Source of the DNA: Candidatus Saganbacteria bacterium
GTDB taxonomy: Bacteria > Margulisbacteria > WOR-1 > O2-12-FULL-45-9
Length of the DNA: 64,000 nt
Reading direction: 5' to 3'
Assembly: GCA_016932255.1 (NCBI GenBank)
Contig: JAFGDE010000014.1
Location: 1-64,000 of the forward strand
A program made the translations under genes and the position numbers. The number at the start of each line of letters is the position of its first letter. The stretch's first letter is position 1. The notes beneath the pieces are model-generated. The model saw only the letters and a program-made list of their open reading frames with translations, was not told the DNA's origin and made no database searches. This document shows positions 1 through 64,000 of the stretch, piece by piece.

Positions 1-901
1 AGGGGCAGTATCTTGGCCCAATACCTTTGATCTTGCCCTGGAATAGCGGCGAGCGATTGAGATTCTTTCTAATGATGGCGTGGGTTTTCTTATTGGTCCA
101 GGTCAAGTGGCAGGGCACCTGGGGCCGGGCAAGCACTGGATTCTCAGACACGCCCTTCAACCCGTACTGTTGATATTCCCAGATAAAAGAGAACAGCGGA
201 TGTTCTTTGTCCCCGGGCTGGATAGACATTTTAGCAAAATCAATCGAACGTTTATTCAAACGAGCGGGCGTTCCGGTCTTGAGCCGGCCCAACCGCAGGC
301 CCAGCGCGGCCAGGCTCTTGGACAGACCCTTAGCCGGGAATTCACCGGCGCGGCCGGCTTCCATATGGACCATGCCGGTGTGGATCACGCCGCGCAAAAA
401 AGTGCCGGTCGTGACCACAACGGTTTTGCAACGGTATAGGACCTCGAGTTTCGTGCGGACACCGATCACTTCGATTTTTTGCGTGCGGGTCTTTCTTGTT
501 ACGATCGCTTCGACCAGGCCCTGCTTCAGGTCCAGGTTTTTTTGCTGCTCAAGCACCAGCTTCATCCGCCGGTGATAATCCTTGCGGTCCGATTGGGCGC
601 GCAGGGCATGGACCGCCGGGCCTTTGTTGGTGTTGAGCATTTTCATCTGCAGGAAAGTCAGGTCAGTAGCCAGGCCGATCTCGCCGCCGAGGGCATCGGT
701 CTCACGGATCAGCTGTGATTTCGCCGGTCCGCCCATGGCCGGGTTGCAGGACATGAAAGCGACCGTGTCGATGTTCATGGTTAATAGCAGTGTCTGGCAG
801 CCCAGGCGTGCCGCGGCCAGGGCGGCTTCAATGCCGGCATGGCCCGCGCCGATCACCACGACGTCATATTTCTTGCGATAGACTTGCGGGGAACTTTTCA
901 T
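1..901 (-). CDS. mnmG: tRNA uridine-5-carboxymethylaminomethyl modification enzyme MnmG (GidA), 3' end beyond window
   Basis: FAD-dependent enzyme that, with MnmE, modifies U34 in the wobble position of certain tRNAs in the cytoplasm. Reading the minus strand from the ATG at 899-901 gives [18 protein letters not shown], the FAD-binding Rossmann motif, then [28 protein letters not shown] and TGTPARL, all MnmG signatures. About 300 of the usual ~620 residues are present; the frame runs open through base 1, which is why it is missing from the ORF track. It lies 12 bases downstream of the orphan sensor gene on the same strand and is probably co-transcribed. There is no strong Shine-Dalgarno; AGAGG sits inside the upstream stop region. 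Identity is secure. Confidence 0.95.
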
Positions 902-913
902 GACGGGAAAAAC

Positions 914-1957
914 TCAGCCTCTGATGTCCCTGATGACAAAGATGATGCCGATCGTATCGCCGACGACCTTGTCTCTCAGCAGATTGGCGTTAATCAAGGA
1001 GGGCACGCGCTCGCCGTGCGGATCGATCAGCTCGGCCTCGAAGCGCAGGATCTCCTTCTTTTTATAGACGACCTCGTTGTAGAGCTGTTCATATTTTTTC
1101 GGGTTCTTGAACAGTGAGGCGAAATCGCGTGATTCCAGCTCGCAGTGGTCAACGCAGAAAAGCTTGGCCGCCTCTTCGTTGGCGAAAAGGATGTTGCCCT
1201 CGAAATCCGTAGCCAAGAGAGCGTCTGGCATAGTCTCAATTATCACATCTGCGGCGATCGAGGGAGAAACTGCGAACAAACTGTAACGCCGCATAGCCAG
1301 ATAGATGAAGAAGTTCATCACAGTAATATCGAAGACCGCGGTCGGAAAGATCGGCCTGACGCCCATGACCAGCGGCAGAACCTCGTCCGTTAACACGCCG
1401 ATCAAGAGGGGCAACAGGGAGCCGGTCGCGATGAAAAAGGCCTGCGTCTTGACGATTGGCTGGGCCGACTGTCTGCCGAAAGAAAAAAGCAGATAGATGC
1501 CCAGGAACGAATAGAAGACGGTGTGCAGGGTGAAAAGCCAATATAGCGGCGCCGGCTGGCTGACGATGCCGATCGGCCAGATCTCGTAGCGGGTATACAT
1601 CAGATTGGTCAGGCAGAACAGCAGAGAAAGCAGGCCGGGCGGCAGATAGAGGAAAACCAGGGTCCAGGGATTTTCCAGCAAGCGGTTCTTCTTGGCAAAG
1701 ATCAGTCCGAAATGAGCGAACATGGCAAAAACAAAAGCCCAGAGCGAAGTAGCGATACGGTTCAGGTCCCTGGCCAGCTCAAGGGTGAAAGCGATGCGCA
1801 GGGAATACTCAAGTATTGCGGCCAGGAAAGCGACTAAAGCGAACATGGCAAAGAACCGGGCGACCCTGTTCTCGTAGTGCCGCGTAAATATCTGAAAGCA
1901 CAGCAACAAGATAAAGAGCGATGCGGCTAATTCAAAATAAGGGAAGAGTATAGACAT
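914..1957 (-). CDS. Orphan membrane sensor: seven-helix N-terminal module plus PAS, no kinase or output domain
   Basis: A 347-residue membrane protein. Residues ~1-225 hold about seven hydrophobic helices resembling the 7TM N-terminal sensor module of histidine kinases. Residues ~230-345 are a PAS domain (IIETMPDALLATDFEGNILFANEEAAKLF, ending IIFVIRDIRG). The protein stops exactly where a kinase or GGDEF domain would begin, so output must come from a partner or it acts as a stand-alone sensor. It precedes mnmG by 12 bases. The promoter is textbook (TTGTCC, 17 bases, TATAAT) and ends 9 bases before the ATG, so the mRNA should be leaderless. Domain assignment is by eye; function unknown. Confidence 0.75.
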   Translation of the reverse strand: MSILFPYFELAASLFILLLCFQIFTRHYENRVARFFAMFALVAFLAAILEYSLRIAFTLELARDLNRIATSLWAFVFAMFAHFGLIFAKKNRLLENPWTLVFLYLPPGLLSLLFCLTNLMYTRYEIWPIGIVSQPAPLYWLFTLHTVFYSFLGIYLLFSFGRQSAQPIVKTQAFFIATGSLLPLLIGVLTDEVLPLVMGVRPIFPTAVFDITVMNFFIYLAMRRYSLFAVSPSIAADVIIETMPDALLATDFEGNILFANEEAAKLFCVDHCELESRDFASLFKNPKKYEQLYNEVVYKKKEILRFEAELIDPHGERVPSLINANLLRDKVVGDTIGIIFVIRDIRG

Positions 1958-1979
1958 TTCGCTTGAATTATAGTATATT
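1951..1979 (+). promoter_or_regulatory. Promoter of the pyrH-frr-uppS-cdsA-nadC operon
   Basis: TAGACA (1951-1956), a 17-base spacer and TATATT (1974-1979). The predicted transcript starts near 1986, leaving a short leader with GGAAGG ahead of the pyrH ATG at 2003. It overlaps the divergent promoter of the orphan sensor, so the two transcription units may interfere with each other. Confidence 0.55.
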
Positions 1980-1995
1980 TTTTGTGGAAGGACAA
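1967..1995 (-). promoter_or_regulatory. Promoter of the orphan sensor gene (leaderless type)
   Basis: On the minus strand TTGTCC (1995-1990), 17 bases, TATAAT (1972-1967). The -10 box ends 9 bases before the ATG at 1957, so transcription should begin at or within a few bases of the start codon. No Shine-Dalgarno is present. Confidence 0.65.
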
Positions 1996-2002
1996 GGTTT
2001 TA

Positions 2003-2731
2003 ATGGCTAGATACAAGCGCATCCTGCTTAAACTTTCCGGCGAGGTCTTTGGCGGCCAACAAAAATACGGTATTGACCTGGAGATCCTCAAGGTCCTGGC
2101 CGAAGAGATCAAGAGCGTTAAAAAACTCGGGGTCGATATCGCCGTGGTCGTCGGCGGCGGCAATATTTTCCGCGGCGTTTCCGGCGCGGTCAAAGGCATT
2201 GACCGGGCGACTGGTGATTACATGGGCATGCTCGCCACGGTCATCAATTCGCTCGCTCTCCAGGACGCTTTGGAGCGGGCAGATGTTCCCTCCCGGGTCC
2301 AGACCGCGATCGAAATGCGCGCCATTGCCGAACCTTTTATCCGGCGCCGGGCGATCCGGCATATGGAAAAAGGCCGGGTGGTCATTCTGGCGGCCGGCAC
2401 CGGCAATCCCTACTTTTCAACCGATACGACCGCGGCCCTGCGCGCGGCCGAGCTCGATGTTGACGTAGTGCTCAAGGCGACCAAGGTCGGCGGGGTCTAT
2501 GATAAAGACCCCATGGTCCATAAAGACGCGAAAAAGTTCAAAAAACTCTCGCACATGACCCTGATCCAGCGGCGGCTGCGCGTTCTGGATACGACCGCAG
2601 CTTCCCTGTGCATGGAGAATCGCATACCGATCATCGTGCTTGACCTGACAGCATCGGGCAGCATCAAGAAAGCGGTCCAGGGCAGAGAGGTCGGCACTTT
2701 AATCACCGTTGATAAAAAAGGAGGAGGCTAG
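2003..2731 (+). CDS. pyrH: UMP kinase
   Basis: Hexameric amino-acid-kinase-fold enzyme that phosphorylates UMP to UDP for RNA, DNA and wall precursor synthesis. The 242-residue product starts [17 protein letters not shown] and has [24 protein letters not shown] and [19 protein letters not shown], all diagnostic of PyrH. The ORF track begins at a TTG at 1982; I prefer the ATG at 2003 because GGAAGG sits just upstream and the protein then matches family length. First gene of pyrH-frr-uppS-cdsA-nadC; frr follows after 3 bases. This order is very widely conserved. Confidence 0.97.
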
Positions 2732-2734
2732 GCT

Positions 2735-3289
2735 ATGCAGGACGCGATCAAAGAAAGTGAAGCGAAAATGAAAAAAGCCGTGGACGTGCTGAAAAAGAAC
2801 TTCAGCGCTGTCAGGACGGGCCGGGCCAACCCGGCACTGTTGGACCATATTAATGTCGAATATTACGGCACAGAGGTCCCGCTCAAACAAATAGCCTCTA
2901 TTGCTGTGCCGGAGCCCCGCCAGCTGCTGGTCACGCCTTTTGATAAGACCGCTGCGCCGGCGATAGAGAAGGCCGTTCAAGCCTCTGATCTGGGCATCAA
3001 TCCTAAACGAGAAGCGGCCGCGATCCGCCTGATGCTGCCGGAGCCTTCCGAGGAGCGCCGCAAGGAACTGGTCAAAGTCATCAAGAAAGAGGCCGAGGAT
3101 GCTAAAGTAGCGATCCGCAATGTCCGGCGCGAAGCCAATGACACGCTCAAGAAGCAGAAGTCGGACAAGGCCATCACCGAGGATGACGAAAAGACCCTGG
3201 ACAAAAAGGTCCAGGACCTGACCAACAAGTTCTGCGCAGAGGTTGATTCCCTGACCTCAGGCAAAGAAAAAGAGGTCATGGAGGTCTAA
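2735..3289 (+). CDS. frr: Ribosome recycling factor
   Basis: tRNA-shaped protein that works with EF-G to split post-termination ribosomes. At 184 residues it is of normal length, with the expected three-helix-bundle ends and RTGRANPALLDHINVEYYGTEVPLKQIASIAVPEPRQLLV near the N-terminus; the C-terminus carries KKQKSDKAITEDDEK. GGAGG in the preceding GAAAAAGGAGGAGGC supports the ATG at 2735. Its last codons contain the Shine-Dalgarno of uppS, so the two are translationally linked. Confidence 0.97.
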   Translation: MQDAIKESEAKMKKAVDVLKKNFSAVRTGRANPALLDHINVEYYGTEVPLKQIASIAVPEPRQLLVTPFDKTAAPAIEKAVQASDLGINPKREAAAIRLMLPEPSEERRKELVKVIKKEAEDAKVAIRNVRREANDTLKKQKSDKAITEDDEKTLDKKVQDLTNKFCAEVDSLTSGKEKEVMEV

Positions 3290-3290
3290 G

Positions 3291-3998
3291 CTGGACCCTC
3301 AGAACATCCCCCAACATATCGCAGTGATAATGGACGGCAACGGCCGCTGGGCCAAGGCCAAAGGACTGCCCAGGATCGCCGGGCACCGGGAGGGAGCCGA
3401 GTCTCTGCGCGCGGTGCTTAAGGCCTGCGCGGAATTTGGCGTTAAATACCTGACTGTTTATGCCTTTTCCACTGAGAACTGGCGCCGGCCGGACGAGGAA
3501 GTTGAATTTCTCATGGAGCTGTTTTCCAATACGATCGATAATGAGATCGACGAGCTGATGGAGAACAAGGTCAAGCTGCACTTTCTGGGCAGGCTGGACC
3601 GATTCTCAGATGAACTGCGCAAGAAAATGTCGGCCTCCACGGCCAAGACCAAAGGCAACGACCGGATCACGCTCAATGTCATGGTCAACTATGGCGGCCG
3701 CGCTGAGATCGTGGATGCGGTGAACGAGCTTTTGAGCAGCAAAAAAAAGGTCACAGAGCAGGATATCCAGGACCATTTATATACCAGAAATGTCCCTGAC
3801 CCGGACCTGCTGATCAGGACGGCTTCGGAAATGCGCGTATCCAATTTTCTGCTCTGGCAGATCGCTTATGCTGAGCTGTTCGTCACGCCAACGCTTTGGC
3901 CGGATTTCCGGAGGAACCAACTGAAAGAGGCGATCGAGGATTATCAGAAACGCGTTAGGAAGTTCGGCCAAACCGAGGAGCAGGTCAATGCTGGCTAG
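3291..3998 (+). CDS. uppS: Isoprenyl (undecaprenyl) diphosphate synthase, probable CTG start
   Basis: cis-Prenyltransferase that makes the C55 lipid carrier for peptidoglycan and glycan export. Conserved motifs are IAVIMDGNGRWA (catalytic Asp), GHREGAESLR, FSTENW and PDLLIRTASEMRVSNFLLWQ. The ORF track starts at the GTG at 3324, which falls inside the conserved PxHIAVIMDGNG block and would destroy it. Upstream in frame there is no ATG, GTG or TTG before the frr stop. A CTG at 3291 lies 5 bases after a perfect GGAGGT (3280-3285) and gives a normal N-terminus of 235 residues in all. I therefore call a CTG start. cdsA overlaps its end by 11 bases. Confidence 0.92.
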   Translation: MDPQNIPQHIAVIMDGNGRWAKAKGLPRIAGHREGAESLRAVLKACAEFGVKYLTVYAFSTENWRRPDEEVEFLMELFSNTIDNEIDELMENKVKLHFLGRLDRFSDELRKKMSASTAKTKGNDRITLNVMVNYGGRAEIVDAVNELLSSKKKVTEQDIQDHLYTRNVPDPDLLIRTASEMRVSNFLLWQIAYAELFVTPTLWPDFRRNQLKEAIEDYQKRVRKFGQTEEQVNAG

Positions 3999-4788
3999 GA
4001 TACTGACCACCTTAGTGACTTTACCGATAATCATTGCCTGTGTATATTTCGGCGGAATCGCTTTTCTCTTGCTGGTCCTGCTGCTGGCCATGATCTCGAT
4101 CAACGAGTTTTACAACATGATGAAGAAAAAAGATTTCCATCCAGCCTATTGGGTGGGAAACTTCTTTACCATCTTCTTTATAGTCTTTGCTTACTATGCC
4201 CTAAAGAAACACTGGGAGCCGGCACACTCGGCTATGCTGACAGGCGCAGCCATCATGACCATGGTCTCGACCCTGTTCCTCAAGCGGCCTAAAGAGGCGA
4301 TCGTTGATATTGCGGTCACGCTTTTCGGCATGATCTATATCGGTTGGTTCTTCAGCTACTTCCTGTTCATCAGGTCGCTGACCGAGCGGGGCGGCTATCT
4401 GCTCTTTCTCATGGGCACGATCTGGGCGCTGGACATTGTTGCCTATCTTATCGGCTCGGCCATCGGCAAACACAAGCTTTTCCCGTCGGTCTCACCCAAA
4501 AAGAGCATTGAAGGCGCGATCGCCGGGTTTGTGGTCGGCCTGGTGGCCGCGGGGATCTTTGGCTTCTATGCCGGCTTTGATCTGACACATTCTCTGATCC
4601 TGGGTGCGATCATCGGTGTTGTTGCCCAGCTGAGCGACCTGATCGAATCCCTGATCAAGCGCGACGCCGGAGTCAAGGACTCATCCGCGCTGGTCCCGGG
4701 CCATGGCGGCGTGCTTGACCGTATGGACAGCTTTATCCTGACCGCGCCGGTGGTCTATTATTATCTGGTCTGGGTCATATTAAAATAA
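3988..4788 (+). CDS. cdsA: Phosphatidate cytidylyltransferase
   Basis: Integral membrane enzyme converting phosphatidic acid and CTP to CDP-diacylglycerol, the branch point of phospholipid synthesis. The 266-residue product has about eight hydrophobic helices, and the C-terminal signature SDLIESLIKRDAGVKDSSALVPGHGGVLDRMDSF matches the CDP-diglyceride synthetase pattern. SPKKSIEGAIAG is the other conserved block. Start ATG 3988 overlaps uppS by 11 bases. The dxr gene that often follows cdsA is absent; nadC takes its place. Confidence 0.95.
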   Translation: MLARILTTLVTLPIIIACVYFGGIAFLLLVLLLAMISINEFYNMMKKKDFHPAYWVGNFFTIFFIVFAYYALKKHWEPAHSAMLTGAAIMTMVSTLFLKRPKEAIVDIAVTLFGMIYIGWFFSYFLFIRSLTERGGYLLFLMGTIWALDIVAYLIGSAIGKHKLFPSVSPKKSIEGAIAGFVVGLVAAGIFGFYAGFDLTHSLILGAIIGVVAQLSDLIESLIKRDAGVKDSSALVPGHGGVLDRMDSFILTAPVVYYYLVWVILK

Positions 4789-4794
4789 CGTAAA

Positions 4795-5634
4795 ATGAAA
4801 AACTCAAAACTACAAATTAAAACCAGAAAACTTGTAAAAGAAGCATTGCTTGAGGATGTTGGCGCCGGTGACGTTACAACGATGAGCATCGCTGATTCGG
4901 TAACGCCGACCGAAGCGGTCATCGCCGCTAAAGAGACGGGCGTGATCGCGGGCCTTGAAGCCGCCCGGGAAGTCTTTCGGCAAGTCGATAAAAGAGCGCG
5001 TTTCCGGCCCTTGATCAAAGACGGCGGCCGCGTCAAGTCCGGCAAAGTCATCGCCCGGGTTTACGGCCCGGCCCCATCTTTGTTGATCGCAGAAAGAACA
5101 GCGCTAAACTTTTTGCAGCGACTGTCCGGCATCGCCTCGCAAACCAGCTTGTTCGTTGCTAAAGTTAAAGGCACAAGAGCCAAGATCTTGGACACCAGAA
5201 AAACAACTCCCGGCCTGCGTCTCCTGGAAAAGGCCGCGGTCAAAGCAGGGGGAGGGACCAATCACCGGATAGGATTGTATGACGCGATCCTGATCAAAGA
5301 CAACCACATTGCTATGGCAGGCGGTGTGGCTGAGGCGATCCGCAGGGCGCGGGCCAAAAGCAAAATGCCGGTCGAGATCGAGGCCAAGACCATCGCTCAG
5401 GTCAAACAAGCGATCAAAGCCAAGGCTGACAGAATTCTTCTGGATAATATGAGCCTAAAAAACCTGCGCCGCGCGGTCAAGCTCTGCAAAAAAGCGCAGA
5501 TCAAAACAGAAGCCTCCGGCGGAGTCGGCTTAAAGACCGTGCGAGCGATCGCTAAGACCGGCGTTGACTTTATCTCGGTCGGCGCGCTGACCCATTCAGC
5601 CAAGGCCCTCGATCTCAGCCTGAAAATTATTTAG
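4795..5634 (+). CDS. nadC: Nicotinate-nucleotide pyrophosphorylase (quinolinate phosphoribosyltransferase)
   Basis: Uses quinolinate and PRPP to make nicotinate mononucleotide in de novo NAD synthesis. The 279-residue product contains ALLEDVGAGDVTT, ERTALNFLQRLSGIAS, ILDTRKTTPGLR, KAGGGTNHRIGLYDAILIKDNH and a C-terminal EASGGVGLKTVRAIAKTGVDFISVGALTHS, all NadC hallmarks. ATG follows the cdsA stop by 6 bases with only a weak purine tract, suggesting coupling. No nadA or nadB is visible here. It is the last gene of the operon and is followed by two hairpins. Confidence 0.96.
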   Translation: MKNSKLQIKTRKLVKEALLEDVGAGDVTTMSIADSVTPTEAVIAAKETGVIAGLEAAREVFRQVDKRARFRPLIKDGGRVKSGKVIARVYGPAPSLLIAERTALNFLQRLSGIASQTSLFVAKVKGTRAKILDTRKTTPGLRLLEKAAVKAGGGTNHRIGLYDAILIKDNHIAMAGGVAEAIRRARAKSKMPVEIEAKTIAQVKQAIKAKADRILLDNMSLKNLRRAVKLCKKAQIKTEASGGVGLKTVRAIAKTGVDFISVGALTHSAKALDLSLKII

Positions 5635-5693
5635 CAACAGCGACTGAACGTCGCTGTTGTCCCCAGGAACCGCGGCGTTCAGCTGTAGGTTCC
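5635..5693. repeat. Tandem hairpins with mutually complementary loops; second is a short repeat family member
   Basis: Hairpin one (5635-5659) begins right after the nadC stop: CAACAGCGAC / GTCGCTGTTG, ten perfect pairs around loop TGAAC. Hairpin two (5666-5693) is GGAACCGCGGC GTTCA GCTGTAGGTTCC, an imperfect stem with loop GTTCA, the exact reverse complement of the first loop. There is no T-run, so these are not ordinary intrinsic terminators. Hairpin two recurs as GGAACCGCGGCATTCAGCCGCAGG at 42961. Confidence 0.6.
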
Positions 5694-5712
5694 GCAAAGT
5701 TGCCATATCTGT

Positions 5713-5718
5713 TATAAT
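5713..5718 (+). promoter_or_regulatory. -10 box of the UvrD-type helicase gene (leaderless type)
   Basis: TATAAT preceded by TGT, giving an extended -10 (TGnTATAAT). The upstream hexamer at 17-base spacing (TTCCGC) is weak. The box ends 9 bases before the ATG at 5728 and no Shine-Dalgarno lies between. Confidence 0.6.
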
Positions 5719-5727
5719 GGTTCTGTC

Positions 5728-7815
5728 ATGCCCCACAAGTACGTATTAAAATCCCACTTTGGCGGCGATAAGAATTACCGCATTGACTATGCGAATGAGC
5801 TGACCGAAGAGCAATTGCCGGTCGTTACCGCAAAAGGCGGTCCGATGCTGGTCATTGCTGGTGCTGGCTCCGGCAAGACGCGCACGGTCACTTACCGCGT
5901 GGCTTATCTGGTCGAGTCCGGCGTGCCGCTGGACAGGATCCTGCTGGTTACTTTTACCAACAAGGCGGCGCGCGAGATGCTTTCCAGGGTCGAGCTTTTG
6001 CTCAAGCGCGATGTCAAAGGCATCTGCGGCGGCACGTTCCATCATGTCGGCAATTTAATGCTGCGCCGCCACGCGGATAAAGTCGGTTCCAACTCTAACT
6101 ACACGATTCTTGACCGGGCTGACGCCAAAGACCTGCTCGATTCCTGCATTGGTGAGGCCAATATCGACACAAAAACCAGGCGTTTTCCAAAAGCGGACGC
6201 GATCCTTTCGATCATTGGTTTGTCAGTCAACACCGGCCGCAACATTACCGATGTCATTGCCTATAATTATCCGCAATTCGAATCGTTAACCGATGAGATC
6301 GAAGGACTGGCCAAGCTCTATCACGACCGCAAGCGCAAACACGACATGATGGATTTCGACGATCTGTTGTGCCTCTGGCTCAAACTGCTGTCCGAGAACG
6401 CAGATGTCGCGGAGAAATACTCAAGAAAATTCCAGCACGTGCTGGTCGATGAATACCAGGACACGAACCTGATCCAGGCCAAGATCATTGACATCCTGGC
6501 GTCGCACCACCGCAACCTGACGGTCGTGGGCGACGATTCCCAGTCGATCTATTCTTTCCGCGGAGCGCATTTCAAGAACATCATGAAATTCCCCAAGGTC
6601 TACCCGGACGCCAAAGTGTTCAAGCTCGAGCTGAACCACCGCTCAACCCCGGAGATACTCAGCCTGGCCAATGAATCGATCGCTCTAGCCGGGGAAAAAT
6701 TCGATAAAGAACTGCGGGCCAACCGGCAGAGTGGCCAAAAGCCCGTGCTGGTGCCTCTGGCCACGGTCCACGAGCAAGCTGACTTTGTCGCCCAGCGGAT
6801 GCTTGAACTGCGCGAAGAGGGCCATTCATTGAATGACATGGCTGTGCTGTACCGCTCCCATTATCAGTCTATGGAAATACAAATGGAGCTGACCAAGCGC
6901 GGCATTCCTTTTGAGATCCGCTCGGGACTGCGCTTTTTTGAAGAGGCTCATATCAAAGATGTGCTGGCGCACTTAAAGATATTCCATAATCCCAGGGATG
7001 AGATCTCCTGGGGCAGGGCGCTCAAACTGCTGGAGCGGATCGGTCCGCGCACAGCGGAAAAGATATTCCAATTGATCAACCAGAGCCCCAGACCGCTTGA
7101 GGAAATTTTCTCCGAAACAATAGCCAAGCAAGTGCCGCGCGGCGGCGAACGCGCCTTCAAAGCCTTCCTTGAATTGTTAAAGCAGTTGGGCGAGCATGTT
7201 GACCAGCCAGCCGAGATGATCCGGGTTATTTCAGGATCGAATTATGCCGAGTATTTAAAGAACCAGTATCCCAACTGGCGCGAACGCTTAGAGGATCTTG
7301 AACAATTAGGCAGCTACTCTATCCAGTTCAAGGACCTTGAGGAATTACTCTCCGCCCTGGCCCTGGTCTCAGGCATCGAATCAGAGAATATTGTTGAGGG
7401 AGAAGAAGGCGATTCCGAGGCCTGCGTGCTTTCAACCGTTCATCAAGCCAAAGGCCTTGAGTGGAAGATCGTTTTTGTGGTCTGGCTGGCTGACGGCCGC
7501 TTCCCGTCCTACTTAAGTTTTGGTAAAGAAGAAGAAATGGAAGAAGAGCGCCGCTTGTTCTATGTGGCGGTCACCCGGGCCAAGGACGAACTGTATCTGT
7601 CCTATCCAATGATCTACTCAGGCTATGAAGGCCAGGTGCTGATGAAGACCTCCCGCTATCTTGAAGAAGTTCCGGAGGGCCTGTTCGATAAATGGGAGAT
7701 CGAGAACGAAGAGGAAGAAACGATCGACCTATCAGGTTTTCACGAAACCAAGGTCCGCGACCGCGATGACGGCTTTCAGGCTATCAGCTTGAATGATCTG
7801 GACTTTATGAAGTGA
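5728..7815 (+). CDS. UvrD/Rep/PcrA-family ATP-dependent DNA helicase
   Basis: Superfamily 1A 3'-5' helicase of 695 residues. Motifs in order: Q-motif region LTEEQLPVV, Walker A VIAGAGSGKT (~residue 45), motif Ia VTFTNKAAREM, Walker B VDEYQDTN (~residue 238), VGDDSQSIYSFRGA, LNHRSTPEI, STVHQAKGLEWKIVFV and YVAVTRAKDELYLSYP. This supports a role in repair and removal of protein blocks. Whether it is the PcrA, UvrD or Rep orthologue cannot be decided from sequence alone. An extended -10 box sits 9 bases before the ATG with no Shine-Dalgarno. Confidence 0.93.
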   Translation: MPHKYVLKSHFGGDKNYRIDYANELTEEQLPVVTAKGGPMLVIAGAGSGKTRTVTYRVAYLVESGVPLDRILLVTFTNKAAREMLSRVELLLKRDVKGICGGTFHHVGNLMLRRHADKVGSNSNYTILDRADAKDLLDSCIGEANIDTKTRRFPKADAILSIIGLSVNTGRNITDVIAYNYPQFESLTDEIEGLAKLYHDRKRKHDMMDFDDLLCLWLKLLSENADVAEKYSRKFQHVLVDEYQDTNLIQAKIIDILASHHRNLTVVGDDSQSIYSFRGAHFKNIMKFPKVYPDAKVFKLELNHRSTPEILSLANESIALAGEKFDKELRANRQSGQKPVLVPLATVHEQADFVAQRMLELREEGHSLNDMAVLYRSHYQSMEIQMELTKRGIPFEIRSGLRFFEEAHIKDVLAHLKIFHNPRDEISWGRALKLLERIGPRTAEKIFQLINQSPRPLEEIFSETIAKQVPRGGERAFKAFLELLKQLGEHVDQPAEMIRVISGSNYAEYLKNQYPNWRERLEDLEQLGSYSIQFKDLEELLSALALVSGIESENIVEGEEGDSEACVLSTVHQAKGLEWKIVFVVWLADGRFPSYLSFGKEEEMEEERRLFYVAVTRAKDELYLSYPMIYSGYEGQVLMKTSRYLEEVPEGLFDKWEIENEEEETIDLSGFHETKVRDRDDGFQAISLNDLDFMK

Positions 7816-7820
7816 TTTGT

Positions 7821-9986
7821 TTAACTGAAGGGTGCCAGGAACCATGCCATGGTCTCATAATGAGAGAGTGCCGCTTGTCCTAAACGACCATAACTGGCTT
7901 CGAACCAGTTAGCAAACTTTTGGCCAACCTGTTTTATGCCAAAGACTAGATCTGAAGCCGTGTTCTTAACTCCATTGAAGTGGCCAAGAGTATAAGCGAT
8001 CGCGGCAGTCGGAACAGCTGACCAGAACATAGCTTCCAGCCACGCGGGCTCCAGGGTGGTGAGGAACCGGTCCAGATGGGCGATCGCCGAATAGGTATTC
8101 ACCCCTGCAACAGAAAGCAAAGGAAATAGATAGCTCAACGGGAGCCTGGTTCTGGCCCCATCCTTTCTTGTCACCCGGAAATGCGCCTCCTGACCGGTCA
8201 GATAATTTTTCACCGCGCTGAATGAAGCATGGGCAAAGACGGGGAAATGACTATACATCAGCGCGCTGACCTTGATATACGACCAAGGGTCGCGAACCCC
8301 TTGAGTCTGAAAAGTTGTCTTAGCCGCGTTGGATAAAAGACAATAATACAGCAGCGGGACGGCTATGCTGGCTGAAGGGAACGCGACCCCAAAATGAGCG
8401 AGCAGCGGCGAAAATGAGATCAGGCCTAAACTGGCCCCGGCGATCGGGCTGATCGCCTTATATAAATAGTCCATTCCTTCTAGACTGAACGGTGACATCC
8501 GGCCGGAAGCGAACGCCGGCAGGGTGTGTTTCAAGGTGTTCTCGATCGAGCCTTCCGCGTAACGCCAGAAAGTCCCGTAATGATCGCCCAAACTGGCGAC
8601 AGGATCTCCCTCAGCCAGCGGCCGGGGGATATAATAACTGTTATAACCACGCTCGATAAAACGTAGTGTCAAGGCGAGGTCCTCGGTCACTGTGTCGGTC
8701 GGGAAATAATCGACCTCTCCGCTATCGCGGGTGGTCGCGACTTCTCTTAAGGTTGAAACACGAATAATTGAGTTGCAACCGCCGAACAGGACCCGGGCTG
8801 AATGGGCCACGCCGCGGTTGATCTGCTGCCAGGAAGAAGACATTAAAGCGGCATTGGCCTGCTCGACCGTATTCCCTTGGTCCAAGGCGAAGTTCTGGGG
8901 GGTCATCACATAAGCCGTTTGTTCATCCCTGACCAACAAAGGAACGGTTTCTTCCAGAAATTCCGGTCTCAGCCGGTAATCGGCATCGGTTATCAATACG
9001 ATCTCTGAGTCCAGATAGCCAGAGCCAGCAAAAGTCCGGCCATGAGCATAGTTAAGAAAAGCATTGATATTATCCGCTTTATTTAGCTTCTGGTTGGCAA
9101 CCTCAGGGTAATTCTTGCGGGAAAAAACTTTATAGCGCTCGCGGCCGGAAAACTCGGTTTCGAACATCGCCAATACTTCCCGGTAATTCTCTGAATCGGG
9201 ACGGGAATCAAGCAGCAAAACGATCTCATAATTTGTGTAATTCAATTCTCCAGCAGCCTGAAGGGTGCGGCGCAGAACATCAACAGGCTCGTTATAGGCC
9301 GGGATCAACACCGAAACAGAAGGCCCCTCCGCCCCCTGGACCGCCGCTCTTTCTGCCGGGGAGATCTCCGGCTCTTTATAATGGACTGAATCAGCCACGA
9401 ACTTCTGTTTCAATACATTAATACTAGCGTAGACGATTGAACAGAAAACCAGGATGCTCGAGCAGACCAGGTCAACAAAATCAAAACAACCCACGGAAAG
9501 CGCCAGGGTTCCAAGTTTATATGCGGCATAGCCGAGCCCGGCATAGAGAGCGGCCAAAGCGTTCATTCTCATGACTTGTTGAGCATTGCGTGTCTTGATC
9601 TCTGGCAATGATTGTTCGGCCAGCCGACCGGGGTCGTCCAGTTGGAATCCGTCTCCTACAGCCAGCCGACCGCGGCTGATCCCCGACAATTGCTCATAAG
9701 AAAGAGAGCCAGATATTGTTATCTTGCTAACGGCTTGTTCAAGAAATGCTTCGATCAATAAAAGGTTGGTTGAGACCTTGTTGGCGTGGTCGATAAAGAT
9801 GCCGTCAGGCTTGATTTCCAGCAAGCCAGGAACGGTCGTATGCTGGGCCAACTGGGCCAGGCCCCGGCTGAGGCCGACCCGGTAATTTCTGTTGATCCCT
9901 CTAGCCAGATAACCAAGACCGTTCAATCCCCGGTTGATAACACGGTTATTGGCGCAGGTTCTAAGTATCGCAGCTCTTACTTCCAA
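7821..9986 (-). CDS. BcsA-like processive family 2 glycosyltransferase
   Basis: A 721-residue membrane glycosyltransferase likely to polymerise and export a beta-linked polysaccharide. After an unusual ~155-residue N-terminal region come two hydrophobic helices, then the GT2 core: VSVLIPAYNEPVDVLRRTL, LLLDSRPD, LITDADYRLRP (DxD metal site), TDTVTEDLALTLRF (catalytic TED) and FWRYAEGS, a variant of the QxxRW motif. Several C-terminal membrane helices follow. No PilZ domain is evident. The start is a TTG behind AGGGGG. It lies 36 bases downstream of the GH8 gene, echoing the bcsA-bcsZ pairing of cellulose operons. The N-terminal region is unrecognised. Confidence 0.82.
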   Translation of the reverse strand: MEVRAAILRTCANNRVINRGLNGLGYLARGINRNYRVGLSRGLAQLAQHTTVPGLLEIKPDGIFIDHANKVSTNLLLIEAFLEQAVSKITISGSLSYEQLSGISRGRLAVGDGFQLDDPGRLAEQSLPEIKTRNAQQVMRMNALAALYAGLGYAAYKLGTLALSVGCFDFVDLVCSSILVFCSIVYASINVLKQKFVADSVHYKEPEISPAERAAVQGAEGPSVSVLIPAYNEPVDVLRRTLQAAGELNYTNYEIVLLLDSRPDSENYREVLAMFETEFSGRERYKVFSRKNYPEVANQKLNKADNINAFLNYAHGRTFAGSGYLDSEIVLITDADYRLRPEFLEETVPLLVRDEQTAYVMTPQNFALDQGNTVEQANAALMSSSWQQINRGVAHSARVLFGGCNSIIRVSTLREVATTRDSGEVDYFPTDTVTEDLALTLRFIERGYNSYYIPRPLAEGDPVASLGDHYGTFWRYAEGSIENTLKHTLPAFASGRMSPFSLEGMDYLYKAISPIAGASLGLISFSPLLAHFGVAFPSASIAVPLLYYCLLSNAAKTTFQTQGVRDPWSYIKVSALMYSHFPVFAHASFSAVKNYLTGQEAHFRVTRKDGARTRLPLSYLFPLLSVAGVNTYSAIAHLDRFLTTLEPAWLEAMFWSAVPTAAIAYTLGHFNGVKNTASDLVFGIKQVGQKFANWFEASYGRLGQAALSHYETMAWFLAPFS

Positions 9987-10022
9987 GGCTGTCCCCCTTA
10001 TGCGTCAAAGCGCATTAACTGG

Positions 10023-11387
10023 TCAAAAAGCCAAATCCATTATTTGTAGGATCATCGACTGATCATAATAATAATCCCGGGCACCGGCCCATTCCCCGAA
10101 GTAGGCATCATGCCGGTCGTTCATGACCGAACAAAAGAAGGCTTCGGCCGAACTGGTATCACCGGAACCCAGGACCGCCAGACCGTAGCTGGCGCGGGCC
10201 AGGGTGTTGCTCCAACCAAAAGGGGAAGGGGCGCCCTCGGCTCCTGCGTAAAGATGGGCCGAGGCCGGATCAGTGATCCGGGCGATCTGCACGATCTGGC
10301 GCAGATTCTCCTGAGCTGTGTGATCGTTGTCCAAAACAGCAGCGCGGGCCTGCCGCAAGAAAAACCGGATGGCATCAGCTTCATTATCAACCAGGGCATC
10401 GCCGGTCACGCCCTCGCGGCGGGAGATCTCATAATAATTTTCCACCGTGAAGTTTTGGCTGTTGACCTGGATAAAGACCTTGGCTGGGACAGGATTTTGG
10501 CCGGCCGCGCCCAGGCTTGAGTGGGCTTGAAGCACTTCCTGGTTCAGGGCCTGCACATCGTTGGCCAGGCGGTTCCAGTCATGCGCCGGGTCAAAAGCCG
10601 CGAACAATCTTAACAGAGAAGGGTCGGCGTAGTTCGTATAATAGACATCCCGGCCATCACCGCGCTGGGCCCAAGTCCCGTTGGTCGGCAGAAAGATCAA
10701 CCGGTTGCCGCGTTCGCGGATGTGGTTGTCCCAAAAAGCATTCAGGTCGCGCTGGACCTGATCCCGGAAAGCAGTTAAACTCAGGCTGTCAGGCAGATTG
10801 ACCTGACCGCATTGCACCCGATCGAGCATGATCAGCTCCGAAGCGATCCAATCCTGGTCGCCGTCAGAGGCCGAATCCGAACTCCGTACACTGCCGTCAA
10901 GATTTAAAGACCAGGCCATGACCCCGCTGGGCTGCAAAAAATAATTATTGCGGGCGTTATAAAGCTGCCAATAAGCAGCCTGGCTTTCGGCCGTGCTGCT
11001 GGCGCTGAAGATAAGCCCGCCGAAGCCGATCCCTTCAGACACGGCGAAATCATCCGGCCGGCGAACGATCAGAGTGCCATTGCCCAATTGGTGGCCGAAC
11101 AGGCCGAGGTAATTATTCCTGACCTCTTCGATCCCGGCATTGACCGATGCTGCTCCGCCAGTTAAACAGCCCAATTGAGTTAATTGAGCTGTTGAGGTGA
11201 TCCTGACAGGCAAACATTCATTTCTAAGCGTGATCGGCACCGGAGCAGCTTGGGGTATTTCCGGCTCGCTCGTTGCCGATGAAGCGCTCGAAGTATTGGC
11301 CGGTCCGGAACTGGATGATTTCCGCGAACAGCCGCTGGACGAACCTGTCAAATAAAAGAAAGCAACGATATCACTAACTATCGACAT
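10023..11387 (-). CDS. Glycoside hydrolase family 8 (BcsZ-like endoglucanase/chitosanase)
   Basis: Probable secreted hydrolase of 454 residues. The ORF track's extra 27 N-terminal residues are discarded because AAGGAGAGG sits 4 bases before the ATG at 11387. The N-terminus (MSIVSDIVAFFYLTGSSSGCS) is a short hydrophobic stretch reaching a Cys, then a Ser-rich linker; a lipoprotein signal is possible but atypical. The SASDGDQDWIASELIM block matches the GH8 signature around the catalytic Asp. The order of GH8 then BcsA-like synthase suggests trimming of the glucan or aminoglycan during export. Substrate unknown. Confidence 0.7.
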   Translation of the reverse strand: MSIVSDIVAFFYLTGSSSGCSRKSSSSGPANTSSASSATSEPEIPQAAPVPITLRNECLPVRITSTAQLTQLGCLTGGAASVNAGIEEVRNNYLGLFGHQLGNGTLIVRRPDDFAVSEGIGFGGLIFSASSTAESQAAYWQLYNARNNYFLQPSGVMAWSLNLDGSVRSSDSASDGDQDWIASELIMLDRVQCGQVNLPDSLSLTAFRDQVQRDLNAFWDNHIRERGNRLIFLPTNGTWAQRGDGRDVYYTNYADPSLLRLFAAFDPAHDWNRLANDVQALNQEVLQAHSSLGAAGQNPVPAKVFIQVNSQNFTVENYYEISRREGVTGDALVDNEADAIRFFLRQARAAVLDNDHTAQENLRQIVQIARITDPASAHLYAGAEGAPSPFGWSNTLARASYGLAVLGSGDTSSAEAFFCSVMNDRHDAYFGEWAGARDYYYDQSMILQIMDLAF

Positions 11388-11466
11388 TCGACCTCTCCTT
11401 GGATTACGATAACAATTTACTATATTAATATCGTTAAAATTGCAGAGTAATTTCAGTTGGAAAAGC

Positions 11467-11494
11467 AAAGCCGGGGCGAGGCTGCCCCGGCTTT
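11467..11494 (-). terminator. Intrinsic terminator of the outer membrane protein gene
   Basis: An 11-bp perfect stem AAAGCCGGGGC / GCCCCGGCTTT with a 6-base loop, 19 bases after the 11514 stop on the minus strand, followed by GCTTTTCC. The only classical strong terminator I find in the window. It separates the outer membrane protein gene from the GH8-GT2 pair. Confidence 0.8.
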
Positions 11495-11513
11495 AATAAT
11501 ATATTAGCGAAGG

Positions 11514-12335
11514 TCAGAACTTGTAGCCGATCATGGCCATCAGGCCGGTGTTATCCGGGCTAAAACCGGTCTTGATTGTGCCGTAGCCGATCTCAAAGAA
11601 CGTCTGACCGCTATTGGCCGGGCCGGCTTCAACACCGTAGAACAGCTGGTAGCCCATGGCCCCGGATTTTTGGCCGGTCGTATAAACATCGTAATTCAGC
11701 CCGCCGCCGACATATGAGCGGAAGCCCTGGGAATGGGGCGGGTTGAGCCGATACATCCCATCCACCGCGAGCAGGGCATGCTTGCGCATGACTTTGTCCG
11801 TGTCTTCTCCCTGGGCATAAGTTGCGCCGATCCTGAAACTTGTTCGCACCATGTCAAAAACATCATGGAAGCGGGCTTCCGCCTGGATCGCCGGTAAACC
11901 GGCAGCGTAGCCAAGAGACAGGCCGATCTGCGGACTGCGATGCCGCATAGCCCTGACCGGAGGTTTCGGAACAGGCTTTGGCTGCAGGGCAGGAGGAGCC
12001 GGTCTCATCACGGGCGACGGTTGGACAACGGGCGCGGCGACAGCTTGTTTAGCTTCAAGCAGTTCGAGCTCGAATTCCAGCCGGTCAATCTCCGCCTCGA
12101 TCAACTCCCGACGCCGGGCGGTCAGATTAGAAGCCGCAACATTACGCCGCAGCCTGACCAGTTTTGCCTGGTAGGCTTGGCGCGCTTCGATCCGCTGGGC
12201 CTGGTTCAGGGCCCGGACGCGCTGTTCGATCTTGTTCTTTTGAGCCGGGGTCAGCCGGCCGTGGCGGGGAGCCGCCAGGGCGGCACAACTTATTATCATG
12301 GTGAGGGCGAAGAAAAAAGCGATTGATCGTTTCAT
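11514..12335 (-). CDS. Outer membrane protein with coiled-coil N-terminus and beta-barrel C-terminus
   Basis: A 273-residue exported protein. The signal peptide MKRSIAFFFALTMIISCAALAA is followed by a highly charged helical segment (~residues 25-100, rich in Arg, Glu, Gln and Ala), a Pro/Val-rich linker with repeated QPKPVPKP-like stretches, and a C-terminal region of alternating strands ending MAMIGYKF, the terminal Phe typical of outer membrane barrels. AAGGAGG precedes the ATG at 12335. This is the main evidence for an outer membrane. Function unknown; a stalk-plus-barrel anchor is possible. Divergent from ychF with about 60 bases between. Confidence 0.72.
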   Translation of the reverse strand: MKRSIAFFFALTMIISCAALAAPRHGRLTPAQKNKIEQRVRALNQAQRIEARQAYQAKLVRLRRNVAASNLTARRRELIEAEIDRLEFELELLEAKQAVAAPVVQPSPVMRPAPPALQPKPVPKPPVRAMRHRSPQIGLSLGYAAGLPAIQAEARFHDVFDMVRTSFRIGATYAQGEDTDKVMRKHALLAVDGMYRLNPPHSQGFRSYVGGGLNYDVYTTGQKSGAMGYQLFYGVEAGPANSGQTFFEIGYGTIKTGFSPDNTGLMAMIGYKF

Positions 12336-12380
12336 TTTGCCTCCTTGTATCGTTTTTCTGATTGTAACAAAGGCATATGC

Positions 12381-12386
12381 TATAAT
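12381..12386 (+). promoter_or_regulatory. -10 box of ychF (leaderless type)
   Basis: TATAAT preceded by TGC, an extended -10 box, ending 9 bases before the ATG at 12396. No convincing -35 and no Shine-Dalgarno, so start-codon transcription is predicted. Confidence 0.6.
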
Positions 12387-12395
12387 CAAATTGCT

Positions 12396-13469
12396 ATGGG
12401 CTTTACTCTTGGGATCATCGGTTTGCCCAATGTCGGCAAATCAACGTTATTTAACCTCCTTTCCCGGGCCGGAGTAGAAGTTTCCAACTACCCCTTTTGC
12501 ACGATCAAGCCCAATCTCGGGATAGTGCCGGTGCCGGACGAACGATTAGACAGGATCGGCGCTATAATTGGTTCCGCCAAGGCCGTGCCCACGGCGATCG
12601 AGTTCTATGATATTGCCGGCCTGGTCAAGGGAGCACATAAAGGCGAAGGACTGGGCAATCAATTCCTGTCCCATATCCGGGAAGTCGATGCCGTGGCGCA
12701 TGTGGTCCGTTGTTTTAATGATCAGAACATCGCCCACGTATCTGGACAGGTTGATCCGACCGCGGACATAGGGATCATTGAGGCCGAACTGGACCTGGCA
12801 GATCTGGCCCTGGTCGAAAAACGGCTGGACGAGACCAGAACAAAAGCTAAATCAGGCGATAAAAAACTGCTGGCGCAGGTCTCTGCCCTGAGCGAACTGA
12901 AAGACAACCTGGCCAGAGGGATATTGGCTAAACAGCTCGACTTGCCCGACGAGCTAAAGGATCTGCCGCTGTTGACGAGCAAACCCGTTCTTTATGTCGC
13001 TAATGTCGATGAAAGCGGCAACCCTGCCCAAGTGGCCCTGATCGAACAGCGCGCCAGGCAGAGCGGCGGCCAGGTTATATCTATCTGTGCCAAACTGGAG
13101 GCGGAAATAGCAGAATTGCCGCAGGAAGAAGCTGCGGCATACCTGCGGGAGGTCGGCATAAAAGAAAGCGGGCTGGCCCGACTGGTCAGGGCAGGCTATA
13201 ACCTGCTTGACTTGGTCACTTTCTTTACTGCCAATTCAAAAGAATGCCGTGCCTGGACAGTAGCGCGTGCTACGCCTGTCCTAAAAGCCGCGGGTAAGGT
13301 CCATTCTGATATAGAAAGAGGTTTTATCGCCGCTGAAGTGGTCAATTGCCAGGATCTCTTCTCCTGCGCTTCATATGCCAAGTGCCGGGAAAGCGGCCTG
13401 CTACGAACCGAAGGCAGGGACTATTTAATCCAGGATGGCGACCTTGTCCTTGTTAAATTCAACGTCTAG
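12396..13469 (+). CDS. ychF: Redox-regulated/ribosome-binding ATPase YchF (Obg family)
   Basis: Cytosolic P-loop ATPase associated with ribosomes. The 357-residue product starts GFTLGIIGLPNVGKSTLFNLLSRAG, with NYPFCTIKPNLG, YDIAGLVKGAHKGEGLGNQFL and VLYVANVDE (the NVDE motif that replaces NKxD), and ends in a TGS-like domain with FFTANSKECRAW. The ORF track begins 17 codons earlier, but the ATG at 12396 gives the canonical N-terminus and follows the TGCTATAAT box by 9 bases. Confidence 0.96.
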   Translation: MGFTLGIIGLPNVGKSTLFNLLSRAGVEVSNYPFCTIKPNLGIVPVPDERLDRIGAIIGSAKAVPTAIEFYDIAGLVKGAHKGEGLGNQFLSHIREVDAVAHVVRCFNDQNIAHVSGQVDPTADIGIIEAELDLADLALVEKRLDETRTKAKSGDKKLLAQVSALSELKDNLARGILAKQLDLPDELKDLPLLTSKPVLYVANVDESGNPAQVALIEQRARQSGGQVISICAKLEAEIAELPQEEAAAYLREVGIKESGLARLVRAGYNLLDLVTFFTANSKECRAWTVARATPVLKAAGKVHSDIERGFIAAEVVNCQDLFSCASYAKCRESGLLRTEGRDYLIQDGDLVLVKFNV

Positions 13470-13474
13470 GGCTA

Positions 13475-13503
13475 TTGTCGGGCCCTGCCTTTTGTGGTAT
13501 AAT
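13475..13503 (+). promoter_or_regulatory. Promoter of the rpsF ribosomal-protein operon
   Basis: TTGTCG (13475-13480), exactly 17 bases, TATAAT (13498-13503) preceded by TGG (extended -10). Expected start near 13510, giving a leader of about 50 bases. The -35 lies in the loop of a weak 5-bp inverted repeat after ychF (AGGGC...GCCCT, then CTTTT) that could act as a poor terminator. Confidence 0.75.
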
Positions 13504-13511
13504 ATTTAGTC

Positions 13512-13536
13512 TGCGTCCAAAAAGGACCGACCCGCA
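13512..13536 (+). promoter_or_regulatory. Probable S6:S18-binding leader of rpsF
   Basis: The leader folds as TGCG-TCC, loop AAAAA, GGA, an unpaired CCGACC on the 3' side, then CGCA closing the outer stem. A helix with a CCG-containing 3' bulge ahead of rpsF is the described S6:S18 autoregulatory motif, which mimics the site on 16S rRNA. The operon encodes both S6 and S18. The match is from memory of the motif, not a covariance search. Confidence 0.65.
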
Positions 13537-13559
13537 AGGAACCAAGGAGGTTTTTGGCT

Positions 13560-13970
13560 TTGAATCAGTATGAATTAATGTTATTGTTTGACCCCAAACT
13601 GGGGGAAGACAGGATAATGACCCATGTCACTAAGATCGAGGATAAAATCAAATCGCTCGGCAGCGAGATCAGTAAAACCGATAAATGGGGGACAAGAAAA
13701 CTGGCTTCCATGCTTAGAAAACACCCTAAGTTGCAGCAGGCTTTCTACGTTTTGATCTTTTTCCAGTCCGCCTCAGCCGTTCCCGCTTCGCTTAACGCTT
13801 ATCTTAAGATAAACGAGGAAATAGTCCGCTACGCTGTGATCCGCGGCGGGGAAGAGGCCCCGGCAGAGATCGCCGGAACGCCGATCGCCGAACCAGGAGA
13901 AGCTGAGGCGGTTGAAGTGAGCGAGATCAAAGAAGAGCCGGCCGCGGGGGAAAGCAGTGGCCAATCTTAA
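13560..13970 (+). CDS. rpsF: 30S ribosomal protein S6 with acidic C-terminal tail
   Basis: Small-subunit protein that pairs with S18 on the platform. The core NQYELMLLFDPKL...DKWGTRKLASMLRKHPKLQQAFYVLIFF is standard. From about residue 95 there is an extra Glu/Ala/Pro-rich tail of ~40 residues beyond the usual ~95-100. Both possible starts are TTG (13554 and 13560); I choose 13560 because AAGGAGG ends 9 bases before it, against 3 bases for the other. 136 residues. It overlaps the first ssb by 14 bases. Confidence 0.93.
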   Translation: MNQYELMLLFDPKLGEDRIMTHVTKIEDKIKSLGSEISKTDKWGTRKLASMLRKHPKLQQAFYVLIFFQSASAVPASLNAYLKINEEIVRYAVIRGGEEAPAEIAGTPIAEPGEAEAVEVSEIKEEPAAGESSGQS

Positions 13971-14343
13971 CCGCATCATTTTGGTCGGCCAGCTGACCAC
14001 TGAGCCGGAAACCCGTTCGACCGTTGACGGAGTGCCAATGGCCAAGTTCCGTTTGGCCGTGGCCCGGCCGCAAAATGGGGCTGATCTCATTGATGTGATC
14101 GCCTGGCGCAAGGCTGCCGAGGATTGCGGGAGCAAGATTGCCAAGGGTAAAATGGTGCTGGTCGAAGGCCGGATTCAGAACAGGTCTTTTGAGGATCAAG
14201 CAGGCCAGCGCCGCTGGGTCACTGAAGTTGTGGCGCACACGGTGATGCCTTTTGACCGTGCCGGAGGAAAAGCTCCGGCCGCAAGCGCGGCCGCAGAAAC
14301 AAGCCTTGATGATATTGACCTGGCCAGCGATCTGCCGTTCTGA
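13957..14343 (+). CDS. ssb: Single-stranded DNA-binding protein, first of two tandem paralogues
   Basis: 128-residue OB-fold protein (NRIILVGQLTTEPETRS, VIAWRKAAEDCGSKIAKGKMVLVEGRI) with an Ala-rich linker and the acidic tip DLASDLPF that recruits partner proteins. GTG start inside the end of rpsF. It diverges clearly from the next gene, so this is not a recent duplication. It occupies the standard ssb slot of the rpsF-ssb-rpsR-rplI cluster. Confidence 0.93.
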   Translation: MANLNRIILVGQLTTEPETRSTVDGVPMAKFRLAVARPQNGADLIDVIAWRKAAEDCGSKIAKGKMVLVEGRIQNRSFEDQAGQRRWVTEVVAHTVMPFDRAGGKAPAASAAAETSLDDIDLASDLPF

Positions 14344-14358
14344 GCGGGGAAGAATTTA

Positions 14359-14754
14359 ATGTATAACAAAGCGTTTCTTATCGGTAATTTAACACGGGAT
14401 CCGGAACTGCGTTATACAACGTCAGGCATCCCTGTGGCCAAGTTCGCTATCGCGGTCAATCGCATCAGGCGCGGCGGTGAGGGCGGACAGGACGTTGATT
14501 TTATCAATATTGTGGCTTGGCGCCGCCTGGCTGAGATTTGCGGCGAATATCTGAAAAAAGGCCGCCCGGTGGCGATCGAAGGCCGGCTACAGATCAGGAC
14601 CTTTGAAGGCCGGGACGGTCAGCAAAAAGTTTTTTCCGAGGTAGTAGCCGAGAATATGCAGATGCTTGGCCGTAAACCGGATGGCTCGACTGGTACAGGG
14701 CAGAGCGAGGACCTGGCCGGGACGGCGGACAATAATGAGGATATACCGTTCTAA
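14359..14754 (+). CDS. ssb: Single-stranded DNA-binding protein, second tandem paralogue
   Basis: 131 residues: YNKAFLIGNLTRDPELRYTTSGIPVAKFAIAVNR, FINIVAWRRLAEICGEYLKKGRPVAIEGRL, Gly/Ser linker and acidic tip NNEDIPF. This copy is closer to the canonical SSB consensus than its neighbour. It starts 15 bases after the first ssb, with GGGGAAGAA ahead of the ATG. Two full SSBs with intact tips suggest separate roles (for example replication versus recombination) or mixed oligomers; that is inference. Confidence 0.94.
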   Translation: MYNKAFLIGNLTRDPELRYTTSGIPVAKFAIAVNRIRRGGEGGQDVDFINIVAWRRLAEICGEYLKKGRPVAIEGRLQIRTFEGRDGQQKVFSEVVAENMQMLGRKPDGSTGTGQSEDLAGTADNNEDIPF

Positions 14755-14773
14755 TTAATTGGAGGTTGAGTTA

Positions 14774-15022
14774 ATGGGCAGAGAAAGACGAAAACCAAAA
14801 ACAAGCCAGTTCAAACGCAGAAGGAAGAAGGTCTGCGTGTTTTGTGCCGACAAGAAGACCCTTGATTACAAGGATATCGGCTTTGTGCAGCGCTTTATGA
14901 CCGACCGCGGCAAGATCGCTCCCCGCCGCATGTCAGGCTGCTGCGCTTTACATCAGAGAATGGTGGCAAAAGTCATTAAAAAGACCCGCCAGCTTGGCCT
15001 GGCGCCATATACGGTAGAATAA
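14774..15022 (+). CDS. rpsR: 30S ribosomal protein S18, zinc-ligand form
   Basis: 82-residue partner of S6. The sequence KVCVFCADKKTLDYKDIGFVQRFMTDRGKIAPRRMSGCCALHQRMVAKVIKKTRQLGLAPYT is a typical S18 retaining the Cys-x2-Cys and Cys-Cys-x2-His ligands of the zinc-containing (C+) form. The ORF track starts at 14759; GGAGG at 14761-14765 fixes the ATG at 14774. Confidence 0.96.
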   Translation: MGRERRKPKTSQFKRRRKKVCVFCADKKTLDYKDIGFVQRFMTDRGKIAPRRMSGCCALHQRMVAKVIKKTRQLGLAPYTVE

Positions 15023-15023
15023 G

Positions 15024-15470
15024 ATGAAAGCGATATTGTTCAAGGATGTAGTTAATGTCGGGGATGCGGACACGCTGGTAAATGTTTCTAATGGTTTTGC
15101 CAGAAATTATCTTTTCCCCAATAAACTGGCCGGACCGGCAACGCCGAAAGCTTTAGCTGAGCTGGGAAAACGCCAGGCCGAGAAACAGAAAGAACTGGAG
15201 GCAAGGCGCTCGGAATTCGAGGCCCTGGCTAAACAGCTTTCTGAGATCGAAGTCATCATTCAGGCTGACGCGGGCGAAGAAGGCAAACTCTTCGGCTCGG
15301 TCACTTCCCAGGATATTGCCATTGAGGCTGCCAAGCTGATTGGCTCTGAGCTTGATAAGAAAAAGATCCAGCTATCCGAACCGATCAAATATATCGGCGC
15401 GCACACGGTCCCGGTCAAGATCTTCAAGGGGATTTCCGCAGAGCTTAAGGTCAAAGTTGTCGCCAAGTGA
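15024..15470 (+). CDS. rplI: 50S ribosomal protein L9
   Basis: 148 residues: MKAILFKDVVNVGDADTLVNVSNGFARNYLFPNKLAGPAT is the L9 N-terminal globular domain, followed by the long connecting helix (KRQAEKQKELEARRSEFEALAKQL) and the C-terminal domain with GEEGKLFGSVTSQDIA. It follows rpsR by one base and closes the ribosomal part of the operon before uvrC. Confidence 0.96.
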   Translation: MKAILFKDVVNVGDADTLVNVSNGFARNYLFPNKLAGPATPKALAELGKRQAEKQKELEARRSEFEALAKQLSEIEVIIQADAGEEGKLFGSVTSQDIAIEAAKLIGSELDKKKIQLSEPIKYIGAHTVPVKIFKGISAELKVKVVAK

Positions 15471-15473
15471 TCG

Positions 15474-16739
15474 ATGTCCTCTTTGAAGGATAAGCTTAAG
15501 GCTCTGCCGGCCAAGCCCGGCGTTTATCTCTTCAAAGGCAGATCCGGCGAGATCCTCTATGTCGGTAAAGCCAAATCGCTGCGCAAACGGGTCTCTTCCT
15601 ATTTTACCAAAGCTCATGATATTAAAACAACGGTCCTGCTCGACCGGCTGAGCGACATCGATTATATGGTAGCTGGTTCTGAGCTGGACGCCCTGATCCT
15701 TGAAGATGAGCTGATCAAGAAATACAAGCCTCGCTACAACATCGCCCTGCGCGATGACAAGGCTTACCCGTATCTTAAACTGACGATCAATGAAAAATGG
15801 CCGCGGCTGTTCATTGTCCGCCGTAAACAAAAGGATGGAGCGCTTTATTTCGGCCGCTTCCAGGGCGGCATGGTCAGAGAGATCATCCGCTTGGTCAAAA
15901 AGCTCTTTCCGATCCGTTGGTGCAAGGAAACGCCTCTGCGGCAAAGAGAACAACCCTGCCTTTTTTACCGGATCGGCAGCTGCTCCGGCCCCTGTATAGG
16001 CAAGATCGGTCACGAGGATTATCTGGCCTTGGTTCAGGCGATCGTTCCGCTGCTGCAGGGTACAATGGATAAGGCTCTGGACAATTTGCGGCAGGAAATG
16101 GACAAGGCATCGGCGCAGCAGGATTATGAGCGGGCGGCCTATTTGCGCGACCGCATCAACCTACTGGAAAAAATGGTCGAGAACCAAGGTTTGAGCCGTG
16201 CGCCTGTGCCGCGCAAGATCGAAGAGGTCGCTGAATTGCGCCGGGTACTTGGCCTTAAGACAGACCCCATGCGCATCGAAGGTTTTGATATTTCCAACAC
16301 CCAGGGACGCCAGGTCGTTGCTTCGATGGTCACGTTCTTTGGCGGACTGCCGCTCAAGGCCGATTATCGCCGTTTCAGGATCAGGAGCACCGGCGATCGT
16401 CCCAATGATGTCCTAGCTATGAGCGAGGTCGTTCTGAGGCGGTATTCCGGTCAGCTGGCCAGGAAACTTCCTTTACCTGATCTTATTCTAATAGATGGAG
16501 GGATCGCCCAGGTGAACACTGCGGCACTGGCTTTAACGCAGACAGGCCATAAAGACATCCCGGTCATCGGTTTGGCCAAGAAGAACGAGGAAATTTATTT
16601 GCCCAAGGCGAAAAAACCGCTAATCCTTGATAAACGAACCCCGGCGCTCAAACTGCTCCAGCGCGTTCGCGACGAAGCCCACCGTTTTGCCGTCGAATAT
16701 CACCGACACAAGCGTTCCAAATCCTTGTTTGGTAAATAG
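15474..16739 (+). CDS. uvrC: Short UvrC-like excinuclease subunit lacking the C-terminal HhH domain
   Basis: Nucleotide-excision-repair nuclease subunit. Present: GIY-YIG domain (PAKPGVYLFKGRSGEILYVGKAKSLRKRVSSYF), Cys-rich segment (WCKETPLRQREQPCLFYRIGSCSGPC), UVR motif (QQDYERAAYLRDRINLLEKM) and the RNase-H-like half (IEGFDISNTQGRQVVASM, LILIDGGIAQVN, RDEAHRFAVEYH). At 421 residues against ~600, it ends at HKRSKSLFGK, where other UvrCs continue into the tandem helix-hairpin-helix domain that helps 5' incision. The central region is also short. The stop is clean and the next promoter begins right there, so the shortening looks natural. Confidence 0.88.
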   Translation: MSSLKDKLKALPAKPGVYLFKGRSGEILYVGKAKSLRKRVSSYFTKAHDIKTTVLLDRLSDIDYMVAGSELDALILEDELIKKYKPRYNIALRDDKAYPYLKLTINEKWPRLFIVRRKQKDGALYFGRFQGGMVREIIRLVKKLFPIRWCKETPLRQREQPCLFYRIGSCSGPCIGKIGHEDYLALVQAIVPLLQGTMDKALDNLRQEMDKASAQQDYERAAYLRDRINLLEKMVENQGLSRAPVPRKIEEVAELRRVLGLKTDPMRIEGFDISNTQGRQVVASMVTFFGGLPLKADYRRFRIRSTGDRPNDVLAMSEVVLRRYSGQLARKLPLPDLILIDGGIAQVNTAALALTQTGHKDIPVIGLAKKNEEIYLPKAKKPLILDKRTPALKLLQRVRDEAHRFAVEYHRHKRSKSLFGK

Positions 16740-16753
16740 CAATGTGTTATGAT
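16725..16753 (+). promoter_or_regulatory. Promoter of the envC-like gene (leaderless type)
   Basis: TTGTTT (16725-16730), 17 bases, TATGAT (16748-16753), then 9 bases to the ATG at 16763. The -35 lies inside the last codons of uvrC. No Shine-Dalgarno. Confidence 0.6.
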
Positions 16754-16762
16754 TTTATTCCC

Positions 16763-17878
16763 ATGAGGCGCATTGCCGTGTTCCTCTTTTTTATACTAGC
16801 AGGGACTTTTGCTGTCACAGCTGAAGTTTTACCGGAAGAGCAGAGGCTGGAGCAGATAAATAAAAAACTTGAGTTGAGTAAAGAGCAGCTTAAAAAAGCC
16901 AAAGAAGAAGAACAGGCGGTATTGGGACGACTGGTGCTCATCACCAAGGAACTTAAAAAGACGAAAAACAACCTTTTTCGCACCCAGCAGAAGATACAAG
17001 TCAACGAAACGGAGATCGATTCGCTGACCAGCGATTTAAGCGAAGCCCAAGATGAATTAAATGAGCTCGAAAGAAAACTAGGCAAACGGGTAAGAGAGGT
17101 GTATAAGAGCAGCGGGGTCAATTATATTCAGCTTTTATTTGCAGCGGACTCCATGTCCGAATTCCTCAACCAGCTTTACTTTTTCCGCAAAGTCATTGAT
17201 TACGACTCTTGGTTGGTGCAAAATGTAAGGGATGAGGTCCAGCGAGTAAAGTTTAAACGCTCTGCTTTACAGCTGCGGACCAGCCAGATCCGTTCTATGG
17301 CCAAGGAGATCTCAGAAAAGAAACTAGTGATCTCCCAGCAGGCGCAGGAAAAAGAACAGGTCTATAAAACGCTGCAACAGCGGCGCAAGGAATACGAAGC
17401 CAACGTCGCTGAGCTTGAAAAGAGCTCGAAAGAACTTGAGGTACTGATCCTGAAAAAAATGGCCGCCCGCCAGGGATCCAAAGTCCAGGGCAGCGGTGTT
17501 ATGGCCTGGCCTCTAGAGGGGAAAATAACTTCGCGTTTTGGATATCGCCGGCATCCGTTATGGGGCGGCCGGCATTTCCATACAGGATTGGATATATCGG
17601 GCAAATACGGCACGCCGATCAGGGCAGCTGATTCGGGCGAAATTATTTTTGCCGGCTGGTGGGACGGATACGGCAAAGCGGTGGTTATAGATCACGGCCG
17701 GATGACCACCACGGTTTACGGGCATTTATCCAGGATATATAAAAAAGTCGGCGCGGTGGTGGCAAAGGGACAGACGCTCGGCTTGGTCGGCAGCACGGGT
17801 TATTCGACCGGTCCGCACCTGCATTTTGAAGTGCGTAAAAACGGTAAGCCGGTCGATCCGGCGCAGTTCCTGAACTAG
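16763..17878 (+). CDS. EnvC/NlpD-like M23 peptidase-domain protein with coiled coil
   Basis: 371-residue exported protein: signal peptide MRRIAVFLFFILAGTFAVTAE, a long coiled coil (~residues 25-250, Glu/Lys/Leu/Gln-rich), and a C-terminal LytM domain with HTGLDISGKYGTPIRAADSGEI, VVIDHG, TVYGHLSRI and GPHLHFEVRKNGKPVDP, retaining the zinc ligands (HxxxD, HLH). It is therefore likely an active endopeptidase, or an amidase activator in cell separation. I move the start from 16742 to 16763 because the signal peptide then begins properly and the -10 box sits 9 bases upstream. ctpA follows, as in many genomes. Confidence 0.88.
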   Translation: MRRIAVFLFFILAGTFAVTAEVLPEEQRLEQINKKLELSKEQLKKAKEEEQAVLGRLVLITKELKKTKNNLFRTQQKIQVNETEIDSLTSDLSEAQDELNELERKLGKRVREVYKSSGVNYIQLLFAADSMSEFLNQLYFFRKVIDYDSWLVQNVRDEVQRVKFKRSALQLRTSQIRSMAKEISEKKLVISQQAQEKEQVYKTLQQRRKEYEANVAELEKSSKELEVLILKKMAARQGSKVQGSGVMAWPLEGKITSRFGYRRHPLWGGRHFHTGLDISGKYGTPIRAADSGEIIFAGWWDGYGKAVVIDHGRMTTTVYGHLSRIYKKVGAVVAKGQTLGLVGSTGYSTGPHLHFEVRKNGKPVDPAQFLN

Positions 17879-17893
17879 AACAAGGAGGCAATG

Positions 17894-19090
17894 ATGTTCA
17901 AAACGAAATTGGCCCGAAATATTCTGCTGGTCCTGGGTATTATTTTTTTAGGAGTATCTTTTTATGGCCGGGTCTTTGCCCAGGGAGACCTTGAAAGGAA
18001 GCTGGAAACTTATCTCCAGGTTCTGGATATAGTTAAGAACGATTACGTTGAAAAAGACATCGATGATCAAAAATTGGTCTACGGTTCCATTCGCGGCATG
18101 CTCTCATCATTGGATGATCCCTATACCAGGTTCGTTGAACCCAAAGCTTATGAAGAAATGCGCATACGGATGAGCGGGACATATTCAGGCATCGGTATTT
18201 ATATCGGCATTAAAAAGGACCAGCTTACCGTAATTTCACCGATCGAGGGGACCCCGGCGTTCAATTCTAAGCTTAAAGCCGGCGACCATATCGTTACTGT
18301 TGACGGCAAAAATACCAAGGATATGGCGCTGGAAGAAGCGGTAAGCCTGATCCGCGGCCCCGAGGGCACCAAGGTCAAGTTAGGCATACTGCGCCCCAAT
18401 TGGAAAGAGCCCAAGGACTTTGATATCACCCGCGCCAAGATCAAGATCAACAGCGTTGACAGCAAGCTGCTTGATGACGGCCTGGCCTACATCAAGCTGA
18501 ACACTTTTGAGAACCTGAATTCAGCCAGGGAATTCGAAAAGGCGCTGCGGCAGGCGCGTGATTCCAGGGGCTTGATCATTGATCTGCGCGGTAATGGCGG
18601 CGGCCTGTTGCAGGCGGCCATTGATATCGGCAGCATGTTCATTGATCAGGGAGTCATTGTCCAAACGGTTGACAGGGAAGGCCGGACAGAAAAACTAGAA
18701 TCATCCGGCCGCGTACTTTGGCGAAAACCAACGGTCGTGCTGATCAACGAAGCCTCGGCCTCAGCTTCAGAGATCTTGGCGGGCGCCTTGCGCGACAATA
18801 GAGTAGCGACCCTGGTCGGCTCTAAATCGTTCGGCAAGGCCTCGGTCCAGAACGTCAGGCGGCTAAGCGACGGCTCAGCTCTTCTCGTGACCATTGCAAA
18901 ATATCGCACACCTAACGGCGAGGATATTAACAAGAAAGGCATCAAACCTGATGTCATCATTGAGATCCCCTCGAATGAAGCGGAAAGCCAGGCTTCTTTG
19001 ATCAACGGCAAAGTCGAAACCGATGACATTCAACTGCAAAAGGCTATCCAGGTGTTAAAATCAATGATCCGGACCGGTTATGGCGGCTAA
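17894..19090 (+). CDS. ctpA: Carboxy-terminal processing peptidase (S41, CtpA/Prc type)
   Basis: Exported serine protease acting on the C-termini of envelope proteins. N-terminal signal or anchor segment (ARNILLVLGIIFLGVSFYGRVFA), then DDPYTRFVEP, a PDZ domain (~90-170, with GIGIYIGIKKDQLTVISPIEGTPAFNSKLKAGDHIVTVDG) and the S41 core: LIDLRGNGGG, NEASASASEILAGALRD (nucleophile Ser) and GSKSFGKASVQ (general-base Lys). 398 residues from ATG 17894, which is 5 bases past AAGGAGG; the ATG at 17891 is too close. It overlaps the isomerase gene by 11 bases. Confidence 0.95.
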   Translation: MFKTKLARNILLVLGIIFLGVSFYGRVFAQGDLERKLETYLQVLDIVKNDYVEKDIDDQKLVYGSIRGMLSSLDDPYTRFVEPKAYEEMRIRMSGTYSGIGIYIGIKKDQLTVISPIEGTPAFNSKLKAGDHIVTVDGKNTKDMALEEAVSLIRGPEGTKVKLGILRPNWKEPKDFDITRAKIKINSVDSKLLDDGLAYIKLNTFENLNSAREFEKALRQARDSRGLIIDLRGNGGGLLQAAIDIGSMFIDQGVIVQTVDREGRTEKLESSGRVLWRKPTVVLINEASASASEILAGALRDNRVATLVGSKSFGKASVQNVRRLSDGSALLVTIAKYRTPNGEDINKKGIKPDVIIEIPSNEAESQASLINGKVETDDIQLQKAIQVLKSMIRTGYGG

Positions 19091-20150
19091 ACACGATATT
19101 TTAGATGATAGAGAACAGCTGGCGCGCCTGGACAGCGCTAATATGCTGGCCACCCTGGCGAAAATGCCGGAAATGCTGGCTGAGGCAAGGCGGCTGGCGG
19201 GCCAGGTGGAGCTGAAAAAGAGCAAAAAGCCCAGGCAGATCGTTATTGCAGGCATGGGAGGCTCAGCCATTGCCGGAGATATCCTGGCCGATCTTTTTGC
19301 CCAACAGCTTAAACTACCGCTGACGGTCAACCGGGACTACCGGTTGCCGGCCTATGTCGGGCCCGAGACCTTGGTCATGGCCGTGTCATATTCCGGCAAT
19401 ACCGAAGAAACCCTGGCTGCGGCCAAAGATACACTAAATCAGGGCTGCCGCCTGATCGTAATCACCTCGGGCGGCCAATTGGCTCAGTTGGCACAGGAAC
19501 ATGGCCTGACCTGCTTTCCGGTCCCGAAAGGATATCAGCCGAGAGCGGCCTTACCATTCCTTTTCCTGCCGTTGTTGACGGTGTTGGCTTCGCTTGATCT
19601 CATCGCTGCACAGGGGGATGCGCTGGACGAACTGGAACAGCTTTTAACAAAGCTTGTGGCAGAGTATGAGCAATCGGTCCCGCAGAAGAAAAATCCAGCC
19701 AAACAGGTCGCCCAGAGGCTTGTCGCAAAGATCCCCTTGATCCTGGGTTCTTCCGGCACAACAGCTGCTGCGGCCCTTCGGCTCAAGACCCAGCTGAATG
19801 AGAACAGCAAAACAACGGCCCATGTCGCTGTTTTTCCGGAGCTGGATCACAACGAGATCGTTAATCTGGCCGATCTAAAGCGCGGGGAGCATGCCTTTGC
19901 ACTGCTGGCGCTACGCAGCGAGAATGATAGTGAACGCATGAAAAAGCGGATCGAGATAACAAAATCATTGATTGGCGGCCAGTTGGGCGGGATCATTGAG
20001 CTGCCAGCTAAAGGCAAGACAGATCTCTCTCGCCTGTTCTCCCTGGTCATCTTGGGTGATTATATCAGCGTTTATCTGGCACTACTCAGGGCGGTTGACC
20101 CCTCGGATGTCACGATCATCACCAGACTTAAAAAGGAGCTTTCAAGATGA
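19080..20150 (+). CDS. Bifunctional phosphoglucose/phosphomannose isomerase (SIS fold)
   Basis: Interconverts glucose-6-P, fructose-6-P and mannose-6-P. The 356-residue product has two SIS domains: QIVIAGMGGSAIAGDIL, LVMAVSYSGNTEETLAA, VITSGGQLAQLA and the C-terminal ELDHNEIVN, matching the archaeal/bacterial dual-specificity family. It overlaps ctpA by 11 bases and the next nucleotidyltransferase by ATGA. The pair could supply a sugar nucleotide for glycan synthesis. A conventional pgi is not in the window, so it may also serve glycolysis. Confidence 0.88.
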   Translation: MAAKHDILDDREQLARLDSANMLATLAKMPEMLAEARRLAGQVELKKSKKPRQIVIAGMGGSAIAGDILADLFAQQLKLPLTVNRDYRLPAYVGPETLVMAVSYSGNTEETLAAAKDTLNQGCRLIVITSGGQLAQLAQEHGLTCFPVPKGYQPRAALPFLFLPLLTVLASLDLIAAQGDALDELEQLLTKLVAEYEQSVPQKKNPAKQVAQRLVAKIPLILGSSGTTAAAALRLKTQLNENSKTTAHVAVFPELDHNEIVNLADLKRGEHAFALLALRSENDSERMKKRIEITKSLIGGQLGGIIELPAKGKTDLSRLFSLVILGDYISVYLALLRAVDPSDVTIITRLKKELSR

Positions 20151-21211
20151 AGGCGGTGATTATTGCCGGCGGCATGGGGACCAGGTTGCGGCCATTGACC
20201 TATAATACGCCCAAGCCGATAGTGCCTCTGGCCAACAGGCCTTTCATTGTTCACCAGATCGAACATTTGGTCAAACATGGCGTGGATGAAGTTATCATTA
20301 ACCTGCATTATCTTTCCCAAGAAATAAAAAAGCTCCTTAATGATGGAAAACACTGGGGGATCAAGATCCGTTATTCGATCGAAGAAAGCCCGCTGGGCAC
20401 AGCCGGCGCGGTCAAAAATGCGGAGGAATTCTTTGGCCGGGACCCGCTGGTCGTGTTCAACGGGGATATCCTGACAGACGTAAATATTTCCAAGCTGGTC
20501 AATTTCCATCGGGAAAAAGGCGCGATCATCACGCTGACTCTGACCGAAGTGGAAGACCCGACCCCTTTTGGCCTAGTGCAGATCGACCAGGATCGCCGGA
20601 TAACACAGTTCATTGAAAAACCAAGCTGGAACATGGTCCGGGGCCGCACGATCAATGCTGGCATTTACGTTGTTGATCCTATCATTTTCCAAAAAGTGCC
20701 CCAGGGCCGGCCGTTCTCCTTTGAGCGGGAGCTCTTCCCTTCGCTGCTGGCCGCCAAGCAGCCGCTTTATGGTTTTGTTTCTCCCGCTTACTGGATGGAT
20801 ATCGGCAATCCACGCATGTACATGATGGCGCATCAGGCTATCCTCAGAGGCGAAGTTGCGGTCAAAATCTTTGGCACCAGGATAAATGGCAAGTTCTGGC
20901 TGGGCAATGAAACGCATCCTGATCCCAGCGTCAGATTTATTGGACCTTCGGTGATCGGCCAAAAAGTAAAGCTGGATAAGGAAACAGAGATTGGAGATTA
21001 TGTCGTTATTGGCGATGAGGTTTCTATCGGCCAGCACTGCGCGCTTGAACGGGCCATTGTCTGGCGCAATGTCAAGATAGGCGATCATGTCCGTCTGTCT
21101 GGTTGTATAATCGGCGCGAATTGCGTGATCGAGGACGATGTGATCATTGATAAAGGCCTGGTGCTGGCTGACGATTCGGTCATTAAAAAAGGAACACGCC
21201 TGACCGCCTAG
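20147..21211 (+). CDS. Sugar-1-phosphate nucleotidyltransferase (mannose-1-P guanylyltransferase type)
   Basis: 354 residues. N-terminal transferase domain with MKAVIIAGGMGTRLRPLTYNTPKPIVPLANRPFIVHQIEHL, VFNGDILTD (metal Asp), FIEKPS and NAGIYV; C-terminal left-handed beta-helix with hexapeptide-like repeats (VRFIGPSVIGQKVKLDKETEIGDYVVIG). This architecture is found in GDP-mannose pyrophosphorylases and related NDP-sugar synthases. ATGA overlap with the phosphomannose isomerase supports mannose-1-P as substrate, but a phosphomannomutase would be needed and is not seen here. Confidence 0.85.
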   Translation: MKAVIIAGGMGTRLRPLTYNTPKPIVPLANRPFIVHQIEHLVKHGVDEVIINLHYLSQEIKKLLNDGKHWGIKIRYSIEESPLGTAGAVKNAEEFFGRDPLVVFNGDILTDVNISKLVNFHREKGAIITLTLTEVEDPTPFGLVQIDQDRRITQFIEKPSWNMVRGRTINAGIYVVDPIIFQKVPQGRPFSFERELFPSLLAAKQPLYGFVSPAYWMDIGNPRMYMMAHQAILRGEVAVKIFGTRINGKFWLGNETHPDPSVRFIGPSVIGQKVKLDKETEIGDYVVIGDEVSIGQHCALERAIVWRNVKIGDHVRLSGCIIGANCVIEDDVIIDKGLVLADDSVIKKGTRLTA

Positions 21212-21240
21212 TTGTGGCTGGCCCGGCGCTGTGATATATT
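21212..21240 (+). promoter_or_regulatory. Promoter of hisD (leaderless type)
   Basis: TTGTGG (21212-21217), exactly 17 bases, TATATT (21235-21240), then 7 bases to the ATG at 21248. The predicted start site falls on the start codon. The -35 begins directly after the stop of the upstream gene. Confidence 0.7.
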
Positions 21241-21247
21241 CAAAACG

Positions 21248-22516
21248 ATGTTAAAACTGATCGATAAAGACGGGATTGAAGAAGGCATAAAAGATATCCA
21301 GGCCAGGCAGGTCTTCAAGCTGGAGTCGGCTGAAGAAGAAGCGGTCAGAGAGATCATCAGGCAGGTCGAACAAAGACGCGATCAAGCCCTGGTAGACTAT
21401 ACCCAAAAATTTGACCAGTCCGGCTTTACGGCAGCAGAACTGGTCGTCTCCCGGTCGGAGATCGAGGCAGCCTACGATTGTGTTGACAAAAATTTCCTGA
21501 ACGCCCTGCGTAAGGCCAGCGAGAATATCACTGCTTATCATCGTAAACAGCAGCCGGACGAATGGTTTGAGACATTGCCGCTTGACGTAGTGCTGGGCCA
21601 GAGGGTGATCCCGCTTGACCGCGTCGGGGTCTATGTGCCGGGCGGTCGCGCCGCTTATCCTTCATCTGTACTGATGGGTGTTTTGCCGGCTAAGGTGGCC
21701 GGCGTTAAGGAAATAGTGGTCGTTTCGCCGCCGCCGATCAAGCCGCACGTGCTGGTAGCCGCGGCTGAGGCCGGTGTCTCCCAGATATTCCGGGTGGGTG
21801 GGGCGCAGGCCGTCGCAGCCTTGGCGCTAGGCACCCAGACCGTTCCCAAAGTCGATAAAATCGTCGGGCCGGGAAACATTTATGTTACCCTGGCCAAGAA
21901 ACAGGTCTTTGGGCTGGTCGATATAGACAGCCTGGCCGGACCAAGCAATATTTTGATCGTTGCAGATAAAGATGCGGAACCGGAATTCTTGGCTGCTGAC
22001 CTCTTGTCCCAGGCAGAGCATGACCCCGCGGCCCTGGCCATACTTGCGACCGATTCACCAGCCATAGCCGAAGCAACAGCCAAGCAGGTTGACAAACAAA
22101 TAAAAAAGCTTTCCCGCCGCGAGATCATCGAACAGGCCCAGATCTATATTTTTACTGTTGAGAATATCAAGGCGGCGATCAAATTGGCCAACAAACTAGC
22201 CCCGGAGCATCTCAGCCTGGAAATAGGTTCGCCGCAGCGATTCTTAGAGCAGATTAGACATGCTGGAGCAGTCTTTTTAGGCCCTTACTCTCCGGTGCCT
22301 GTCGGGGATTATCTGGCCGGGCCGAACCATGTTCTGCCTACCGGCGGCACTGCTCGCTTCGCCTCTCCATTATCGGTATATGATTTCGTTAAATCCCAGA
22401 GCATTGTGGGTTATACCAAACCGGCGCTTAAAAATGTCTGGCAGGATATCAAGCTTTTAGCCGAGATCGAAGGTCTGGACGCCCATGCGCGGGCTATCGA
22501 TGTGAGATTCTCCTGA
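21248..22516 (+). CDS. hisD: Histidinol dehydrogenase
   Basis: NAD- and zinc-dependent enzyme of the last two steps of histidine synthesis. 422 residues with VPLDRVGVYVPGGRAAYPSSVLMGVLPAKVAGV (as VIPLDRVGVYVPGG here), GGAQAVAALALGTQTVPKVDKIVGPGN, IDSLAGPSNILIVAD, AEHDP and a C-terminal GPNHVLPTGGTARF. The ORF track's TTG at 21212 is the -35 box, not a start; ATG 21248 is. No other his genes are adjacent, apart from a convergent PHP-domain gene that overlaps its end by 23 bases. Confidence 0.96.
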   Translation: MLKLIDKDGIEEGIKDIQARQVFKLESAEEEAVREIIRQVEQRRDQALVDYTQKFDQSGFTAAELVVSRSEIEAAYDCVDKNFLNALRKASENITAYHRKQQPDEWFETLPLDVVLGQRVIPLDRVGVYVPGGRAAYPSSVLMGVLPAKVAGVKEIVVVSPPPIKPHVLVAAAEAGVSQIFRVGGAQAVAALALGTQTVPKVDKIVGPGNIYVTLAKKQVFGLVDIDSLAGPSNILIVADKDAEPEFLAADLLSQAEHDPAALAILATDSPAIAEATAKQVDKQIKKLSRREIIEQAQIYIFTVENIKAAIKLANKLAPEHLSLEIGSPQRFLEQIRHAGAVFLGPYSPVPVGDYLAGPNHVLPTGGTARFASPLSVYDFVKSQSIVGYTKPALKNVWQDIKLLAEIEGLDAHARAIDVRFS

Positions 22517-23174
22517 GCAGATCTTCCGGGTTGTCCTTGATGATCTTCAGCGCAGCCTCTTGTTTAAAACCCAGGTCCCGGACCAGCTCATAAGCTTCTT
22601 TTTGCGTGATCAGGTCTTTTTCTGAATGAGAATCCGTGTCGACCAATAATTTGGCCCCGAACTGTTTGGCCAGCCCGGCCACATGCCGGTTGCCCTTGCG
22701 GTGGCCTTTTCTGGCGGAAAGCTCCAGGTATATATCATTGACCTTGGCCAGGATCGCTTCTTCCTCGTTGATCCAGCCGGGATGGGCCAGGATATCGACC
22801 AGGCCTTTGCACTGCAGGGCAGCGCGATTCGTTCCCTTTGGCACCGGCTCGACCGGTGATTCCCCGTGGACAACGACGATCTCAGCCCCAAGTTCTCTGG
22901 CCCGGCGGGCGTAAGGTTTGATCAGGCTCGGCGCCAGATAGCTTAATTCAACGCCGGCAATGACTTTAAGAGGCAGGCTGGGCCCTTGTTCCTTGACAAA
23001 GCGGGTCAATGTGGCGATCGTCTGTTCAAGGTTTGACGCGTCAACATGGTCGGTCAGGGCGATGGCCGCATGGCCCCGGTGGGCGGCTTCATAGACCAAG
23101 GCGGCAGGCAGAAGCACCCCGTCACTAAAGACAGTATGTGTGTGGAAGTCGTATCTTGGCCCGAGATCCGCCAT
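22494..23174 (-). CDS. PHP-domain metal-dependent phosphoesterase, possible histidinol-phosphatase
   Basis: 226 residues with the PHP pattern: YDFHTHTVFSDG (HxH), IALTDHVD, GVELSYL, VVHGESP, ILAHPGWINEEE and LVDTDSH, retaining the trinuclear metal ligands. It could be the HisK-type histidinol-phosphate phosphatase acting just before hisD, which is its convergent neighbour, but PHP proteins are diverse and the genes are not co-transcribed. It belongs to the minus-strand unit mgtC-miaA-small ORF-PHP, starting 12 bases after the small ORF. Confidence 0.8.
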   Translation of the reverse strand: MADLGPRYDFHTHTVFSDGVLLPAALVYEAAHRGHAAIALTDHVDASNLEQTIATLTRFVKEQGPSLPLKVIAGVELSYLAPSLIKPYARRARELGAEIVVVHGESPVEPVPKGTNRAALQCKGLVDILAHPGWINEEEAILAKVNDIYLELSARKGHRKGNRHVAGLAKQFGAKLLVDTDSHSEKDLITQKEAYELVRDLGFKQEAALKIIKDNPEDLLRRISHR

Positions 23175-23186
23175 GACCTGAATGGA

Positions 23187-23297
23187 TCAGGCAGCCGCCG
23201 CTTGTTTGATCGATTTACGCAGCAGTCCCTTTTTGCGGTGAGCTTCTTTTTTCCGCTTGCGCCGGCGTTTGATCTCTTGTTGTCTGGTCCTGATCAT
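23187..23297 (-). CDS. 36-residue strongly basic protein coupled to miaA
   Basis: Too short for the ORF track. The minus strand reads MIRTRQQEIKRRRKRKKEAHRKKGLLRKS plus IKQAAAA, then TGA. Its ATG overlaps the miaA stop as ATGA, the coupling seen elsewhere in this window, and the PHP gene starts 12 bases after its stop. About half the residues are Arg or Lys, which suggests RNA or ribosome binding. Very short bacterial proteins with an AURKAIP1/COX24-type domain or bTHX-like ribosomal peptides look similar in composition, but I cannot assign it to either. Its position and coupling argue that it is translated. Confidence 0.6.
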   Translation of the reverse strand: MIRTRQQEIKRRRKRKKEAHRKKGLLRKSIKQAAAA

Positions 23298-24199
23298 ATG
23301 CTATTAATATAGCCCAAAACAGCTGCCGCGTCAATCGGCGGCTCGAACCATTTGACGTTCTTAACCCGCTTGAACCAGGTAATCTGGCGCCGGGCGAAAT
23401 TGCGGGTGCGTTTCTTTAGCTCTTCGATCATTTGTTCCTTATTCCACCTGCCCTCAAGGAATTCAACGACTTCTTTATAACCCAGCGCTTGAAAGGACGG
23501 CAGGTCTTTTGAAAAGCCTTTGCTAAGCAGGCCTTTAACTTCATTAATCAAGCCTCTGGCTATCATCTGGTCGATCCTTTGCTCGATCCGCTCGTAAAGT
23601 TTTTCCCTTTCCAGGTTCAAGCCGATCAGAAGATAGTCTGCTGAACTGCTTCCAGTTTCTTTGCGCCTGCGCTGCTGAAACTCAGAGATGCATTTGCCCG
23701 TCAGTTCAAAAACTTCCAGCGCCCGGATGATCCGCTTCTTATCATTCGCATGGATCTTTTGTGCTGCAATAGGATCGATAGTGGAAAGTTGAAAGTAGAG
23801 AGCAGGGGCAGGTAGTTTTTCTAATTTCTTGCGAACCTCTTTGTCAGCCGGAGCGATCGGAAAAGAAAAGCCATTGATCAGGGTCCAAAGATAAAGTCCC
23901 GTCCCGCCGGCAACGATCGCCTTTTTTCCTTGTGACGCTATCTCTGGGATCAATTCATGAGCCTGTTCGACAAAATCAGATACGGTCCAAGGCTCGTCAG
24001 GGGCTTTAATGTCGATCAGGTGGTGGAGAATACCTTGTTGTTCTTCTTTTGACGGTTTGGCTGTGCCGATGTCCATGCCGCGATAGACCTGCATGGAATC
24101 GGCCGAGATTATCTCTCCGTTAAGTTCTTGCGCCAGTTTGACCGCCAGCGCGGACTTACCGACCGCTGTGGGACCGAGGATAACGAGGGTCTTATTCAC
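23294..24199 (-). CDS. miaA: tRNA dimethylallyltransferase
   Basis: Adds a dimethylallyl group to A37 of tRNAs reading U-starting codons. 301 residues from a GTG at 24199: NKTLVILGPTAVGKSALAVKLA (P-loop), GEIISADSMQVYRGMDIGTAKP, AIVAGGTGLYLWTLINGF, NDKKRIIRALEVFELTGKCIS, GYKEVVEFL and a C-terminal RTRNFARRQITWFKR. The ORF track start (24250) would add 17 basic residues overlapping mgtC; the GTG gives the family N-terminus and overlaps the mgtC stop by 8 bases. Confidence 0.95.
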   Translation of the reverse strand: MNKTLVILGPTAVGKSALAVKLAQELNGEIISADSMQVYRGMDIGTAKPSKEEQQGILHHLIDIKAPDEPWTVSDFVEQAHELIPEIASQGKKAIVAGGTGLYLWTLINGFSFPIAPADKEVRKKLEKLPAPALYFQLSTIDPIAAQKIHANDKKRIIRALEVFELTGKCISEFQQRRRKETGSSSADYLLIGLNLEREKLYERIEQRIDQMIARGLINEVKGLLSKGFSKDLPSFQALGYKEVVEFLEGRWNKEQMIEELKKRTRNFARRQITWFKRVKNVKWFEPPIDAAAVLGYINSI

Positions 24200-24626
24200 C
24201 TGAATCTTTGGTCTTGATGATCTTTTTCTCGGCTTTTTGCAGCAGTTCAAGCGTCAACCAGGCGATGACAGTGGCGGCAATGGCGCCGACATAAAAACCT
24301 GCGCCCGAAGCCACGCCGATGGCGGCCGCGATCCAGATCGAAGAGGCGGTCGTCACGCCGCGGACATTGCCGCGGGCCTGGACGATCGCGCCTGCGCCGA
24401 TAAAGCCGATGCCTGTGACGATGCCGGCCGCGATGCGGCCCGGGTCAGCGATGCCGGAGACCAGCACCATTTCCGCGGAGACCTGCATGAACAGGGCTGC
24501 GCCTACGGCGACGAGGATATGAGTGCGCAGTCCCGCGCTCTTGCCTTGCCGTTCCCTTAGCCAGCCGATGGTGCCGCTCAGGATAAAAGCCACGAAAAGA
24601 TTAAAAACGACCGTCAGATCAGACAT
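24192..24626 (-). CDS. MgtC/SapB family membrane protein
   Basis: 144 residues with four or five hydrophobic helices and the family signature LSGTIGWLRERQGKSAGLRTHILVAVGAALFM, followed by GAGAIVQARGNVRGVTTASSIWIAAAIGVASGAGFY. It covers the membrane part only; the cytosolic ACT-like domain of larger MgtC proteins is missing, as in SapB-type members. AAGGAGG precedes the ATG. MgtC homologues have been linked to Mg limitation; the function here is unknown. First gene of the unit leading into miaA. Confidence 0.85.
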   Translation of the reverse strand: MSDLTVVFNLFVAFILSGTIGWLRERQGKSAGLRTHILVAVGAALFMQVSAEMVLVSGIADPGRIAAGIVTGIGFIGAGAIVQARGNVRGVTTASSIWIAAAIGVASGAGFYVGAIAATVIAWLTLELLQKAEKKIIKTKDSGE

Positions 24627-24640
24627 GGTTTACCTCCTTG

Positions 24641-25051
24641 TCAGACATCAAAAACAATTGTAGCCTTATCAGCTTCGATGCGCAATTGATTATAGGTCGC
24701 GGCCTTGATCGGACGCAGGCCTTGATGTTTCTTGGGATCGAGCTTTTCGCCGGCAACAACAGCTTCCAGGCCCGTGTCGCTGATCTTGTTTATCTTGAAG
24801 CTAGAGAGCAGGATCTTTTTAGAATCGAAGACATAGATCAGTTCGTTCAGCCAGTTGACCAGCAGGGACTCCCTGTCTTCCCCCGTGACTTTGACCTCAA
24901 AATTTTCACGTGCGGTCGCGGTGTCAAGGTCAGCCATGAGCGAGAACAGGCCGAAAGCTGCGTTCTCGAACAATTCTTTTGGGGTCCGGCCGAAAGCAAC
25001 GATGCCGAGATCAGAAGGATGGGGCAGAGGCTTAAATCTTGAACCCGCCAT
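24641..25051 (-). CDS. Archease (RtcB RNA-ligase cofactor family)
   Basis: 136 residues: FKPLPHPSDLGIVAFGRTPKELFENAAFGLFSLM, ESLLVNWLNELIYVFDSKKILLSSF, GLRPIKAATYNQLRIE and a terminal TIVFDV, all archease features including the acidic metal site. Archease helps RtcB turn over during tRNA or RNA ligation. No rtcB is in the window. It overlaps leuD by 20 bases, so it is translated from the leuD message. Confidence 0.88.
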   Translation of the reverse strand: MAGSRFKPLPHPSDLGIVAFGRTPKELFENAAFGLFSLMADLDTATARENFEVKVTGEDRESLLVNWLNELIYVFDSKKILLSSFKINKISDTGLEAVVAGEKLDPKKHQGLRPIKAATYNQLRIEADKATIVFDV

Positions 25052-25535
25052 GTTTTTTAAAGTGCGCCACCAGCCCGCCGTCGCTGAGCAGGGTCTGCAT
25101 GGTGGGCGGCAGCGGCGCGATCTTGATCTCCGTGTTCTTGGTCTTGTTCCTGATCACGCCGGCAGCCAGGTCGACAGCCAGTTCATCTCCGTCGTCGATG
25201 CCGTCGGTGTCGGCCTCAATGGCCGGTAGGCCCAGGTTGTAGCAGTTGCGGTAAAAGATACGGGCGAACGATTTAGCGATGACAGCGGAAATGTTGGCGT
25301 ACTTAATGGCCATGGGCGCCTGTTCGCGGCTTGAGCCGCAGCCGAAATTGCGGCCGGCCACGATGAAGTCGCCTTTTTCTATCCGCTCATAGAACTTGGG
25401 GTCCAGATCCTCCATCACATGCTTGGCCAGCTCGACCGGGTCCTGGATCTTGAACTTGTAGCGGCCGGAAATAATGTAATCCGTGTTGATGTCGTTATCT
25501 GATTTAAAACGTCGGGCTTTGCCGTTGAGTTCCAT
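25032..25535 (-). CDS. leuD: 3-isopropylmalate dehydratase small subunit (or homologous aconitase-family small subunit)
   Basis: Small (swivel) subunit of an aconitase-type hydro-lyase. 167 residues: FKSDNDINTDYIISGRY, GDFIVAGRNFGCGSSREQAPMAIKYANISAVIAKSFARIFYRNCYNLGLPAIE. The NFGCGSSREQAP block is diagnostic. The ATG at 25535 is preceded by TTGCCC, 17 bases, TATACT and 10 bases, so the ORF track's upstream extension is not translated. No leuC is adjacent. This archaeal-type length is shared by homoaconitase and 2,3-dimethylmalate dehydratase subunits, so the substrate is inferred. Confidence 0.85.
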   Translation of the reverse strand: MELNGKARRFKSDNDINTDYIISGRYKFKIQDPVELAKHVMEDLDPKFYERIEKGDFIVAGRNFGCGSSREQAPMAIKYANISAVIAKSFARIFYRNCYNLGLPAIEADTDGIDDGDELAVDLAAGVIRNKTKNTEIKIAPLPPTMQTLLSDGGLVAHFKKHGGFKI

Positions 25536-25545
25536 GGCAGGAATC

Positions 25546-25574
25546 AGTATAGCAAAGTTATAGCATCCGGGCAA
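25546..25574 (-). promoter_or_regulatory. Promoter of leuD-archease (leaderless type)
   Basis: Minus strand TTGCCC (25574-25569), 17 bases, TATACT (25551-25546) with TGC before it, then 10 bases to the ATG. It lies inside the end of plsC. Confidence 0.65.
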
Positions 25575-26265
25575 TTGTTTCACGGACTTCGGCTACTTTG
25601 CCGTCATAGTCAGCTTCTGATTTTATCTCGATCGGCCGGCCGATGCTCAGTTTGACCGGACAGGGGTGGAACAGCCAGCTGCCTTTTTTGAGAATATTGA
25701 AACTGCCGGAAATAGCCACTGGCAGGATCGGGGCGCCTGATTTGAGCGCGGCCAAAAGGCTCCCCCGCTTGAAACGGCCCAGTTCCCCGGTCCTGGAGCG
25801 GGTGCCTTCAGGAAAGATCAGCACGCATTCGCCCTGTTTAATGATCTCAATGATCTTTTCTACGGTTCGATAAGCGCTAAGCACGACTTCGCGGTCAATA
25901 GAAAAATAACCGGCTCGTTTCAGGTACCAACCGAACACCGGGATCTTGAACAGCTCTTTTTTGATGGCAAAGCGGAAACGGACAGGCAGGAACGCCAGGA
26001 CCAGCAGGATATCCGCCGCGCCCTGGTGGTTGGCCGCGATTATCAGCGGCGTGTCTTTGGGCACGTTCTCAAGACCGGAGACTTTCACCCGCACCAGCGA
26101 AAAGAATACCAGCATCCGTGACCAGAGCTGTGCCGCTATCTGAAAAGGTTTATGCTTTGGCCTGACAAAAGGGACGAAACATAGAGTGATGGTCGTGCCG
26201 ATGATAAAGGTGACAGCTGTCACCAGATAGAAAAAAAGAGAATGCAGCAGCCTGATAATGATCAT
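25558..26265 (-). CDS. plsC: 1-acyl-sn-glycerol-3-phosphate acyltransferase (PlsC family)
   Basis: Second acylation in phosphatidic acid synthesis. 235 residues: an N-terminal hydrophobic segment (LLHSLFFYLVTAVTFIIGTTITLCF), then IIAANHQGAADILLVLAFLP (a HxxxxD catalytic variant, NHQGAAD), GYFSIDR, VLIFPEGTRSRTGELGRFKRGS and APILPVAISGS. The start is ATG 26265; the longer ORF in the track is not supported, since TATACT ends 6 bases before this ATG. Confidence 0.92.
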   Translation of the reverse strand: MIIIRLLHSLFFYLVTAVTFIIGTTITLCFVPFVRPKHKPFQIAAQLWSRMLVFFSLVRVKVSGLENVPKDTPLIIAANHQGAADILLVLAFLPVRFRFAIKKELFKIPVFGWYLKRAGYFSIDREVVLSAYRTVEKIIEIIKQGECVLIFPEGTRSRTGELGRFKRGSLLAALKSGAPILPVAISGSFNILKKGSWLFHPCPVKLSIGRPIEIKSEADYDGKVAEVRETIARML

Positions 26266-26271
26266 GCCTAT

Positions 26272-26277
26272 AGTATA
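26272..26277 (-). promoter_or_regulatory. -10 box of plsC (leaderless type)
   Basis: Minus strand TATACT, 6 bases from the ATG at 26265. The hexamer 17 bases upstream is TTACGT, a poor -35. Confidence 0.5.
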
Positions 26278-26347
26278 ACAAAACCTGACGCTTGACGTAA
26301 GCAAATCAGCTGAAATTCCTTGCGGGAACCTCCGAAGAAGAGGCGAC

Positions 26348-26608
26348 ATGATCGAAGTGCAAAAAGTAGAAGAGACCCTGCGCGCTCAGGTGGATGAACG
26401 AGTCGATCTGCGCCGGACTTCGGCTAGGACCTGTATTTATTATCCTGAGGTCGGCTGTTTTGCGCCTTCTGCCCGGTACAAGATCTGCTACGGTTGTGCG
26501 CGTTGCGGCGAGCTGGCTCCCAGGAGCGTTATACGCTCGATCTTTGATCATATCAAGGCCTTAGCCATCTCCTGGCTGGGGCCAAATAGTCCTCAATCAT
26601 CCAGGTAA
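26348..26608 (+). CDS. Hypothetical small cysteine-rich protein
   Basis: 86 residues, the only plausible gene in a 327-base gap between plsC and the GspE-like gene. The sequence has a Cys cluster, CIYYPEVGC and CYGCARCGEL (C-x7-C, then C-x2-C-x2-C), suggesting metal binding. An AGAGG lies 5 bases before the ATG. It is convergent with the GspE-like gene and overlaps its stop by 16 bases. No clear promoter (TTGACG at 26292 lacks a matching -10), and a competing minus-strand ORF covers the same DNA. It could be non-coding. Confidence 0.35.
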   Translation: MIEVQKVEETLRAQVDERVDLRRTSARTCIYYPEVGCFAPSARYKICYGCARCGELAPRSVIRSIFDHIKALAISWLGPNSPQSSR

Positions 26609-27561
26609 AGGACCCGGCGAACCTCGGTCTCTGTTGTAAGATTTTGTTCGATCTTGCGTCTGCCGTTCTCAGCTAAGCTCCGCGCCCTTTTATTATTGAA
26701 CATGACCTCATATATCCCGGTCCGCCCCAGAAGACCGGCTGGCCCCTTTTTCCTGATAAGCCGTTGAGCCAGAACGCCGATAAGCGAAGCTTCGACCAGG
26801 TATTTCTCAATGCCCATATCGACCAGGCGCGTGACCGCTGAGGGAGCATCGTTGGTATGCAGGGTCGAGAGCACCAAATGACCGGTCAGGGCCGCCTGGA
26901 CCGCGATACGGGCGCTCGGCTCATCCCTGATCTCGCCGACCATGATAATATCCGGGTCCTGGCGCAGGATCGCCCGCAAGCCCCGGGCAAAAGTCAAGCC
27001 GGCTTTTAAATTGACTTGGACCTGATTGATCCCTGGCAATTGATATTCGATCGGGTCCTCGATGGTCGTAATATTCACATCTTTATCGTTCAACTTTGCC
27101 AGGGTCGCGTAGAGCGTTGTTGTCTTGCCTGAGCCAGTAGGGCCGGTCACCAGGATCAGACCGCAGCGGCGCTCGATCATCGCCAAGTAGGTCTCAAGGT
27201 CGTCTAATTCCATGCCCAGATCTTTAAGGTCAAGCTTGGTTTGCTGCTTGTTTAGCAAACGTATGACCACTTTTTCTCCGTGGAGCGAGGGCAGGCAAGA
27301 AACGCGCAGATCCAGAGCCTGCGCAGTGACGCGACCGTCCTGAGGCAGCCTATTTTCCGCTATGTCCAGCCCGACCATGACCTTGATGCGGGAGATCAAC
27401 AGCGCTTGGAGATGTTTCGGCAGTTGACGGGACCCGGTCAGACGGCCGTCAATGCGCAGCCTCACTCGCAAATGATCAGCCTGGGGTTCAAGATGGATAT
27501 CTGAAGCCCGTTTTTGGGCCGCTTCATTTATCAGTTCATCAAGCAATGCAGGGGCATTCAT
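26593..27561 (-). CDS. Reduced GspE/PilB-type secretion ATPase lacking N1 and zinc modules
   Basis: 322 residues, well below the ~500-570 of PilB or GspE. It keeps the N2 domain (AAQKRASDIHLEPQADHLRVRLRIDGRL), Walker A GPTGSGKTTTLYATL, Asp box TTIEDPIEYQLPGINQVQV, Walker B LRQDPDIIMVGEIRD and the His box ALTGHLVLSTLHTNDA. The N1 domain is missing, and the four-Cys zinc knuckle normally before GRTGIYE is deleted (QRLIRKKGPAGLLGRTGIYEVMF). Start taken as ATG 27561 rather than the upstream TTG. No other pilus or secretion genes are near. Probably a functional mini-motor; its machinery is unknown. Confidence 0.85.
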   Translation of the reverse strand: MNAPALLDELINEAAQKRASDIHLEPQADHLRVRLRIDGRLTGSRQLPKHLQALLISRIKVMVGLDIAENRLPQDGRVTAQALDLRVSCLPSLHGEKVVIRLLNKQQTKLDLKDLGMELDDLETYLAMIERRCGLILVTGPTGSGKTTTLYATLAKLNDKDVNITTIEDPIEYQLPGINQVQVNLKAGLTFARGLRAILRQDPDIIMVGEIRDEPSARIAVQAALTGHLVLSTLHTNDAPSAVTRLVDMGIEKYLVEASLIGVLAQRLIRKKGPAGLLGRTGIYEVMFNNKRARSLAENGRRKIEQNLTTETEVRRVLYLDD

Positions 27562-27711
27562 CAAGACGATCAAAAAGCAAGTTTATTGCCAGCAGAGCAA
27601 AGCTTGGACCCCAGCTGCTAAGTTCTTAAAAATATGCTTTGCAGCAATAAAAAATCAGTTAAGCTAAGATCCAAGACCAGGAACATAGGGCTTGAGCATG
27701 TCGAGATCGCG

Positions 27712-28557
27712 TCAGCGCAGGGCTTTTTGGGCGGCCTGTCTCATGACCTCAAGCGGCGCTTCTTTGCCGGTCCAGATCGAGAAAGCGATCGCCCCCTGAC
27801 GGACCAGCATACCCAGACCAGAGCAAGTCCGGCAACCAGCGGCAGCAGCCCTTGTTAATAATTTTGTAGCCCCGGGATTATAAACAAGATCATAAACAAG
27901 CAGCTTTGTTGGCAGAACAAAATTATCCGGCAGCGGCGCGGCATTGACCTTGGGCGCCATGCCGATCGGCGTGGTATTGACCAGTAAGTCGGCTTGCTTA
28001 ACCGCCTTTTTTAGTTCAGGGCTGTTGACCTTCAGCTGGCCGCCCTTGATGCCGAAATATGAGTCAATATAATCTGAAAGTTCTTTGGCTTTCTCTTCGA
28101 TCAGATCAGAAATATAAAGCTCGGACACGCCTGCCTCGGCCAGCATGACACAAACGGCCCGGCTGGCCCCGCCGGCGCCCAGCACCACGCCGCGCTTGTC
28201 TTTCGGCTCAAAGCCTGCATCCTGTTTGAGTGACTCGAGAAACCCGGCGCCGTCGGTATTAAAACCGATCAGGCGGCCATCCTGATTGACCACTGTATTG
28301 ACCGCCCCGATGATCCTGGCCAACTTGGTGACTTCATCCAGCAGTGGCACTATAGTTTCCTTATGCGGGATGGTCACATTAAAACCAGCCACATGCAAGG
28401 CGCGCAATCCGTTCAGCGCTTCAGCTAAATCCTCGGGGGCGACCTCAAAAGCGCTGTATTCATAATCAAGGCCCAGCTCTTTGAACGCAGCGTTGTGCAT
28501 GGCCGGAGAGACCGAATGACCGAGAGGGAAACCTATCAAGCCGGTTACTTTTCTCAT
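27712..28557 (-). CDS. aroE: Shikimate dehydrogenase
   Basis: NADPH-dependent reduction of 3-dehydroshikimate. 281 residues: GLIGFPLGHSVSPAMHNAAF (shikimate binding), GFNVTIPHKE (catalytic Lys), IGAVNTVV, NTDGAGF, GVVLGAGGASRAVCVML (NADP fold), VNTTPIGM and a C-terminal GLGMLVRQGAIAFSIWTG. A TATACT box ends 9 bases before the ATG. Divergent from the citrate/homocitrate-synthase-like gene. The 150 bases between its stop and the GspE-like gene hold no convincing gene. Confidence 0.96.
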   Translation of the reverse strand: MRKVTGLIGFPLGHSVSPAMHNAAFKELGLDYEYSAFEVAPEDLAEALNGLRALHVAGFNVTIPHKETIVPLLDEVTKLARIIGAVNTVVNQDGRLIGFNTDGAGFLESLKQDAGFEPKDKRGVVLGAGGASRAVCVMLAEAGVSELYISDLIEEKAKELSDYIDSYFGIKGGQLKVNSPELKKAVKQADLLVNTTPIGMAPKVNAAPLPDNFVLPTKLLVYDLVYNPGATKLLTRAAAAGCRTCSGLGMLVRQGAIAFSIWTGKEAPLEVMRQAAQKALR

Positions 28558-28566
28558 CTCAGGTCA

Positions 28567-28572
28567 AGTATA
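28567..28572 (-). promoter_or_regulatory. -10 box of aroE (leaderless type)
   Basis: Minus strand TATACT with TGC before it (extended -10), ending 9 bases before the ATG; TTTCTC lies at 17-base spacing. It overlaps the divergent promoter at 28579-28607. Confidence 0.6.
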
Positions 28573-28578
28573 GCACAG

Positions 28579-28607
28579 TTGTAAAAGTCGAGAAAGTAGG
28601 CTATAAT
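28579..28607 (+). promoter_or_regulatory. Promoter of the citrate/homocitrate-synthase-like gene
   Basis: TTGTAA (28579-28584), 17 bases, TATAAT (28602-28607). Here the leader is about 20 bases and contains AGGAGGG before the ATG at 28634, unlike the leaderless units. Confidence 0.7.
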
Positions 28608-28633
28608 AATGACCTTAAATAGGAGGGAAAGTC

Positions 28634-29872
28634 ATGCCAAAAGTATACATTATCGACGTGACAAACCGTGATGGCGTTCAGACATCACGGATCGGACTGT
28701 CAAAATTGGAGAAGACCATGGTCAACTGGTATCTGAACGAACTGGGCGTGTTCCAGTCCGAGTTCGGATTCCCTTTTACTCTGCACGAAACCAACTACCT
28801 CAATGCCAATCTGGAGCTGGCCGAGATGGGCGTGCTGTCCCCAATCAGGCTGGAAGGTTGGTGCAGAGCAATTACCAAGGATGTTGAACTGGCCTTCAAG
28901 CTTTGTCCCAAGATACGGCATTTGAACCTGTCCATTTCAACTTCGCCCCTGATGCTTGAACTTAAATTCAAAGGGAAAATGACCATTGATTCGGTCATTG
29001 AGTCAATGGTCAAGGCTGTTGAAGCGGCAAAAAAATTTAGAGCAGAAAGCATCGGCGTCAATGCCGAAGATGCTTCACGCACCGATGTTGCTGATCTGAT
29101 CGAATTTGCTAAAGCAGCCAAGGAAGTCGGAGCTGCCCGCGTACGCTACTGCGACACGCTGGGAACGGATGATCCGCTGACGATTTATGAGCGCATGAAA
29201 GAGCTGGCCGGCAAGACCAAGATCCCCTGGGAAATGCACTGTCATAATGATCTGGGCATGGGCGTGGCCTGTTCAGTGGCTGGCGCAAAGGGCATTATCG
29301 ACGGCGGACAGGACGCATATATCAATACGACGATCAACGGCATGGGCGAACGAGCGGGCAATGCGGACCTGCTATCAGTGCTTTTAGCTCTGAAATATGC
29401 CAGCGGACTTAAGGATAAGAATTTATTTCCGGGGAATATCAACTTAACGAAGATATGGGACTTTGCCAAATACGCATCATACGCTTTTGGTATCCCGATC
29501 CCGGTCAATCAGGTTGGGGTGGGTGACAATGCCTTTGCTCATGAATCCGGCATCCATGCTGACGGCGCGCTAAAGAACCGCCGCAATTATGAGCTGTATG
29601 ATTACGAAGAGCTTGGCCGTGGCGAGCCTGAGCTGGTCGAGTCCGGACGCATGATAACAGTCGGTGAATATTCCGGCATTAAGGGTTTCCGCAATGTTTA
29701 TGGCAACCTTGAAGTTGAGTTTAAGGACGACAAAGAAGCGGCCGAAGTGTTGGAATTAGTGCGTTATGCCAATGTTAACACCCAGAAGCCTTTGACCAAA
29801 GAAGAGCTGATCTTCATCGCCAAATATCCGGAACAGGTACGCCAGATCCTGACGGTTCAACCGCCTAAATAG
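28634..29872 (+). CDS. DRE-TIM metallolyase: homocitrate synthase or (Re)-citrate synthase-like
   Basis: 412-residue acyl-CoA-dependent aldol condensing enzyme of the LeuA/homocitrate synthase superfamily. VYIIDVTNRDGVQTSR is the catalytic Asp/Arg/Asp-Gly region, EMHCHNDLGMG the HxH metal site, and GMGERAGNADLLSVL the glycine-rich motif. It lacks the ~120-residue regulatory domain of LeuA. The VTNRDGVQT start resembles proteins characterised as (Re)-citrate synthase in Dehalococcoides and clostridia, though many databases call such proteins homocitrate synthase. I cannot choose by eye. purE follows 21 bases later. AGGAGGG supports the ATG. Confidence 0.8.
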   Translation: MPKVYIIDVTNRDGVQTSRIGLSKLEKTMVNWYLNELGVFQSEFGFPFTLHETNYLNANLELAEMGVLSPIRLEGWCRAITKDVELAFKLCPKIRHLNLSISTSPLMLELKFKGKMTIDSVIESMVKAVEAAKKFRAESIGVNAEDASRTDVADLIEFAKAAKEVGAARVRYCDTLGTDDPLTIYERMKELAGKTKIPWEMHCHNDLGMGVACSVAGAKGIIDGGQDAYINTTINGMGERAGNADLLSVLLALKYASGLKDKNLFPGNINLTKIWDFAKYASYAFGIPIPVNQVGVGDNAFAHESGIHADGALKNRRNYELYDYEELGRGEPELVESGRMITVGEYSGIKGFRNVYGNLEVEFKDDKEAAEVLELVRYANVNTQKPLTKEELIFIAKYPEQVRQILTVQPPK

Positions 29873-29892
29873 ATAATAAGAGGGGGTAAGCC

Positions 29893-30348
29893 ATGGCTGG
29901 GCCAAGAGTCGGCATTATCACGGGGAGCAGATCCGACCTTCCTGTCATTGAAAAGACCACCAAGCAGCTCGAGGAATTCGGCATTGCCTATGAAGTGACA
30001 GTGGCTTCCGCCCATCGGACCCCCAAAAAAGTCGAACACTATGCGGCGCAGGCAGAGAACAATTACGATCTGATTATTGCCGCGGCCGGCATGGCGGCCG
30101 CTTTGCCCGGAGTAGTAGCGGCTCAAACGACATTGCCGGTCATCGGTATCCCCATTCATTCCAAAGCCCTGGGCGGGCAGGACGCGCTCTTTGCCATAGT
30201 GCAGATGCCTGCCGGCATACCGGTGGCGACCGTAGCCATAGACGGGGCCAGGAACGCCGCAATTTTGGCGGCCCAAATTTTGGCGCTTAAATATCCCAAG
30301 ATCAAGGACGCGCTGAAGAAATTTAAAGCCTCATTGGCCAAAGGGTAA
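29893..30348 (+). CDS. purE: N5-carboxyaminoimidazole ribonucleotide mutase (class I PurE)
   Basis: Moves the carboxyl group of N5-CAIR to give CAIR in purine synthesis. 151 residues: VGIITGSRSDLPVIEKTTKQLEEFGIAYEVTVASAHRTPKKV, IIAAAGMAAALPGVVAAQTTLPVIGIP, GGQDALFAIVQMPAGIPVATVAI. SAHRTP and GSxSD are the class I active-site blocks. GAGGGGG precedes the ATG. No purK is adjacent. Confidence 0.95.
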   Translation: MAGPRVGIITGSRSDLPVIEKTTKQLEEFGIAYEVTVASAHRTPKKVEHYAAQAENNYDLIIAAAGMAAALPGVVAAQTTLPVIGIPIHSKALGGQDALFAIVQMPAGIPVATVAIDGARNAAILAAQILALKYPKIKDALKKFKASLAKG

Positions 30349-30350
30349 AG

Positions 30351-31052
30351 ATGCTGGACGTCTTTGTCGGCATTGCTATCTTCCTATTCATCATTCTGGG
30401 TTTCAGGGAAGGGCTGTTCAAGTCCCTGACCAGTGTGGCGGTGGTCTTTGCCGCGCTTTTTCTGGGCACGGCAGCGGTATCGTTTTTGGCCAAAGGGGCT
30501 GAGAGCTTTAAAGACCCGAGATCGCTTGGCGCGGTGATCGTTTTCTTTTTGGTCTGGATCGTAGCGTATATTCTTATCGATCTGTTGCTGACCCTGTTGT
30601 TCAAAAAAGCGATCAATATAACGATCCTGGGACCGGTCGATAAGGTTGGCGGCGTCTTAAGCGGCGGTTTTAAAGGATTGCTGATCTGCGGCATCGTATT
30701 GCAACTGGCCCTGGCCCTGCCCATTGCCGATACTTCTAAAAGATCGATCACGACTTCTACGCTGTCCCGCTGTTCGATCGCGGTCTACCACTTAAGCTAC
30801 CCATATGCCAAGAAAGCCGTGCCCCTGCTTAGCAACTGGCTGAAACAAAGTCCGGTCGATAAAGCGGGGCAGGAGCACGGTCTGGAGCAAACGGCCAAAG
30901 AGCTGGAGCAGTTGGATCCCGGGCAAATCATGGACAACGTGGTTAAATACGACAAAACGGCCAAAGAGCAGGAACGCAAGATCAAGCAGCTGCTCAAGGA
31001 CCAGAAACTGCTGCACGACGCGCCGGTCAAGCGGATCGAGGAAGTCGAATGA
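30351..31052 (+). CDS. CvpA family membrane protein
   Basis: 233 residues. About four N-terminal hydrophobic helices (MLDVFVGIAIFLFIILGFREGLFKSL, then two more, and GPVDKVGGVLSGGFKGLLICGIVLQLAL), matching the CvpA/colicin-V-production family, followed by a hydrophilic helical tail rich in Gln, Lys and Glu. Family role is poorly defined (envelope maintenance). The long C-terminal tail is atypical. ATGA overlap with apgM. Confidence 0.82.
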   Translation: MLDVFVGIAIFLFIILGFREGLFKSLTSVAVVFAALFLGTAAVSFLAKGAESFKDPRSLGAVIVFFLVWIVAYILIDLLLTLLFKKAINITILGPVDKVGGVLSGGFKGLLICGIVLQLALALPIADTSKRSITTSTLSRCSIAVYHLSYPYAKKAVPLLSNWLKQSPVDKAGQEHGLEQTAKELEQLDPGQIMDNVVKYDKTAKEQERKIKQLLKDQKLLHDAPVKRIEEVE

Positions 31053-32221
31053 AAAGGTATCTTGTGCTGATCGGTGACGGCATGTCGGATTGGCCGCTCA
31101 AGGAGCTGGGAGGCAGGACTCCTTTGGCCGCGGCCAGAACACCCAACCTGGATTTTCTCGCCCGAAACGGCCGCTGCGGCTGGGTCAGCAATGTGCCAAA
31201 AGGATTGCCGCCGGCCTCTGATGTTGCCAACATGAGCATCTTCGGTTATGACCCTAAAAAATATTATACCGGCCGGGGCCCGCTGGAAGCGGCCAGTCTC
31301 GGCATCAAGCTGGGGAAAAGTGAAGTGGCGTTCCGCTGCAATCTGGTCACGGTCAAAGACCGCAGGATGAAAGATTTTACCGCCGGCCATATCAACACGG
31401 CCGAAGGCCGCCGTATAATGAAACTGCTTGATAAAAAACTGGGCTGCCAAACAGTTAAGTTCTATCCCGGGTTGAGCTACCGGCACCTTCTGGTGGTCAG
31501 CAATGAACTGATCAACAGCCGGGTCCGTACCACGCCGCCCCATGATATTACCGGCAAGCCGATAAAGAACTATTTGCCCGGCGGCAAAGGATCTGAGATC
31601 CTGCTGCAGTTGATGAACGAAAGCGAAGTCCTGCTGCACGGTATCGGGACAAAGGCATCCATGATCTGGCCCTGGAGCCCTGGCCAGATGCCGGCAATGC
31701 CATTATTCAGGAAGAAATTCGGCAAAAAGGCCGCGATTATCACTGCGGTCCACTTACTCAAAGGCATCGGCAAGCTGGTCGGAATGGATGTCATCAACGT
31801 GCCCGGGGCGACCGGTTATCTGGATACGAATTATCTGGGCAAAGCACGCGCGGCCTGGCGCGCCCTTAAAGATCGTGACCTGGCTTTTATCCATGTTGAG
31901 GCGCCGGATGAGGCCGGGCATGAGGGCAGTGTCAGCAAAAAGATCAGGGCGATCGAAGATTTTGATAGATTGATCGTTGGGACCCTGCTGAAAAAGATCC
32001 GCAGCACCGGGTCAGACGTGAAAATTCTCGTCCTGCCTGACCATCCCACGCCGATCAGGGCCATGACCCATACCGCGGATCCCGTGCCCTTTGTGCTCTA
32101 TGATCCAAACAAGCCCTGCTCGAAAGAAAGCATCAATGCCTATAATGAAAAAGAGCTGAAAAAGGCGTCCTGGCGCCTGCGCCACGGGCACGATCTGCTA
32201 AAGGAGTTGTTAAAGGCCTGA
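31049..32221 (+). CDS. apgM: 2,3-bisphosphoglycerate-independent phosphoglycerate mutase, archaeal (ApgM) type
   Basis: 390-residue alkaline-phosphatase-superfamily enzyme. It starts MKRYLVLIGDGMSDWPLKELGGRTPLAAARTPNLDFLARNG and has GLPPASDVANMSIFGYDP (nucleophile Ser), TGRGPLEAAS and metal sites HVEAPDEAGHEGS and LPDHPTP. This branch includes proteins annotated as proposed homoserine kinases, so homoserine phosphorylation is the alternative; no thr genes lie nearby to support that. The HAMP receptor gene follows with a one-base overlap (TGATG). Confidence 0.87.
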   Translation: MKRYLVLIGDGMSDWPLKELGGRTPLAAARTPNLDFLARNGRCGWVSNVPKGLPPASDVANMSIFGYDPKKYYTGRGPLEAASLGIKLGKSEVAFRCNLVTVKDRRMKDFTAGHINTAEGRRIMKLLDKKLGCQTVKFYPGLSYRHLLVVSNELINSRVRTTPPHDITGKPIKNYLPGGKGSEILLQLMNESEVLLHGIGTKASMIWPWSPGQMPAMPLFRKKFGKKAAIITAVHLLKGIGKLVGMDVINVPGATGYLDTNYLGKARAAWRALKDRDLAFIHVEAPDEAGHEGSVSKKIRAIEDFDRLIVGTLLKKIRSTGSDVKILVLPDHPTPIRAMTHTADPVPFVLYDPNKPCSKESINAYNEKELKKASWRLRHGHDLLKELLKA

Positions 32222-32967
32222 TGGAATTTAAGGACCTGAAAATGCCGATCAAGCAGATGATGGGTTATTTGATCGGAGTACTGCTCCTGACCATCCTCTA
32301 TTCCCTGAGCATCGCGCATTTCAGCACTGTAGCCAGCGAATATAACGGCAGTATGCGTGTTGCCTGGCGGCACCTCAACTCTTTGCAGGACCTGCGCGCC
32401 TTTGGCCTGCAGGTTAAGGTCGATATCTATGAAAATCCCCTGCGGGCGGAAAATGACCTGGACAGGATGACCCAGGCTTTTAATATACTTTTACAGGGAG
32501 GCGTCAGCGGACTGCCCAGGGATTTAACGCTGCTGGTCAAGGATATGCTGCTCTTCCGCGGCCAGGCCCAGAAATTGATCGTTCTGCTGAACCAGAACGC
32601 ACCTGCCGAAGAGCTCAAGGCCCAGAGCGAAGCTTTTGAGCGTATCTTCATGGCTTTCATGGGCCGGGTCTATGTTGAAATAGAAAAGAGCAAAAGCCAG
32701 ACAGCGATGGCCGAGACCAGTTATCTGCACCGGATAAGCTATCTGTTGCTTTTAAACACTATCCTAGCACCGCTGAGCTTTGCATTTCTTTATACCTACG
32801 GGTATTTCCTGTCCAATTACACCGGCCTGCGGTTGAAGAAATTTACGGACAGCTTTAAAAAGATCCTGGGTGGTAATTATAAGGCCCGCATTGAAGACAA
32901 TTCAAAGGATGAGATCGGCCAGATCGCCCAGGGCATCAACGAACTTGTCCGCCGTCTGGACCAATAA
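32221..32967 (+). CDS. Outputless membrane receptor: four-helix sensor plus HAMP
   Basis: 248 residues. TM1 (~14-34, MGYLIGVLLLTILYSLSIAHF), a ~135-residue extracytoplasmic helical region, TM2 (~174-195, YLLLLNTILAPLSFAFLYTYGYF), then a HAMP domain (LRLKKFTDSFKKILGGNYKARIEDNSKDEIGQIAQGINELVRRLDQ) where the protein ends. Methyl-accepting proteins and membrane diguanylate cyclases share this layout but continue past HAMP. The next gene, 55 bases on, is a soluble GAF-GGDEF enzyme, so a split receptor/cyclase pair is a reasonable inference. Confidence 0.78.
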   Translation: MEFKDLKMPIKQMMGYLIGVLLLTILYSLSIAHFSTVASEYNGSMRVAWRHLNSLQDLRAFGLQVKVDIYENPLRAENDLDRMTQAFNILLQGGVSGLPRDLTLLVKDMLLFRGQAQKLIVLLNQNAPAEELKAQSEAFERIFMAFMGRVYVEIEKSKSQTAMAETSYLHRISYLLLLNTILAPLSFAFLYTYGYFLSNYTGLRLKKFTDSFKKILGGNYKARIEDNSKDEIGQIAQGINELVRRLDQ

Positions 32968-32982
32968 ACGCCCGGGCTGAAA

Positions 32983-33017
32983 TCCTCCCCAGGTTTCTCC
33001 GATACTTTAGCGGAGGA
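32983..33017 (+). promoter_or_regulatory. Possible Shine-Dalgarno-masking hairpins before the diguanylate cyclase gene
   Basis: TCCTCC (32983-32988) is perfectly complementary to GGAGGA (33012-33017), the cyclase Shine-Dalgarno. A shorter alternative pairs CTCCG (32997-33001) with CGGAG (33011-33015). The two are mutually exclusive and both would hide the ribosome site. Confidence 0.35.
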
Positions 33018-33022
33018 ATACT

Positions 33023-34891
33023 ATGAGCGTGAGAGCTAAAATACCACCCTATGTTTTATCCCGCGGAGGCTATAAAGGTCCGAATGCCCGCGCACTGCAG
33101 CGCTATACAGGCATTATCAGGGCTAGAGGCAAACGGGAGATACGCGCACTGAAACAGAAAATGCAGCTGGTAGAGACCTTCCGCGTAGTGGAACAGCAGA
33201 TCAGAGACAAGCTTTCCGGCGCGGCCACGATCACCCAAGTACTGGGCGCTTCACGCGAGGTCATGGAAGGTCTGGGGATCGGCGGGGTCGCTATTTATCG
33301 CTATAGCAATGAATCAGGTAATATGTGGGCTATGGAACGGGAAGCCCTTGGCGGCAAGAGCCGCTATAACGAACCGAACCAGCTCCTGCCTGGGGAAAAA
33401 AGTCACTTTATCATGAGCGGCTTAAGCCGCGGTTATAATCAGGACAGCGCATCGGATATGCTCCTGGTCGATCGTTTGAACGATCTCAAGAATATGTCCC
33501 TGGCAGACAGAGAGCAGGCGGAACGGGATTTTGAGGCTGACTTGCGGCGTTATTTTGGGGATGATTACCGCCAGGTCTCTGCGGATCAGCTGCAAAATCT
33601 TAAACAGGCGCTCCGTTATAATCTTTACGTGCGTTATCCCGGCGTGCGCGCCTACGACATGATCATCCTGGCCAATAATCACATTGAGAATGCCGAACGG
33701 ATAAAACGGAGGCTGCCGCCGCGATCACTGTTCAGCGATAACAAAGCACAGGAGATGATATTTGATGTTCTGCGCAGCCTGCAGCGACCGATCACTGAAG
33801 AATTGCAAAAGGCGGAGAATAGCCGTATTAACGCGTTGCGCATTATCAGGGACGCGGCGATCGATAAACTGCACCGGGCTTTGAGTGAAACAGACGCTCT
33901 AGAAGAGATGTTCAAGGTAGCCCTGGATAATCTGCCGAGCGTTTATATGCGTAATGGCGAGACGTATGTAGCGCGCTCGTCGATAATGCTGCTGGACGAG
34001 CCCAGAAATGTTCTGCGTGTTGTCGATCAGCGCGGTCTGGCCAGCAAGACCGCCAAGCGCGAATGTGAAACAGGCAAGGGCATCGCCGGCCACGTTTTTG
34101 TGAGCGGCCAGCCGCTCTTAGTGGAAAATGCGGAAGCCGATCAGGTTTTTCAATCGATGCCTGAACGCAACAAAGTTACCCGAGGTTCATTTATGTGCGT
34201 GCCCATCAGGTTCAAGGACAGGACCTACGGTGTGATGAATGTACGCTCGGAATTTATCAAGGCCTTTACTGAGGCGGACCTTAAGCATCTGATCAGGATC
34301 GCTGATTTCCTTGCTTACAAAATGCGGGAAGTCAACTTGATCCGCGAACTAGAACACGCGGCCAATTATGATTACCTGACAGGACTGCCGCTCAGACGGT
34401 TCTTGATTTCGCGAATGGAAGAGATGATGGAGCGGGCCAAAAATGAACGTCTGCCTTTTACTTATTTATTGATTGATCTCGATCATTTTAAACGTGTTAA
34501 CGACCGTTATGGCCATGTGGCAGGTGATATAGTGCTGAAAGGAGCTGCCCAGGTGATCTCCAACTGGCTGGAAGCCAATCAGGAGCAAATGGAAGACGGG
34601 ATCGCCGGCCGCTGGGGCGGAGAGGAATGGGTCGTGGGGATGCTGGGGATCAATGAACGCGATGGTGAGGCGCTGGCCAACGGCCTTCGTTCAGCTTTTG
34701 AGGCAAAAAGCTATTCAGGGCCTGAATTCTGGCATGAAGATGTCAATGTCACAGCCAGTATAGGCCTCTCGGTCTTTCCTTTCAGCGGCCATGACCTTGA
34801 TTCCCTCTTTTCCCAGGCTGACGAGGCGATCTATACAGCCAAAAATAACCGTAACCAGGTCGTGGTTTTTAGCCCCCGTTCAAGCTCCTGA
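33023..34891 (+). CDS. Diguanylate cyclase with GAF domain (GGEEW active site)
   Basis: 622-residue soluble protein likely making cyclic di-GMP. A basic N-terminus and coiled coil, a possible first GAF-like region (~70-110), a helical middle with a Leu/Gln/Glu-rich stretch, a clear GAF domain (~300-440, ECETGKGIAGHVFVSGQPLLVENAEAD, MCVPIRFKDRTYGVMNVRS), then GGDEF (~455-620) with DYLTGLPLRRF, LIDLDHFKRVNDRYGHVAGD, GRWGGEEWVVG and ASIGLSVFPFSG. GGEEW replaces GGDEF/GGEEF; the metal and catalytic acids remain. No upstream RxxD inhibitory site is seen. GGAGG precedes the ATG. Confidence 0.87.
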   Translation: MSVRAKIPPYVLSRGGYKGPNARALQRYTGIIRARGKREIRALKQKMQLVETFRVVEQQIRDKLSGAATITQVLGASREVMEGLGIGGVAIYRYSNESGNMWAMEREALGGKSRYNEPNQLLPGEKSHFIMSGLSRGYNQDSASDMLLVDRLNDLKNMSLADREQAERDFEADLRRYFGDDYRQVSADQLQNLKQALRYNLYVRYPGVRAYDMIILANNHIENAERIKRRLPPRSLFSDNKAQEMIFDVLRSLQRPITEELQKAENSRINALRIIRDAAIDKLHRALSETDALEEMFKVALDNLPSVYMRNGETYVARSSIMLLDEPRNVLRVVDQRGLASKTAKRECETGKGIAGHVFVSGQPLLVENAEADQVFQSMPERNKVTRGSFMCVPIRFKDRTYGVMNVRSEFIKAFTEADLKHLIRIADFLAYKMREVNLIRELEHAANYDYLTGLPLRRFLISRMEEMMERAKNERLPFTYLLIDLDHFKRVNDRYGHVAGDIVLKGAAQVISNWLEANQEQMEDGIAGRWGGEEWVVGMLGINERDGEALANGLRSAFEAKSYSGPEFWHEDVNVTASIGLSVFPFSGHDLDSLFSQADEAIYTAKNNRNQVVVFSPRSSS

Positions 34892-34892
34892 G

Positions 34893-34921
34893 TTGAACCC
34901 CGGCCCCCTTTTAGGTAAGAT
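34893..34921 (+). promoter_or_regulatory. Promoter of tyrA-aroA (leaderless type)
   Basis: TTGAAC (34893-34898), exactly 17 bases, TAAGAT (34916-34921), then 7 bases to the tyrA ATG at 34929. The -35 begins right after the upstream stop codon. Confidence 0.6.
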
Positions 34922-34928
34922 ATGAGGC

Positions 34929-35780
34929 ATGAACATAGCCATTGTCGGCTTGGGCCTGATCGGGGGATCGATCGCTTTAGGGCTTAAAGCCAAACTTAGG
35001 GATATCTATATCATCGGCATTCCCCGCAGAGAGGAGACCATCCAAGAGGCCCTGGCCCTCAAAGCCATTGATGAAGGTACGACCAACCTCAAGCAGGGCG
35101 CGGCCAAAGCGGACATTATATTTGTCTGCACCCCGATCAATCTTGTTGTCCCGATCGTTCAGGAAATGGCCGACTGCCTCAAGCCCGGCACCATTGTGAC
35201 CGACGTGGCCAGCACTAAAGCTGGGATCGTGGCTCAAGCAAGCAAGCTTTTGCCCAAGGGGGTTTTCTTTATCGGCGGGCATCCTATGGCCGGAAAAGAA
35301 AAGGTCAAGTTGGTTGAAGCAGAAGCCGCTCTGTTCCAGGACAAGCCCTGGATCCTGATCAGGAACAGTAAGACCAATCAAAGGGCCCTGTCCCGGGTGG
35401 CGGAGCTGGCAGTACAATTGGGAGGCAAAACAATGGAAATGGACGCGAAGACCCACGATCTGGCCGTGGCCGGCATCAGCCACACGCCGCTGGCCATTGC
35501 CGCTGCCCTGGTCAATTCCGTTCAGGACGCACCAAAAGCTCAGGAGCAGATGAAAGCCTGCGCTGCTTCAGGGTTCCGCGATACGACCAGGATCGCTTCC
35601 GGAGACCCGGTTCTCGGCGTCGACATGTTTACGACCAATAAAAAGGCCGTTCTGGAAGCTCTGGCCGGGTTCAAGAAAGCTCTAGTCCGCCTGGAAAAGC
35701 TGATCAAGGCCGGCGCGGCGGACGGGATAGAAAAGGAACTTGAGCGGGCGAAAAAATTCAGGGATTTGCTTTATGGCTGA
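34929..35780 (+). CDS. tyrA: Prephenate (or arogenate) dehydrogenase
   Basis: NAD(P)-dependent tyrosine-branch enzyme. 283 residues: NIAIVGLGLIGGSIALGLKAK (dinucleotide fold), FVCTPINLVVPIV, VTDVASTKAGIV, GGHPMAGKEKVKLVEAEAALFQDKPWIL, AVAGISHTPLAIAAALV and a C-terminal ASGFRDTTRIASGDP. No chorismate mutase or ACT domain is fused. It overlaps aroA by 8 bases, so the two are co-translated. Confidence 0.95.
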   Translation: MNIAIVGLGLIGGSIALGLKAKLRDIYIIGIPRREETIQEALALKAIDEGTTNLKQGAAKADIIFVCTPINLVVPIVQEMADCLKPGTIVTDVASTKAGIVAQASKLLPKGVFFIGGHPMAGKEKVKLVEAEAALFQDKPWILIRNSKTNQRALSRVAELAVQLGGKTMEMDAKTHDLAVAGISHTPLAIAAALVNSVQDAPKAQEQMKACAASGFRDTTRIASGDPVLGVDMFTTNKKAVLEALAGFKKALVRLEKLIKAGAADGIEKELERAKKFRDLLYG

Positions 35781-37062
35781 TCTTTCTGTTGCACCGCTGA
35801 ATAAGATCAAAGCTGAGATCCATGTGCCCGGCGATAAATCCATCTCCCACCGGGCGGTCATGATCGGCTCCCTGGCCAATGGCAGATCCATTGTTCGTGG
35901 TTTTTTGGCCAGCGCGGATTGCCTGGCGACGATTGCTTGTTTGAAAAAACTCGGCGCCGAGATCGATCTGGCCGGTACCAAGGTTGAGATCAAGGGCAGT
36001 GGTTTAAGGGGTATAAAACAGACCAGGGAGCTGCTTGATGTGGGCAATTCCGGCACATCGATCCGCCTGCTTTCCGGCATTCTGGCGGGGCAGCCTTTTC
36101 TATCCAAGATCACAGGCGATGAATCGATCCAAAACCGGCCGATGATGCGCATCGTAGCGCCTTTGCGCGAAATGGGCGCTAATATCATTGGCCACAGCAG
36201 CAAAGGCAATGTTTATGCTCCTTTGGAGATACATGGCGGCGGGCTCAAGCCGATCGCTTATGAGCTACCGGTAGCCTCGGCCCAGGTCAAATCAGCCGTG
36301 CTGTTCGCCGGCCTCTATGCCGACGGCGAAACTACGGTGATCGAGCGCAATCAGGCCCGCGACCACACTGAAAGGATGCTGCTGCACTTCAATGCCGCGG
36401 TCAAGCTCCAGGGCCTGCGCACCAAGGTGCGGGGCAATAAAGATTTTGAAGGGGCTGAAGTCGATGTCCCGGGCGATATTTCCTCAGCGGCTTTCTTCAT
36501 TATTGCGGCCTTATTGGTGCCGAACTCTGAATTGCTGATCAAGAACGTCGGGGTCAATCCTACCCGGACCGGCATTGTCGATGTTCTGCACCGCATGGGG
36601 GCCAAACTTGAAGTGATCAACGAACAGCTGCTGGCGGAGGAGCCGCGCGCCGACATCCTGGTCAAGACCTCAAAACTTAAAGCGATCAGGATCGATGGAC
36701 AGATCATCCCGCGCATCATTGATGAGATCCCGGCCATTGCAGTGGCTGCGACCCAGGCCGAGGGCCGCACCGAGATCGTCGGCGCCAGGGAGCTCAGAGT
36801 CAAGGAAAGCGACCGCATCGCTGCGATCGCCGCTACATTGAATCGGATGGGAGCCGATGTAAAGGAGCTGGAGGATGGTTTGGTCATTCAGGGGCCAACA
36901 CCGCTTAACGCCGCCGAGATGGACAGCTACGGCGACCATCGCATTGCCATGTCCGCGGCCGTAGCCGCTCTTATTGCCGAAGGTGAGACCAGGATCGCTA
37001 ATACCGATTGTATTGAGACATCTTTTCCCGGTTTCAATCAATTATTGAACGGCTTAAGATGA
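35773..37062 (+). CDS. aroA: 3-phosphoshikimate 1-carboxyvinyltransferase (EPSP synthase)
   Basis: Sixth step of the shikimate pathway. 429 residues from ATG 35773: VPGDKSISHRAVMIGSLANG, LDVGNSGTSIRLLSGILAGQ, GDESIQNRPMMRIVAPLREMG, PVASAQVKSAVLFAGLYADG, ELRVKESDRIAAIAATLNRMG and DHRIAMSAAVAALIAEG. The ORF track's longer start (35740) is out of place. It ends in ATGA overlap with the thioesterase gene. NSGTS and RPMxR are intact, so it should be active. Confidence 0.97.
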   Translation: MADLSVAPLNKIKAEIHVPGDKSISHRAVMIGSLANGRSIVRGFLASADCLATIACLKKLGAEIDLAGTKVEIKGSGLRGIKQTRELLDVGNSGTSIRLLSGILAGQPFLSKITGDESIQNRPMMRIVAPLREMGANIIGHSSKGNVYAPLEIHGGGLKPIAYELPVASAQVKSAVLFAGLYADGETTVIERNQARDHTERMLLHFNAAVKLQGLRTKVRGNKDFEGAEVDVPGDISSAAFFIIAALLVPNSELLIKNVGVNPTRTGIVDVLHRMGAKLEVINEQLLAEEPRADILVKTSKLKAIRIDGQIIPRIIDEIPAIAVAATQAEGRTEIVGARELRVKESDRIAAIAATLNRMGADVKELEDGLVIQGPTPLNAAEMDSYGDHRIAMSAAVAALIAEGETRIANTDCIETSFPGFNQLLNGLR

Positions 37063-37442
37063 CGCACGAATTCAATTATCGCGTCATATATATGGATACT
37101 GATGCAGAGGGCGTGGTTTATTATGCCAATTACCTAGGCTTTTTTGAGCGCGGCCGTATCGAATTGCTGGAGAAAATGGGCGTCGATCTTGGCGCGATCA
37201 AAGATAAGGATAATATCATTTTTGCCATTTCAAAAATCGATTGTAATTATAAGGCCCCGGCTAAGTTGTATGAAACGATAAGGGTCACAACGGAGATCAC
37301 CGAGATAACGGCTGCGCGGATAGTGTTCAAACAGGAAGTCTTCAGGGAAAAGCAGCTGTTGGTCAGCGCCAGTGTCACGGCCTGCGCCATCGATATGAAG
37401 AACTTTAGGCTTGCCCGTTTGCCAAAAAGCCTGCTGCCGTGA
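37059..37442 (+). CDS. YbgC/4-hydroxybenzoyl-CoA thioesterase family acyl-CoA thioesterase
   Basis: 127-residue hot-dog-fold protein: YRVIYMDTDAEGVVYYANYLGFFERGRIELLEKMGVD contains the family's catalytic D-x2-GVVYYANY block, and IDCNYKAPAKLYETIRV follows. It probably hydrolyses short acyl-CoA or acyl-ACP esters. No Tol-Pal genes are nearby. ATGA overlap with aroA; convergent overlap of 38 bases with the next unknown gene. Confidence 0.88.
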   Translation: MTHEFNYRVIYMDTDAEGVVYYANYLGFFERGRIELLEKMGVDLGAIKDKDNIIFAISKIDCNYKAPAKLYETIRVTTEITEITAARIVFKQEVFREKQLLVSASVTACAIDMKNFRLARLPKSLLP

Positions 37443-38211
37443 AATGTTCAGCCAGTTGAACGAGGCTGTGCCAGTAGAACAGATTGACCTGCCTGTCGCT
37501 GGAGCCATTGACTTTGTCCAGGGTTATTCCATCGACGTGGTTAACCAATACCAGGCCTGATCTGGCCAGGAGCCGCTGATTTTTTGCTCCCATGGAAGCT
37601 GTTACAATATAGGGAATGTTAGGTGACCAGTCAAGATATTCGCTTCTCCGGCTGACCATTTTAAGGTCCGAGTGCGACGGATAGATCGCTCCGCTATAAA
37701 AATGAAAATTAAGTGTTGGCCCAGCTGCTGTCAGGGCCTGGCGCAATAGGCCAGGCAGCTCCATCTGAACATTAAGGATCGATTCTCTGTTAGCAAAAAG
37801 ACGTTCTAGGGGAGTGATCTTGGCGATTAGGACGGAAAGAAATGCGTTGGTCAAGCAGCGGTTGGCCCTGCCGCCGATAAAGATAAAAGTGTTTGTGCTT
37901 TCTATCAGTTCAGCAAATTTGTCAAAAAAGGATCGGTGCAGCAATGTTCCAGCATATTCCCGTGAAGTTCTTAGACCTTGGGGAAGCGCAAGATATGAAG
38001 GGCCGCGCTTTTCTTCGATCTCAAGGAGATTGAGATCAGGGCAAAGACGATCGATGGTCTTATTGATAGGATATTCAACAGAACCGCTGCGGTCATAACT
38101 TCGAGTGGCGTGCACGACCATGAGCAGGGGCCGGTTCGGGCGGTTGCGAAAACCATCCGGCACACGCGCTCTTAAACTTGCTCTTAGCGTTGGCGCAAGA
38201 TCGACTCTCAT
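37405..38211 (-). CDS. Protein of unknown function (268 residues)
   Basis: I do not recognise this gene. The protein is soluble-looking, Arg-rich at the N-terminus, with LLMVVHATRSYDRSGSVEYPINKTIDRL, a strand-helix segment FIFIGGRANRCLTNAFLSVLIAKI, and SGLVLVNHVDGITLDK, giving an alternating alpha/beta look. No signal peptide. A GATAAT box ends 6 bases before the ATG. It lies 24 bases after rlmD on the same strand. Codon usage resembles its neighbours. Confidence 0.6.
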   Translation of the reverse strand: MRVDLAPTLRASLRARVPDGFRNRPNRPLLMVVHATRSYDRSGSVEYPINKTIDRLCPDLNLLEIEEKRGPSYLALPQGLRTSREYAGTLLHRSFFDKFAELIESTNTFIFIGGRANRCLTNAFLSVLIAKITPLERLFANRESILNVQMELPGLLRQALTAAGPTLNFHFYSGAIYPSHSDLKMVSRRSEYLDWSPNIPYIVTASMGAKNQRLLARSGLVLVNHVDGITLDKVNGSSDRQVNLFYWHSLVQLAEHFTAAGFLANGQA

Positions 38212-38235
38212 CTATTTATTATCGATAAAATCAGT

Positions 38236-39486
38236 CTATAATTTCAGCAAAATGATGTTCTCAATGTGGGGGGTATGGGGGAACATGTCCAGGGGCTGGA
38301 TCCTTTTAACCTGATAGCCGGATTCCTCAAGGAGCTTGATGTCATGGGCCTGGGTCTCAGGATTACATGAGACATAAACGATCCTGTGCGGCTTGATCTG
38401 GCCGATCTTTTGCAGGGCCTTTTTGTGGACCCCGGGGCGGGGTGGGTCCAGGATAATGGTCTCGAACCTGCCTTCCAGCGACTGCAGGATATCTTCGACC
38501 CGGCCGGCGATCGAGCGGAAATTGTTGATGTTATTGAGCCTGGCATTGTCTTCGGACAATTTGGCCGCGGCTTCGTTCTCTTCCACGCCAATAACCTCTT
38601 TGGCCCGGTCGGCCAGGGACAGGCCGATGCTGCCGCTACCGGAGAAAAGGTCGAGCAGCGTTTCGCCGCCCTGCAACCCGGCGAAATCGCGCACGACCTC
38701 CAGCAGTTTTTCGGCCTGATGCGTGTTGGTCTGGAAAAATGACTGGACCGGAACCTTGAACATGATGCCGCAAAGAGACTCAATCAGATGGTCCTGGCCA
38801 AAAGATTTCTGTATCTCCCCGTAAGATCGGTCTGCCGGCGAAAGATTGATGCTCCAGGTAATGCCGGAAACAGCGTCCCGGAGCTTTTCCCAGAGATCTT
38901 CCAGTGGCAGCTCGCCTTTATCCGAGGTTAATACGTTCAGGACCATGTTATTGATATTCTTGCCTTCACGGATGACCACATGGCGCATGATGCCTTCTTT
39001 ATAATGCAGGAGTTTTTTCCAGGAGACAAAATGGCGCAGGCGGCTCAGGATCTTATTGCTGGCCTCTGACATGAGCAGGCATTGTTCTATATTGATTATA
39101 TTGAACTTGCCGTCCTTTAAACCGATCGAGTAATCAGGGCCAAAAGCGTAGTCCATGCGGTTACGGTAATAATATTCTTCCGGAGAAGGGATGATCGGCA
39201 GAGCGTCGCCAAAAAGGGATCGGACCCTGGCTTCTTTGAACTTCAATTGGGCCTGATATTTAAGCCCCTGCCAGGCGCAGCCGCCGCAGCGGCCAAAATA
39301 TTGACAGGGCGGTTCCTGCCGGTCAGGCGAGGGCTCGATCAAGCGGACCAGCCGGCTGGTCTTTTTCCGGCGGCTAACTGGCTCAAGGTCGATAAGATCG
39401 CCGGGGAAGGCGAATTTAACGAACTGGCCTCCGGCAATGCCCCGGCCTTTATCATCCAATCCTGTAACAATAAACTCTTGCGCCAT
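38236..39486 (-). CDS. rlmD: TRAM-domain 23S rRNA (uracil-5-)-methyltransferase, RlmD/RumA type
   Basis: 416 residues. An N-terminal TRAM-like segment (FIVTGLDDKGRGIAGGQFVKFAFPGDLIDLEPV), an iron-sulfur motif CQYFGRCGGCAWQ with a later Cys (IEQCLLM), the SAM fold (LLDLFSGSGSIGLSLADRAKEVIGVE) and catalytic blocks ILDPPRPGVHKKAL and IVYVSCNPETQAHDI (nucleophilic Cys). RlmD, RlmCD and TrmA share this plan, so the exact uridine is inferred. TTGCTG, 17 bases, TATAAC and 8 bases to the ATG. Confidence 0.88.
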   Translation of the reverse strand: MAQEFIVTGLDDKGRGIAGGQFVKFAFPGDLIDLEPVSRRKKTSRLVRLIEPSPDRQEPPCQYFGRCGGCAWQGLKYQAQLKFKEARVRSLFGDALPIIPSPEEYYYRNRMDYAFGPDYSIGLKDGKFNIINIEQCLLMSEASNKILSRLRHFVSWKKLLHYKEGIMRHVVIREGKNINNMVLNVLTSDKGELPLEDLWEKLRDAVSGITWSINLSPADRSYGEIQKSFGQDHLIESLCGIMFKVPVQSFFQTNTHQAEKLLEVVRDFAGLQGGETLLDLFSGSGSIGLSLADRAKEVIGVEENEAAAKLSEDNARLNNINNFRSIAGRVEDILQSLEGRFETIILDPPRPGVHKKALQKIGQIKPHRIVYVSCNPETQAHDIKLLEESGYQVKRIQPLDMFPHTPHIENIILLKL

Positions 39487-39494
39487 AGTCTTAA

Positions 39495-39523
39495 GTTATA
39501 GCATATAGTATGTTATCCAGCAA
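39495..39523 (-). promoter_or_regulatory. Promoter of rlmD (leaderless type)
   Basis: Minus strand TTGCTG (39523-39518), 17 bases, TATAAC (39500-39495) preceded by TGC, then 8 bases to the ATG at 39486. Confidence 0.6.
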
Positions 39524-39622
39524 ATTTACCGTCATAAGCCGTAGATGAATTTTAAAATTACCTGAAATTAAACCGATGAATGGACGAAAAATCCCTGCCT
39601 TTATAACGAAAGGGGTTTTGTC

Positions 39623-40945
39623 ATGAAAGGACCGTTTGCTGCAATTAGGCGCTTGCCGCGCCAAGGCGTTCCCCGATCCTTTTTCGCGACAAGTATGAGC
39701 CGGCAGCAGCAAAGATCCGCTACCGCTTTGGGGCGCCCGGTCAGGACCCCGACCGGGCGGTTATATCTGACAACCTCAGGACGCCTGGTCGACGGCAGAA
39801 ACGGCAGAGGCAAGATCATGGTGTTTGACGACCACCTGGATTCTGCGACCATACTTTCCTCGTTCTTTGAAGCCCAGGACTATCAAGTAACACGGGCCAA
39901 TGCCGGCGAGAACAGTTTTATCGATTGCTTTGATGATTTTAAAGTTGCCTCGCCGGACATCGTCCTTATAAGCGTCAGCCGGCCGGGCAAGCAAACTGAG
40001 GCATATGCCTTGGTCAACCGGATCAAAGGGTGCGATCCAATGATCAAGGTCATTATCATGCTTAAAGATGAATTACTGCTAACCGATTATATTGAATGCC
40101 AGACAGAGCGGCTTTTTATTAAACCGCCGGTTCTGAACATCTTGCTGGAACACGTACAAAATCTATTGGAACTGCAGAAAGTTGAGAGGCAAAGGCGAAG
40201 GGTAGAGGCGATCGCCCAAGAACAAGAGCTGTTAGCTGCTTTGGGCAAGGCAGTAGCTGGAGTTGCCCATGAGGTCAACAATATGCTCTGCCAGCCGATA
40301 GCCCTCTTGGGCATTGTAAACCACCAATTGATCGATCTGAAAAATTCGTGGCAGAAAATGATAGGTTCCGCCGCTGCTCTGCCCGAAGACTTTGAGCAAA
40401 TTGAAGCACAGCTTCAGACCGTCAGCGAAAACCTTACCGGACTGATCGTCTTTATGAGAAAGGTGCTGGGATTTGTCAGGCACAATGCCGACATCGATGT
40501 TTTTTCCCCCAATAAAGCGGTGGAAGAAGCGATCTTCCACGCCAGGATCGGCCAAAGCAGGGCCTGCCAGTTTATCCGTTCCTCACTCTGCGAGACAGAG
40601 GCTTTATTGCATGGTGATAGGCAAAAAATAATGCACGCGGTCTACAATATAATAAAGAACGCTCAGGAGGCCATGCCTAAAAATGGAACGATCACGATTA
40701 CATCAGAATTTGGCGCTGAGGATAACTTTATTATCAGGATCAGTGATGATGGGCCGGGGATCCCGGAAGCCATTTTGCCCCAGATCTTTGATGATTTTTT
40801 TACGACCAAACCTGAGGGAGAAGGGACCGGATTAGGCCTGCCTATGGCTAAAACTGCCATTGAAGAAATGGGCGGGCACATCAATGTTTTTACACAGCCG
40901 GATAGAGGCACGACCTTTGAGATCTTATTACCTATATTACAATGA
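39623..40945 (+). CDS. Soluble sensor histidine kinase with N-terminal pseudo-receiver
   Basis: 440 residues without membrane helices. Residues ~65-180 fold like a response-regulator receiver (GKIMVFDDHLDSATILSSFFEAQDYQV, LFIKPP with the conserved Lys), but the phosphoacceptor at the end of strand 3 is Ser (DIVLISVSRPG) and the strand-4 Thr/Ser is also lost. Then a dimerisation helix with LGKAVAGVAHEVNN (His box) and HATPase domain: AVYNIIKNAQEAMP (N box), ISDDGPGIPE (G1), FFTTKPEGEGTGLGLPMAK (G2). AAGGGG precedes the ATG. No partner regulator is adjacent. Confidence 0.85.
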   Translation: MKGPFAAIRRLPRQGVPRSFFATSMSRQQQRSATALGRPVRTPTGRLYLTTSGRLVDGRNGRGKIMVFDDHLDSATILSSFFEAQDYQVTRANAGENSFIDCFDDFKVASPDIVLISVSRPGKQTEAYALVNRIKGCDPMIKVIIMLKDELLLTDYIECQTERLFIKPPVLNILLEHVQNLLELQKVERQRRRVEAIAQEQELLAALGKAVAGVAHEVNNMLCQPIALLGIVNHQLIDLKNSWQKMIGSAAALPEDFEQIEAQLQTVSENLTGLIVFMRKVLGFVRHNADIDVFSPNKAVEEAIFHARIGQSRACQFIRSSLCETEALLHGDRQKIMHAVYNIIKNAQEAMPKNGTITITSEFGAEDNFIIRISDDGPGIPEAILPQIFDDFFTTKPEGEGTGLGLPMAKTAIEEMGGHINVFTQPDRGTTFEILLPILQ

Positions 40946-40955
40946 TCAGCCAGGC

Positions 40956-41435
40956 CTAGAAAAAATTCATTGCGCCAACGCTGACCAGCCACATGATGCT
41001 TGAAGCGATCACTGTGCCGATCGCCGCGCAGATAAATGTCGGGATCCAGGGTAAGCCTAACAAATAAGCGGCGATGGTCCCGGTCCAGACGCCGGTCCCT
41101 GGGAAGGGGATAGCAACGAACAGGGTCAGCCCTACCAATTCAAAATCCTGGATGATCTTGCTCTTCGAGCGTGTCCGTGTGAACAGCCAGTCAAAAAAAC
41201 GGTCAAAGACCGTGATTTTCCTCAGCCAATCAGTGGCGTATTTCAGGAAGAGCAATAAAGGGAAGACCGGCAGCAAACTGCCAAGTACGCAGAGCATTAG
41301 CGTGGGAAAGACAGGCAGTTTGAAGTAAAGCAAGGCGATCGGGACAGCGCCCCTGACCTCAATGACCGGAGTGGCCGAGATCAGGAAAATGATCAGCCCT
41401 TTAGGCAGACCGGCAAGTAGTTCGACCAGCCCCAC
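40956..41435 (-). CDS. COG2426 small membrane protein (putative small multidrug export family)
   Basis: 159 residues, about five hydrophobic helices, with the family signatures ISATPVIEVRGAVPIALLYF and AIPFPGTGVWTGTIAAYLLG. These proteins are annotated as putative exporters without firm evidence. Its ATG directly abuts the ilvC stop, making it the last gene of ilvB-ilvN-ilvC, so a link to branched-chain amino acid or keto-acid efflux is possible but unproven. Confidence 0.82.
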   Translation of the reverse strand: MGLVELLAGLPKGLIIFLISATPVIEVRGAVPIALLYFKLPVFPTLMLCVLGSLLPVFPLLLFLKYATDWLRKITVFDRFFDWLFTRTRSKSKIIQDFELVGLTLFVAIPFPGTGVWTGTIAAYLLGLPWIPTFICAAIGTVIASSIMWLVSVGAMNFF

Positions 41436-42428
41436 TTATTTCTTGAGCCAGTGCATCATGCCGCGCAGCTCGCCGCCCACTTTCTCGATCTGATGGTTCT
41501 TGTCCTTTTCGCGCAAGGCGTTGAAGTTGGCGCAGCCTTCCTTGTTCTCTTTGATCCATTCCCTGGCAAAAGCGCCGGACTGAATGCGTTTTAAAGCTTT
41601 CTGCATGCGCATCTTGGTCTTCTCGTCAATGATCTTGGGGCCAACGGTCAGGTCGCCGTACTCGGCCGTGTTGCTGATGGCTTTCCTCATGCCCAAGAGG
41701 CCCTGCTTATAGATCAAGTCAACGATCAGTTTCAGCTCATGGCAGCATTCAAAATAAGCCATCTCTGGCTGGTAACCCGCTTCGACCAGGGTCTCAAAGC
41801 CAGCCTTGATCAGAGAAGTGCAGCCGCCGCACAATACGGTCTGCTCACCGAACAGGTCGGTCTCGACCTCTTCCTTGAAGGTTGTTTCGAACACGCCCGC
41901 GCGGGTCCCGCCGATACCCTTGGCATAGGCCAGGGCGGTCTCTTTAGCAGTGCCGGAAGCGTCCTGGTGCACCGCGATCAAACAGGGTACGCCGGCGCCT
42001 TCGGTAAAGGTCGATCTGACCATATGGCCGGGCCCTTTAGGCGCAACCATGATCACATCAATGTCCTTATTCGGCTTGATCGCCTTAAAATGAATGTTAA
42101 AACCATGCGAGAACATCAGGGTCTTGCCCTTCTTCATGCTCTTTTTAATGGCTTCTTTATAAACCTTGGCTTGTAGCTCGTCCGGAATAAGGATCTGGAT
42201 GATATCGCCCCGTTTGGCGGCTTCAGCAGCGGGCATTACCTCAAAACCTGCCTCCTGGGCGTTCTTATAGTTCGGCGTGCCTTCGACTTCGGCAATGATA
42301 ACGTTAAGACCTGAGTCCTTCAGGTTCTGGGCCTGGGCCGCGCCCTGGTTGCCAAAGCCGATAACCGCGATGGTCTTTCCCTGCAAAGCACCGATATTCG
42401 CGTCCTTGTCATAATATACCTGAGCCAT
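41436..42428 (-). CDS. ilvC: Ketol-acid reductoisomerase, class I
   Basis: Isomerises and reduces acetolactate or acetohydroxybutyrate in valine/isoleucine synthesis. 330 residues: [101 protein letters not shown] and [10 protein letters not shown], with metal-binding Asp and Glu intact. The cofactor loop reads [14 protein letters not shown] instead of the usual basic/Ser loop (LRxGSxS). An acid at the end of strand 2 and no phosphate-binding Ser suggest NADH preference. It starts 3 bases after ilvN. Confidence 0.96.
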
Positions 42429-42431
42429 TTT

Positions 42432-42911
42432 CTATATTCCTCCTCTTTGTAAAGCGATCTTGCCGGTCCTGACCAGCTCCTGGATACCGAATTTTTCTAG
42501 AAGCTTCTGGACATTGTCCACTTTGTCTTTTTCCGCTGATATCTCAATGGTCAAAGAATCTTCAGCCACGTCCACGATCTTAGCTTTGAAAATATCCACT
42601 ATCTGAGTGATCTCCTGTCTGGTCTTGTCATTGGCATGCACCTTGATCAGGGCCAGTTCTCTTTCGATCAGCTTTTGCTCCGGCAGGTCAAAGATCTTTA
42701 GCGTATCGATCAGCTTATAAAGCTGCTTGGTAATCTGCTCCAGCACGATCTCGTCGCCCTCGACCACGATGGTCATGCGCGAGATGTTCGGGTTCTCGGT
42801 CGTGCCCACGGCCAGGCTCTCGATGTTGAACCCGCGGCGGCTGAACAGCCCCGAGACCCGATGCAACACGCCCGGTTTATTCTCTACAATAACTGATATT
42901 GTGTGTTTCAC
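42432..42911 (-). CDS. ilvN: Acetolactate synthase small (regulatory) subunit
   Basis: 159 residues: KHTISVIVENKPGVLHRVSGLFSRRGFNIESLAVGTTENPNISRMTIVVEGD is the N-terminal ACT domain that binds valine, followed by the ALS small-subunit C-terminal domain (ELALIKVHANDKTRQEITQIVDIFKAKIVDV). GTG start, with AGAGGTG 5 bases upstream. Separated from ilvB by 78 bases holding two inverted repeats. Confidence 0.95.
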   Translation of the reverse strand: MKHTISVIVENKPGVLHRVSGLFSRRGFNIESLAVGTTENPNISRMTIVVEGDEIVLEQITKQLYKLIDTLKIFDLPEQKLIERELALIKVHANDKTRQEITQIVDIFKAKIVDVAEDSLTIEISAEKDKVDNVQKLLEKFGIQELVRTGKIALQRGGI

Positions 42912-42924
42912 ATGTCACCTCTAG

Positions 42925-42986
42925 CCATTGAAACCTACGAGTAAACCTCGCGATTTCAATGGAACCGCGGCATTCAGCCGCAGGCC
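42925..42986. repeat. Two adjacent inverted repeats in the ilvB-ilvN gap
   Basis: CCATTGAAA (42925-42933) pairs with TTTCAATGG (42954-42962), nine perfect pairs, with an inner CGAG/CTCG around TAAAC. Directly adjoining is GGAACCGCGGCATTCAGCCGCAGG (42961-42984), a GCGGC/GCCGC hairpin that matches the element at 5666. They sit inside the operon, where they could tune the ilvB:ilvN ratio or mRNA stability. Confidence 0.6.
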
Positions 42987-42989
42987 CCA

Positions 42990-44666
42990 TCAATCTATCA
43001 ACATTTCATTAATTGCTTGCCCCGGCGGCACAAAGGGGAAGACATTCTCTTCTTCGACGATACGGCAATCGACCAGCACCGGCCGGTCCTTGATCTTCAT
43101 GGCCTGCTGGAGAACCTTTTTTGCCTCAGACTTCTTAGTCACCCGGAAAGCCGCGGCGCCAAAAGCCTCAGCCACCTTGACCAGATCAGGATTATTGTGT
43201 AGATCGGTCGAGGCGTAACGCCTTTCAAACAGCAGTTCCTGCCATTGCCGTACCATGCCGAGATAGTTATTGTTCAGCACGACGATCTTGATCGGGAGCT
43301 TATGGTTAACGGCCGTGGTCAGCTCCTGGATGTTCATCTGGATGCTGCCGTCGCCCGCGATGTCAAAGACCATTTTATCGGGAGCGCCGAACTGCGCCCC
43401 GATCGAGGCCGGGAAACCATAACCCATGGTCCCCAGACCTCCTGAGGAAACCCACATCCTGGGCTCATTGTAGGTATAGAACTGAGCGGCCCACATCTGG
43501 TTCTGGCCAACTTCAGTGCAAATGACGGCCTTGCCCTCGGTCAATTCATCGATCAGTTCCACGATATACTGCGGACGCAGCTCATGGTCGTCCTTGTATT
43601 TAAGCGGATACTTTTTCTTCCATTCCTCGATCTGCTTGAGCCAGGCATTGTGCTTGTCTTTTTCCGGCTTGACCTTTTCCAGCAGGTCTTTCAGGGTCTG
43701 TTTCGCGTCGCCGACGATCGGCACGTCGATGCGCACGTTCTTGCCGATCTCCGCCGGATCGATGTCGATATGGATATGTTTGGCCTTGGGCGCGAAGGTC
43801 GGCAGATGTCCGGTCACCCGGTCGTCAAAGCGCGCGCCCACGCAGATGAGCAGGTCGGATTCCTGCACAGCGTAATTGGCGTAAGCCGTGCCGTGCATGC
43901 CCAGCATATGCAGGGCCAGGTCATTGTCTTCGGGAAAAGCGCCCAGGCCCATCATTGTTGTGGTCACCGGAATGCGCAATTTCTCGGCGAACTCCTTGAG
44001 CTCTTTGCTGGCGCCAGACAGCACCACGCCGCCGCCCGCATAGATGACCGGCTTCTTGGCCAGACCGATCATCTTGGCAGCGGCCTTGATCTGTCTGGGA
44101 TGACCTTTAGTCGTTGGCTTGTAACCGGGCAGGCTGACTTTGTCGGGATATTTAAAATTGATCTTTTTCTTCATGGCATCGACAGCAATATCGACCACTA
44201 CAGGGCCGGGCCGGCCGGTGCTGGCAATATGGAAAGCTTCCTTGACCACTCTGGGAATGTCTTCGGCTTGCTTGACCAGATAATTGTGTTTAGTGATCGG
44301 CTGCGTAATACCGGTCACATCCGCCTCCTGGAACGAATCGCGGCCGATCTGATCGGTCGATACCTGGCCGGTGAAAGCCACGATCGGGGTCGAATCCATG
44401 TAAGCATTGGCAATGCCGGTGGTCAGGTTAGTGGCACCCGGCCCGGAAGTGGCCAGGATCACGCCGACCTTGCCGGTCACTCTGGCATAGCCGTCGGCCG
44501 CGTGGGCCGCGCCCTGCTCATGCCGGGTCAGGATATGTTTAATGGCCTTTTCGTGGTAAAGCACATCATAGATACCCAGCACTTTTCCACCGGGGTAGCC
44601 GAAAATATACTCAACGCCTTCTTTCTTTAACGATTCAATGAGCGCCTGCGCGCCGCTGAGTTCCAT
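42990..44666 (-). CDS. ilvB: Acetolactate synthase large (catalytic) subunit
   Basis: ThDP enzyme forming acetolactate from pyruvate. 558 residues: SGAQALIESLKKEGVEYIFGYPGGKVLGIYD, RHEQGAAHAADGYARVTGKVGVILATSGPGATNLTTGIANAYMDSTPIVAFTGQV (activating Glu), and ThDP motif GDGSIQMNIQELTTAVNHKLPIKIVVLNNNYLGMVRQWQELLF. Full length. First gene of ilvB-ilvN-ilvC-COG2426, with a textbook promoter whose -10 ends 9 bases before the ATG. Confidence 0.97.
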   Translation of the reverse strand: MELSGAQALIESLKKEGVEYIFGYPGGKVLGIYDVLYHEKAIKHILTRHEQGAAHAADGYARVTGKVGVILATSGPGATNLTTGIANAYMDSTPIVAFTGQVSTDQIGRDSFQEADVTGITQPITKHNYLVKQAEDIPRVVKEAFHIASTGRPGPVVVDIAVDAMKKKINFKYPDKVSLPGYKPTTKGHPRQIKAAAKMIGLAKKPVIYAGGGVVLSGASKELKEFAEKLRIPVTTTMMGLGAFPEDNDLALHMLGMHGTAYANYAVQESDLLICVGARFDDRVTGHLPTFAPKAKHIHIDIDPAEIGKNVRIDVPIVGDAKQTLKDLLEKVKPEKDKHNAWLKQIEEWKKKYPLKYKDDHELRPQYIVELIDELTEGKAVICTEVGQNQMWAAQFYTYNEPRMWVSSGGLGTMGYGFPASIGAQFGAPDKMVFDIAGDGSIQMNIQELTTAVNHKLPIKIVVLNNNYLGMVRQWQELLFERRYASTDLHNNPDLVKVAEAFGAAAFRVTKKSEAKKVLQQAMKIKDRPVLVDCRIVEEENVFPFVPPGQAINEMLID

Positions 44667-44675
44667 AGTCCGTGA

Positions 44676-44704
44676 ATTTTAACATATTAAACCAGTTGGG
44701 TCAA
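44676..44704 (-). promoter_or_regulatory. Promoter of the ilvB-ilvN-ilvC operon (leaderless type)
   Basis: Minus strand TTGACC (44704-44699), exactly 17 bases, TAAAAT (44681-44676) with TGT before it (extended -10), then 9 bases to the ATG at 44666. A leaderless start leaves no room for a classical leader-peptide attenuator. Confidence 0.75.
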
Positions 44705-44752
44705 AGTGAAATAGAAGTTGATATTTTATGATAATCATAAGGAGAAAACCCG

Positions 44753-45391
44753 ATGATACAGGTTTCCAGGACAACTCTGAATAATTTACCTGGCCAAAGC
44801 AGGGCAAAACAGGGGCTGGCAGCGCTGATCCGTGAACAACTTGCCCAAAAAGGACTGGGCTGGTTTGTCTGTTCCCCTAACCGCGGTCTCCCGGCCACTT
44901 TATCAGGTTTGGGCGGGATCGAAATAGCGACCAGCGAGATCTGTGACGGATCGTTCCAGGGAGTTTGTTTGATCCGCGAACTGGCCAATAAGATCATCGA
45001 GGTCTTCTATGCGGCCAACCGAGATAGAATAGCGCAGTTGACCGATAATCTAGCCCTGGCTCTTGGCGAGCTCCTGAAGAACGCGGCCATTCACGGCAAT
45101 GATCGCAAACCAAAAAAGAAGGTCATGGTTCTTTTCCGGCAGGCCGGCCAGGGTTTTATCATTAATGTGCTTGATGAAGGTAGGCGGCCGCTTTTCTTGC
45201 TAAGTAGATCCTGGGAAACGCACGAACTGGCGGCCTGGTTCCGGTTGAACTATAGCGGCCAAAACTGCGGCTTGCTCAGCATCGAACAGGGATTCGGGCC
45301 GCAAAACCTTTCAGCGTCAAAGATCTATGACGCTTCAGGCCGCAGGCTCGGAACATCCATCAGCCTGTTAGTAAAAGTCCTACGCCCTTAA
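44753..45391 (+). CDS. RsbW-like histidine-kinase-fold ATPase protein
   Basis: 212 residues. The C-terminal two thirds contain a GHKL ATPase domain: [28 protein letters not shown] (N box, E-x3-N-x3-HG), [14 protein letters not shown] (degenerate G1) and [13 protein letters not shown] (possible G2). This resembles anti-sigma-factor kinases of the RsbW/SpoIIAB group rather than a sensor kinase, as there is no His box. The N-terminal ~75 residues are unrecognised. AAGGAG precedes the ATG. No sigma factor or anti-anti-sigma gene is adjacent. It converges on ilvD with a 12-base overlap. Confidence 0.68.
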
Positions 45392-47035
45392 GACCGCTCC
45401 GGTATTGGCCGAGGTAACCATCTCCTGGTAGCGCCTCAACCAGCCTGTTTCTATCTTTGGCTTGCGCGGTTTCCACTGGGCCAGCCGCAGGTTGATCTCA
45501 TCGCGCGACAGCTTAAGGTCGATCTTCCTTTTAGGAATATCTATCTCAATGATATCGCCGTTCTTAACGATCGCGATCGGTCCGCCTTCTGCTGCCTCAG
45601 GTGATATATGGCCGATGCAGGCGCCGCGGGTGCCTCCGGAAAACCTGCCGTCAGTGATCAGGGCAACTGATTCGCCCAGACCCATGCCGGCAATTGCCGC
45701 GGTCGGCGAGAGCATCTCCCGCATGCCAGGTCCGCCTTTAGGACCTTCGTAGCGCACGACCACAACATGCCCGGCCTTGACCTTTCGGTCCATGATAGCT
45801 TTCATGGCTGTTTCTTCCGACTCAAAAACGATCGCCTTGCCTTTGAACTTCATGCACTTGGTCGAAACCGCGCTTTGTTTGACCACGCAGCCGTTGGGCG
45901 CCAGGTTACCTTTGAGAATGGCCAGGCCGCCTTCCTTATGATAGGGCTTGTTGAGCGGCCGGATGATATTGTTGTCGCAGACACGGCCGGCGGCTGCCAG
46001 GGCTTTAACTGTCTTGCCGCTGACGGTCGGGTTGTTCTTTAGCCTGCTTTGCAGCACGTGGAGCGCGGCCTGCACCCCGCCGGCCCAGTCAAAGTCTTCC
46101 ATGAAATCTTCGCCGCCCGGCCGCAGGTTGGTGATATGCGGCGTTCTTTTGCTGATCTCGTCGAACAGATCAAGTTTGATGTCGACCCCGGCGGCATGTG
46201 CGATCGCCGGGATATGCAGGACCGTATTGGTCGAGCCGCCCAGCGCGTTGTCCATCAGGATGGCGTTGTAGATCGCATTGGCATTCATGATCTTTCTGGC
46301 CGTGATATTCTTCTTGACCAGTTCGACCGCGCGCTCGCCTGATTCAAAGGCCAGGCGTTTTTTCTTGGCGGAAACGGCCAGGGCTGTGCCGCAGCCGGGG
46401 AGTGACATGCCCATGGCCTCGGTCACGCAGGCCATAGTATTGGCGGTATAAAGTCCCTGACAGGCGCCGGCGCCTGGACAGGCCTCCATTTCCAGACAAC
46501 CCAGCTCCTGGGCCGTGATCTTGCCAGAGCGATGCGAAGCGATCGCTTCAAAAGTGTCGCGCACCAGGGAGCGCCGGATCATGTTATGCCGGCCGGCCAT
46601 CATCGGGCCTGCGGTCACCACGATCGTCGGGATATCCAACCGGCCAGCGGCCATGAGCATGCCGGGCGTAATCTTATCACAGGCGGTCAACAACACCAGG
46701 CCGTCCAGGGCGTGGGCTTGAGCAATAGATTCCACGCAGTCAGCGATTAACTCACGGGAAGGCAGAGAATAATGCATGCCCAGATGGCCCATGGCCACTC
46801 CATCGCAGATCGCCGGGATACCGAACTCAAAAGCCTGGCCCCCGCCGCTAAAAATGCCGTTGGCAATGGCTGCGGCCAGCGGCTGCATATCAACGTGTCC
46901 CGGGACCAGGTTGGTATAGGAATTGGCAATGCCGATAAAGGGTTTACGCATACCTTTTTCTGTCATACCCGTGCCAAAAAGCAAGGCGCGGTTCGGAACC
47001 CTTTCCAAGCCTTTTTTTACCCGGTCTGATCTCAT
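45380..47035 (-). CDS. ilvD: Dihydroxy-acid dehydratase
   Basis: Iron-sulfur dehydratase giving the keto acids of valine and isoleucine. 551 residues from ATG 47035 (GAAGGAGG upstream): [81 protein letters not shown] (Cys ligands), [32 protein letters not shown] as [29 protein letters not shown]. It is the third gene of a unit headed by two unknown small genes and is separate from ilvBNC. Confidence 0.97.
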
Positions 47036-47256
47036 TGTTCTGCCTCCTTCAATACCTGGGCGATCCATTTCAGCGCGCCGCGAGCCGGTTCAATGCCTTC
47101 CCGCACTTGCGGTTTCTTGGCTTTTTCGCCCAGGGTCAGCAAATAGGCGACCTTGCCGGCGCGTGTCTTGATGTTGGCGAACTTGGCCTGCTTGAGCAGG
47201 TCCTCGCTCAGGAACGGAACAATGCCGTAGGCGCCGATACCGTGCACATCGATCAT
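47032..47256 (-). CDS. Small protein of unknown function (74 residues)
   Basis: Unrecognised. The sequence [48 protein letters not shown] is followed by a helical C-terminus, with no membrane segment. Its ATG overlaps the preceding gene's stop (TAATG), and its own stop overlaps the ilvD start by 4 bases, so it is locked between two coupled genes. This tight packing is the main reason to believe it is real. Confidence 0.6.
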
Positions 47257-47588
47257 TATTGCGCCCCCGGCGGCAGCAGGGTGACCAAATCCTCTGTCCT
47301 GGCATGCTCAAAAAAATAATTAAGCAGTTCCTTGAACTTAGCCAGGTCCGCGTCTTTGCCCTGTTTTTCATCGATAAATATCTTTTTCTCGTGATTGTCG
47401 TACTTGTAGACATCAAGTGCGTACGTTTTGCTCGATTGATAGATCAGCACCCAGTGGCCGTCATCAATGCCCAGGGCCATCTTGCTGCCATTGGGCAGTG
47501 TCAGTTCCTCGTTCTTCAATGCCACCGTGCCAACGAAGTGCTGGTCCAGGAAATTGATATTATCCAAACTGGTCATTACACGTGTCAT
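47256..47588 (-). CDS. Protein of unknown function (110 residues) heading the ilvD operon
   Basis: Unrecognised, mixed alpha/beta: FVGTVALKNEELTLPNGSKMALGIDDGHWVLIYQSSKTYALDVYKYDN then a charged helix (DADLAKFKELLNYFFEHA). No signal peptide. I keep the ATG at 47588 because a full promoter (TTGTGC, 17 bases, TATAAT) ends 11 bases upstream; an internal ATG at 47576 is possible. Co-transcribed with the 74-residue gene and ilvD. Confidence 0.6.
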   Translation of the reverse strand: MTRVMTSLDNINFLDQHFVGTVALKNEELTLPNGSKMALGIDDGHWVLIYQSSKTYALDVYKYDNHEKKIFIDEKQGKDADLAKFKELLNYFFEHARTEDLVTLLPPGAQ

Positions 47589-47599
47589 GTTCAGGCAAT

Positions 47600-47628
47600 A
47601 TTATAATGCAACTGCGCCAAAAGCACAA
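47600..47628 (-). promoter_or_regulatory. Promoter of the orf110-orf74-ilvD unit (leaderless type)
   Basis: Minus strand TTGTGC (47628-47623), 17 bases, TATAAT (47605-47600), then 11 bases to the ATG at 47588. It is back to back with the aroC promoter. Confidence 0.65.
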
Positions 47629-47642
47629 ATGACCAGGGCTTC

Positions 47643-47671
47643 TTGCCTCGCTGCTGACCGCGTGCTATAAT
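47643..47671 (+). promoter_or_regulatory. Promoter of aroC (leaderless type)
   Basis: TTGCCT (47643-47648), exactly 17 bases, TATAAT (47666-47671) preceded by TGC, then 9 bases to the ATG at 47681. No Shine-Dalgarno. Confidence 0.7.
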
Positions 47672-47680
47672 CGCCTCGAC

Positions 47681-48721
47681 ATGTTGCGTTATTTGACCGC
47701 AGGAGAATCCCACGGCAAAGCCCTGGTGGCGGTGCTCGAAGGCTGTCCGGCCAATCTGCCTCTGTCTGAAGAGGATATCGACCGGGAGTTGGAACGGCGG
47801 CAGCAGGGTTACGGCCGCGGCGCGCGGATGCAACTTGAGACCGATAAGGTCGAGATCATTTCCGGCGTCAGGCAGGGCAAGACCATGGGCAGCCCGATTG
47901 CCCTGCGCCTGGCCAACCGCAGCATGGAATTCTTTGACCAGGCCGTGACCGCGGCGCGGCCAGGCCACGCCGACCTGGCCGGTTCGCTCAAATACGGCCA
48001 GCGGGATATCAGAAATATTCTTGAGCGCGCCTCAGCCAGGGAAACTGCGGCTAAAGTAGCGTTGGGCGCCATTGCCAAAAAGCTGCTGTCTCAGTTCAAG
48101 ATCAATATTTTCAGCAAAGTGCTGGAGATCGGCGGCAAGACCAGCGAGAAGGACTGGAAAAAAGCCATCGACGCAGCCAAAGAAGCCGGCGATACCCTGG
48201 GCGGGATCTTCGAACTAACCGTCACCGGTTGTCCGGTCGGTCTGGGCAGCCATGTTCACTGGGACCGCCGCTTGAGCGCCAACCTGGCCAGAGCGATCAT
48301 GGGCATTCCTGCGATTAAAGGGGTAGAGTTTGGCCAGGGCTTTGAAGTTGCCGCTGTGCCTGGCTCCGAGGCCCATGACGAAATATTCTTTACCAAAGAT
48401 AAAGGTTATTTTCGCAAGACGAACCACGCGGGCGGGCTTGAAGGCGGTATGACCAATGGTGAGCCGCTGATCCTGCGCGCGGCGGTCAAGCCGATCGCGA
48501 CCCTGAAAAAACCTCTAAAATCAATTGATATAGCAACAAAAAAGGCCGTGGAGGCTTTAGTGGAGCGTTCAGATGTAACCGCTGTTGAACCAGCGGCTGT
48601 GATCGGCGAGGCCGTGGTGGCCCTGACCCTGGCCGAGGCCCTGGTGGAAAAATTCGGCGGCGATGTTCTGGATGATATACTTGCTTCGTTCAACCACTAT
48701 GTAGGCCGTTTGATGAAATAG
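47681..48721 (+). CDS. aroC: Chorismate synthase
   Basis: FMN-dependent last step of the shikimate pathway. 346 residues: MLRYLTAGESHGKALVAVLEGCPANLPLSEEDIDRELERRQQGYGRGARMQ, then RPGHADLAGSLKYGQRDIRNILERASARETAAKVALGAIAKKLL and HAGGLEGGMTNGEPLILRAAVKPIATL. All three family signatures are present. Divergent from the ilvD unit; the rpsP promoter follows. Confidence 0.97.
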   Translation: MLRYLTAGESHGKALVAVLEGCPANLPLSEEDIDRELERRQQGYGRGARMQLETDKVEIISGVRQGKTMGSPIALRLANRSMEFFDQAVTAARPGHADLAGSLKYGQRDIRNILERASARETAAKVALGAIAKKLLSQFKINIFSKVLEIGGKTSEKDWKKAIDAAKEAGDTLGGIFELTVTGCPVGLGSHVHWDRRLSANLARAIMGIPAIKGVEFGQGFEVAAVPGSEAHDEIFFTKDKGYFRKTNHAGGLEGGMTNGEPLILRAAVKPIATLKKPLKSIDIATKKAVEALVERSDVTAVEPAAVIGEAVVALTLAEALVEKFGGDVLDDILASFNHYVGRLMK

Positions 48722-48732
48722 CTCCAGCCTGG

Positions 48733-48761
48733 TTGACCATAAATCCAAAATTTGCTATAAT
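48733..48761 (+). promoter_or_regulatory. Promoter of the rpsP-khpA-ylqD-trmD operon
   Basis: TTGACC (48733-48738), exactly 17 bases, TATAAT (48756-48761) with TGC before it. Expected start near 48768, leaving ~25 bases with GAAAGGAG before the TTG start of rpsP. Confidence 0.8.
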
Positions 48762-48792
48762 TTAGCGTTATCTTTTTGAAAGGAGCATTAAT

Positions 48793-49269
48793 TTGGCAGC
48801 AAAGATCAAGTTACAAAGAAAAGGGACCAAGAACAGGCCGTATTACAGGGTTGTGGTGCAGGATGAGTCAGCCGCGCGAAATAGCAGCGTGGTTGATATA
48901 TTGGGGAAATATGACCCTATAGTTGAGCCAACACTGTTTGAAGTTGACAAAGACAAGACTCTGACCTGGCTGGAAAAGGGCGCTGAACCCACAGAGAAGG
49001 TCAGAATACTTCTGGGTAAGGCGGGACTGATGCCGGCCATTGACCTGGCTGCTTTGCCAAAAAGAAAGCCAAAAGCTGAAGTCAAGGCCGAAGCTGCGGC
49101 TGAAGGCAAGCCGGCTGAAGCAAAACCGGCTGAAGGCGGCAAGGCCCCGAGAGCCGAGGTGCCCAAGGCAGAAGCAGCCAAGCCTGAAGCGGCTGAGAAA
49201 AAGGATGAGCAAAAAGCTGAAGTAAAGAAAGAAGAACCCAAGCCGGAAGTGCCCAAGGAGGGCCAGTAA
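48793..49269 (+). CDS. rpsP: 30S ribosomal protein S16 with long charged C-terminal extension
   Basis: Core S16 (AAKIKLQRKGTKNRPYYRVVVQDESAARNSSVVDILGKYDP, then LTWLEKGAEPTEKVRILLGKAGLM) is normal. From ~residue 85 a tail of ~75 residues rich in Ala, Lys, Glu and Pro (repeated KAE, PAEA and PKAE units) doubles the usual length to 158. The tail is low complexity and probably disordered. TTG start, with AAAGGAG 8 bases upstream. khpA overlaps its stop (TAATG). Confidence 0.93.
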   Translation: MAAKIKLQRKGTKNRPYYRVVVQDESAARNSSVVDILGKYDPIVEPTLFEVDKDKTLTWLEKGAEPTEKVRILLGKAGLMPAIDLAALPKRKPKAEVKAEAAAEGKPAEAKPAEGGKAPRAEVPKAEAAKPEAAEKKDEQKAEVKKEEPKPEVPKEGQ

Positions 49270-49520
49270 TGAAGGAGCTGGTCGAGTACATCGTCAAGGC
49301 CCTGGTCGATAATCCCGATAAGATCGAAGTCAAAGAAACGGCCGGCGATTACGTGACCATACTTGAGGTCAGGACCGCGCCGGAAGATGTGGGCAAGGTC
49401 ATCGGCCGCGAAGGCCGGATTGCTAATTCCCTCAGGTCTATTGCCAAGGCTGCTGCGGCCAAGCAGAACAAAAAGATTACAGTTGAGATCATCACGGACG
49501 AGGAGAGACCCGCCGGATAG
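49269..49520 (+). CDS. khpA: KH-domain RNA-binding protein KhpA (YlqC)
   Basis: 83 residues: MKELVEYIVKALVDNPDKIEVKETAG and the KH motif VGKVIGREGRIANSLRSIAKAAAAKQNKKITVEIITDE (GxxG = GREG). KhpA pairs with KhpB in other bacteria and binds RNA. The position between rpsP and ylqD matches the Bacillus order. Confidence 0.93.
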   Translation: MKELVEYIVKALVDNPDKIEVKETAGDYVTILEVRTAPEDVGKVIGREGRIANSLRSIAKAAAAKQNKKITVEIITDEERPAG

Positions 49521-49553
49521 TATTGACGGGCATTTATAAGGAGGAGGTCTTTT

Positions 49554-49979
49554 ATGGCAGAAAAAAAATCGATCGAGTTGAAAAGGGTAGTAATGGTCAA
49601 GGCTATCGTTACGGAAAGTTTTAAAGAAAATCTGGTCAAGGAACTGGAAAGGGCCGTAGCCAATATTGATAACCAGGTTTCGCAGATGGCGGCCCGAAGC
49701 AAGGCCTATCTTGAGCAGCTGAAGCAAAAAGGCTTGATGCAAAAGGCGGCTGCTTTCAAGCATCAAATGGAAGAAGAAAAAGCCAAACAAGCTGCGGCCA
49801 AATCCGATCTGACCATGAAGATCGAAGATGCCAAGAAACTGCAACTGGATTCGGAATTCGTGCAGGGTCCGCTGGAAGGGCCGGTTAACGTCAGTGTCGG
49901 CGACAATCTTTATAAGAAGGTAGGCGGCGCAGAGATCATCGTCAGGGACGGCGTGATCCAGGAGATCAGGCAGAGCTAA
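49554..49979 (+). CDS. YlqD-family protein
   Basis: 141 residues. A strand-rich N-terminus (IELKRVVMVKAIVTESFKENLVKELE), a central helix (ARSKAYLEQLKQKGLMQKAAAFKHQMEEEKAKQAAAK) and a C-terminal beta region with EGPVNVSVGDNLYKKVGGAEIIVRDGVIQEI. Synteny (rpsP-ylqC-ylqD-...-trmD) and general form fit YlqD, a family of unknown function. AGGAGGAGG precedes the ATG. The rimM gene that normally follows is missing. Confidence 0.72.
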   Translation: MAEKKSIELKRVVMVKAIVTESFKENLVKELERAVANIDNQVSQMAARSKAYLEQLKQKGLMQKAAAFKHQMEEEKAKQAAAKSDLTMKIEDAKKLQLDSEFVQGPLEGPVNVSVGDNLYKKVGGAEIIVRDGVIQEIRQS

Positions 49980-50005
49980 GCCTCGCTTGGTTTGGCTCGA
50001 ATATA

Positions 50006-50731
50006 ATGCGCATCGATGTTCTGACGTTATTCCCTGAAATGTTTCAGGGACCCTTGAATGAAAGTCTGCTTAAAAAGGCCCTGGACAAGGGCCTTTTAAG
50101 TTTTAATATTGTCAATATCCGCGACTTTGCTTCTGACAAGCATAAAACAGCTGACGACACCCCCTATGGCGGCGGTGCCGGCATGGTCATGAAGATCGAC
50201 GTGGCGGCCAAGGCGCTTAAGAGTCTTGGCAGAAGAGAGAAACACAGGATAATTTATCTTTGTCCGACCGGCTTGCCGCTCACCCAACCAAAGGTCAACG
50301 AGCTGGCGAACTTCCAGAATCTGACGCTGGTCTGCGGCCATTATGAAGGGATCGACGCGAGGCTAGAAAGGTTGGTCGATGAAAAAATATCGATCGGCGA
50401 TTACGTCCTGACAGGCGGCGAGATTCCGGCCATGGTGCTGATCGATGCGGTCGCGCGCCAGCTTCCCGGCGTGGTCAAGGAAGCCGCTTCCGTGGAGAAC
50501 GATTCGTTCTATGGCGAGCTGCTCGATTACCTGGCCTATACCAAGCCGGAAGATTTTGAGGGCGAGAAGGTCCCCGAGGTTTTGCTGTCCGGCAATCACG
50601 CGCAGATCGAAAGATGGCGGCGCAAAGAAGCTCTGCGGCGAACGTTCTACCAGCGGCCGGAGCTCTTGGCTAGCCTTGAGCCGCGCGCGGCTGACAAGGA
50701 ACTTATCAACGAGATCTTGACCAATGGCTAA
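50006..50731 (+). CDS. trmD: tRNA (guanine-37-N1)-methyltransferase TrmD
   Basis: SPOUT-fold enzyme making m1G37 to prevent frameshifting. 241 residues: MRIDVLTLFPEMFQGPLNESLLKKAL, DDTPYGGGAGMVMK, LCPTGLPLTQPKVNELA, VCGHYEGIDARLE, SIGDYVLTGGEIPAMVLIDAVARQLPGVV (trefoil-knot SAM site) and QIERWRRKEALRRTFYQRPELL. Overlaps the next methylase gene by 8 bases. Confidence 0.97.
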   Translation: MRIDVLTLFPEMFQGPLNESLLKKALDKGLLSFNIVNIRDFASDKHKTADDTPYGGGAGMVMKIDVAAKALKSLGRREKHRIIYLCPTGLPLTQPKVNELANFQNLTLVCGHYEGIDARLERLVDEKISIGDYVLTGGEIPAMVLIDAVARQLPGVVKEAASVENDSFYGELLDYLAYTKPEDFEGEKVPEVLLSGNHAQIERWRRKEALRRTFYQRPELLASLEPRAADKELINEILTNG

Positions 50732-51299
50732 TGTTTATCTGGCATTGCTGCATCATCCGGTCTTTAATAAACGCAAAGACGTGGTAACGACCTGCATTAC
50801 GGGCTTTGACCTGCATGATATCGCCAGATCAGCCGCAACTTACGGACTCAAACGCTATTATGTTGTCAATCCTTTGCCGGCCCAGCGCGCCTTTGCCGGC
50901 CGGATCATTGATTTCTGGTCCGACGAGCACAGCCTGGAATTCAACTGGACCAGGGCAGAAGCCTTTAAGTTGATCTCGATCAAAGCCGACCTTGATGAGG
51001 TTCTGGCTGATATTGAAAAGAGCGAAGGCAAAAAGCCCAAACTGGTCGGCACGTCGGCAAAAGAGAAAGGCGCGGTCAAATTCAGCGACTTGGCCAAGGA
51101 AATAAAGCGGGCCAAAGGGCCTTATCTGATCCTGTTAGGCACAGGCTGGGGCCTGACGGATGAGGTTTTTGAACGTTTTGACCTTGTCCTTGAGCCGATC
51201 AAGGGAAAAAGTGACCTGCCTGCCGTCCAGGCAGGCTATAACCATTTGTCAGTTCGCTCGGCAAATGCTATAATATTAGATAGATTACTGGGCCGATAA
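50724..51299 (+). CDS. SAM-dependent RNA methyltransferase of the COG4752 / TrmD-associated family
   Basis: 191 residues: [64 protein letters not shown] and [28 protein letters not shown]...[20 protein letters not shown]. The C-terminal part has the knot-like GTGWGL...LSVRSA pattern of SPOUT methylases. In other bacteria this domain lies beside or fused to TrmD. The RNA target is unknown. It overlaps trmD by 8 bases and precedes rplS. Confidence 0.85.
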
Positions 51300-51315
51300 G
51301 CGGCCGGGCGGATGG

Positions 51316-51340
51316 GTGCATAGGGAGCGCCCCTATACAC
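51316..51340 (+). promoter_or_regulatory. Stem-loop in the rplS leader, possible L19 autoregulatory element
   Basis: GTG-C-ATAGGG, loop AGCGC, CCCTAT-A-CAC: nine pairs with one C-A mismatch, 17 bases after the upstream stop and 57 bases before rplS. L19 leaders with short hairpins are described in other bacteria; I matched position and form only. No T-run, so not a terminator. Confidence 0.45.
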
Positions 51341-51396
51341 ATAACAACCTGACCATCTATCAACCATGCATTTTATATAAAAGGAGTTCGTTTGCG

Positions 51397-51774
51397 ATGA
51401 AGATGATTGATGAAATGGAAAAAGCTCAGTTAAAGGACGTGCCGAAATTCAAGGTCGGAGATACTGTTAAGGTATTTTCCAAGATCATTGAAGGTGGCAA
51501 GGAGCGTGTGCAGGGCTTTGAAGGGATAGTTATCAAGAGGCAAGGCGGCAGCAGCCGCGAGACCTTTACTGTGAGGAAGCTGGTCCAGGGTGTCGGGGTC
51601 GAACGGACATTCCTGGTCCATTCACCGCGCATCGACCATATCACGATCCAGCGCAGCGGCAAGGTCCGCCGCGCCAAGCTATACTACCTGCGCAAGCGCA
51701 TCGGTAGTTCCGCAACCAAGGTCGAAGAGGAGAAACAGGTCGAGGCAACTCAACCAGCGAAAGAGAGCGCCTAA
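51397..51774 (+). CDS. rplS: 50S ribosomal protein L19
   Basis: 125 residues: [96 protein letters not shown], then a short Glu/Lys/Gln tail. The ORF track's 27 upstream residues belong to the leader; ATG 51397 follows AAGGAG by 10 bases, a slightly long spacing. lepB starts directly after the stop. Confidence 0.95.
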
Positions 51775-52317
51775 ATGTCCCAAGAGACGAAACCGCAAGG
51801 CCGCCTGCAGCACTGGATCTTTGACTGGACAGAGACGATCGTTGTCGCTTTCATCATGGCGCTGGTCATCCGCGCCTTTTTCATCCAGGTTTTCTGGATC
51901 CCCTCCAGTTCCATGGAGCCCACCCTGGATATCCAGGACCGTTTAGTGGTCAATAAGGTCACTTATCATTTTCGTGAGCCCCGGCGCATGGAAATAGTTG
52001 TCTTCCGTCAAGTTGCGCCTGAAGACATGCCTAAAAAGGACCTGATCAAGCGCCTGATCGGCTTGCCGGGAGAAACCCTGGAAGTGCGCGACGGCATAGT
52101 TTACATCAACGGCAAGAGCCTGGAGGAAAAGCACCCGATGAACCGGGACTTTTCCGACTTTGGGCCGGTCAAGGTACCTGATGACGCGTATTTTGTGATG
52201 GGCGATAACCGGCCGGCCTCCGCAGACAGCCGCTTCTGGGGCTTTCTACCGAAAAAGAACCTGATTGGCCCGGCCAAGATGATCATCTGGCCGCTTAACA
52301 AGATCAGCCTCATTTAA
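51775..52317 (+). CDS. lepB: Signal peptidase I
   Basis: Membrane serine protease removing Sec/Tat signal peptides. 180 residues: one N-terminal TM ([22 protein letters not shown]), catalytic Ser46 in [10 protein letters not shown], Lys92 in [25 protein letters not shown], then [23 protein letters not shown]. Single-TM form. It abuts rplS with no gap and probably shares its transcript. Confidence 0.96.
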
Positions 52318-52355
52318 AACCGCTGGACAAGTCTGGAATTTTTTTCGATCTGCGC

Positions 52356-52361
52356 TATAAT
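52356..52361 (+). promoter_or_regulatory. -10 box of rnhB (leaderless type)
   Basis: TATAAT ending 7 bases before the ATG at 52369; CTGGAA lies at 17-base spacing. No Shine-Dalgarno between box and start. Confidence 0.55.
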
Positions 52362-52368
52362 CCGTTGT

Positions 52369-53004
52369 ATGCAGCGTCCGTCCCTTAAGTATGAAAGAGA
52401 ACTTTGGCGGAAAGGCTCTCTTCTTGTCGCGGGAATTGATGAAGCCGGGCGCGGGCCCCTGGCGGGCCCGGTAGTCGCCGCGGCGGTCGTTTTTCCGGTC
52501 GATATCAAGCTAGCCGGCCTGGCTGATTCAAAGTTGTTAAATGATAAAAAGCGGCAGCAGCTCTATAAAAAGATCCGTCGCCTGGCCACGGCTGTTGGCG
52601 TCGGCATAGTCAGCAACAAACAGATCGACCGTTTTGGCATCGGCCGGGCTGATGTTTTGGCCATGCGCATGGCGGTCGAGAATTTGGGCATCCGGCCGGA
52701 TCATTTATTGATCGACGGGCTCAGGGTGAGGCTCGGCTTGGGCCTGCCGCAGGAACACATCATAAAAGGAGATCGTAAATGCGCCAGCATTGCCGCGGCG
52801 TCGATCATCGCTAAAGTAACACGCGACCGCATCATGGACCGCTTCCACAAAAAGTATCCGGGTTACGGCTTTAACAGCCACCGGGGCTACGGCACGGCCA
52901 AACATCTCAGGTCGCTGAGGAAACATGGCAGCTGCCCGATACACCGGCGTTCATTTGCCCCTGTTCAGGTGATCTCCCAGACCCAGTTAGAACTGCTTAA
53001 ATGA
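52369..53004 (+). CDS. rnhB: Ribonuclease HII
   Basis: Removes ribonucleotides and RNA primers from DNA. 211 residues: [26 protein letters not shown] (DEAGRG with catalytic Asp and Glu), [41 protein letters not shown] and [40 protein letters not shown]. Starts 51 bases after lepB with its own -10 box. Convergent with pyrB. Confidence 0.96.
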
Positions 53005-53009
53005 GAAGG

Positions 53010-53951
53010 TTAATGAGAATTCTTGCCGCCCAGCAGTAAAAAGAGCAAAGCGGTCCTGACCGCGACCCCGTTGGTAACCTGTTCAAGAATGACATTGTAA
53101 GGCCCGTCCGCCACCTCTGACGTCAGTTCGACCCCCCGGTTGATCGGGCCAGGGTGCATGACCACAACATCTTTTTTGGCTTGTTTCATTCGTTCGGCGT
53201 TCAGTCCGTAGAGCGCGGCATACTCTTCGATCGACGGGAACAAGCCTTTTTCCTGCCGCTCTTTCTGGATGCGCAGCATGTTGATGAAATCAGCGTCGCG
53301 GATCTCGCGGTCGAGGTCGTAAGAAACCATCGCGCCCATCTCTTCAATGTCCTTGGGGATCATGGTCGGCGGTCCGACCACCACGACCTTGGCTCCCAGC
53401 TTGGTCAGGCCCCAGATGTTGGAGCGCGCCACCCGGGAGTGGAGGATATCACCGACGATCACGACCTTCTTGTTCTTGAGGCTGCCTTTTTTCTCCTGCA
53501 TCGTAAAGATGTCAAGCAGGCCCTGGGTCGGGTGTTCATCGAACCCGTCGCCCGCGTTGATGATCGAGATATTGCAGTGTTTGGCCGCTAGATGAGGCGC
53601 GCCGGCCATGGAATGCCGCATGATGATCGCGTCAACGCCCATGACCTCAAGGTTCTTGATCGTATCGATCAAGTTCTCGCCTTTGACGATCGAACTGGAC
53701 GCAACAGCGATGTTGGTGATATTGGCCGAGAGGATCTTGGCCGCCATGTTGAACGAGGTCCTGGTCCTGGTGCTGGCCTCATAGAACAAAGTGATGATGT
53801 GTTTGCCCAAAAGCGTCGGGACCTTAGGGATCGGACGGGCGGCGACTTCCTTCATCGAGTGGGCGGTCTTTAAAATTAATTTGATTTCTTCAAGAGTGAG
53901 TTCTTTGAGTCCGAGCAGATCTTTTCTATTTAAGCTTTTGACCTTGTTCAT
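53010..53951 (-). CDS. pyrB: Aspartate carbamoyltransferase catalytic subunit
   Basis: First committed step of pyrimidine synthesis. 313 residues: ITLFYEASTRTRTSFNMAAKIL (carbamoyl-phosphate site), VMGVDAIIMRHSMAGAPHLAA, INAGDGFDEHPTQGLLDIFTM, VVIVGDILHSRVARSNIWGLTKLGA and VMHPGPINRGVEL. No pyrI is present. A TATAAT lies 24 bases before the ATG, so unlike many neighbours it has a short leader, with no clear Shine-Dalgarno. Divergent from apbE. Confidence 0.96.
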   Translation of the reverse strand: MNKVKSLNRKDLLGLKELTLEEIKLILKTAHSMKEVAARPIPKVPTLLGKHIITLFYEASTRTRTSFNMAAKILSANITNIAVASSSIVKGENLIDTIKNLEVMGVDAIIMRHSMAGAPHLAAKHCNISIINAGDGFDEHPTQGLLDIFTMQEKKGSLKNKKVVIVGDILHSRVARSNIWGLTKLGAKVVVVGPPTMIPKDIEEMGAMVSYDLDREIRDADFINMLRIQKERQEKGLFPSIEEYAALYGLNAERMKQAKKDVVVMHPGPINRGVELTSEVADGPYNVILEQVTNGVAVRTALLFLLLGGKNSH

Positions 53952-53998
53952 GACAATTGCTTGTTCAGCTTCATTATTATATCATATATCAGTCTGTC

Positions 53999-54877
53999 AT
54001 GAGAATACGGCCGATACATATTCTTTTATTCTGCCTGCTCCTGCTGATAACCGCTGAGCTGGCCTATACCTGTATCATGCCTGTTGGGGAAGGGTCCGCC
54101 TACTTGATGGGAACGCCTGTCAGGGTCAAGGTTCTGGGCGTGAATTCGCCGGAGCTGGCGCAGCTGGGGCTTGAACGGATCAGTCAATTGGATGCCCTGT
54201 TCAGCAGGTTCAGAACAAACAGCGAAGTTGACCTGATCAACCGTTTTGCCGGACAGGTGCCGGTGGCGGTCTCGCCCGACACCTATGCCTGTATTCGCCA
54301 GGCAGCCGCGGTCAATCAGCTGACCAACGGCGCTTTTGACATCACTTTGGGCAAGCCTTGGGCCCTGGAGCTGGATGATAAAAGCCAAAAGGTCTTTTTA
54401 CGCGATAAAGAGGCCGGCCTTGATCTGGGTGGTATAGGCAAGGGTTTTGCTGCCGAGGCCGCGCGCTGTCTATTGCTGAAATCAGGGGCGAAAAGTGGTA
54501 TGATAGACATGCGGTCGACGATTGCTGTTTTTGGCCCCAGGACCTGGTCGGTCGGCATCCAGCACCCCCGGCAGAAGGGGAAAATGCTCGGCTCTGTCAC
54601 GCTTATGAACGGACAAAGCCTGGCGACCTCGGGGGATTATGAGCGTGGCCGGCATATCATCGATCCTCTGACCAAACAGGCAGCTGACCTGTGTCAAAGC
54701 GTGACCGTGATCGGCGGCAACGCCGCTGAGACCGATGCGCTGGCCACGGCTATCTGTGTCATGGGGCCGGAGCAGGGCCTGCAACTGATCGAAGCCTTAC
54801 CCAATAAGGAAGTTCTGATAATTGACGAACAAGGAAGCATGACCTGGTCGAGCGGATTCGTGCTTGAACAAATATGA
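53999..54877 (+). CDS. apbE: FAD:protein FMN transferase (ApbE family)
   Basis: Exported flavin transferase that covalently attaches FMN to Thr/Ser in partner proteins. 292 residues from ATG 53999: N-terminal TM/signal (IHILLFCLLLLITAELAYTCI), YLMGTPVRVKV, LDALFSRFRTNSEVDLINR, FDITLGKPW, GLDLGGIGKGFAAEAARCLL, SLATSGDYERGRHIIDPLT and AAETDALATAICVMG (metal-binding Asp). The usual LINLGGN block is altered to MIDMRSTIAVFG. No flavoprotein substrate is nearby. TATATC ends 8 bases before the ATG. ATGA overlap with ackA. Confidence 0.9.
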   Translation: MRIRPIHILLFCLLLLITAELAYTCIMPVGEGSAYLMGTPVRVKVLGVNSPELAQLGLERISQLDALFSRFRTNSEVDLINRFAGQVPVAVSPDTYACIRQAAAVNQLTNGAFDITLGKPWALELDDKSQKVFLRDKEAGLDLGGIGKGFAAEAARCLLLKSGAKSGMIDMRSTIAVFGPRTWSVGIQHPRQKGKMLGSVTLMNGQSLATSGDYERGRHIIDPLTKQAADLCQSVTVIGGNAAETDALATAICVMGPEQGLQLIEALPNKEVLIIDEQGSMTWSSGFVLEQI

Positions 54878-56145
54878 TCATCCTAGCTTTGAATTGCGGT
54901 AGTTCCTCGGTCAAATACAAGCTTTTCCACTGGGAAAAGCGCCAGACGCTCACCAAAGGGATAGTTGAGCGGGTCGGCATACCCGGATCCTCCATCGATT
55001 TTGAGATACCTGGTAAAAGCGAAAAACAGATTAAAAAAGACTGCCCTGACCATCGCACGGCGCTCAAATTGATCATTGAAACCCTGAGCCAGGGCGAGCA
55101 CGCGGTCATTAAAGACCTGTCTGAGATCTCTGCTGTCGGCCACCGGGTGGTGCACGGCGGCGAGAAATTCAAAAGCTCGGTCCTGATCGATGACGAGGTA
55201 ATTGATGCGATCCGCAGCGTGCAGGACCTGGCGCCGCTGCATAATCCGCCCAATATTGCCGGCATCGAAGCGGCCAAGGAGGTCATGCCTGAGGCGCCGC
55301 ATATCGCGGTCTTTGACACGGCGTTCCATCAGACCATGCCCGAACATTCATTTCTTTATCCCGTGCCTTATGAATGGTACGGCATGTACGGTGTCAGGCG
55401 CTATGGCTTCCACGGCACGTCGCACCTTTATGTTTCTCGCCGCGCAGCGGTAATTCTGGGCAAGAAACCTTCGGAGACCAATCTGATCACTATGCATATC
55501 GGTAACGGTGCCAGTATTGCCGCCGTTAAAGAAGGAATTTCGGTCGATACCAGCATGGGGCTGACCCCCCTGGAAGGGGCGGTCATGGGGACACGCTGCG
55601 GCGACATCGATCCCGCCATTGTGCTGTTCATGATCGAGAAAGAAGGCTTCTATGCCGAAGAGATCGACGCGATCCTGAACAAGAAATCGGGCCTGCTAGG
55701 CATCACCGGCAAGTACATGGACCGCCGTGATATCGAGAAGGCGGCCAATGAAGGCGACCGCCGCTGCCAGCTGGCCATGGCGATCGAAGCTTATCGCCTC
55801 AGGAAATATATCGGCGCTTATCTGGCGGCCCTGGGCCGCGTCGATGCGGTCGTTTTTACGGCCGGCGCAGGGGAGCTTAATCCCAAACTGCGCTACGACG
55901 TCCTGAGCGGGCTCGACCATCTCGGCATCAGACTTGATCCGGCCGTCAATGAAAGAACACGCAGCCGCGAAAAAGAAGCTCTTATCTCGACCGCTGATTC
56001 AACGATCAAGGTCTATGTCATTCCCACGGATGAAGAAACGGTCTTTATTGAGGATGTGGTGGCGATACTTGAGGGGCGGTATGAAACTCACACCCATTTT
56101 AAATACTCTTTTGAGGACCCGAGATATAAAAAGAAGGCGCAATGA
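54874..56145 (+). CDS. ackA: Acetate kinase
   Basis: Reversible acetyl-phosphate/ADP to acetate/ATP; in anaerobes it yields ATP. 423 residues: ILALNCGSSSVKYKLF, VGHRVVHGGEKF, PLHNPPNIAGI, FDTAFHQTMP, RRYGFHGTSHLY, HIGNGASIAAVKEGISVDTSMGLTPLEGAVMGTRCGDIDPAIV and VFTAGAGELNPKLR. About 20 residues longer at the C-terminus than usual. No pta neighbour. ATGA overlaps on both sides bind apbE-ackA-glmU-like into one unit. Confidence 0.96.
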   Translation: MIILALNCGSSSVKYKLFHWEKRQTLTKGIVERVGIPGSSIDFEIPGKSEKQIKKDCPDHRTALKLIIETLSQGEHAVIKDLSEISAVGHRVVHGGEKFKSSVLIDDEVIDAIRSVQDLAPLHNPPNIAGIEAAKEVMPEAPHIAVFDTAFHQTMPEHSFLYPVPYEWYGMYGVRRYGFHGTSHLYVSRRAAVILGKKPSETNLITMHIGNGASIAAVKEGISVDTSMGLTPLEGAVMGTRCGDIDPAIVLFMIEKEGFYAEEIDAILNKKSGLLGITGKYMDRRDIEKAANEGDRRCQLAMAIEAYRLRKYIGAYLAALGRVDAVVFTAGAGELNPKLRYDVLSGLDHLGIRLDPAVNERTRSREKEALISTADSTIKVYVIPTDEETVFIEDVVAILEGRYETHTHFKYSFEDPRYKKKAQ

Positions 56146-57227
56146 AACTGATAATTTACGAGGACGAAGGGTATAAGAATTTTCTGCCGCTGGCCTGGAC
56201 CCGGCCGGTCTATGACCTGCGTTGCGGCATTGATACGCTGGCCCAGAAGATGCTAAGGCAGTATCCTAAAGCTGTTGCGGCCTATGGCTGCCGTTATTAT
56301 CTGCCCGGGGAAAAACTGATGAAATTTGAGCGCGGCCTGTTCATTAACGGCCGCGTCCTGGCCGGCTCCAGGCTGGCCAGAGAGATCCCGCTCAAAGGCA
56401 AGGATGAGATATTTTTTTCCGGAGAAGAGATCGTGGCGGTCAGGGCGGTCAGCAAACCTTTTGCCGAGGTGAAAAAGAGAGCCAGGACCAAACGGGTCAA
56501 TGTCCAATTGGTCAAATATCCCTGGGACCTGATCGTTGAGAACAGCGGCCAGATCCTGGCTGATAGCAGGTATCACAGGAACAAAAAGCAGGGCAAAGCC
56601 CATAAATCTGCGGTCTTCTATAATCATAAGGACATTATCATTGCGGCTGGGGCTGAGGTCGAAGCCCATGCCGTGCTGGACGCGCGCCAGGGGCCGATCT
56701 ATATCGGGCCGGGCACGATCGTCCGTGCCGGAGCACTGCTTAAAGGTCCGCTGTCGATCGGGCCGGGGTGTCGCATTGGCGGGGAGATCTCCGCATCGAT
56801 TATTCATGGTTACTCCAATAAGAGTCACTACGGCTTTCTGGGCCACGCTTATATCGGCGAATGGGTCAATCTGGGGGCCGGGACGACCAATTCCAATCTG
56901 AAGAACACTTACGGCAATGTTAAGGTCGAGATCGACGGCAAATCGATCGATTCGGGCCTGCGCTTCCTGGGCTGTTTTATCGCCGACCATGCCAAGACAG
57001 GCATCGGCACGCTGATCACGACCGGAGCGGCCATTGGCGTGGGGGCGAATATATTTGGTGGCGGAGTTACGCCCAAGGTCGTGCCTTGTTTCAGCTGGGG
57101 GCAGAAAGGCCGATATGAATTGAGCAAGATGCTGGCTTCAGCGGCTCTGATAATGGAGCGGCGCAGCAAGAAATTGGACGAACAGCAGAAAGAGATGCTG
57201 GCAAAGATCTACCAGTTCACAAAATGA
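56142..57227 (+). CDS. GlmU-like putative sugar nucleotidyltransferase/acetyltransferase
   Basis: 361 residues. It starts MKLIIYEDEGYKNFLPLAWTRPVYDLRCGIDTL, without the classic GxGTRM transferase loop, followed by a left-handed beta-helix (IYIGPGTIVRAGALLKGPLSIGPGCRIGGEI, YIGEWVNLGAGTTNSNLKNTYGNVKV, TGIGTLITTGAAIGVGANIFGGG). This matches the alternative GlmU family known from Bacteroidetes and other phyla, proposed to make UDP-N-acetylglucosamine. Activity is unverified. Ends 11 bases into the convergent RelA-like gene. Confidence 0.78.
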   Translation: MKLIIYEDEGYKNFLPLAWTRPVYDLRCGIDTLAQKMLRQYPKAVAAYGCRYYLPGEKLMKFERGLFINGRVLAGSRLAREIPLKGKDEIFFSGEEIVAVRAVSKPFAEVKKRARTKRVNVQLVKYPWDLIVENSGQILADSRYHRNKKQGKAHKSAVFYNHKDIIIAAGAEVEAHAVLDARQGPIYIGPGTIVRAGALLKGPLSIGPGCRIGGEISASIIHGYSNKSHYGFLGHAYIGEWVNLGAGTTNSNLKNTYGNVKVEIDGKSIDSGLRFLGCFIADHAKTGIGTLITTGAAIGVGANIFGGGVTPKVVPCFSWGQKGRYELSKMLASAALIMERRSKKLDEQQKEMLAKIYQFTK

Positions 57228-59679
57228 TCGCTTGGCGAATGCCGCTAAGTTCATTGAGGCGCCTATCCAGTAAATTTTGCGCTCGTTTCTTGCTCAGGCC
57301 TTCCGGGAACTGAAGTTGAAATTCATAATACAGATCTTGGTGCGCTTGCGGGGCCGGCACCGAGCAACCCTTGATATTGGCGTTTATCTGATCAAATATT
57401 GCCAGCAGTCCGGACAGGACATCTCCGCTCTTTGATACCCTCAATCTCAGATCGATCTTTTGACCTCGCCAGGTCGCCGGCGCCGGCAGGTCTAGATATA
57501 ACTCTTCTATCTTTCCCTGTAGTGCTGACAACTGCTCTTTGGTCGTGGCCAAGCCGAAAGTGACCAGGCTGAAATCATTGTTGCCCACGGTCGCGTGTTC
57601 AATGGAGCGCAGTTTTATATCTTGTTCTTCGGCCAACTGAAGGACGCGATATATAACCCCGCGCTGTTTGGTCTGGGTTAGGAGCTGAAGCTGAGCCAAC
57701 CGGCCGTACTGTTTTACCGAACTTAACACCAGATTGTTGCGCAGCTGCTTTCTTGCATTGTCCATGAAAGGATCATCAGCCTTAAGCAGGGCGAGGGTGA
57801 TAAAGAATTCATTTTCAGAGGCAAAGCCGCTTAGTTTTACTATTCTGGGCAAAGAATATTGCTCTGATGGTTTGGCATCAAAATAGTCCCTGAAGTCTGC
57901 GAATTCGCGGCGTAAATTTTCTTTTAAAGCCTCAAGGCGTTTTTTGCCTTGTTCGGTCAATCGCTGTTGGTCCAAGGGTGATTGCCTATCCAGCAGGAAG
58001 TGATCTTTAGCCTGAAGCAGGGCCCTAGCCAGGGGAGTGGATACTTTATTGGCGCGATTGCCCATGATCAAATGAGGAGAACTGGCTCTGATGGAAACTA
58101 CCTGACCGTTTTCCAGAGAATCATAGACTTTAGCCGGTTCATCGTCGATCGTGCCGCCGACCGTGCGCAAGCCCTTTTCCAGGTTTATGGCAAAGGCCAG
58201 GTCAAGCAAGACCGGTTTTTGCCTTGAACCGGTGGCCAGATGATATAATGTTCCGTTGTTGTCATATACAAAAAACGAACCATTATTGAGCAACCCTGTT
58301 TTCCTCTCGTTGAAACGTGTTTCAGCATCGGGCATATCTTCCGACCCTTCAGCGAAACTTTGCCCCATCTTATAGCCGGCGTGAGCTGCGCTGCCCATCT
58401 CGGCTTTGCGGTCCATGGCCGCGGTACGTATCTGGACCTCGAACTCGTAACCGGTCAGGGGATTCCGGAAGAGTATATGCAGTGATTGATAGCCGTTCTC
58501 TTTCGGATTGCCGATATAGTCATCAAATTCATCAACGACATCTAGCCAGGAGCCCTGCTTTTCGAACAGGTCTTTTAATTCAGAGCGCAGCCCAAAGCAG
58601 TCGTAGGCTTGTTCGGAGTGAATTATCACACGGATGCCGTTAATGTCCCGCACATCGCCCTTTTTCTCCTGCTTCTCGAGCGCGCTGGAGACGCGTTTTA
58701 CCCGGTATTTGATGCCGGCTGGCATATTTAGCAGTTCGCAGGTAATGGCTATGTCCCCGGCCAGGCTGGCAAGCTGCCTCATTGATTCGGCGCGGCTCAT
58801 ACCCATTTTCTCCTCCATGTGATCCTGCATATTGTGGAAATCACTGCTCCTGAGATGGACCATGGCGAGGTCTTTTAGTTTGCCGGCCAGATCTTCATGA
58901 GCTGACTTACCTGTTTTCTCATCCTTTGTCTCTGGTTGGATGTTTAAAATGCGGAATATCGAGGAAGTGACAGCATAGGCGCGGTGGGCATGGAACAAGA
59001 AAGGGCCCATCGTATCATTTTCTTCAGGACTTAATTCTTCCGAGAAAAGATCACGTGTCTGAGGTTTTGACGCTTCGTTGTATTCCTCCAGGATGAGCAT
59101 ATCCTTGGCCCCTAAAAGCATCAGCACACCGTGGTCCCTGGCTTTTAGAAAAAGCAAGTCTCTCAGATAAACACCCTGATTCTCGATCGAAGGGTCAAAT
59201 TTGTAAGCATCCAATTGATCGAAATTCTCGAGCGTTTGGCTGAGCTCTTTTTCTTTGATCTGGGCCGGATCATGGCTCATGACCAAGGCTGTGGCGATGG
59301 CATTACTTGGGGCGGACCATTCAGTCAGCAGGAAAGCAGTCCTGAGATTTTTTTCCTGAGTCTCTGTAGGCAGCTTATCGTGATAGCGAAAGGCTTTTTC
59401 AACCAATTTGAGTTCCTTGGCTGTTCTATTAGATAAAAGTCCAAGAAGGGCGTCTCTGGGGCTTTGACTGGCTGAGCTGGTCCTGGCCGCGCCGTCTGTG
59501 CTGCTGGTCATCATTAATATTGGCAGGCTTGGCCCGCCGGCCATGGCTGGCTGGAAGCCAAGCAGGGCTTCAGGATTAGGGCAGATCCAGCGCTCGACCC
59601 GTTGCAGATTGCGGTGCACGGGATTGACGATCCTGCGTGTGAACCATGACGGTCCTGTTGTGGCTGGGCGCACTTTCAT
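57217..59679 (-). CDS. Divergent RelA/SpoT-type protein with degenerate hydrolase domain
   Basis: 820 residues. The ppGpp synthetase domain is clear: KYRVKRVSSALEKQEKKG, VRDINGIRVIIHS, DEFDDYIGNPKENGYQSLHI, YEFEVQIRTAAMDRKAEMGSAAHAGYK. A TGS-like segment (LDLAFAINLEKGLRTVGGTI) and C-terminal regulatory regions follow. The preceding helical region aligns with the HD hydrolase domain, but only fragments such as SHDPAQ and SSDFHNM remain, so hydrolysis is probably lost. The N-terminal ~70 residues are unrecognised. Likely a synthetase-only enzyme. It is divergent from tRNA-Gln, with -35 boxes forming one palindrome. Confidence 0.82.
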   Translation of the reverse strand: MKVRPATTGPSWFTRRIVNPVHRNLQRVERWICPNPEALLGFQPAMAGGPSLPILMMTSSTDGAARTSSASQSPRDALLGLLSNRTAKELKLVEKAFRYHDKLPTETQEKNLRTAFLLTEWSAPSNAIATALVMSHDPAQIKEKELSQTLENFDQLDAYKFDPSIENQGVYLRDLLFLKARDHGVLMLLGAKDMLILEEYNEASKPQTRDLFSEELSPEENDTMGPFLFHAHRAYAVTSSIFRILNIQPETKDEKTGKSAHEDLAGKLKDLAMVHLRSSDFHNMQDHMEEKMGMSRAESMRQLASLAGDIAITCELLNMPAGIKYRVKRVSSALEKQEKKGDVRDINGIRVIIHSEQAYDCFGLRSELKDLFEKQGSWLDVVDEFDDYIGNPKENGYQSLHILFRNPLTGYEFEVQIRTAAMDRKAEMGSAAHAGYKMGQSFAEGSEDMPDAETRFNERKTGLLNNGSFFVYDNNGTLYHLATGSRQKPVLLDLAFAINLEKGLRTVGGTIDDEPAKVYDSLENGQVVSIRASSPHLIMGNRANKVSTPLARALLQAKDHFLLDRQSPLDQQRLTEQGKKRLEALKENLRREFADFRDYFDAKPSEQYSLPRIVKLSGFASENEFFITLALLKADDPFMDNARKQLRNNLVLSSVKQYGRLAQLQLLTQTKQRGVIYRVLQLAEEQDIKLRSIEHATVGNNDFSLVTFGLATTKEQLSALQGKIEELYLDLPAPATWRGQKIDLRLRVSKSGDVLSGLLAIFDQINANIKGCSVPAPQAHQDLYYEFQLQFPEGLSKKRAQNLLDRRLNELSGIRQAIIL

Positions 59680-59687
59680 GACACAAA

Positions 59688-59732
59688 GTTATCGCCTGGT
59701 TAATTGAAAAATTTCAACCTGATTGTTATACT
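59688..59732. promoter_or_regulatory. Divergent promoters sharing a -35 palindrome (RelA-like gene / tRNA-Gln)
   Basis: The palindrome TTGAAAAATTTCAA (59704-59717) supplies TTGAAA on both strands. Plus: 17 bases to TATACT (59727-59732), start expected ~59740, just before the tRNA. Minus: 18 bases to GATAAC (59693-59688), 8 bases from the RelA-like ATG. The two polymerases cannot occupy the site together. Confidence 0.65.
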
Positions 59733-59746
59733 ATCAAAGCAAGCAC

Positions 59747-59817
59747 TGGCGGGTCGTCTAATGGTAGGACAACAGATTTTGGTTCTGTTTATCGGGGTTC
59801 GAGTCCCTGCCCGCCAG
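59747..59817 (+). tRNA. tRNA-Gln (anticodon TTG)
   Basis: Full cloverleaf: acceptor TGGCGGG/CCCGCCA with discriminator G, D-arm GTC...GAC with AATGGTA, anticodon stem ACAGA/TCTGT with loop TTTTGGT (TTG reads CAA, and CAG by wobble), T-arm CGGGG TTCGAGT CCCTG. CCA is not encoded. A consensus promoter lies directly upstream. Confidence 0.97.
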
Positions 59818-60041
59818 TTCCACTTTTACTCTTTAAGGCTTCTTGCTATACCGCGTTGAGAACTTCTGTTAGAGAGCAACGAGAATGGGAAAAAGAGGGA
59901 GGCTCCGCGAGCATAGCGAGTGGAGGGAGAAAAAACGGGAGTTTTTTCTCCGGGGGAGCAGTCCGCCGCAGGCGGACGAAGAGGGGGCTTGCCCCCTTTT
60001 GGAGGAGCGATAGCGACGACGTGAGAATCCCTGCCCGCCAG
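59804..60041. repeat. Hairpin-rich element bounded by a duplicate of the tRNA-Gln 3' end
   Basis: TCCCTGCCCGCCAG, the last 14 bases of tRNA-Gln (59804-59817), recurs exactly at 60028-60041. The ~210 bases between hold GGAGAAAAAAC-GGGA-GTTTTTTCTCC (59926-59951, 11 perfect pairs), GTCCGCC-GCA-GGCGGAC (59961-59977), and AGGGGGC-TT-GCCCCCT with TTT (59982-60000), terminator-like. No ORF. The layout looks like a small tRNA-targeting palindromic insertion; its second boundary abuts the stop of the methyltransferase gene. Confidence 0.6.
59982..60000 (+). terminator. Terminator-like hairpin downstream of tRNA-Gln
   Basis: AGGGGGC-TT-GCCCCCT followed by TTT: seven G-C-rich pairs (the innermost cannot all close on a 2-base loop) and a short T-run. 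It could end the tRNA-Gln transcript ~165 bases after the gene. Confidence 0.4.
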
Positions 60042-60042
60042 C

Positions 60043-60684
60043 TTATTTGCCCAGCAGGCATACTTCCGTATCGTTAAGCATCAAAAGCTTGAGGCAAAAC
60101 ATTTCAGAGAGCCGCTCAAACGTCCTTGGCGTATAAAAAGAAATGTGCGTGGCATCGCGTCGGTACCACCAGTCTAGAAAAGCCTTGTCGTCATTAGGGT
60201 GGAATTTTGTCTTAACGGCAATGATGCCCTTCTTGTTCAGCCGAGATGCCAATGACTTCAAGACAATGGCCGGATCGGGCAAATGCTCAAAGACCTCGGT
60301 GACGGTGATCAGGTCGTATTTGTTGTTCTGCCAGGCGTCTTCCGGCGCAAAGAATTTATCATAGATATCGACCGTAAACCCCGCCCGGCGCAGCAGCTGT
60401 GCCAGCACGGGTATTGGGCCGGAACCAAAGTCCAGGATGCGGCCTTTAGCCGGACAATAGGGCAGGACCGCCAGATCAATAAAGGCTTGCTGCATGCTGA
60501 CATAACCTTTATTATCAAAACCATTATTGTGGAATTGATATTGTTTCTTTTCCTCTGCCGGCGAAATGACCTTTGACCCTTCCAAAAAAATGTACCCACA
60601 GGCCGGGCAGGCATGATACGTGTGATCATATTGCTTGTCAAAAAGCGGGCGGGCCTGTTGAGTGCAGATCTTACAGGTGACCAT
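60043..60684 (-). CDS. Zinc-ribbon class I SAM-dependent methyltransferase
   Basis: 213 residues. N-terminal treble-clef-like cysteines (CKICTQQARPLFDKQYDHTYHACPACGYIFLEG, two C-x2-C pairs), then a methyltransferase fold: GRILDFGSGPIPVLAQLLRRAGFTVDIYDKFF (SAM site), YDLITVTEVFEHLPDPAIVLKSLASRLNKKGIIAVKT and HISFYTPRTFERL. The small-molecule or glycan substrate is unknown. ATG 60684 is chosen over the upstream TTG because TATAAT ends 8 bases before it. Its stop lies 2 bases from the tRNA-tail duplicate. Confidence 0.85.
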   Translation of the reverse strand: MVTCKICTQQARPLFDKQYDHTYHACPACGYIFLEGSKVISPAEEKKQYQFHNNGFDNKGYVSMQQAFIDLAVLPYCPAKGRILDFGSGPIPVLAQLLRRAGFTVDIYDKFFAPEDAWQNNKYDLITVTEVFEHLPDPAIVLKSLASRLNKKGIIAVKTKFHPNDDKAFLDWWYRRDATHISFYTPRTFERLSEMFCLKLLMLNDTEVCLLGK

Positions 60685-60692
60685 ATGGATCA

Positions 60693-60698
60693 ATTATA
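60693..60698 (-). promoter_or_regulatory. -10 box of the methyltransferase gene (leaderless type)
   Basis: Minus strand TATAAT ending 8 bases before the ATG at 60684. No recognisable -35 at 16-19 bases. Confidence 0.5.
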
Positions 60699-60719
60699 GA
60701 TCATCCAGACGGCATTATC

Positions 60720-60748
60720 TTGTTTGCCCCGGCGATTTTTGCTATACT
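60720..60748 (+). promoter_or_regulatory. Promoter of ftsK (leaderless type)
   Basis: TTGTTT (60720-60725), exactly 17 bases, TATACT (60743-60748) preceded by TGC, then 9 bases to the ATG at 60758. Confidence 0.65.
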
Positions 60749-60757
60749 CATTCCAGA

Positions 60758-63064
60758 ATGCCCCCGAAAAAGAAGAACAATAAGAAGAAGCGCTCCAGGA
60801 CTGAGCAGCCGGAGAGCAAGATCCCCTCTAAGTTCAAGCAAGATATAGTCGGCATTTTATTGCTGGCCCTGGCGGTCTTTGTTTTTGTGGCCAATCTATC
60901 TTCCGCCACCGGCCTGGTCGGTTTTTTTGTGGTCAAGACGTTCCTGCGTTCGGCCATGGGGGTTGGCGTGCTGGTCCTGCCGTTCTTTATCGGTCTTTAT
61001 GGCCTGATCCTCTTGCTGCGCCATGAGATCAAAGAACTGACAGTGCGTTTGTTCGGCCTGCTGATCCTTTTTCTGACCTATATAACAGTTGCCCAGTTCT
61101 ATGAAGCCGGTTATTTTACTGATGTTGAATCGGTCTATTTTGCCGGCGCCGGCGGCCTGATCGGCTACGGCGCGCATTACGCCCTGGTCAGGACCGTCGG
61201 TGTCTGGGGCGCTTATATCATCTTAACGGCACTGGCCCTGATCGGCGGCCTGATGCTGGCTAATGTGACGGTGTTGACCCTGGTCAATTTCTTAAAGCAT
61301 CTCTTTAAGCCGCAGCCGCTTGAGGAAAAAGCAACGCCAGCGGCTAAGAAGGCCGCCCTGCCGAACAAGGAATTCAAGTTGCCGCTGCCGCTGAAGAAAA
61401 AGGTGGAAACTGGCGAGGTCAAGGTTGAAAAAGGCAAGCCTGAGCAAGCTGACCCGCTCAAAGCCCCGCCGCCACCGCCGCCTCCGGTCGTCATCCATTC
61501 GACCGTGACCAGGGAAGAGAAAGATTACAAAGAGCCGGCCAAGGGCAAACAAGAACCTTATTTGACGTTGCACAAGGAAACAGTGGTTCAGGAAAAGGTC
61601 AACGTGATAGGCGATTATAAACTGCCGCCGCTGACCCTGCTTCAAGGACAGACAGCGGATGAACGCAAGCAAGCCAAGGAGATGCAGGGCCAGATCCAGG
61701 CGCGTAAGGATCAGCTGGAGCAGGCCTTGCGCAGCTTCGGCATCGGTGCGCACGTTGTTGAGATCTTCCAGGGGCCGGCCGTGACCCGTTATGAGCTTCA
61801 GCCTGAGCCCGGAGTAAAGGTCAGCCGGATCAACAATCTGGCCAATGATATCTCTCTGGCCATGGCTGCGCAGGGCATCAGGATCGAGGCGCCGGTGCCT
61901 GGCAAATCCGTTGTCGGCATCGAAGTCCCGAATCCAGTGGTCACTCCGGTCCGTATCAAAGAGATCGCCGAGAGCAAGATATTCCAGAACAGCCACTCCA
62001 AGCTGGCTTTCTGCATCGGTAAAGACCTGGCGGGACACCCGATCGTGGGGGACCTTGAGAAAATGCCCCACCTGCTGATCGCCGGCACGACCGGTTCTGG
62101 CAAGAGTGTCTGCATCAATTCGCTGATAACCAGCATTTTGCTACGGGCCGCGCCGCATGAGGTCAAGTTCATCATGATCGACCCGAAAATGGTCGAGCTC
62201 TCTATCTATAACGGTATCGGCCACCTGCTGGCCCCTGTCGTGACCAACGTGAAAAAAGCGGCGATCACGCTTAAGGCCTGGGTGCTTCAGGAAATGAACC
62301 GCCGCTACCAGCTTTTCCATGATGCGGGCGCGCGCAATATCACCGCTTATAATAAAAAAGGCAAGGACCCGGCTGATAGACTGCCGCATTTGGTCGTTGT
62401 GGTCGATGAACTGGCCGACCTGATGATGGTTGCGGCAAATGAGGTGGAGGGGGCCATTTGCCGTATTGCCCAAATGGCGCGGGCTACCGGCATCCATATG
62501 GTCATTGCCACCCAACGGCCTTCTGTTGATGTTATTACCGGATTGATCAAGGCCAATATTCCGTCACGCATCGCCTTTGCCGTGGCCACGCAGATTGATT
62601 CCCGGGTCATTCTTGACTCGTCCGGTGCGGAAAAGCTCCTGGGCCGTGGCGATATGCTCTATAGCCCGATTGGTGCGATGAAGCCGACCAGGCTGCAGGG
62701 CGCTTTTGTCACGGATGGAGAGACTGAAAAGGTCATTGAATATATTAAGAAACAATGCGAACCGGAGTATATCGAAGAGATCCAAACGCTCAAGCCAATG
62801 GACCTGGAACGCGGAGCAGGCGCTTCCAACGGTGATGGCGCCGACCGCGACGAGCTGTTCGGTGAAGTAGCCAAGCTGATCGTGGGCAGCGGCCAGGCTT
62901 CGACCTCGTACGTGCAAAGGAAATTCCGGATCGGTTATAACCGTGCCGCGCGCTTGATGGATGAAATGGAAGCCGCAGGCATAGTCTCAGCGCCTGAAGG
63001 GGAGAATAAACCGCGCAGGATATTGGCCACTACGGAAAGTCTTGCTTCACTGGGGATAAGTTAA
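60758..63064 (+). CDS. ftsK: FtsK/SpoIIIE DNA translocase
   Basis: Septal DNA pump for chromosome segregation. 768 residues from ATG 60758: a Lys-rich start, four TM helices (~25-190), a short linker with a Pro tract (KAPPPPPPPV), alpha/beta motor domains with FGIGAHVVEIFQGPAVTRYELQPEPGVKVSRI, Walker A IAGTTGSGKSVCINSLITSIL, Walker B LVVVVDELADLMMVAANEVE, AQMARATGIHMVIATQRPSVDVITGLIKANIPSRIAF, and a C-terminal winged-helix gamma domain (ASTSYVQRKFRIGYNRAARLMDEMEAAGIV). The ORF track's start at 60662 is too early. Confidence 0.96.
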   Translation: MPPKKKNNKKKRSRTEQPESKIPSKFKQDIVGILLLALAVFVFVANLSSATGLVGFFVVKTFLRSAMGVGVLVLPFFIGLYGLILLLRHEIKELTVRLFGLLILFLTYITVAQFYEAGYFTDVESVYFAGAGGLIGYGAHYALVRTVGVWGAYIILTALALIGGLMLANVTVLTLVNFLKHLFKPQPLEEKATPAAKKAALPNKEFKLPLPLKKKVETGEVKVEKGKPEQADPLKAPPPPPPPVVIHSTVTREEKDYKEPAKGKQEPYLTLHKETVVQEKVNVIGDYKLPPLTLLQGQTADERKQAKEMQGQIQARKDQLEQALRSFGIGAHVVEIFQGPAVTRYELQPEPGVKVSRINNLANDISLAMAAQGIRIEAPVPGKSVVGIEVPNPVVTPVRIKEIAESKIFQNSHSKLAFCIGKDLAGHPIVGDLEKMPHLLIAGTTGSGKSVCINSLITSILLRAAPHEVKFIMIDPKMVELSIYNGIGHLLAPVVTNVKKAAITLKAWVLQEMNRRYQLFHDAGARNITAYNKKGKDPADRLPHLVVVVDELADLMMVAANEVEGAICRIAQMARATGIHMVIATQRPSVDVITGLIKANIPSRIAFAVATQIDSRVILDSSGAEKLLGRGDMLYSPIGAMKPTRLQGAFVTDGETEKVIEYIKKQCEPEYIEEIQTLKPMDLERGAGASNGDGADRDELFGEVAKLIVGSGQASTSYVQRKFRIGYNRAARLMDEMEAAGIVSAPEGENKPRRILATTESLASLGIS

Positions 63065-63116
63065 TCTCTTTGGCTAGAACAGCCTGCTCGCGTTCGACCA
63101 TCTCTTATTTTGGTCC

Positions 63117-63788
63117 TTACAGGCAGGGTTGGTTAAAGAGTCCGCGCTTTTGTCTTGAGCTGATCGATATCCTCGGTAAATTGTGCTCATTTTTCGTGCT
63201 AATTACCATATTGATCTCTACATCAACATCTTCCGATTCAGCTTCTGAAAGATCGATCGGTCCTCGATCCTCGTGATTGACCTCGACGACCCGGGCCCCT
63301 TTTGACAAGCCGAGAAAAAAACCTAGAGCGATTACGTTATGCAAATAGAGTCTATTTATCCCTTCGGCCGCAATATGGTTCAAAGCGATGCTGGCCATAG
63401 CCTGACCGATCCCTTTGAGACCTCTCCTGGCTTCTTCAATAACCCTCATGGCCAACTTCTCGTTTTGCCCCATATAATCATGGCTCATTGAGGTTATTGC
63501 AATTTGTTTGCGAGGAACCATCTGATAATCAAAATGTCCTATCAGTGTCGGGAGCAAGGGCAGGTCCTGATTTGGCTCAAGAGCCAGGATCCTGTAAGGC
63601 GTTCCGTAAAAAACAGTGGAGCCTGTTTCTCCCTCAAGGAGACGGAAGAGGATCTCTCGACCCTGACCATTGACAATTGTACTGATCTCATGTTGACGAA
63701 CTTGGACCCTGCCGGGGTTTTGTCTCACTAGACGTCTCTGAAGGGCAGTTGGGATAGAAATTAATGATAGTTTTATAGATGATGGCAT
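63117..63788 (-). CDS. Protein of unknown function, possible GNAT-like fold
   Basis: 223 residues, not recognised. The centre (GLKGIGQAMASIALNHIAAEGINRLYLHNVIALGFFLGLSKGARVVEV) resembles the acetyl-CoA loop and C-terminal half of GNAT acetyltransferases, but this is weak. The N-terminus is Arg/Ser-rich and beta-like; the C-terminus is acidic then basic. No signal peptide. It converges on ftsK, with ~50 non-coding bases between. A TATATG lies 10 bases before the ATG. Confidence 0.5.
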   Translation of the reverse strand: MPSSIKLSLISIPTALQRRLVRQNPGRVQVRQHEISTIVNGQGREILFRLLEGETGSTVFYGTPYRILALEPNQDLPLLPTLIGHFDYQMVPRKQIAITSMSHDYMGQNEKLAMRVIEEARRGLKGIGQAMASIALNHIAAEGINRLYLHNVIALGFFLGLSKGARVVEVNHEDRGPIDLSEAESEDVDVEINMVISTKNEHNLPRISISSRQKRGLFNQPCL

Positions 63789-63846
63789 TATCCAGCCTCA
63801 TATAAATATCGATCATTTTCGTCTATAATTTCATGGTCTGATTAGG

Positions 63847-63852
63847 TATAAT
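63847..63852 (+). promoter_or_regulatory. -10 box of the DUF89 gene (leaderless type)
   Basis: TATAAT ending 9 bases before the ATG at 63862. A second TATAAT sits 23 bases upstream (63824-63829). No clear -35, no Shine-Dalgarno. Confidence 0.5.
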
Positions 63853-63861
63853 GGTCATGAT

Positions 63862-64000
63862 ATGAAAGCTTTTCTGGAATGCATCAGCTGTATCATCCGC
63901 CAGACCATCGATATCCTCTATCGCACGGTTAAAAAACCTGCCGCAAGGCACAAGATCCTCTCCGCAGTGATTCGGGAATTGGCCGGAACTGATATCCACC
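63862..64000 (+). CDS. DUF89/damage-control phosphatase family protein, 5' part only
   Basis: The first 46 codons before the window ends: MKAFLECISCIIRQTIDILYRTVKK...ILSAVIRELAGTDIH. The ECxxCxxRQ start is the hallmark of bacterial and archaeal DUF89 (ARMT1-like) proteins, metal-dependent phosphatases proposed to remove damaged phosphometabolites. Open to the edge, so it is absent from the ORF track. Confidence 0.8.
   Translation, partial: MKAFLECISCIIRQTIDILYRTVKKPAARHKILSAVIRELAGTDIH

What the first reader, a model, noticed from the sequence alone, without database searches (positions are those of the whole stretch)
1955..63864. Pervasive leaderless transcription: -10 boxes ending 6-11 bases before start codons
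At about twenty gene starts the -10 hexamer ends 6-11 bases before the start codon with no Shine-Dalgarno: sensor 1957(-), helicase 5728, ychF 12396, envC-like 16763, hisD 21248, leuD 25535(-), plsC 26265(-), aroE 28557(-), tyrA 34929, orf268 38211(-), rlmD 39486(-), ilvB 44666(-), orf110 47588(-), aroC 47681, rnhB 52369, apbE 53999, RelA-like 59679(-), methyltransferase 60684(-), ftsK 60758, DUF89 63862. At least nine have a TTG-type -35 exactly 17 bases upstream, and many are extended (TGn). All head transcription units; operon-internal genes have Shine-Dalgarno or ATGA coupling. Leaderless genes are known in several phyla, but I know of no description for this lineage.
Basis: partly seen in the sequence, partly recalled or inferred. 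Interest (0 to 1): 0.78.

Follow-up and report, generated by a model that had tools for sequence, protein, structure and literature searches.

The report
Leaderless genes in a WOR-1 bacterium
In this uncultured bacterium from a lineage near the cyanobacteria, about a third of the genes that begin a transcript carry their promoter right up against the start codon, so their messages should start at, or three bases before, the first codon with no ribosome-binding leader; this is known in other bacteria but apparently undescribed in this group.

Summary
In the window, 17 of the 20 listed starts have a hexamer within one mismatch of TATAAT ending 6-11 nt before the start codon. None of the 20 has a Shine-Dalgarno (SD) motif, 10 have TTG exactly 17 bp further up, and 11 are extended (TGn). 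Three (tyrA, apbE, relA-like) are weak. The pattern is genome-wide: over 1.19 Mb of the same genome, 37% of divergent gene heads have such a -10 at gap 4-11, against 5-6% in control positions and 4% at operon-internal starts. The sites are textbook sigma70 promoters, nearly free of SD motifs (4/122 against 167/422). The same code finds nothing in E. coli and finds the known leaderless genes of Deinococcus deserti. The genome belongs to the WOR-1 lineage (Saganbacteria/Margulisbacteria). The signal is present in all 31 genomes of its class and conserved at orthologues. One refinement: gap-9 sites have a purine exactly at the expected +1, so these mRNAs probably carry a 3-nt leader (RNN-AUG). 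I found no earlier report for this lineage in the open-access library. Leaderless genes are a known bacterial trait, so this is a new lineage for a known kind. RNA 5' ends were not available.

The parts
1967..1972 (-). -10 TATAAT, 9 nt before sensor start at 1957; -35 TTGTCC at 1990-1995 (spacer 17)
5713..5718 (+). -10 TATAAT (TGn), 9 nt before UvrD-type helicase start at 5728
12381..12386 (+). -10 TATAAT (TGn), 9 nt before ychF start at 12396; conserved just before ychF in families f1, f2, f8, f9
16748..16753 (+). -10 TATGAT (TGn), 9 nt before envC-like start at 16763; -35 TTGTTT at 16725-16730 (spacer 17); start lies 23 nt after a co-directional gene
21235..21240 (+). -10 TATATT (TGn), 7 nt before hisD start at 21248; -35 TTGTGG at 21212-21217
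25546..25551 (-). -10 TATACT (TGn), 10 nt before leuD start at 25535; -35 TTGCCC at 25569-25574
26272..26277 (-). -10 TATACT (TGn), 6 nt before plsC start at 26265
28567..28572 (-). -10 TATACT (TGn), 9 nt before aroE start at 28557
34916..34921 (+). weak -10 TAAGAT (2 mismatches), 7 nt before tyrA start at 34929; -35 TTGAAC at spacer 17
38218..38223 (-). -10 GATAAT, 6 nt before orf268 start at 38211 (start uncertain: the codon caller prefers 38163)
39495..39500 (-). -10 TATAAC (TGn), 8 nt before rlmD start at 39486; -35 TTGCTG at spacer 17
44676..44681 (-). -10 TAAAAT (TGn), 9 nt before ilvB start at 44666; -35 TTGACC (5/6) at 44699-44704
47600..47605 (-). -10 TATAAT, 11 nt before orf110 start at 47588; -35 TTGTGC at spacer 17
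47666..47671 (+). -10 TATAAT (TGn), 9 nt before aroC start at 47681; -35 TTGCCT at 47643-47648
52356..52361 (+). -10 TATAAT, 7 nt before rnhB start at 52369
59688..59693 (-). weak -10 GATAAC (2 mismatches), 8 nt before RelA-like start at 59679; -35 TTGAAA (5/6) at spacer 18
60693..60698 (-). -10 TATAAT, 8 nt before methyltransferase start at 60684; divergent from ftsK
60743..60748 (+). -10 TATACT (TGn), 9 nt before ftsK start at 60758; -35 TTGTTT at 60720-60725
63847..63852 (+). -10 TATAAT, 9 nt before DUF89 start at 63862

Best explanation
These are housekeeping sigma70-type promoters (TTGAnn - 17 bp - TRTGn - TATAAT) placed so that RNA polymerase starts transcription at the A of the start codon (gaps 6-8) or three bases before it (gap 9, probably 10-11). 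The mRNAs therefore have no leader or a 3-nt leader, cannot carry a Shine-Dalgarno sequence, and are probably translated by the leaderless route (5'-terminal AUG bound by 70S ribosomes, as described in other bacteria). Genes inside operons keep SD-led initiation, and the anti-SD tail of 16S rRNA is intact in relatives. About a third of divergent transcript heads in this WOR-1 genome use this architecture, and it is shared across its class. Promoter position, motif, SD exclusion and conservation are shown by sequence. The exact 5' ends and the translation step are inferred.
For: Position: gap-resolved peak at 6-10 only, 78/212 divergent heads at gap 4-11, control about 5%; expectation-maximisation settles on TATAAT with most weight at gaps 6-11. 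Promoter identity: 40/122 have >=4/6 TTGACA at spacer 17 against 2-10 at other spacers, TTG in 37; 74/122 TGn; aligned consensus TRTGnTATAAT. SD exclusion: 4/122 against 167/422, p = 1e-17. Controls: E. coli 2/40; D. deserti TANNNT 13/46 against 1.6 expected, peaking at gap 6. Breadth: TATAATN6-10ATG against N20-24 ratio 1.94 in 31 class genomes (minimum 1.33) and 1.06 in 23 genomes of other phyla. Conservation: ychF -10 kept next to ATG across families; orthologues of leaderless heads also leaderless 26/38 against 24/120, p = 1e-7. Starts: N-termini align at offset 0 for most orthologue pairs; AroC, IlvB, AroE and YchF domains begin at residues 2-7. +1: gap-6 sites have a pyrimidine at -1 (92%), gap-9 sites a purine at -3 (90%); class-wide 771 R against 308 Y with about 316 expected of each. 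16S tail GGATCACCTCCTTTCT intact in relatives.
Against: No RNA 5' ends, ribosome profiling or N-terminal proteomics are available. Further upstream promoters could add leadered transcripts for some genes. Divergent heads 150 bp or more from their neighbour use the architecture less (25%), and co-directional genes with gaps over 60 nt hardly do (6-10%). About 5-6% of matches among heads are expected by chance.
Confidence: 0.9

Rival explanations
1. The AT-rich hexamer is a translational element (non-canonical AT-rich RBS or S1-binding site, as in the FCB group), not a promoter.
For: It lies at RBS-like distances; AT-rich RBSs exist in the FCB group (PMC9581028) and S1 sites have been discussed for other phyla (PMC5397173). 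S1-like proteins are present in the genome and its relatives.
Against: The motif comes with a -35 box at exactly 17 bp and TRTGn, is largely absent at operon-internal starts (20/473), and is TATAAT in full. A ribosome-binding motif would not need any of these.
Confidence: 0.04
2. The promoters are real but the start codons are wrong: transcription starts there and translation begins at a downstream in-frame codon, giving ordinary leaders.
For: Start calls were made by codon statistics and can err; three of 20 window starts differ from the caller's choice.
Against: Conserved domains begin within the first residues for AroC, IlvB, AroE, YchF and TyrA; orthologue alignments start at residue 1 in both species for most genes, with the same ATG-adjacent -10. 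A downstream start would truncate these proteins.
Confidence: 0.03
3. The hexamers are chance or AT-rich intergenic composition.
For: Intergenic DNA is AT-richer than coding DNA; a few per cent of heads match at any position.
Against: Sharp positional peak against flanking positions of the same sequences, no peak in E. coli with the same code, ratio 1.06 in other phyla.
Confidence: 0.01

Closest known systems
Leaderless genes of Deinococcus-Thermus (e.g. Deinococcus deserti)
   Same: -10 element ending about 6 nt before the start codon at a large share of gene heads; recovered with the same code (28% of heads). Zheng et al. 2011 (PMC3160421) predict around 40% of genes in this group.
   Different: Deinococcus uses a degenerate TANNNT and is GC-rich; here the -10 is near-consensus TATAAT with TRTGn and often a -35 at 17 bp.
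Leaderless transcripts of Mycobacterium (PMC3898074, PMC4633059)
   Same: Mixed genome with leaderless heads and SD-led genes; 22% of M. tuberculosis TSSs begin with RTG (PMC4633059).
   Different: Mycobacteria strongly favour RTG at +1; here a substantial gap-9 group appears to place AUG at +4. GTG is a minor start here (9/122).
TA-led genes with TG-extended Pribnow box, e.g. Lactococcus (PMC3160421)
   Same: Extended -10 directly upstream of the start codon.
   Different: In Lactococcus the -35 is suggested to be missing; here 56/122 keep a >=4/6 -35 at spacer 16-18.
GeneMarkS-2 class of bacteria with leaderless transcription (Lomsadze et al. 2018, as cited in PMC9581028)
   Same: That class is reported for 21.6% of representative bacterial species, with up to 40% of transcripts.
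   Different: I could not read the species list, so whether any WOR-1/Margulisbacteria genome was included is unknown.

Membership tests
Bacterial leaderless genes with sigma70-type promoters | -10 hexamer positioned so that +1 falls at or within a few nt of the start codon | tested here: met
   Peak at gaps 6-11, EM motif TATAAT
Bacterial leaderless genes with sigma70-type promoters | No Shine-Dalgarno sequence upstream of these starts | tested here: met
   4/122 against 167/422 other heads
Bacterial leaderless genes with sigma70-type promoters | Concentrated at transcript heads, depleted inside operons | tested here: met
   37% of divergent heads, 25% at co-directional gaps of 26-60 nt, 4% internal; a few operon-internal cases exist
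Bacterial leaderless genes with sigma70-type promoters | Mapped RNA 5' end at the start codon | not testable with these tools
   No transcriptome data; only initiator-nucleotide statistics
Bacterial leaderless genes with sigma70-type promoters | Translation from the 5'-terminal AUG | not testable with these tools
   Needs ribosome profiling or a reporter
WOR-1 / Saganbacteria-Margulisbacteria lineage (host) | Closest named genome in the GTDB-based collection | tested here: met
   YchF best hit is WOR-1 bacterium RIFCSPLOWO2_02_FULL_46_20, 64% identity; its genome has the same pattern counts as G054, which is in the window's family
Non-canonical AT-rich RBS (FCB type) | Motif present at operon-internal starts and without promoter -35 partner | tested here: not met

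The most novel reading that the evidence does not exclude
A whole bacterial class near the cyanobacterial lineages uses leaderless heads as a stable, vertically inherited system with two leader lengths, 0 and 3 nt, the second giving RNN-AUG 5' ends that are initiated efficiently, unlike the strong +1 preference of mycobacteria.
Probability: 0.45. Interest if true: 0.5.

Novelty: new member of a known kind. Interest (0 to 1): 0.38.

Why it matters
It adds an uncultured class, one of the close neighbours of the cyanobacteria (PMC6349859), to the lineages with abundant leaderless genes, which bears on whether this mode is ancestral in bacteria. Practically, gene callers that expect an SD motif may misplace starts in these genomes, and the promoter rule found here (TRTGnTATAAT ending 6-9 nt before ATG) locates starts, promoters and transcript heads from sequence alone. 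The clean purine signal at the expected +1 of gap-9 sites makes the 0-nt versus 3-nt leader question directly testable with 5'-end mapping.

Tried and rejected
The whole genome was not available as a file, so 1.19 of 1.67 Mb was taken in stretches, as the tool suggested. 16S rRNA was not found in this assembly, so the anti-SD was read from relatives. Considered and rejected: AT-rich RBS, misplaced starts, composition artefact (see rivals). Looked for a base bias after the start in leaderless genes: nothing clear. A triplet preference at -3..-1 of gap-9 sites (ATT, GTT, GTC among the commonest) was seen but not pursued, because counts are small. An rpsA search gave S1-like hits in every relative, all below the curated cut-off, as in 12 of the 14 control genomes, so it says little. 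Lomsadze et al. 2018 is not held in the library. Some literature calls failed on syntax.
Full report
What was checked. The window is the first 64 kb of contig C24 of a 1.67 Mb draft genome, 90% complete. Its YchF protein is closest, at 64% identity, to that of the WOR-1 bacterium RIFCSPLOWO2_02_FULL_46_20. That genome has the same pattern counts as G054, a member of the window's own family. The host is therefore a WOR-1 (Saganbacteria/Margulisbacteria) bacterium.

The 20 sites. Re-measured one by one, 17 of the 20 have a hexamer within one mismatch of TATAAT (eight exact), all ending 6-11 nt before the start codon. Ten have TTG exactly 17 bp upstream of the -10, eleven carry TGn, none has an SD 4-mer. 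tyrA, apbE and the RelA-like gene have two mismatches and should not be used as examples. A gene caller based only on codon statistics, blind to upstream sequence, picked 17 of the 20 starts independently.

Genome-wide test. I took 1.19 Mb of the same genome (GC 53.8%) and called 1052 genes. Divergent heads have a -10-like hexamer at gap 4-11 in 78 of 212 cases, against 5% at gap 40-47; the peak is confined to gaps 6-10(11). Co-directional genes with 26-60 nt gaps give 30/119, operon-internal genes 20/473. Expectation-maximisation started from TATAAT but free to move in sequence and position settles on TATAAT with about 65% of its weight at gaps 6-11.

These are promoters. Among 122 heads with the motif, 40 have at least 4/6 of TTGACA at spacer 17, against 2-10 at other spacers, and 37 have TTG there against 0-6 elsewhere. 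TGn is found in 74, and the aligned consensus is TRTGnTATAAT. SD motifs are nearly absent (4/122) while other heads have them at 167/422 (Fisher p = 1e-17). A ribosome-binding element would not have these properties.

Controls. The same code on 200 kb of E. coli K-12 gives 2/40 heads with the motif against 1.9 expected. On 200 kb of Deinococcus deserti plasmid 1, a known leaderless organism, it gives 13/46 for TANNNT against 1.6 expected, peaking at gap 6.

Breadth. Without any gene calling, counts of TATAATN6-10ATG were compared with TATAATN20-24ATG (sums). All 31 genomes of the window's class exceed 1.3, total ratio 1.94, with family f2 at 2.59. Twenty-three genomes of other phyla give 1.06. 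Outside the class but inside the phylum it varies: f30 (8 genomes) 1.98, f25 2.2, but about 1.1 or less in f14, f22, f24 and f29.

Conservation. Upstream of ychF the -10 is kept immediately before the ATG in genomes of families f1, f2, f8 and f9 while the sequence around it has diverged; in some other genomes, several of which look like operon contexts, the box is missing. For reciprocal-best orthologues that are heads in both genomes, a leaderless gene here is leaderless in the relative in 26 of 38 pairs, a non-leaderless one in 24 of 120 (p = 1e-7). In most orthologue pairs the alignment begins at the same residue in both proteins, so the start codons are right (domain positions).

Where transcription starts. 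sigma70 promoters usually start about 7 bases after the -10 (established knowledge). At gap 6 this base is the A of AUG, and the base before it is a pyrimidine in 92% of cases. At gap 9 this base is position -3, and it is a purine in 90% (27/30) in this genome, 88% pooled with three relatives. Over 31 genomes, gap-9 sites have 771 purines against 308 pyrimidines there, with about 316 of each expected from background; the neighbouring base shows no such excess (42% purine). The whole excess of gap-9 sites thus has a purine at the expected +1. The simplest reading is a 3-nt leader, RNN-AUG. In M. tuberculosis RTG at +1 outnumbers the next four positions combined (PMC4633059), so a sizeable +4 group would be a modest difference. 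Outside this genome the gene-based gap-9 sample is small (8 of 10).

Translation. The 16S 3' end of relatives is GGATCACCTCCTTTCT, a normal anti-SD, and internal genes carry SD motifs in 52% of cases. The organism therefore appears to run two initiation modes. That the leaderless mRNAs are translated by 70S binding to the 5' AUG is inferred from work in other bacteria (PMC4633059, PMC9031893).

What is known. Zheng et al. 2011 (PMC3160421) found leaderless genes in 207 of 953 bacterial genomes, mainly Actinobacteria (about 20%) and Deinococcus-Thermus (about 40%). Lomsadze et al., as cited in PMC9581028, put leaderless transcription in 21.6% of bacterial species. No paper in the open-access library couples leaderless genes with Margulisbacteria, and none of the WOR-1/Melainabacteria papers listed mentions them. 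The finding is a well-supported new lineage for a known trait.

Limits. Everything rests on sequence. The share of leaderless genes (about 31% of divergent heads after subtracting background) depends on a one-mismatch rule and on codon-based start calls; about 28% of the genome was not examined.

Noticed in passing
families f14, f22, f24, f29 against f25, f30 and the window's class: Within the same phylum the leaderless signal ranges from absent to strong, which suggests gains or losses inside the phylum.
   Followed up: partly
window 60684-60758 and 47588-47681: Divergent gene pairs (methyltransferase/ftsK, orf110/aroC) separated by only 73 and 92 bp, with two leaderless promoters back to back whose -35 regions lie close together or overlap.
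   Followed up: no
window, about 40 nt upstream of 63862: A second TATAAT lies upstream of the DUF89 -10, at the place where its -35 would be.
   Followed up: no
G095 (LaPlata-15m-a_bin-654), G093 (Ktedonobacterales bin_006), G084 (Chloroflexi bin.33): Control genomes with raised ratios (2.0, 2.0, 1.5) in the TATAAT-ATG spacing test, the first two on small counts; possible leaderless use there.
   Followed up: no
G000 co-directional genes with gaps over 60 nt: These genes rarely have the leaderless box (6-10%) although their intergenic space would allow it; either they are operon members or use leadered promoters.
   Followed up: partly
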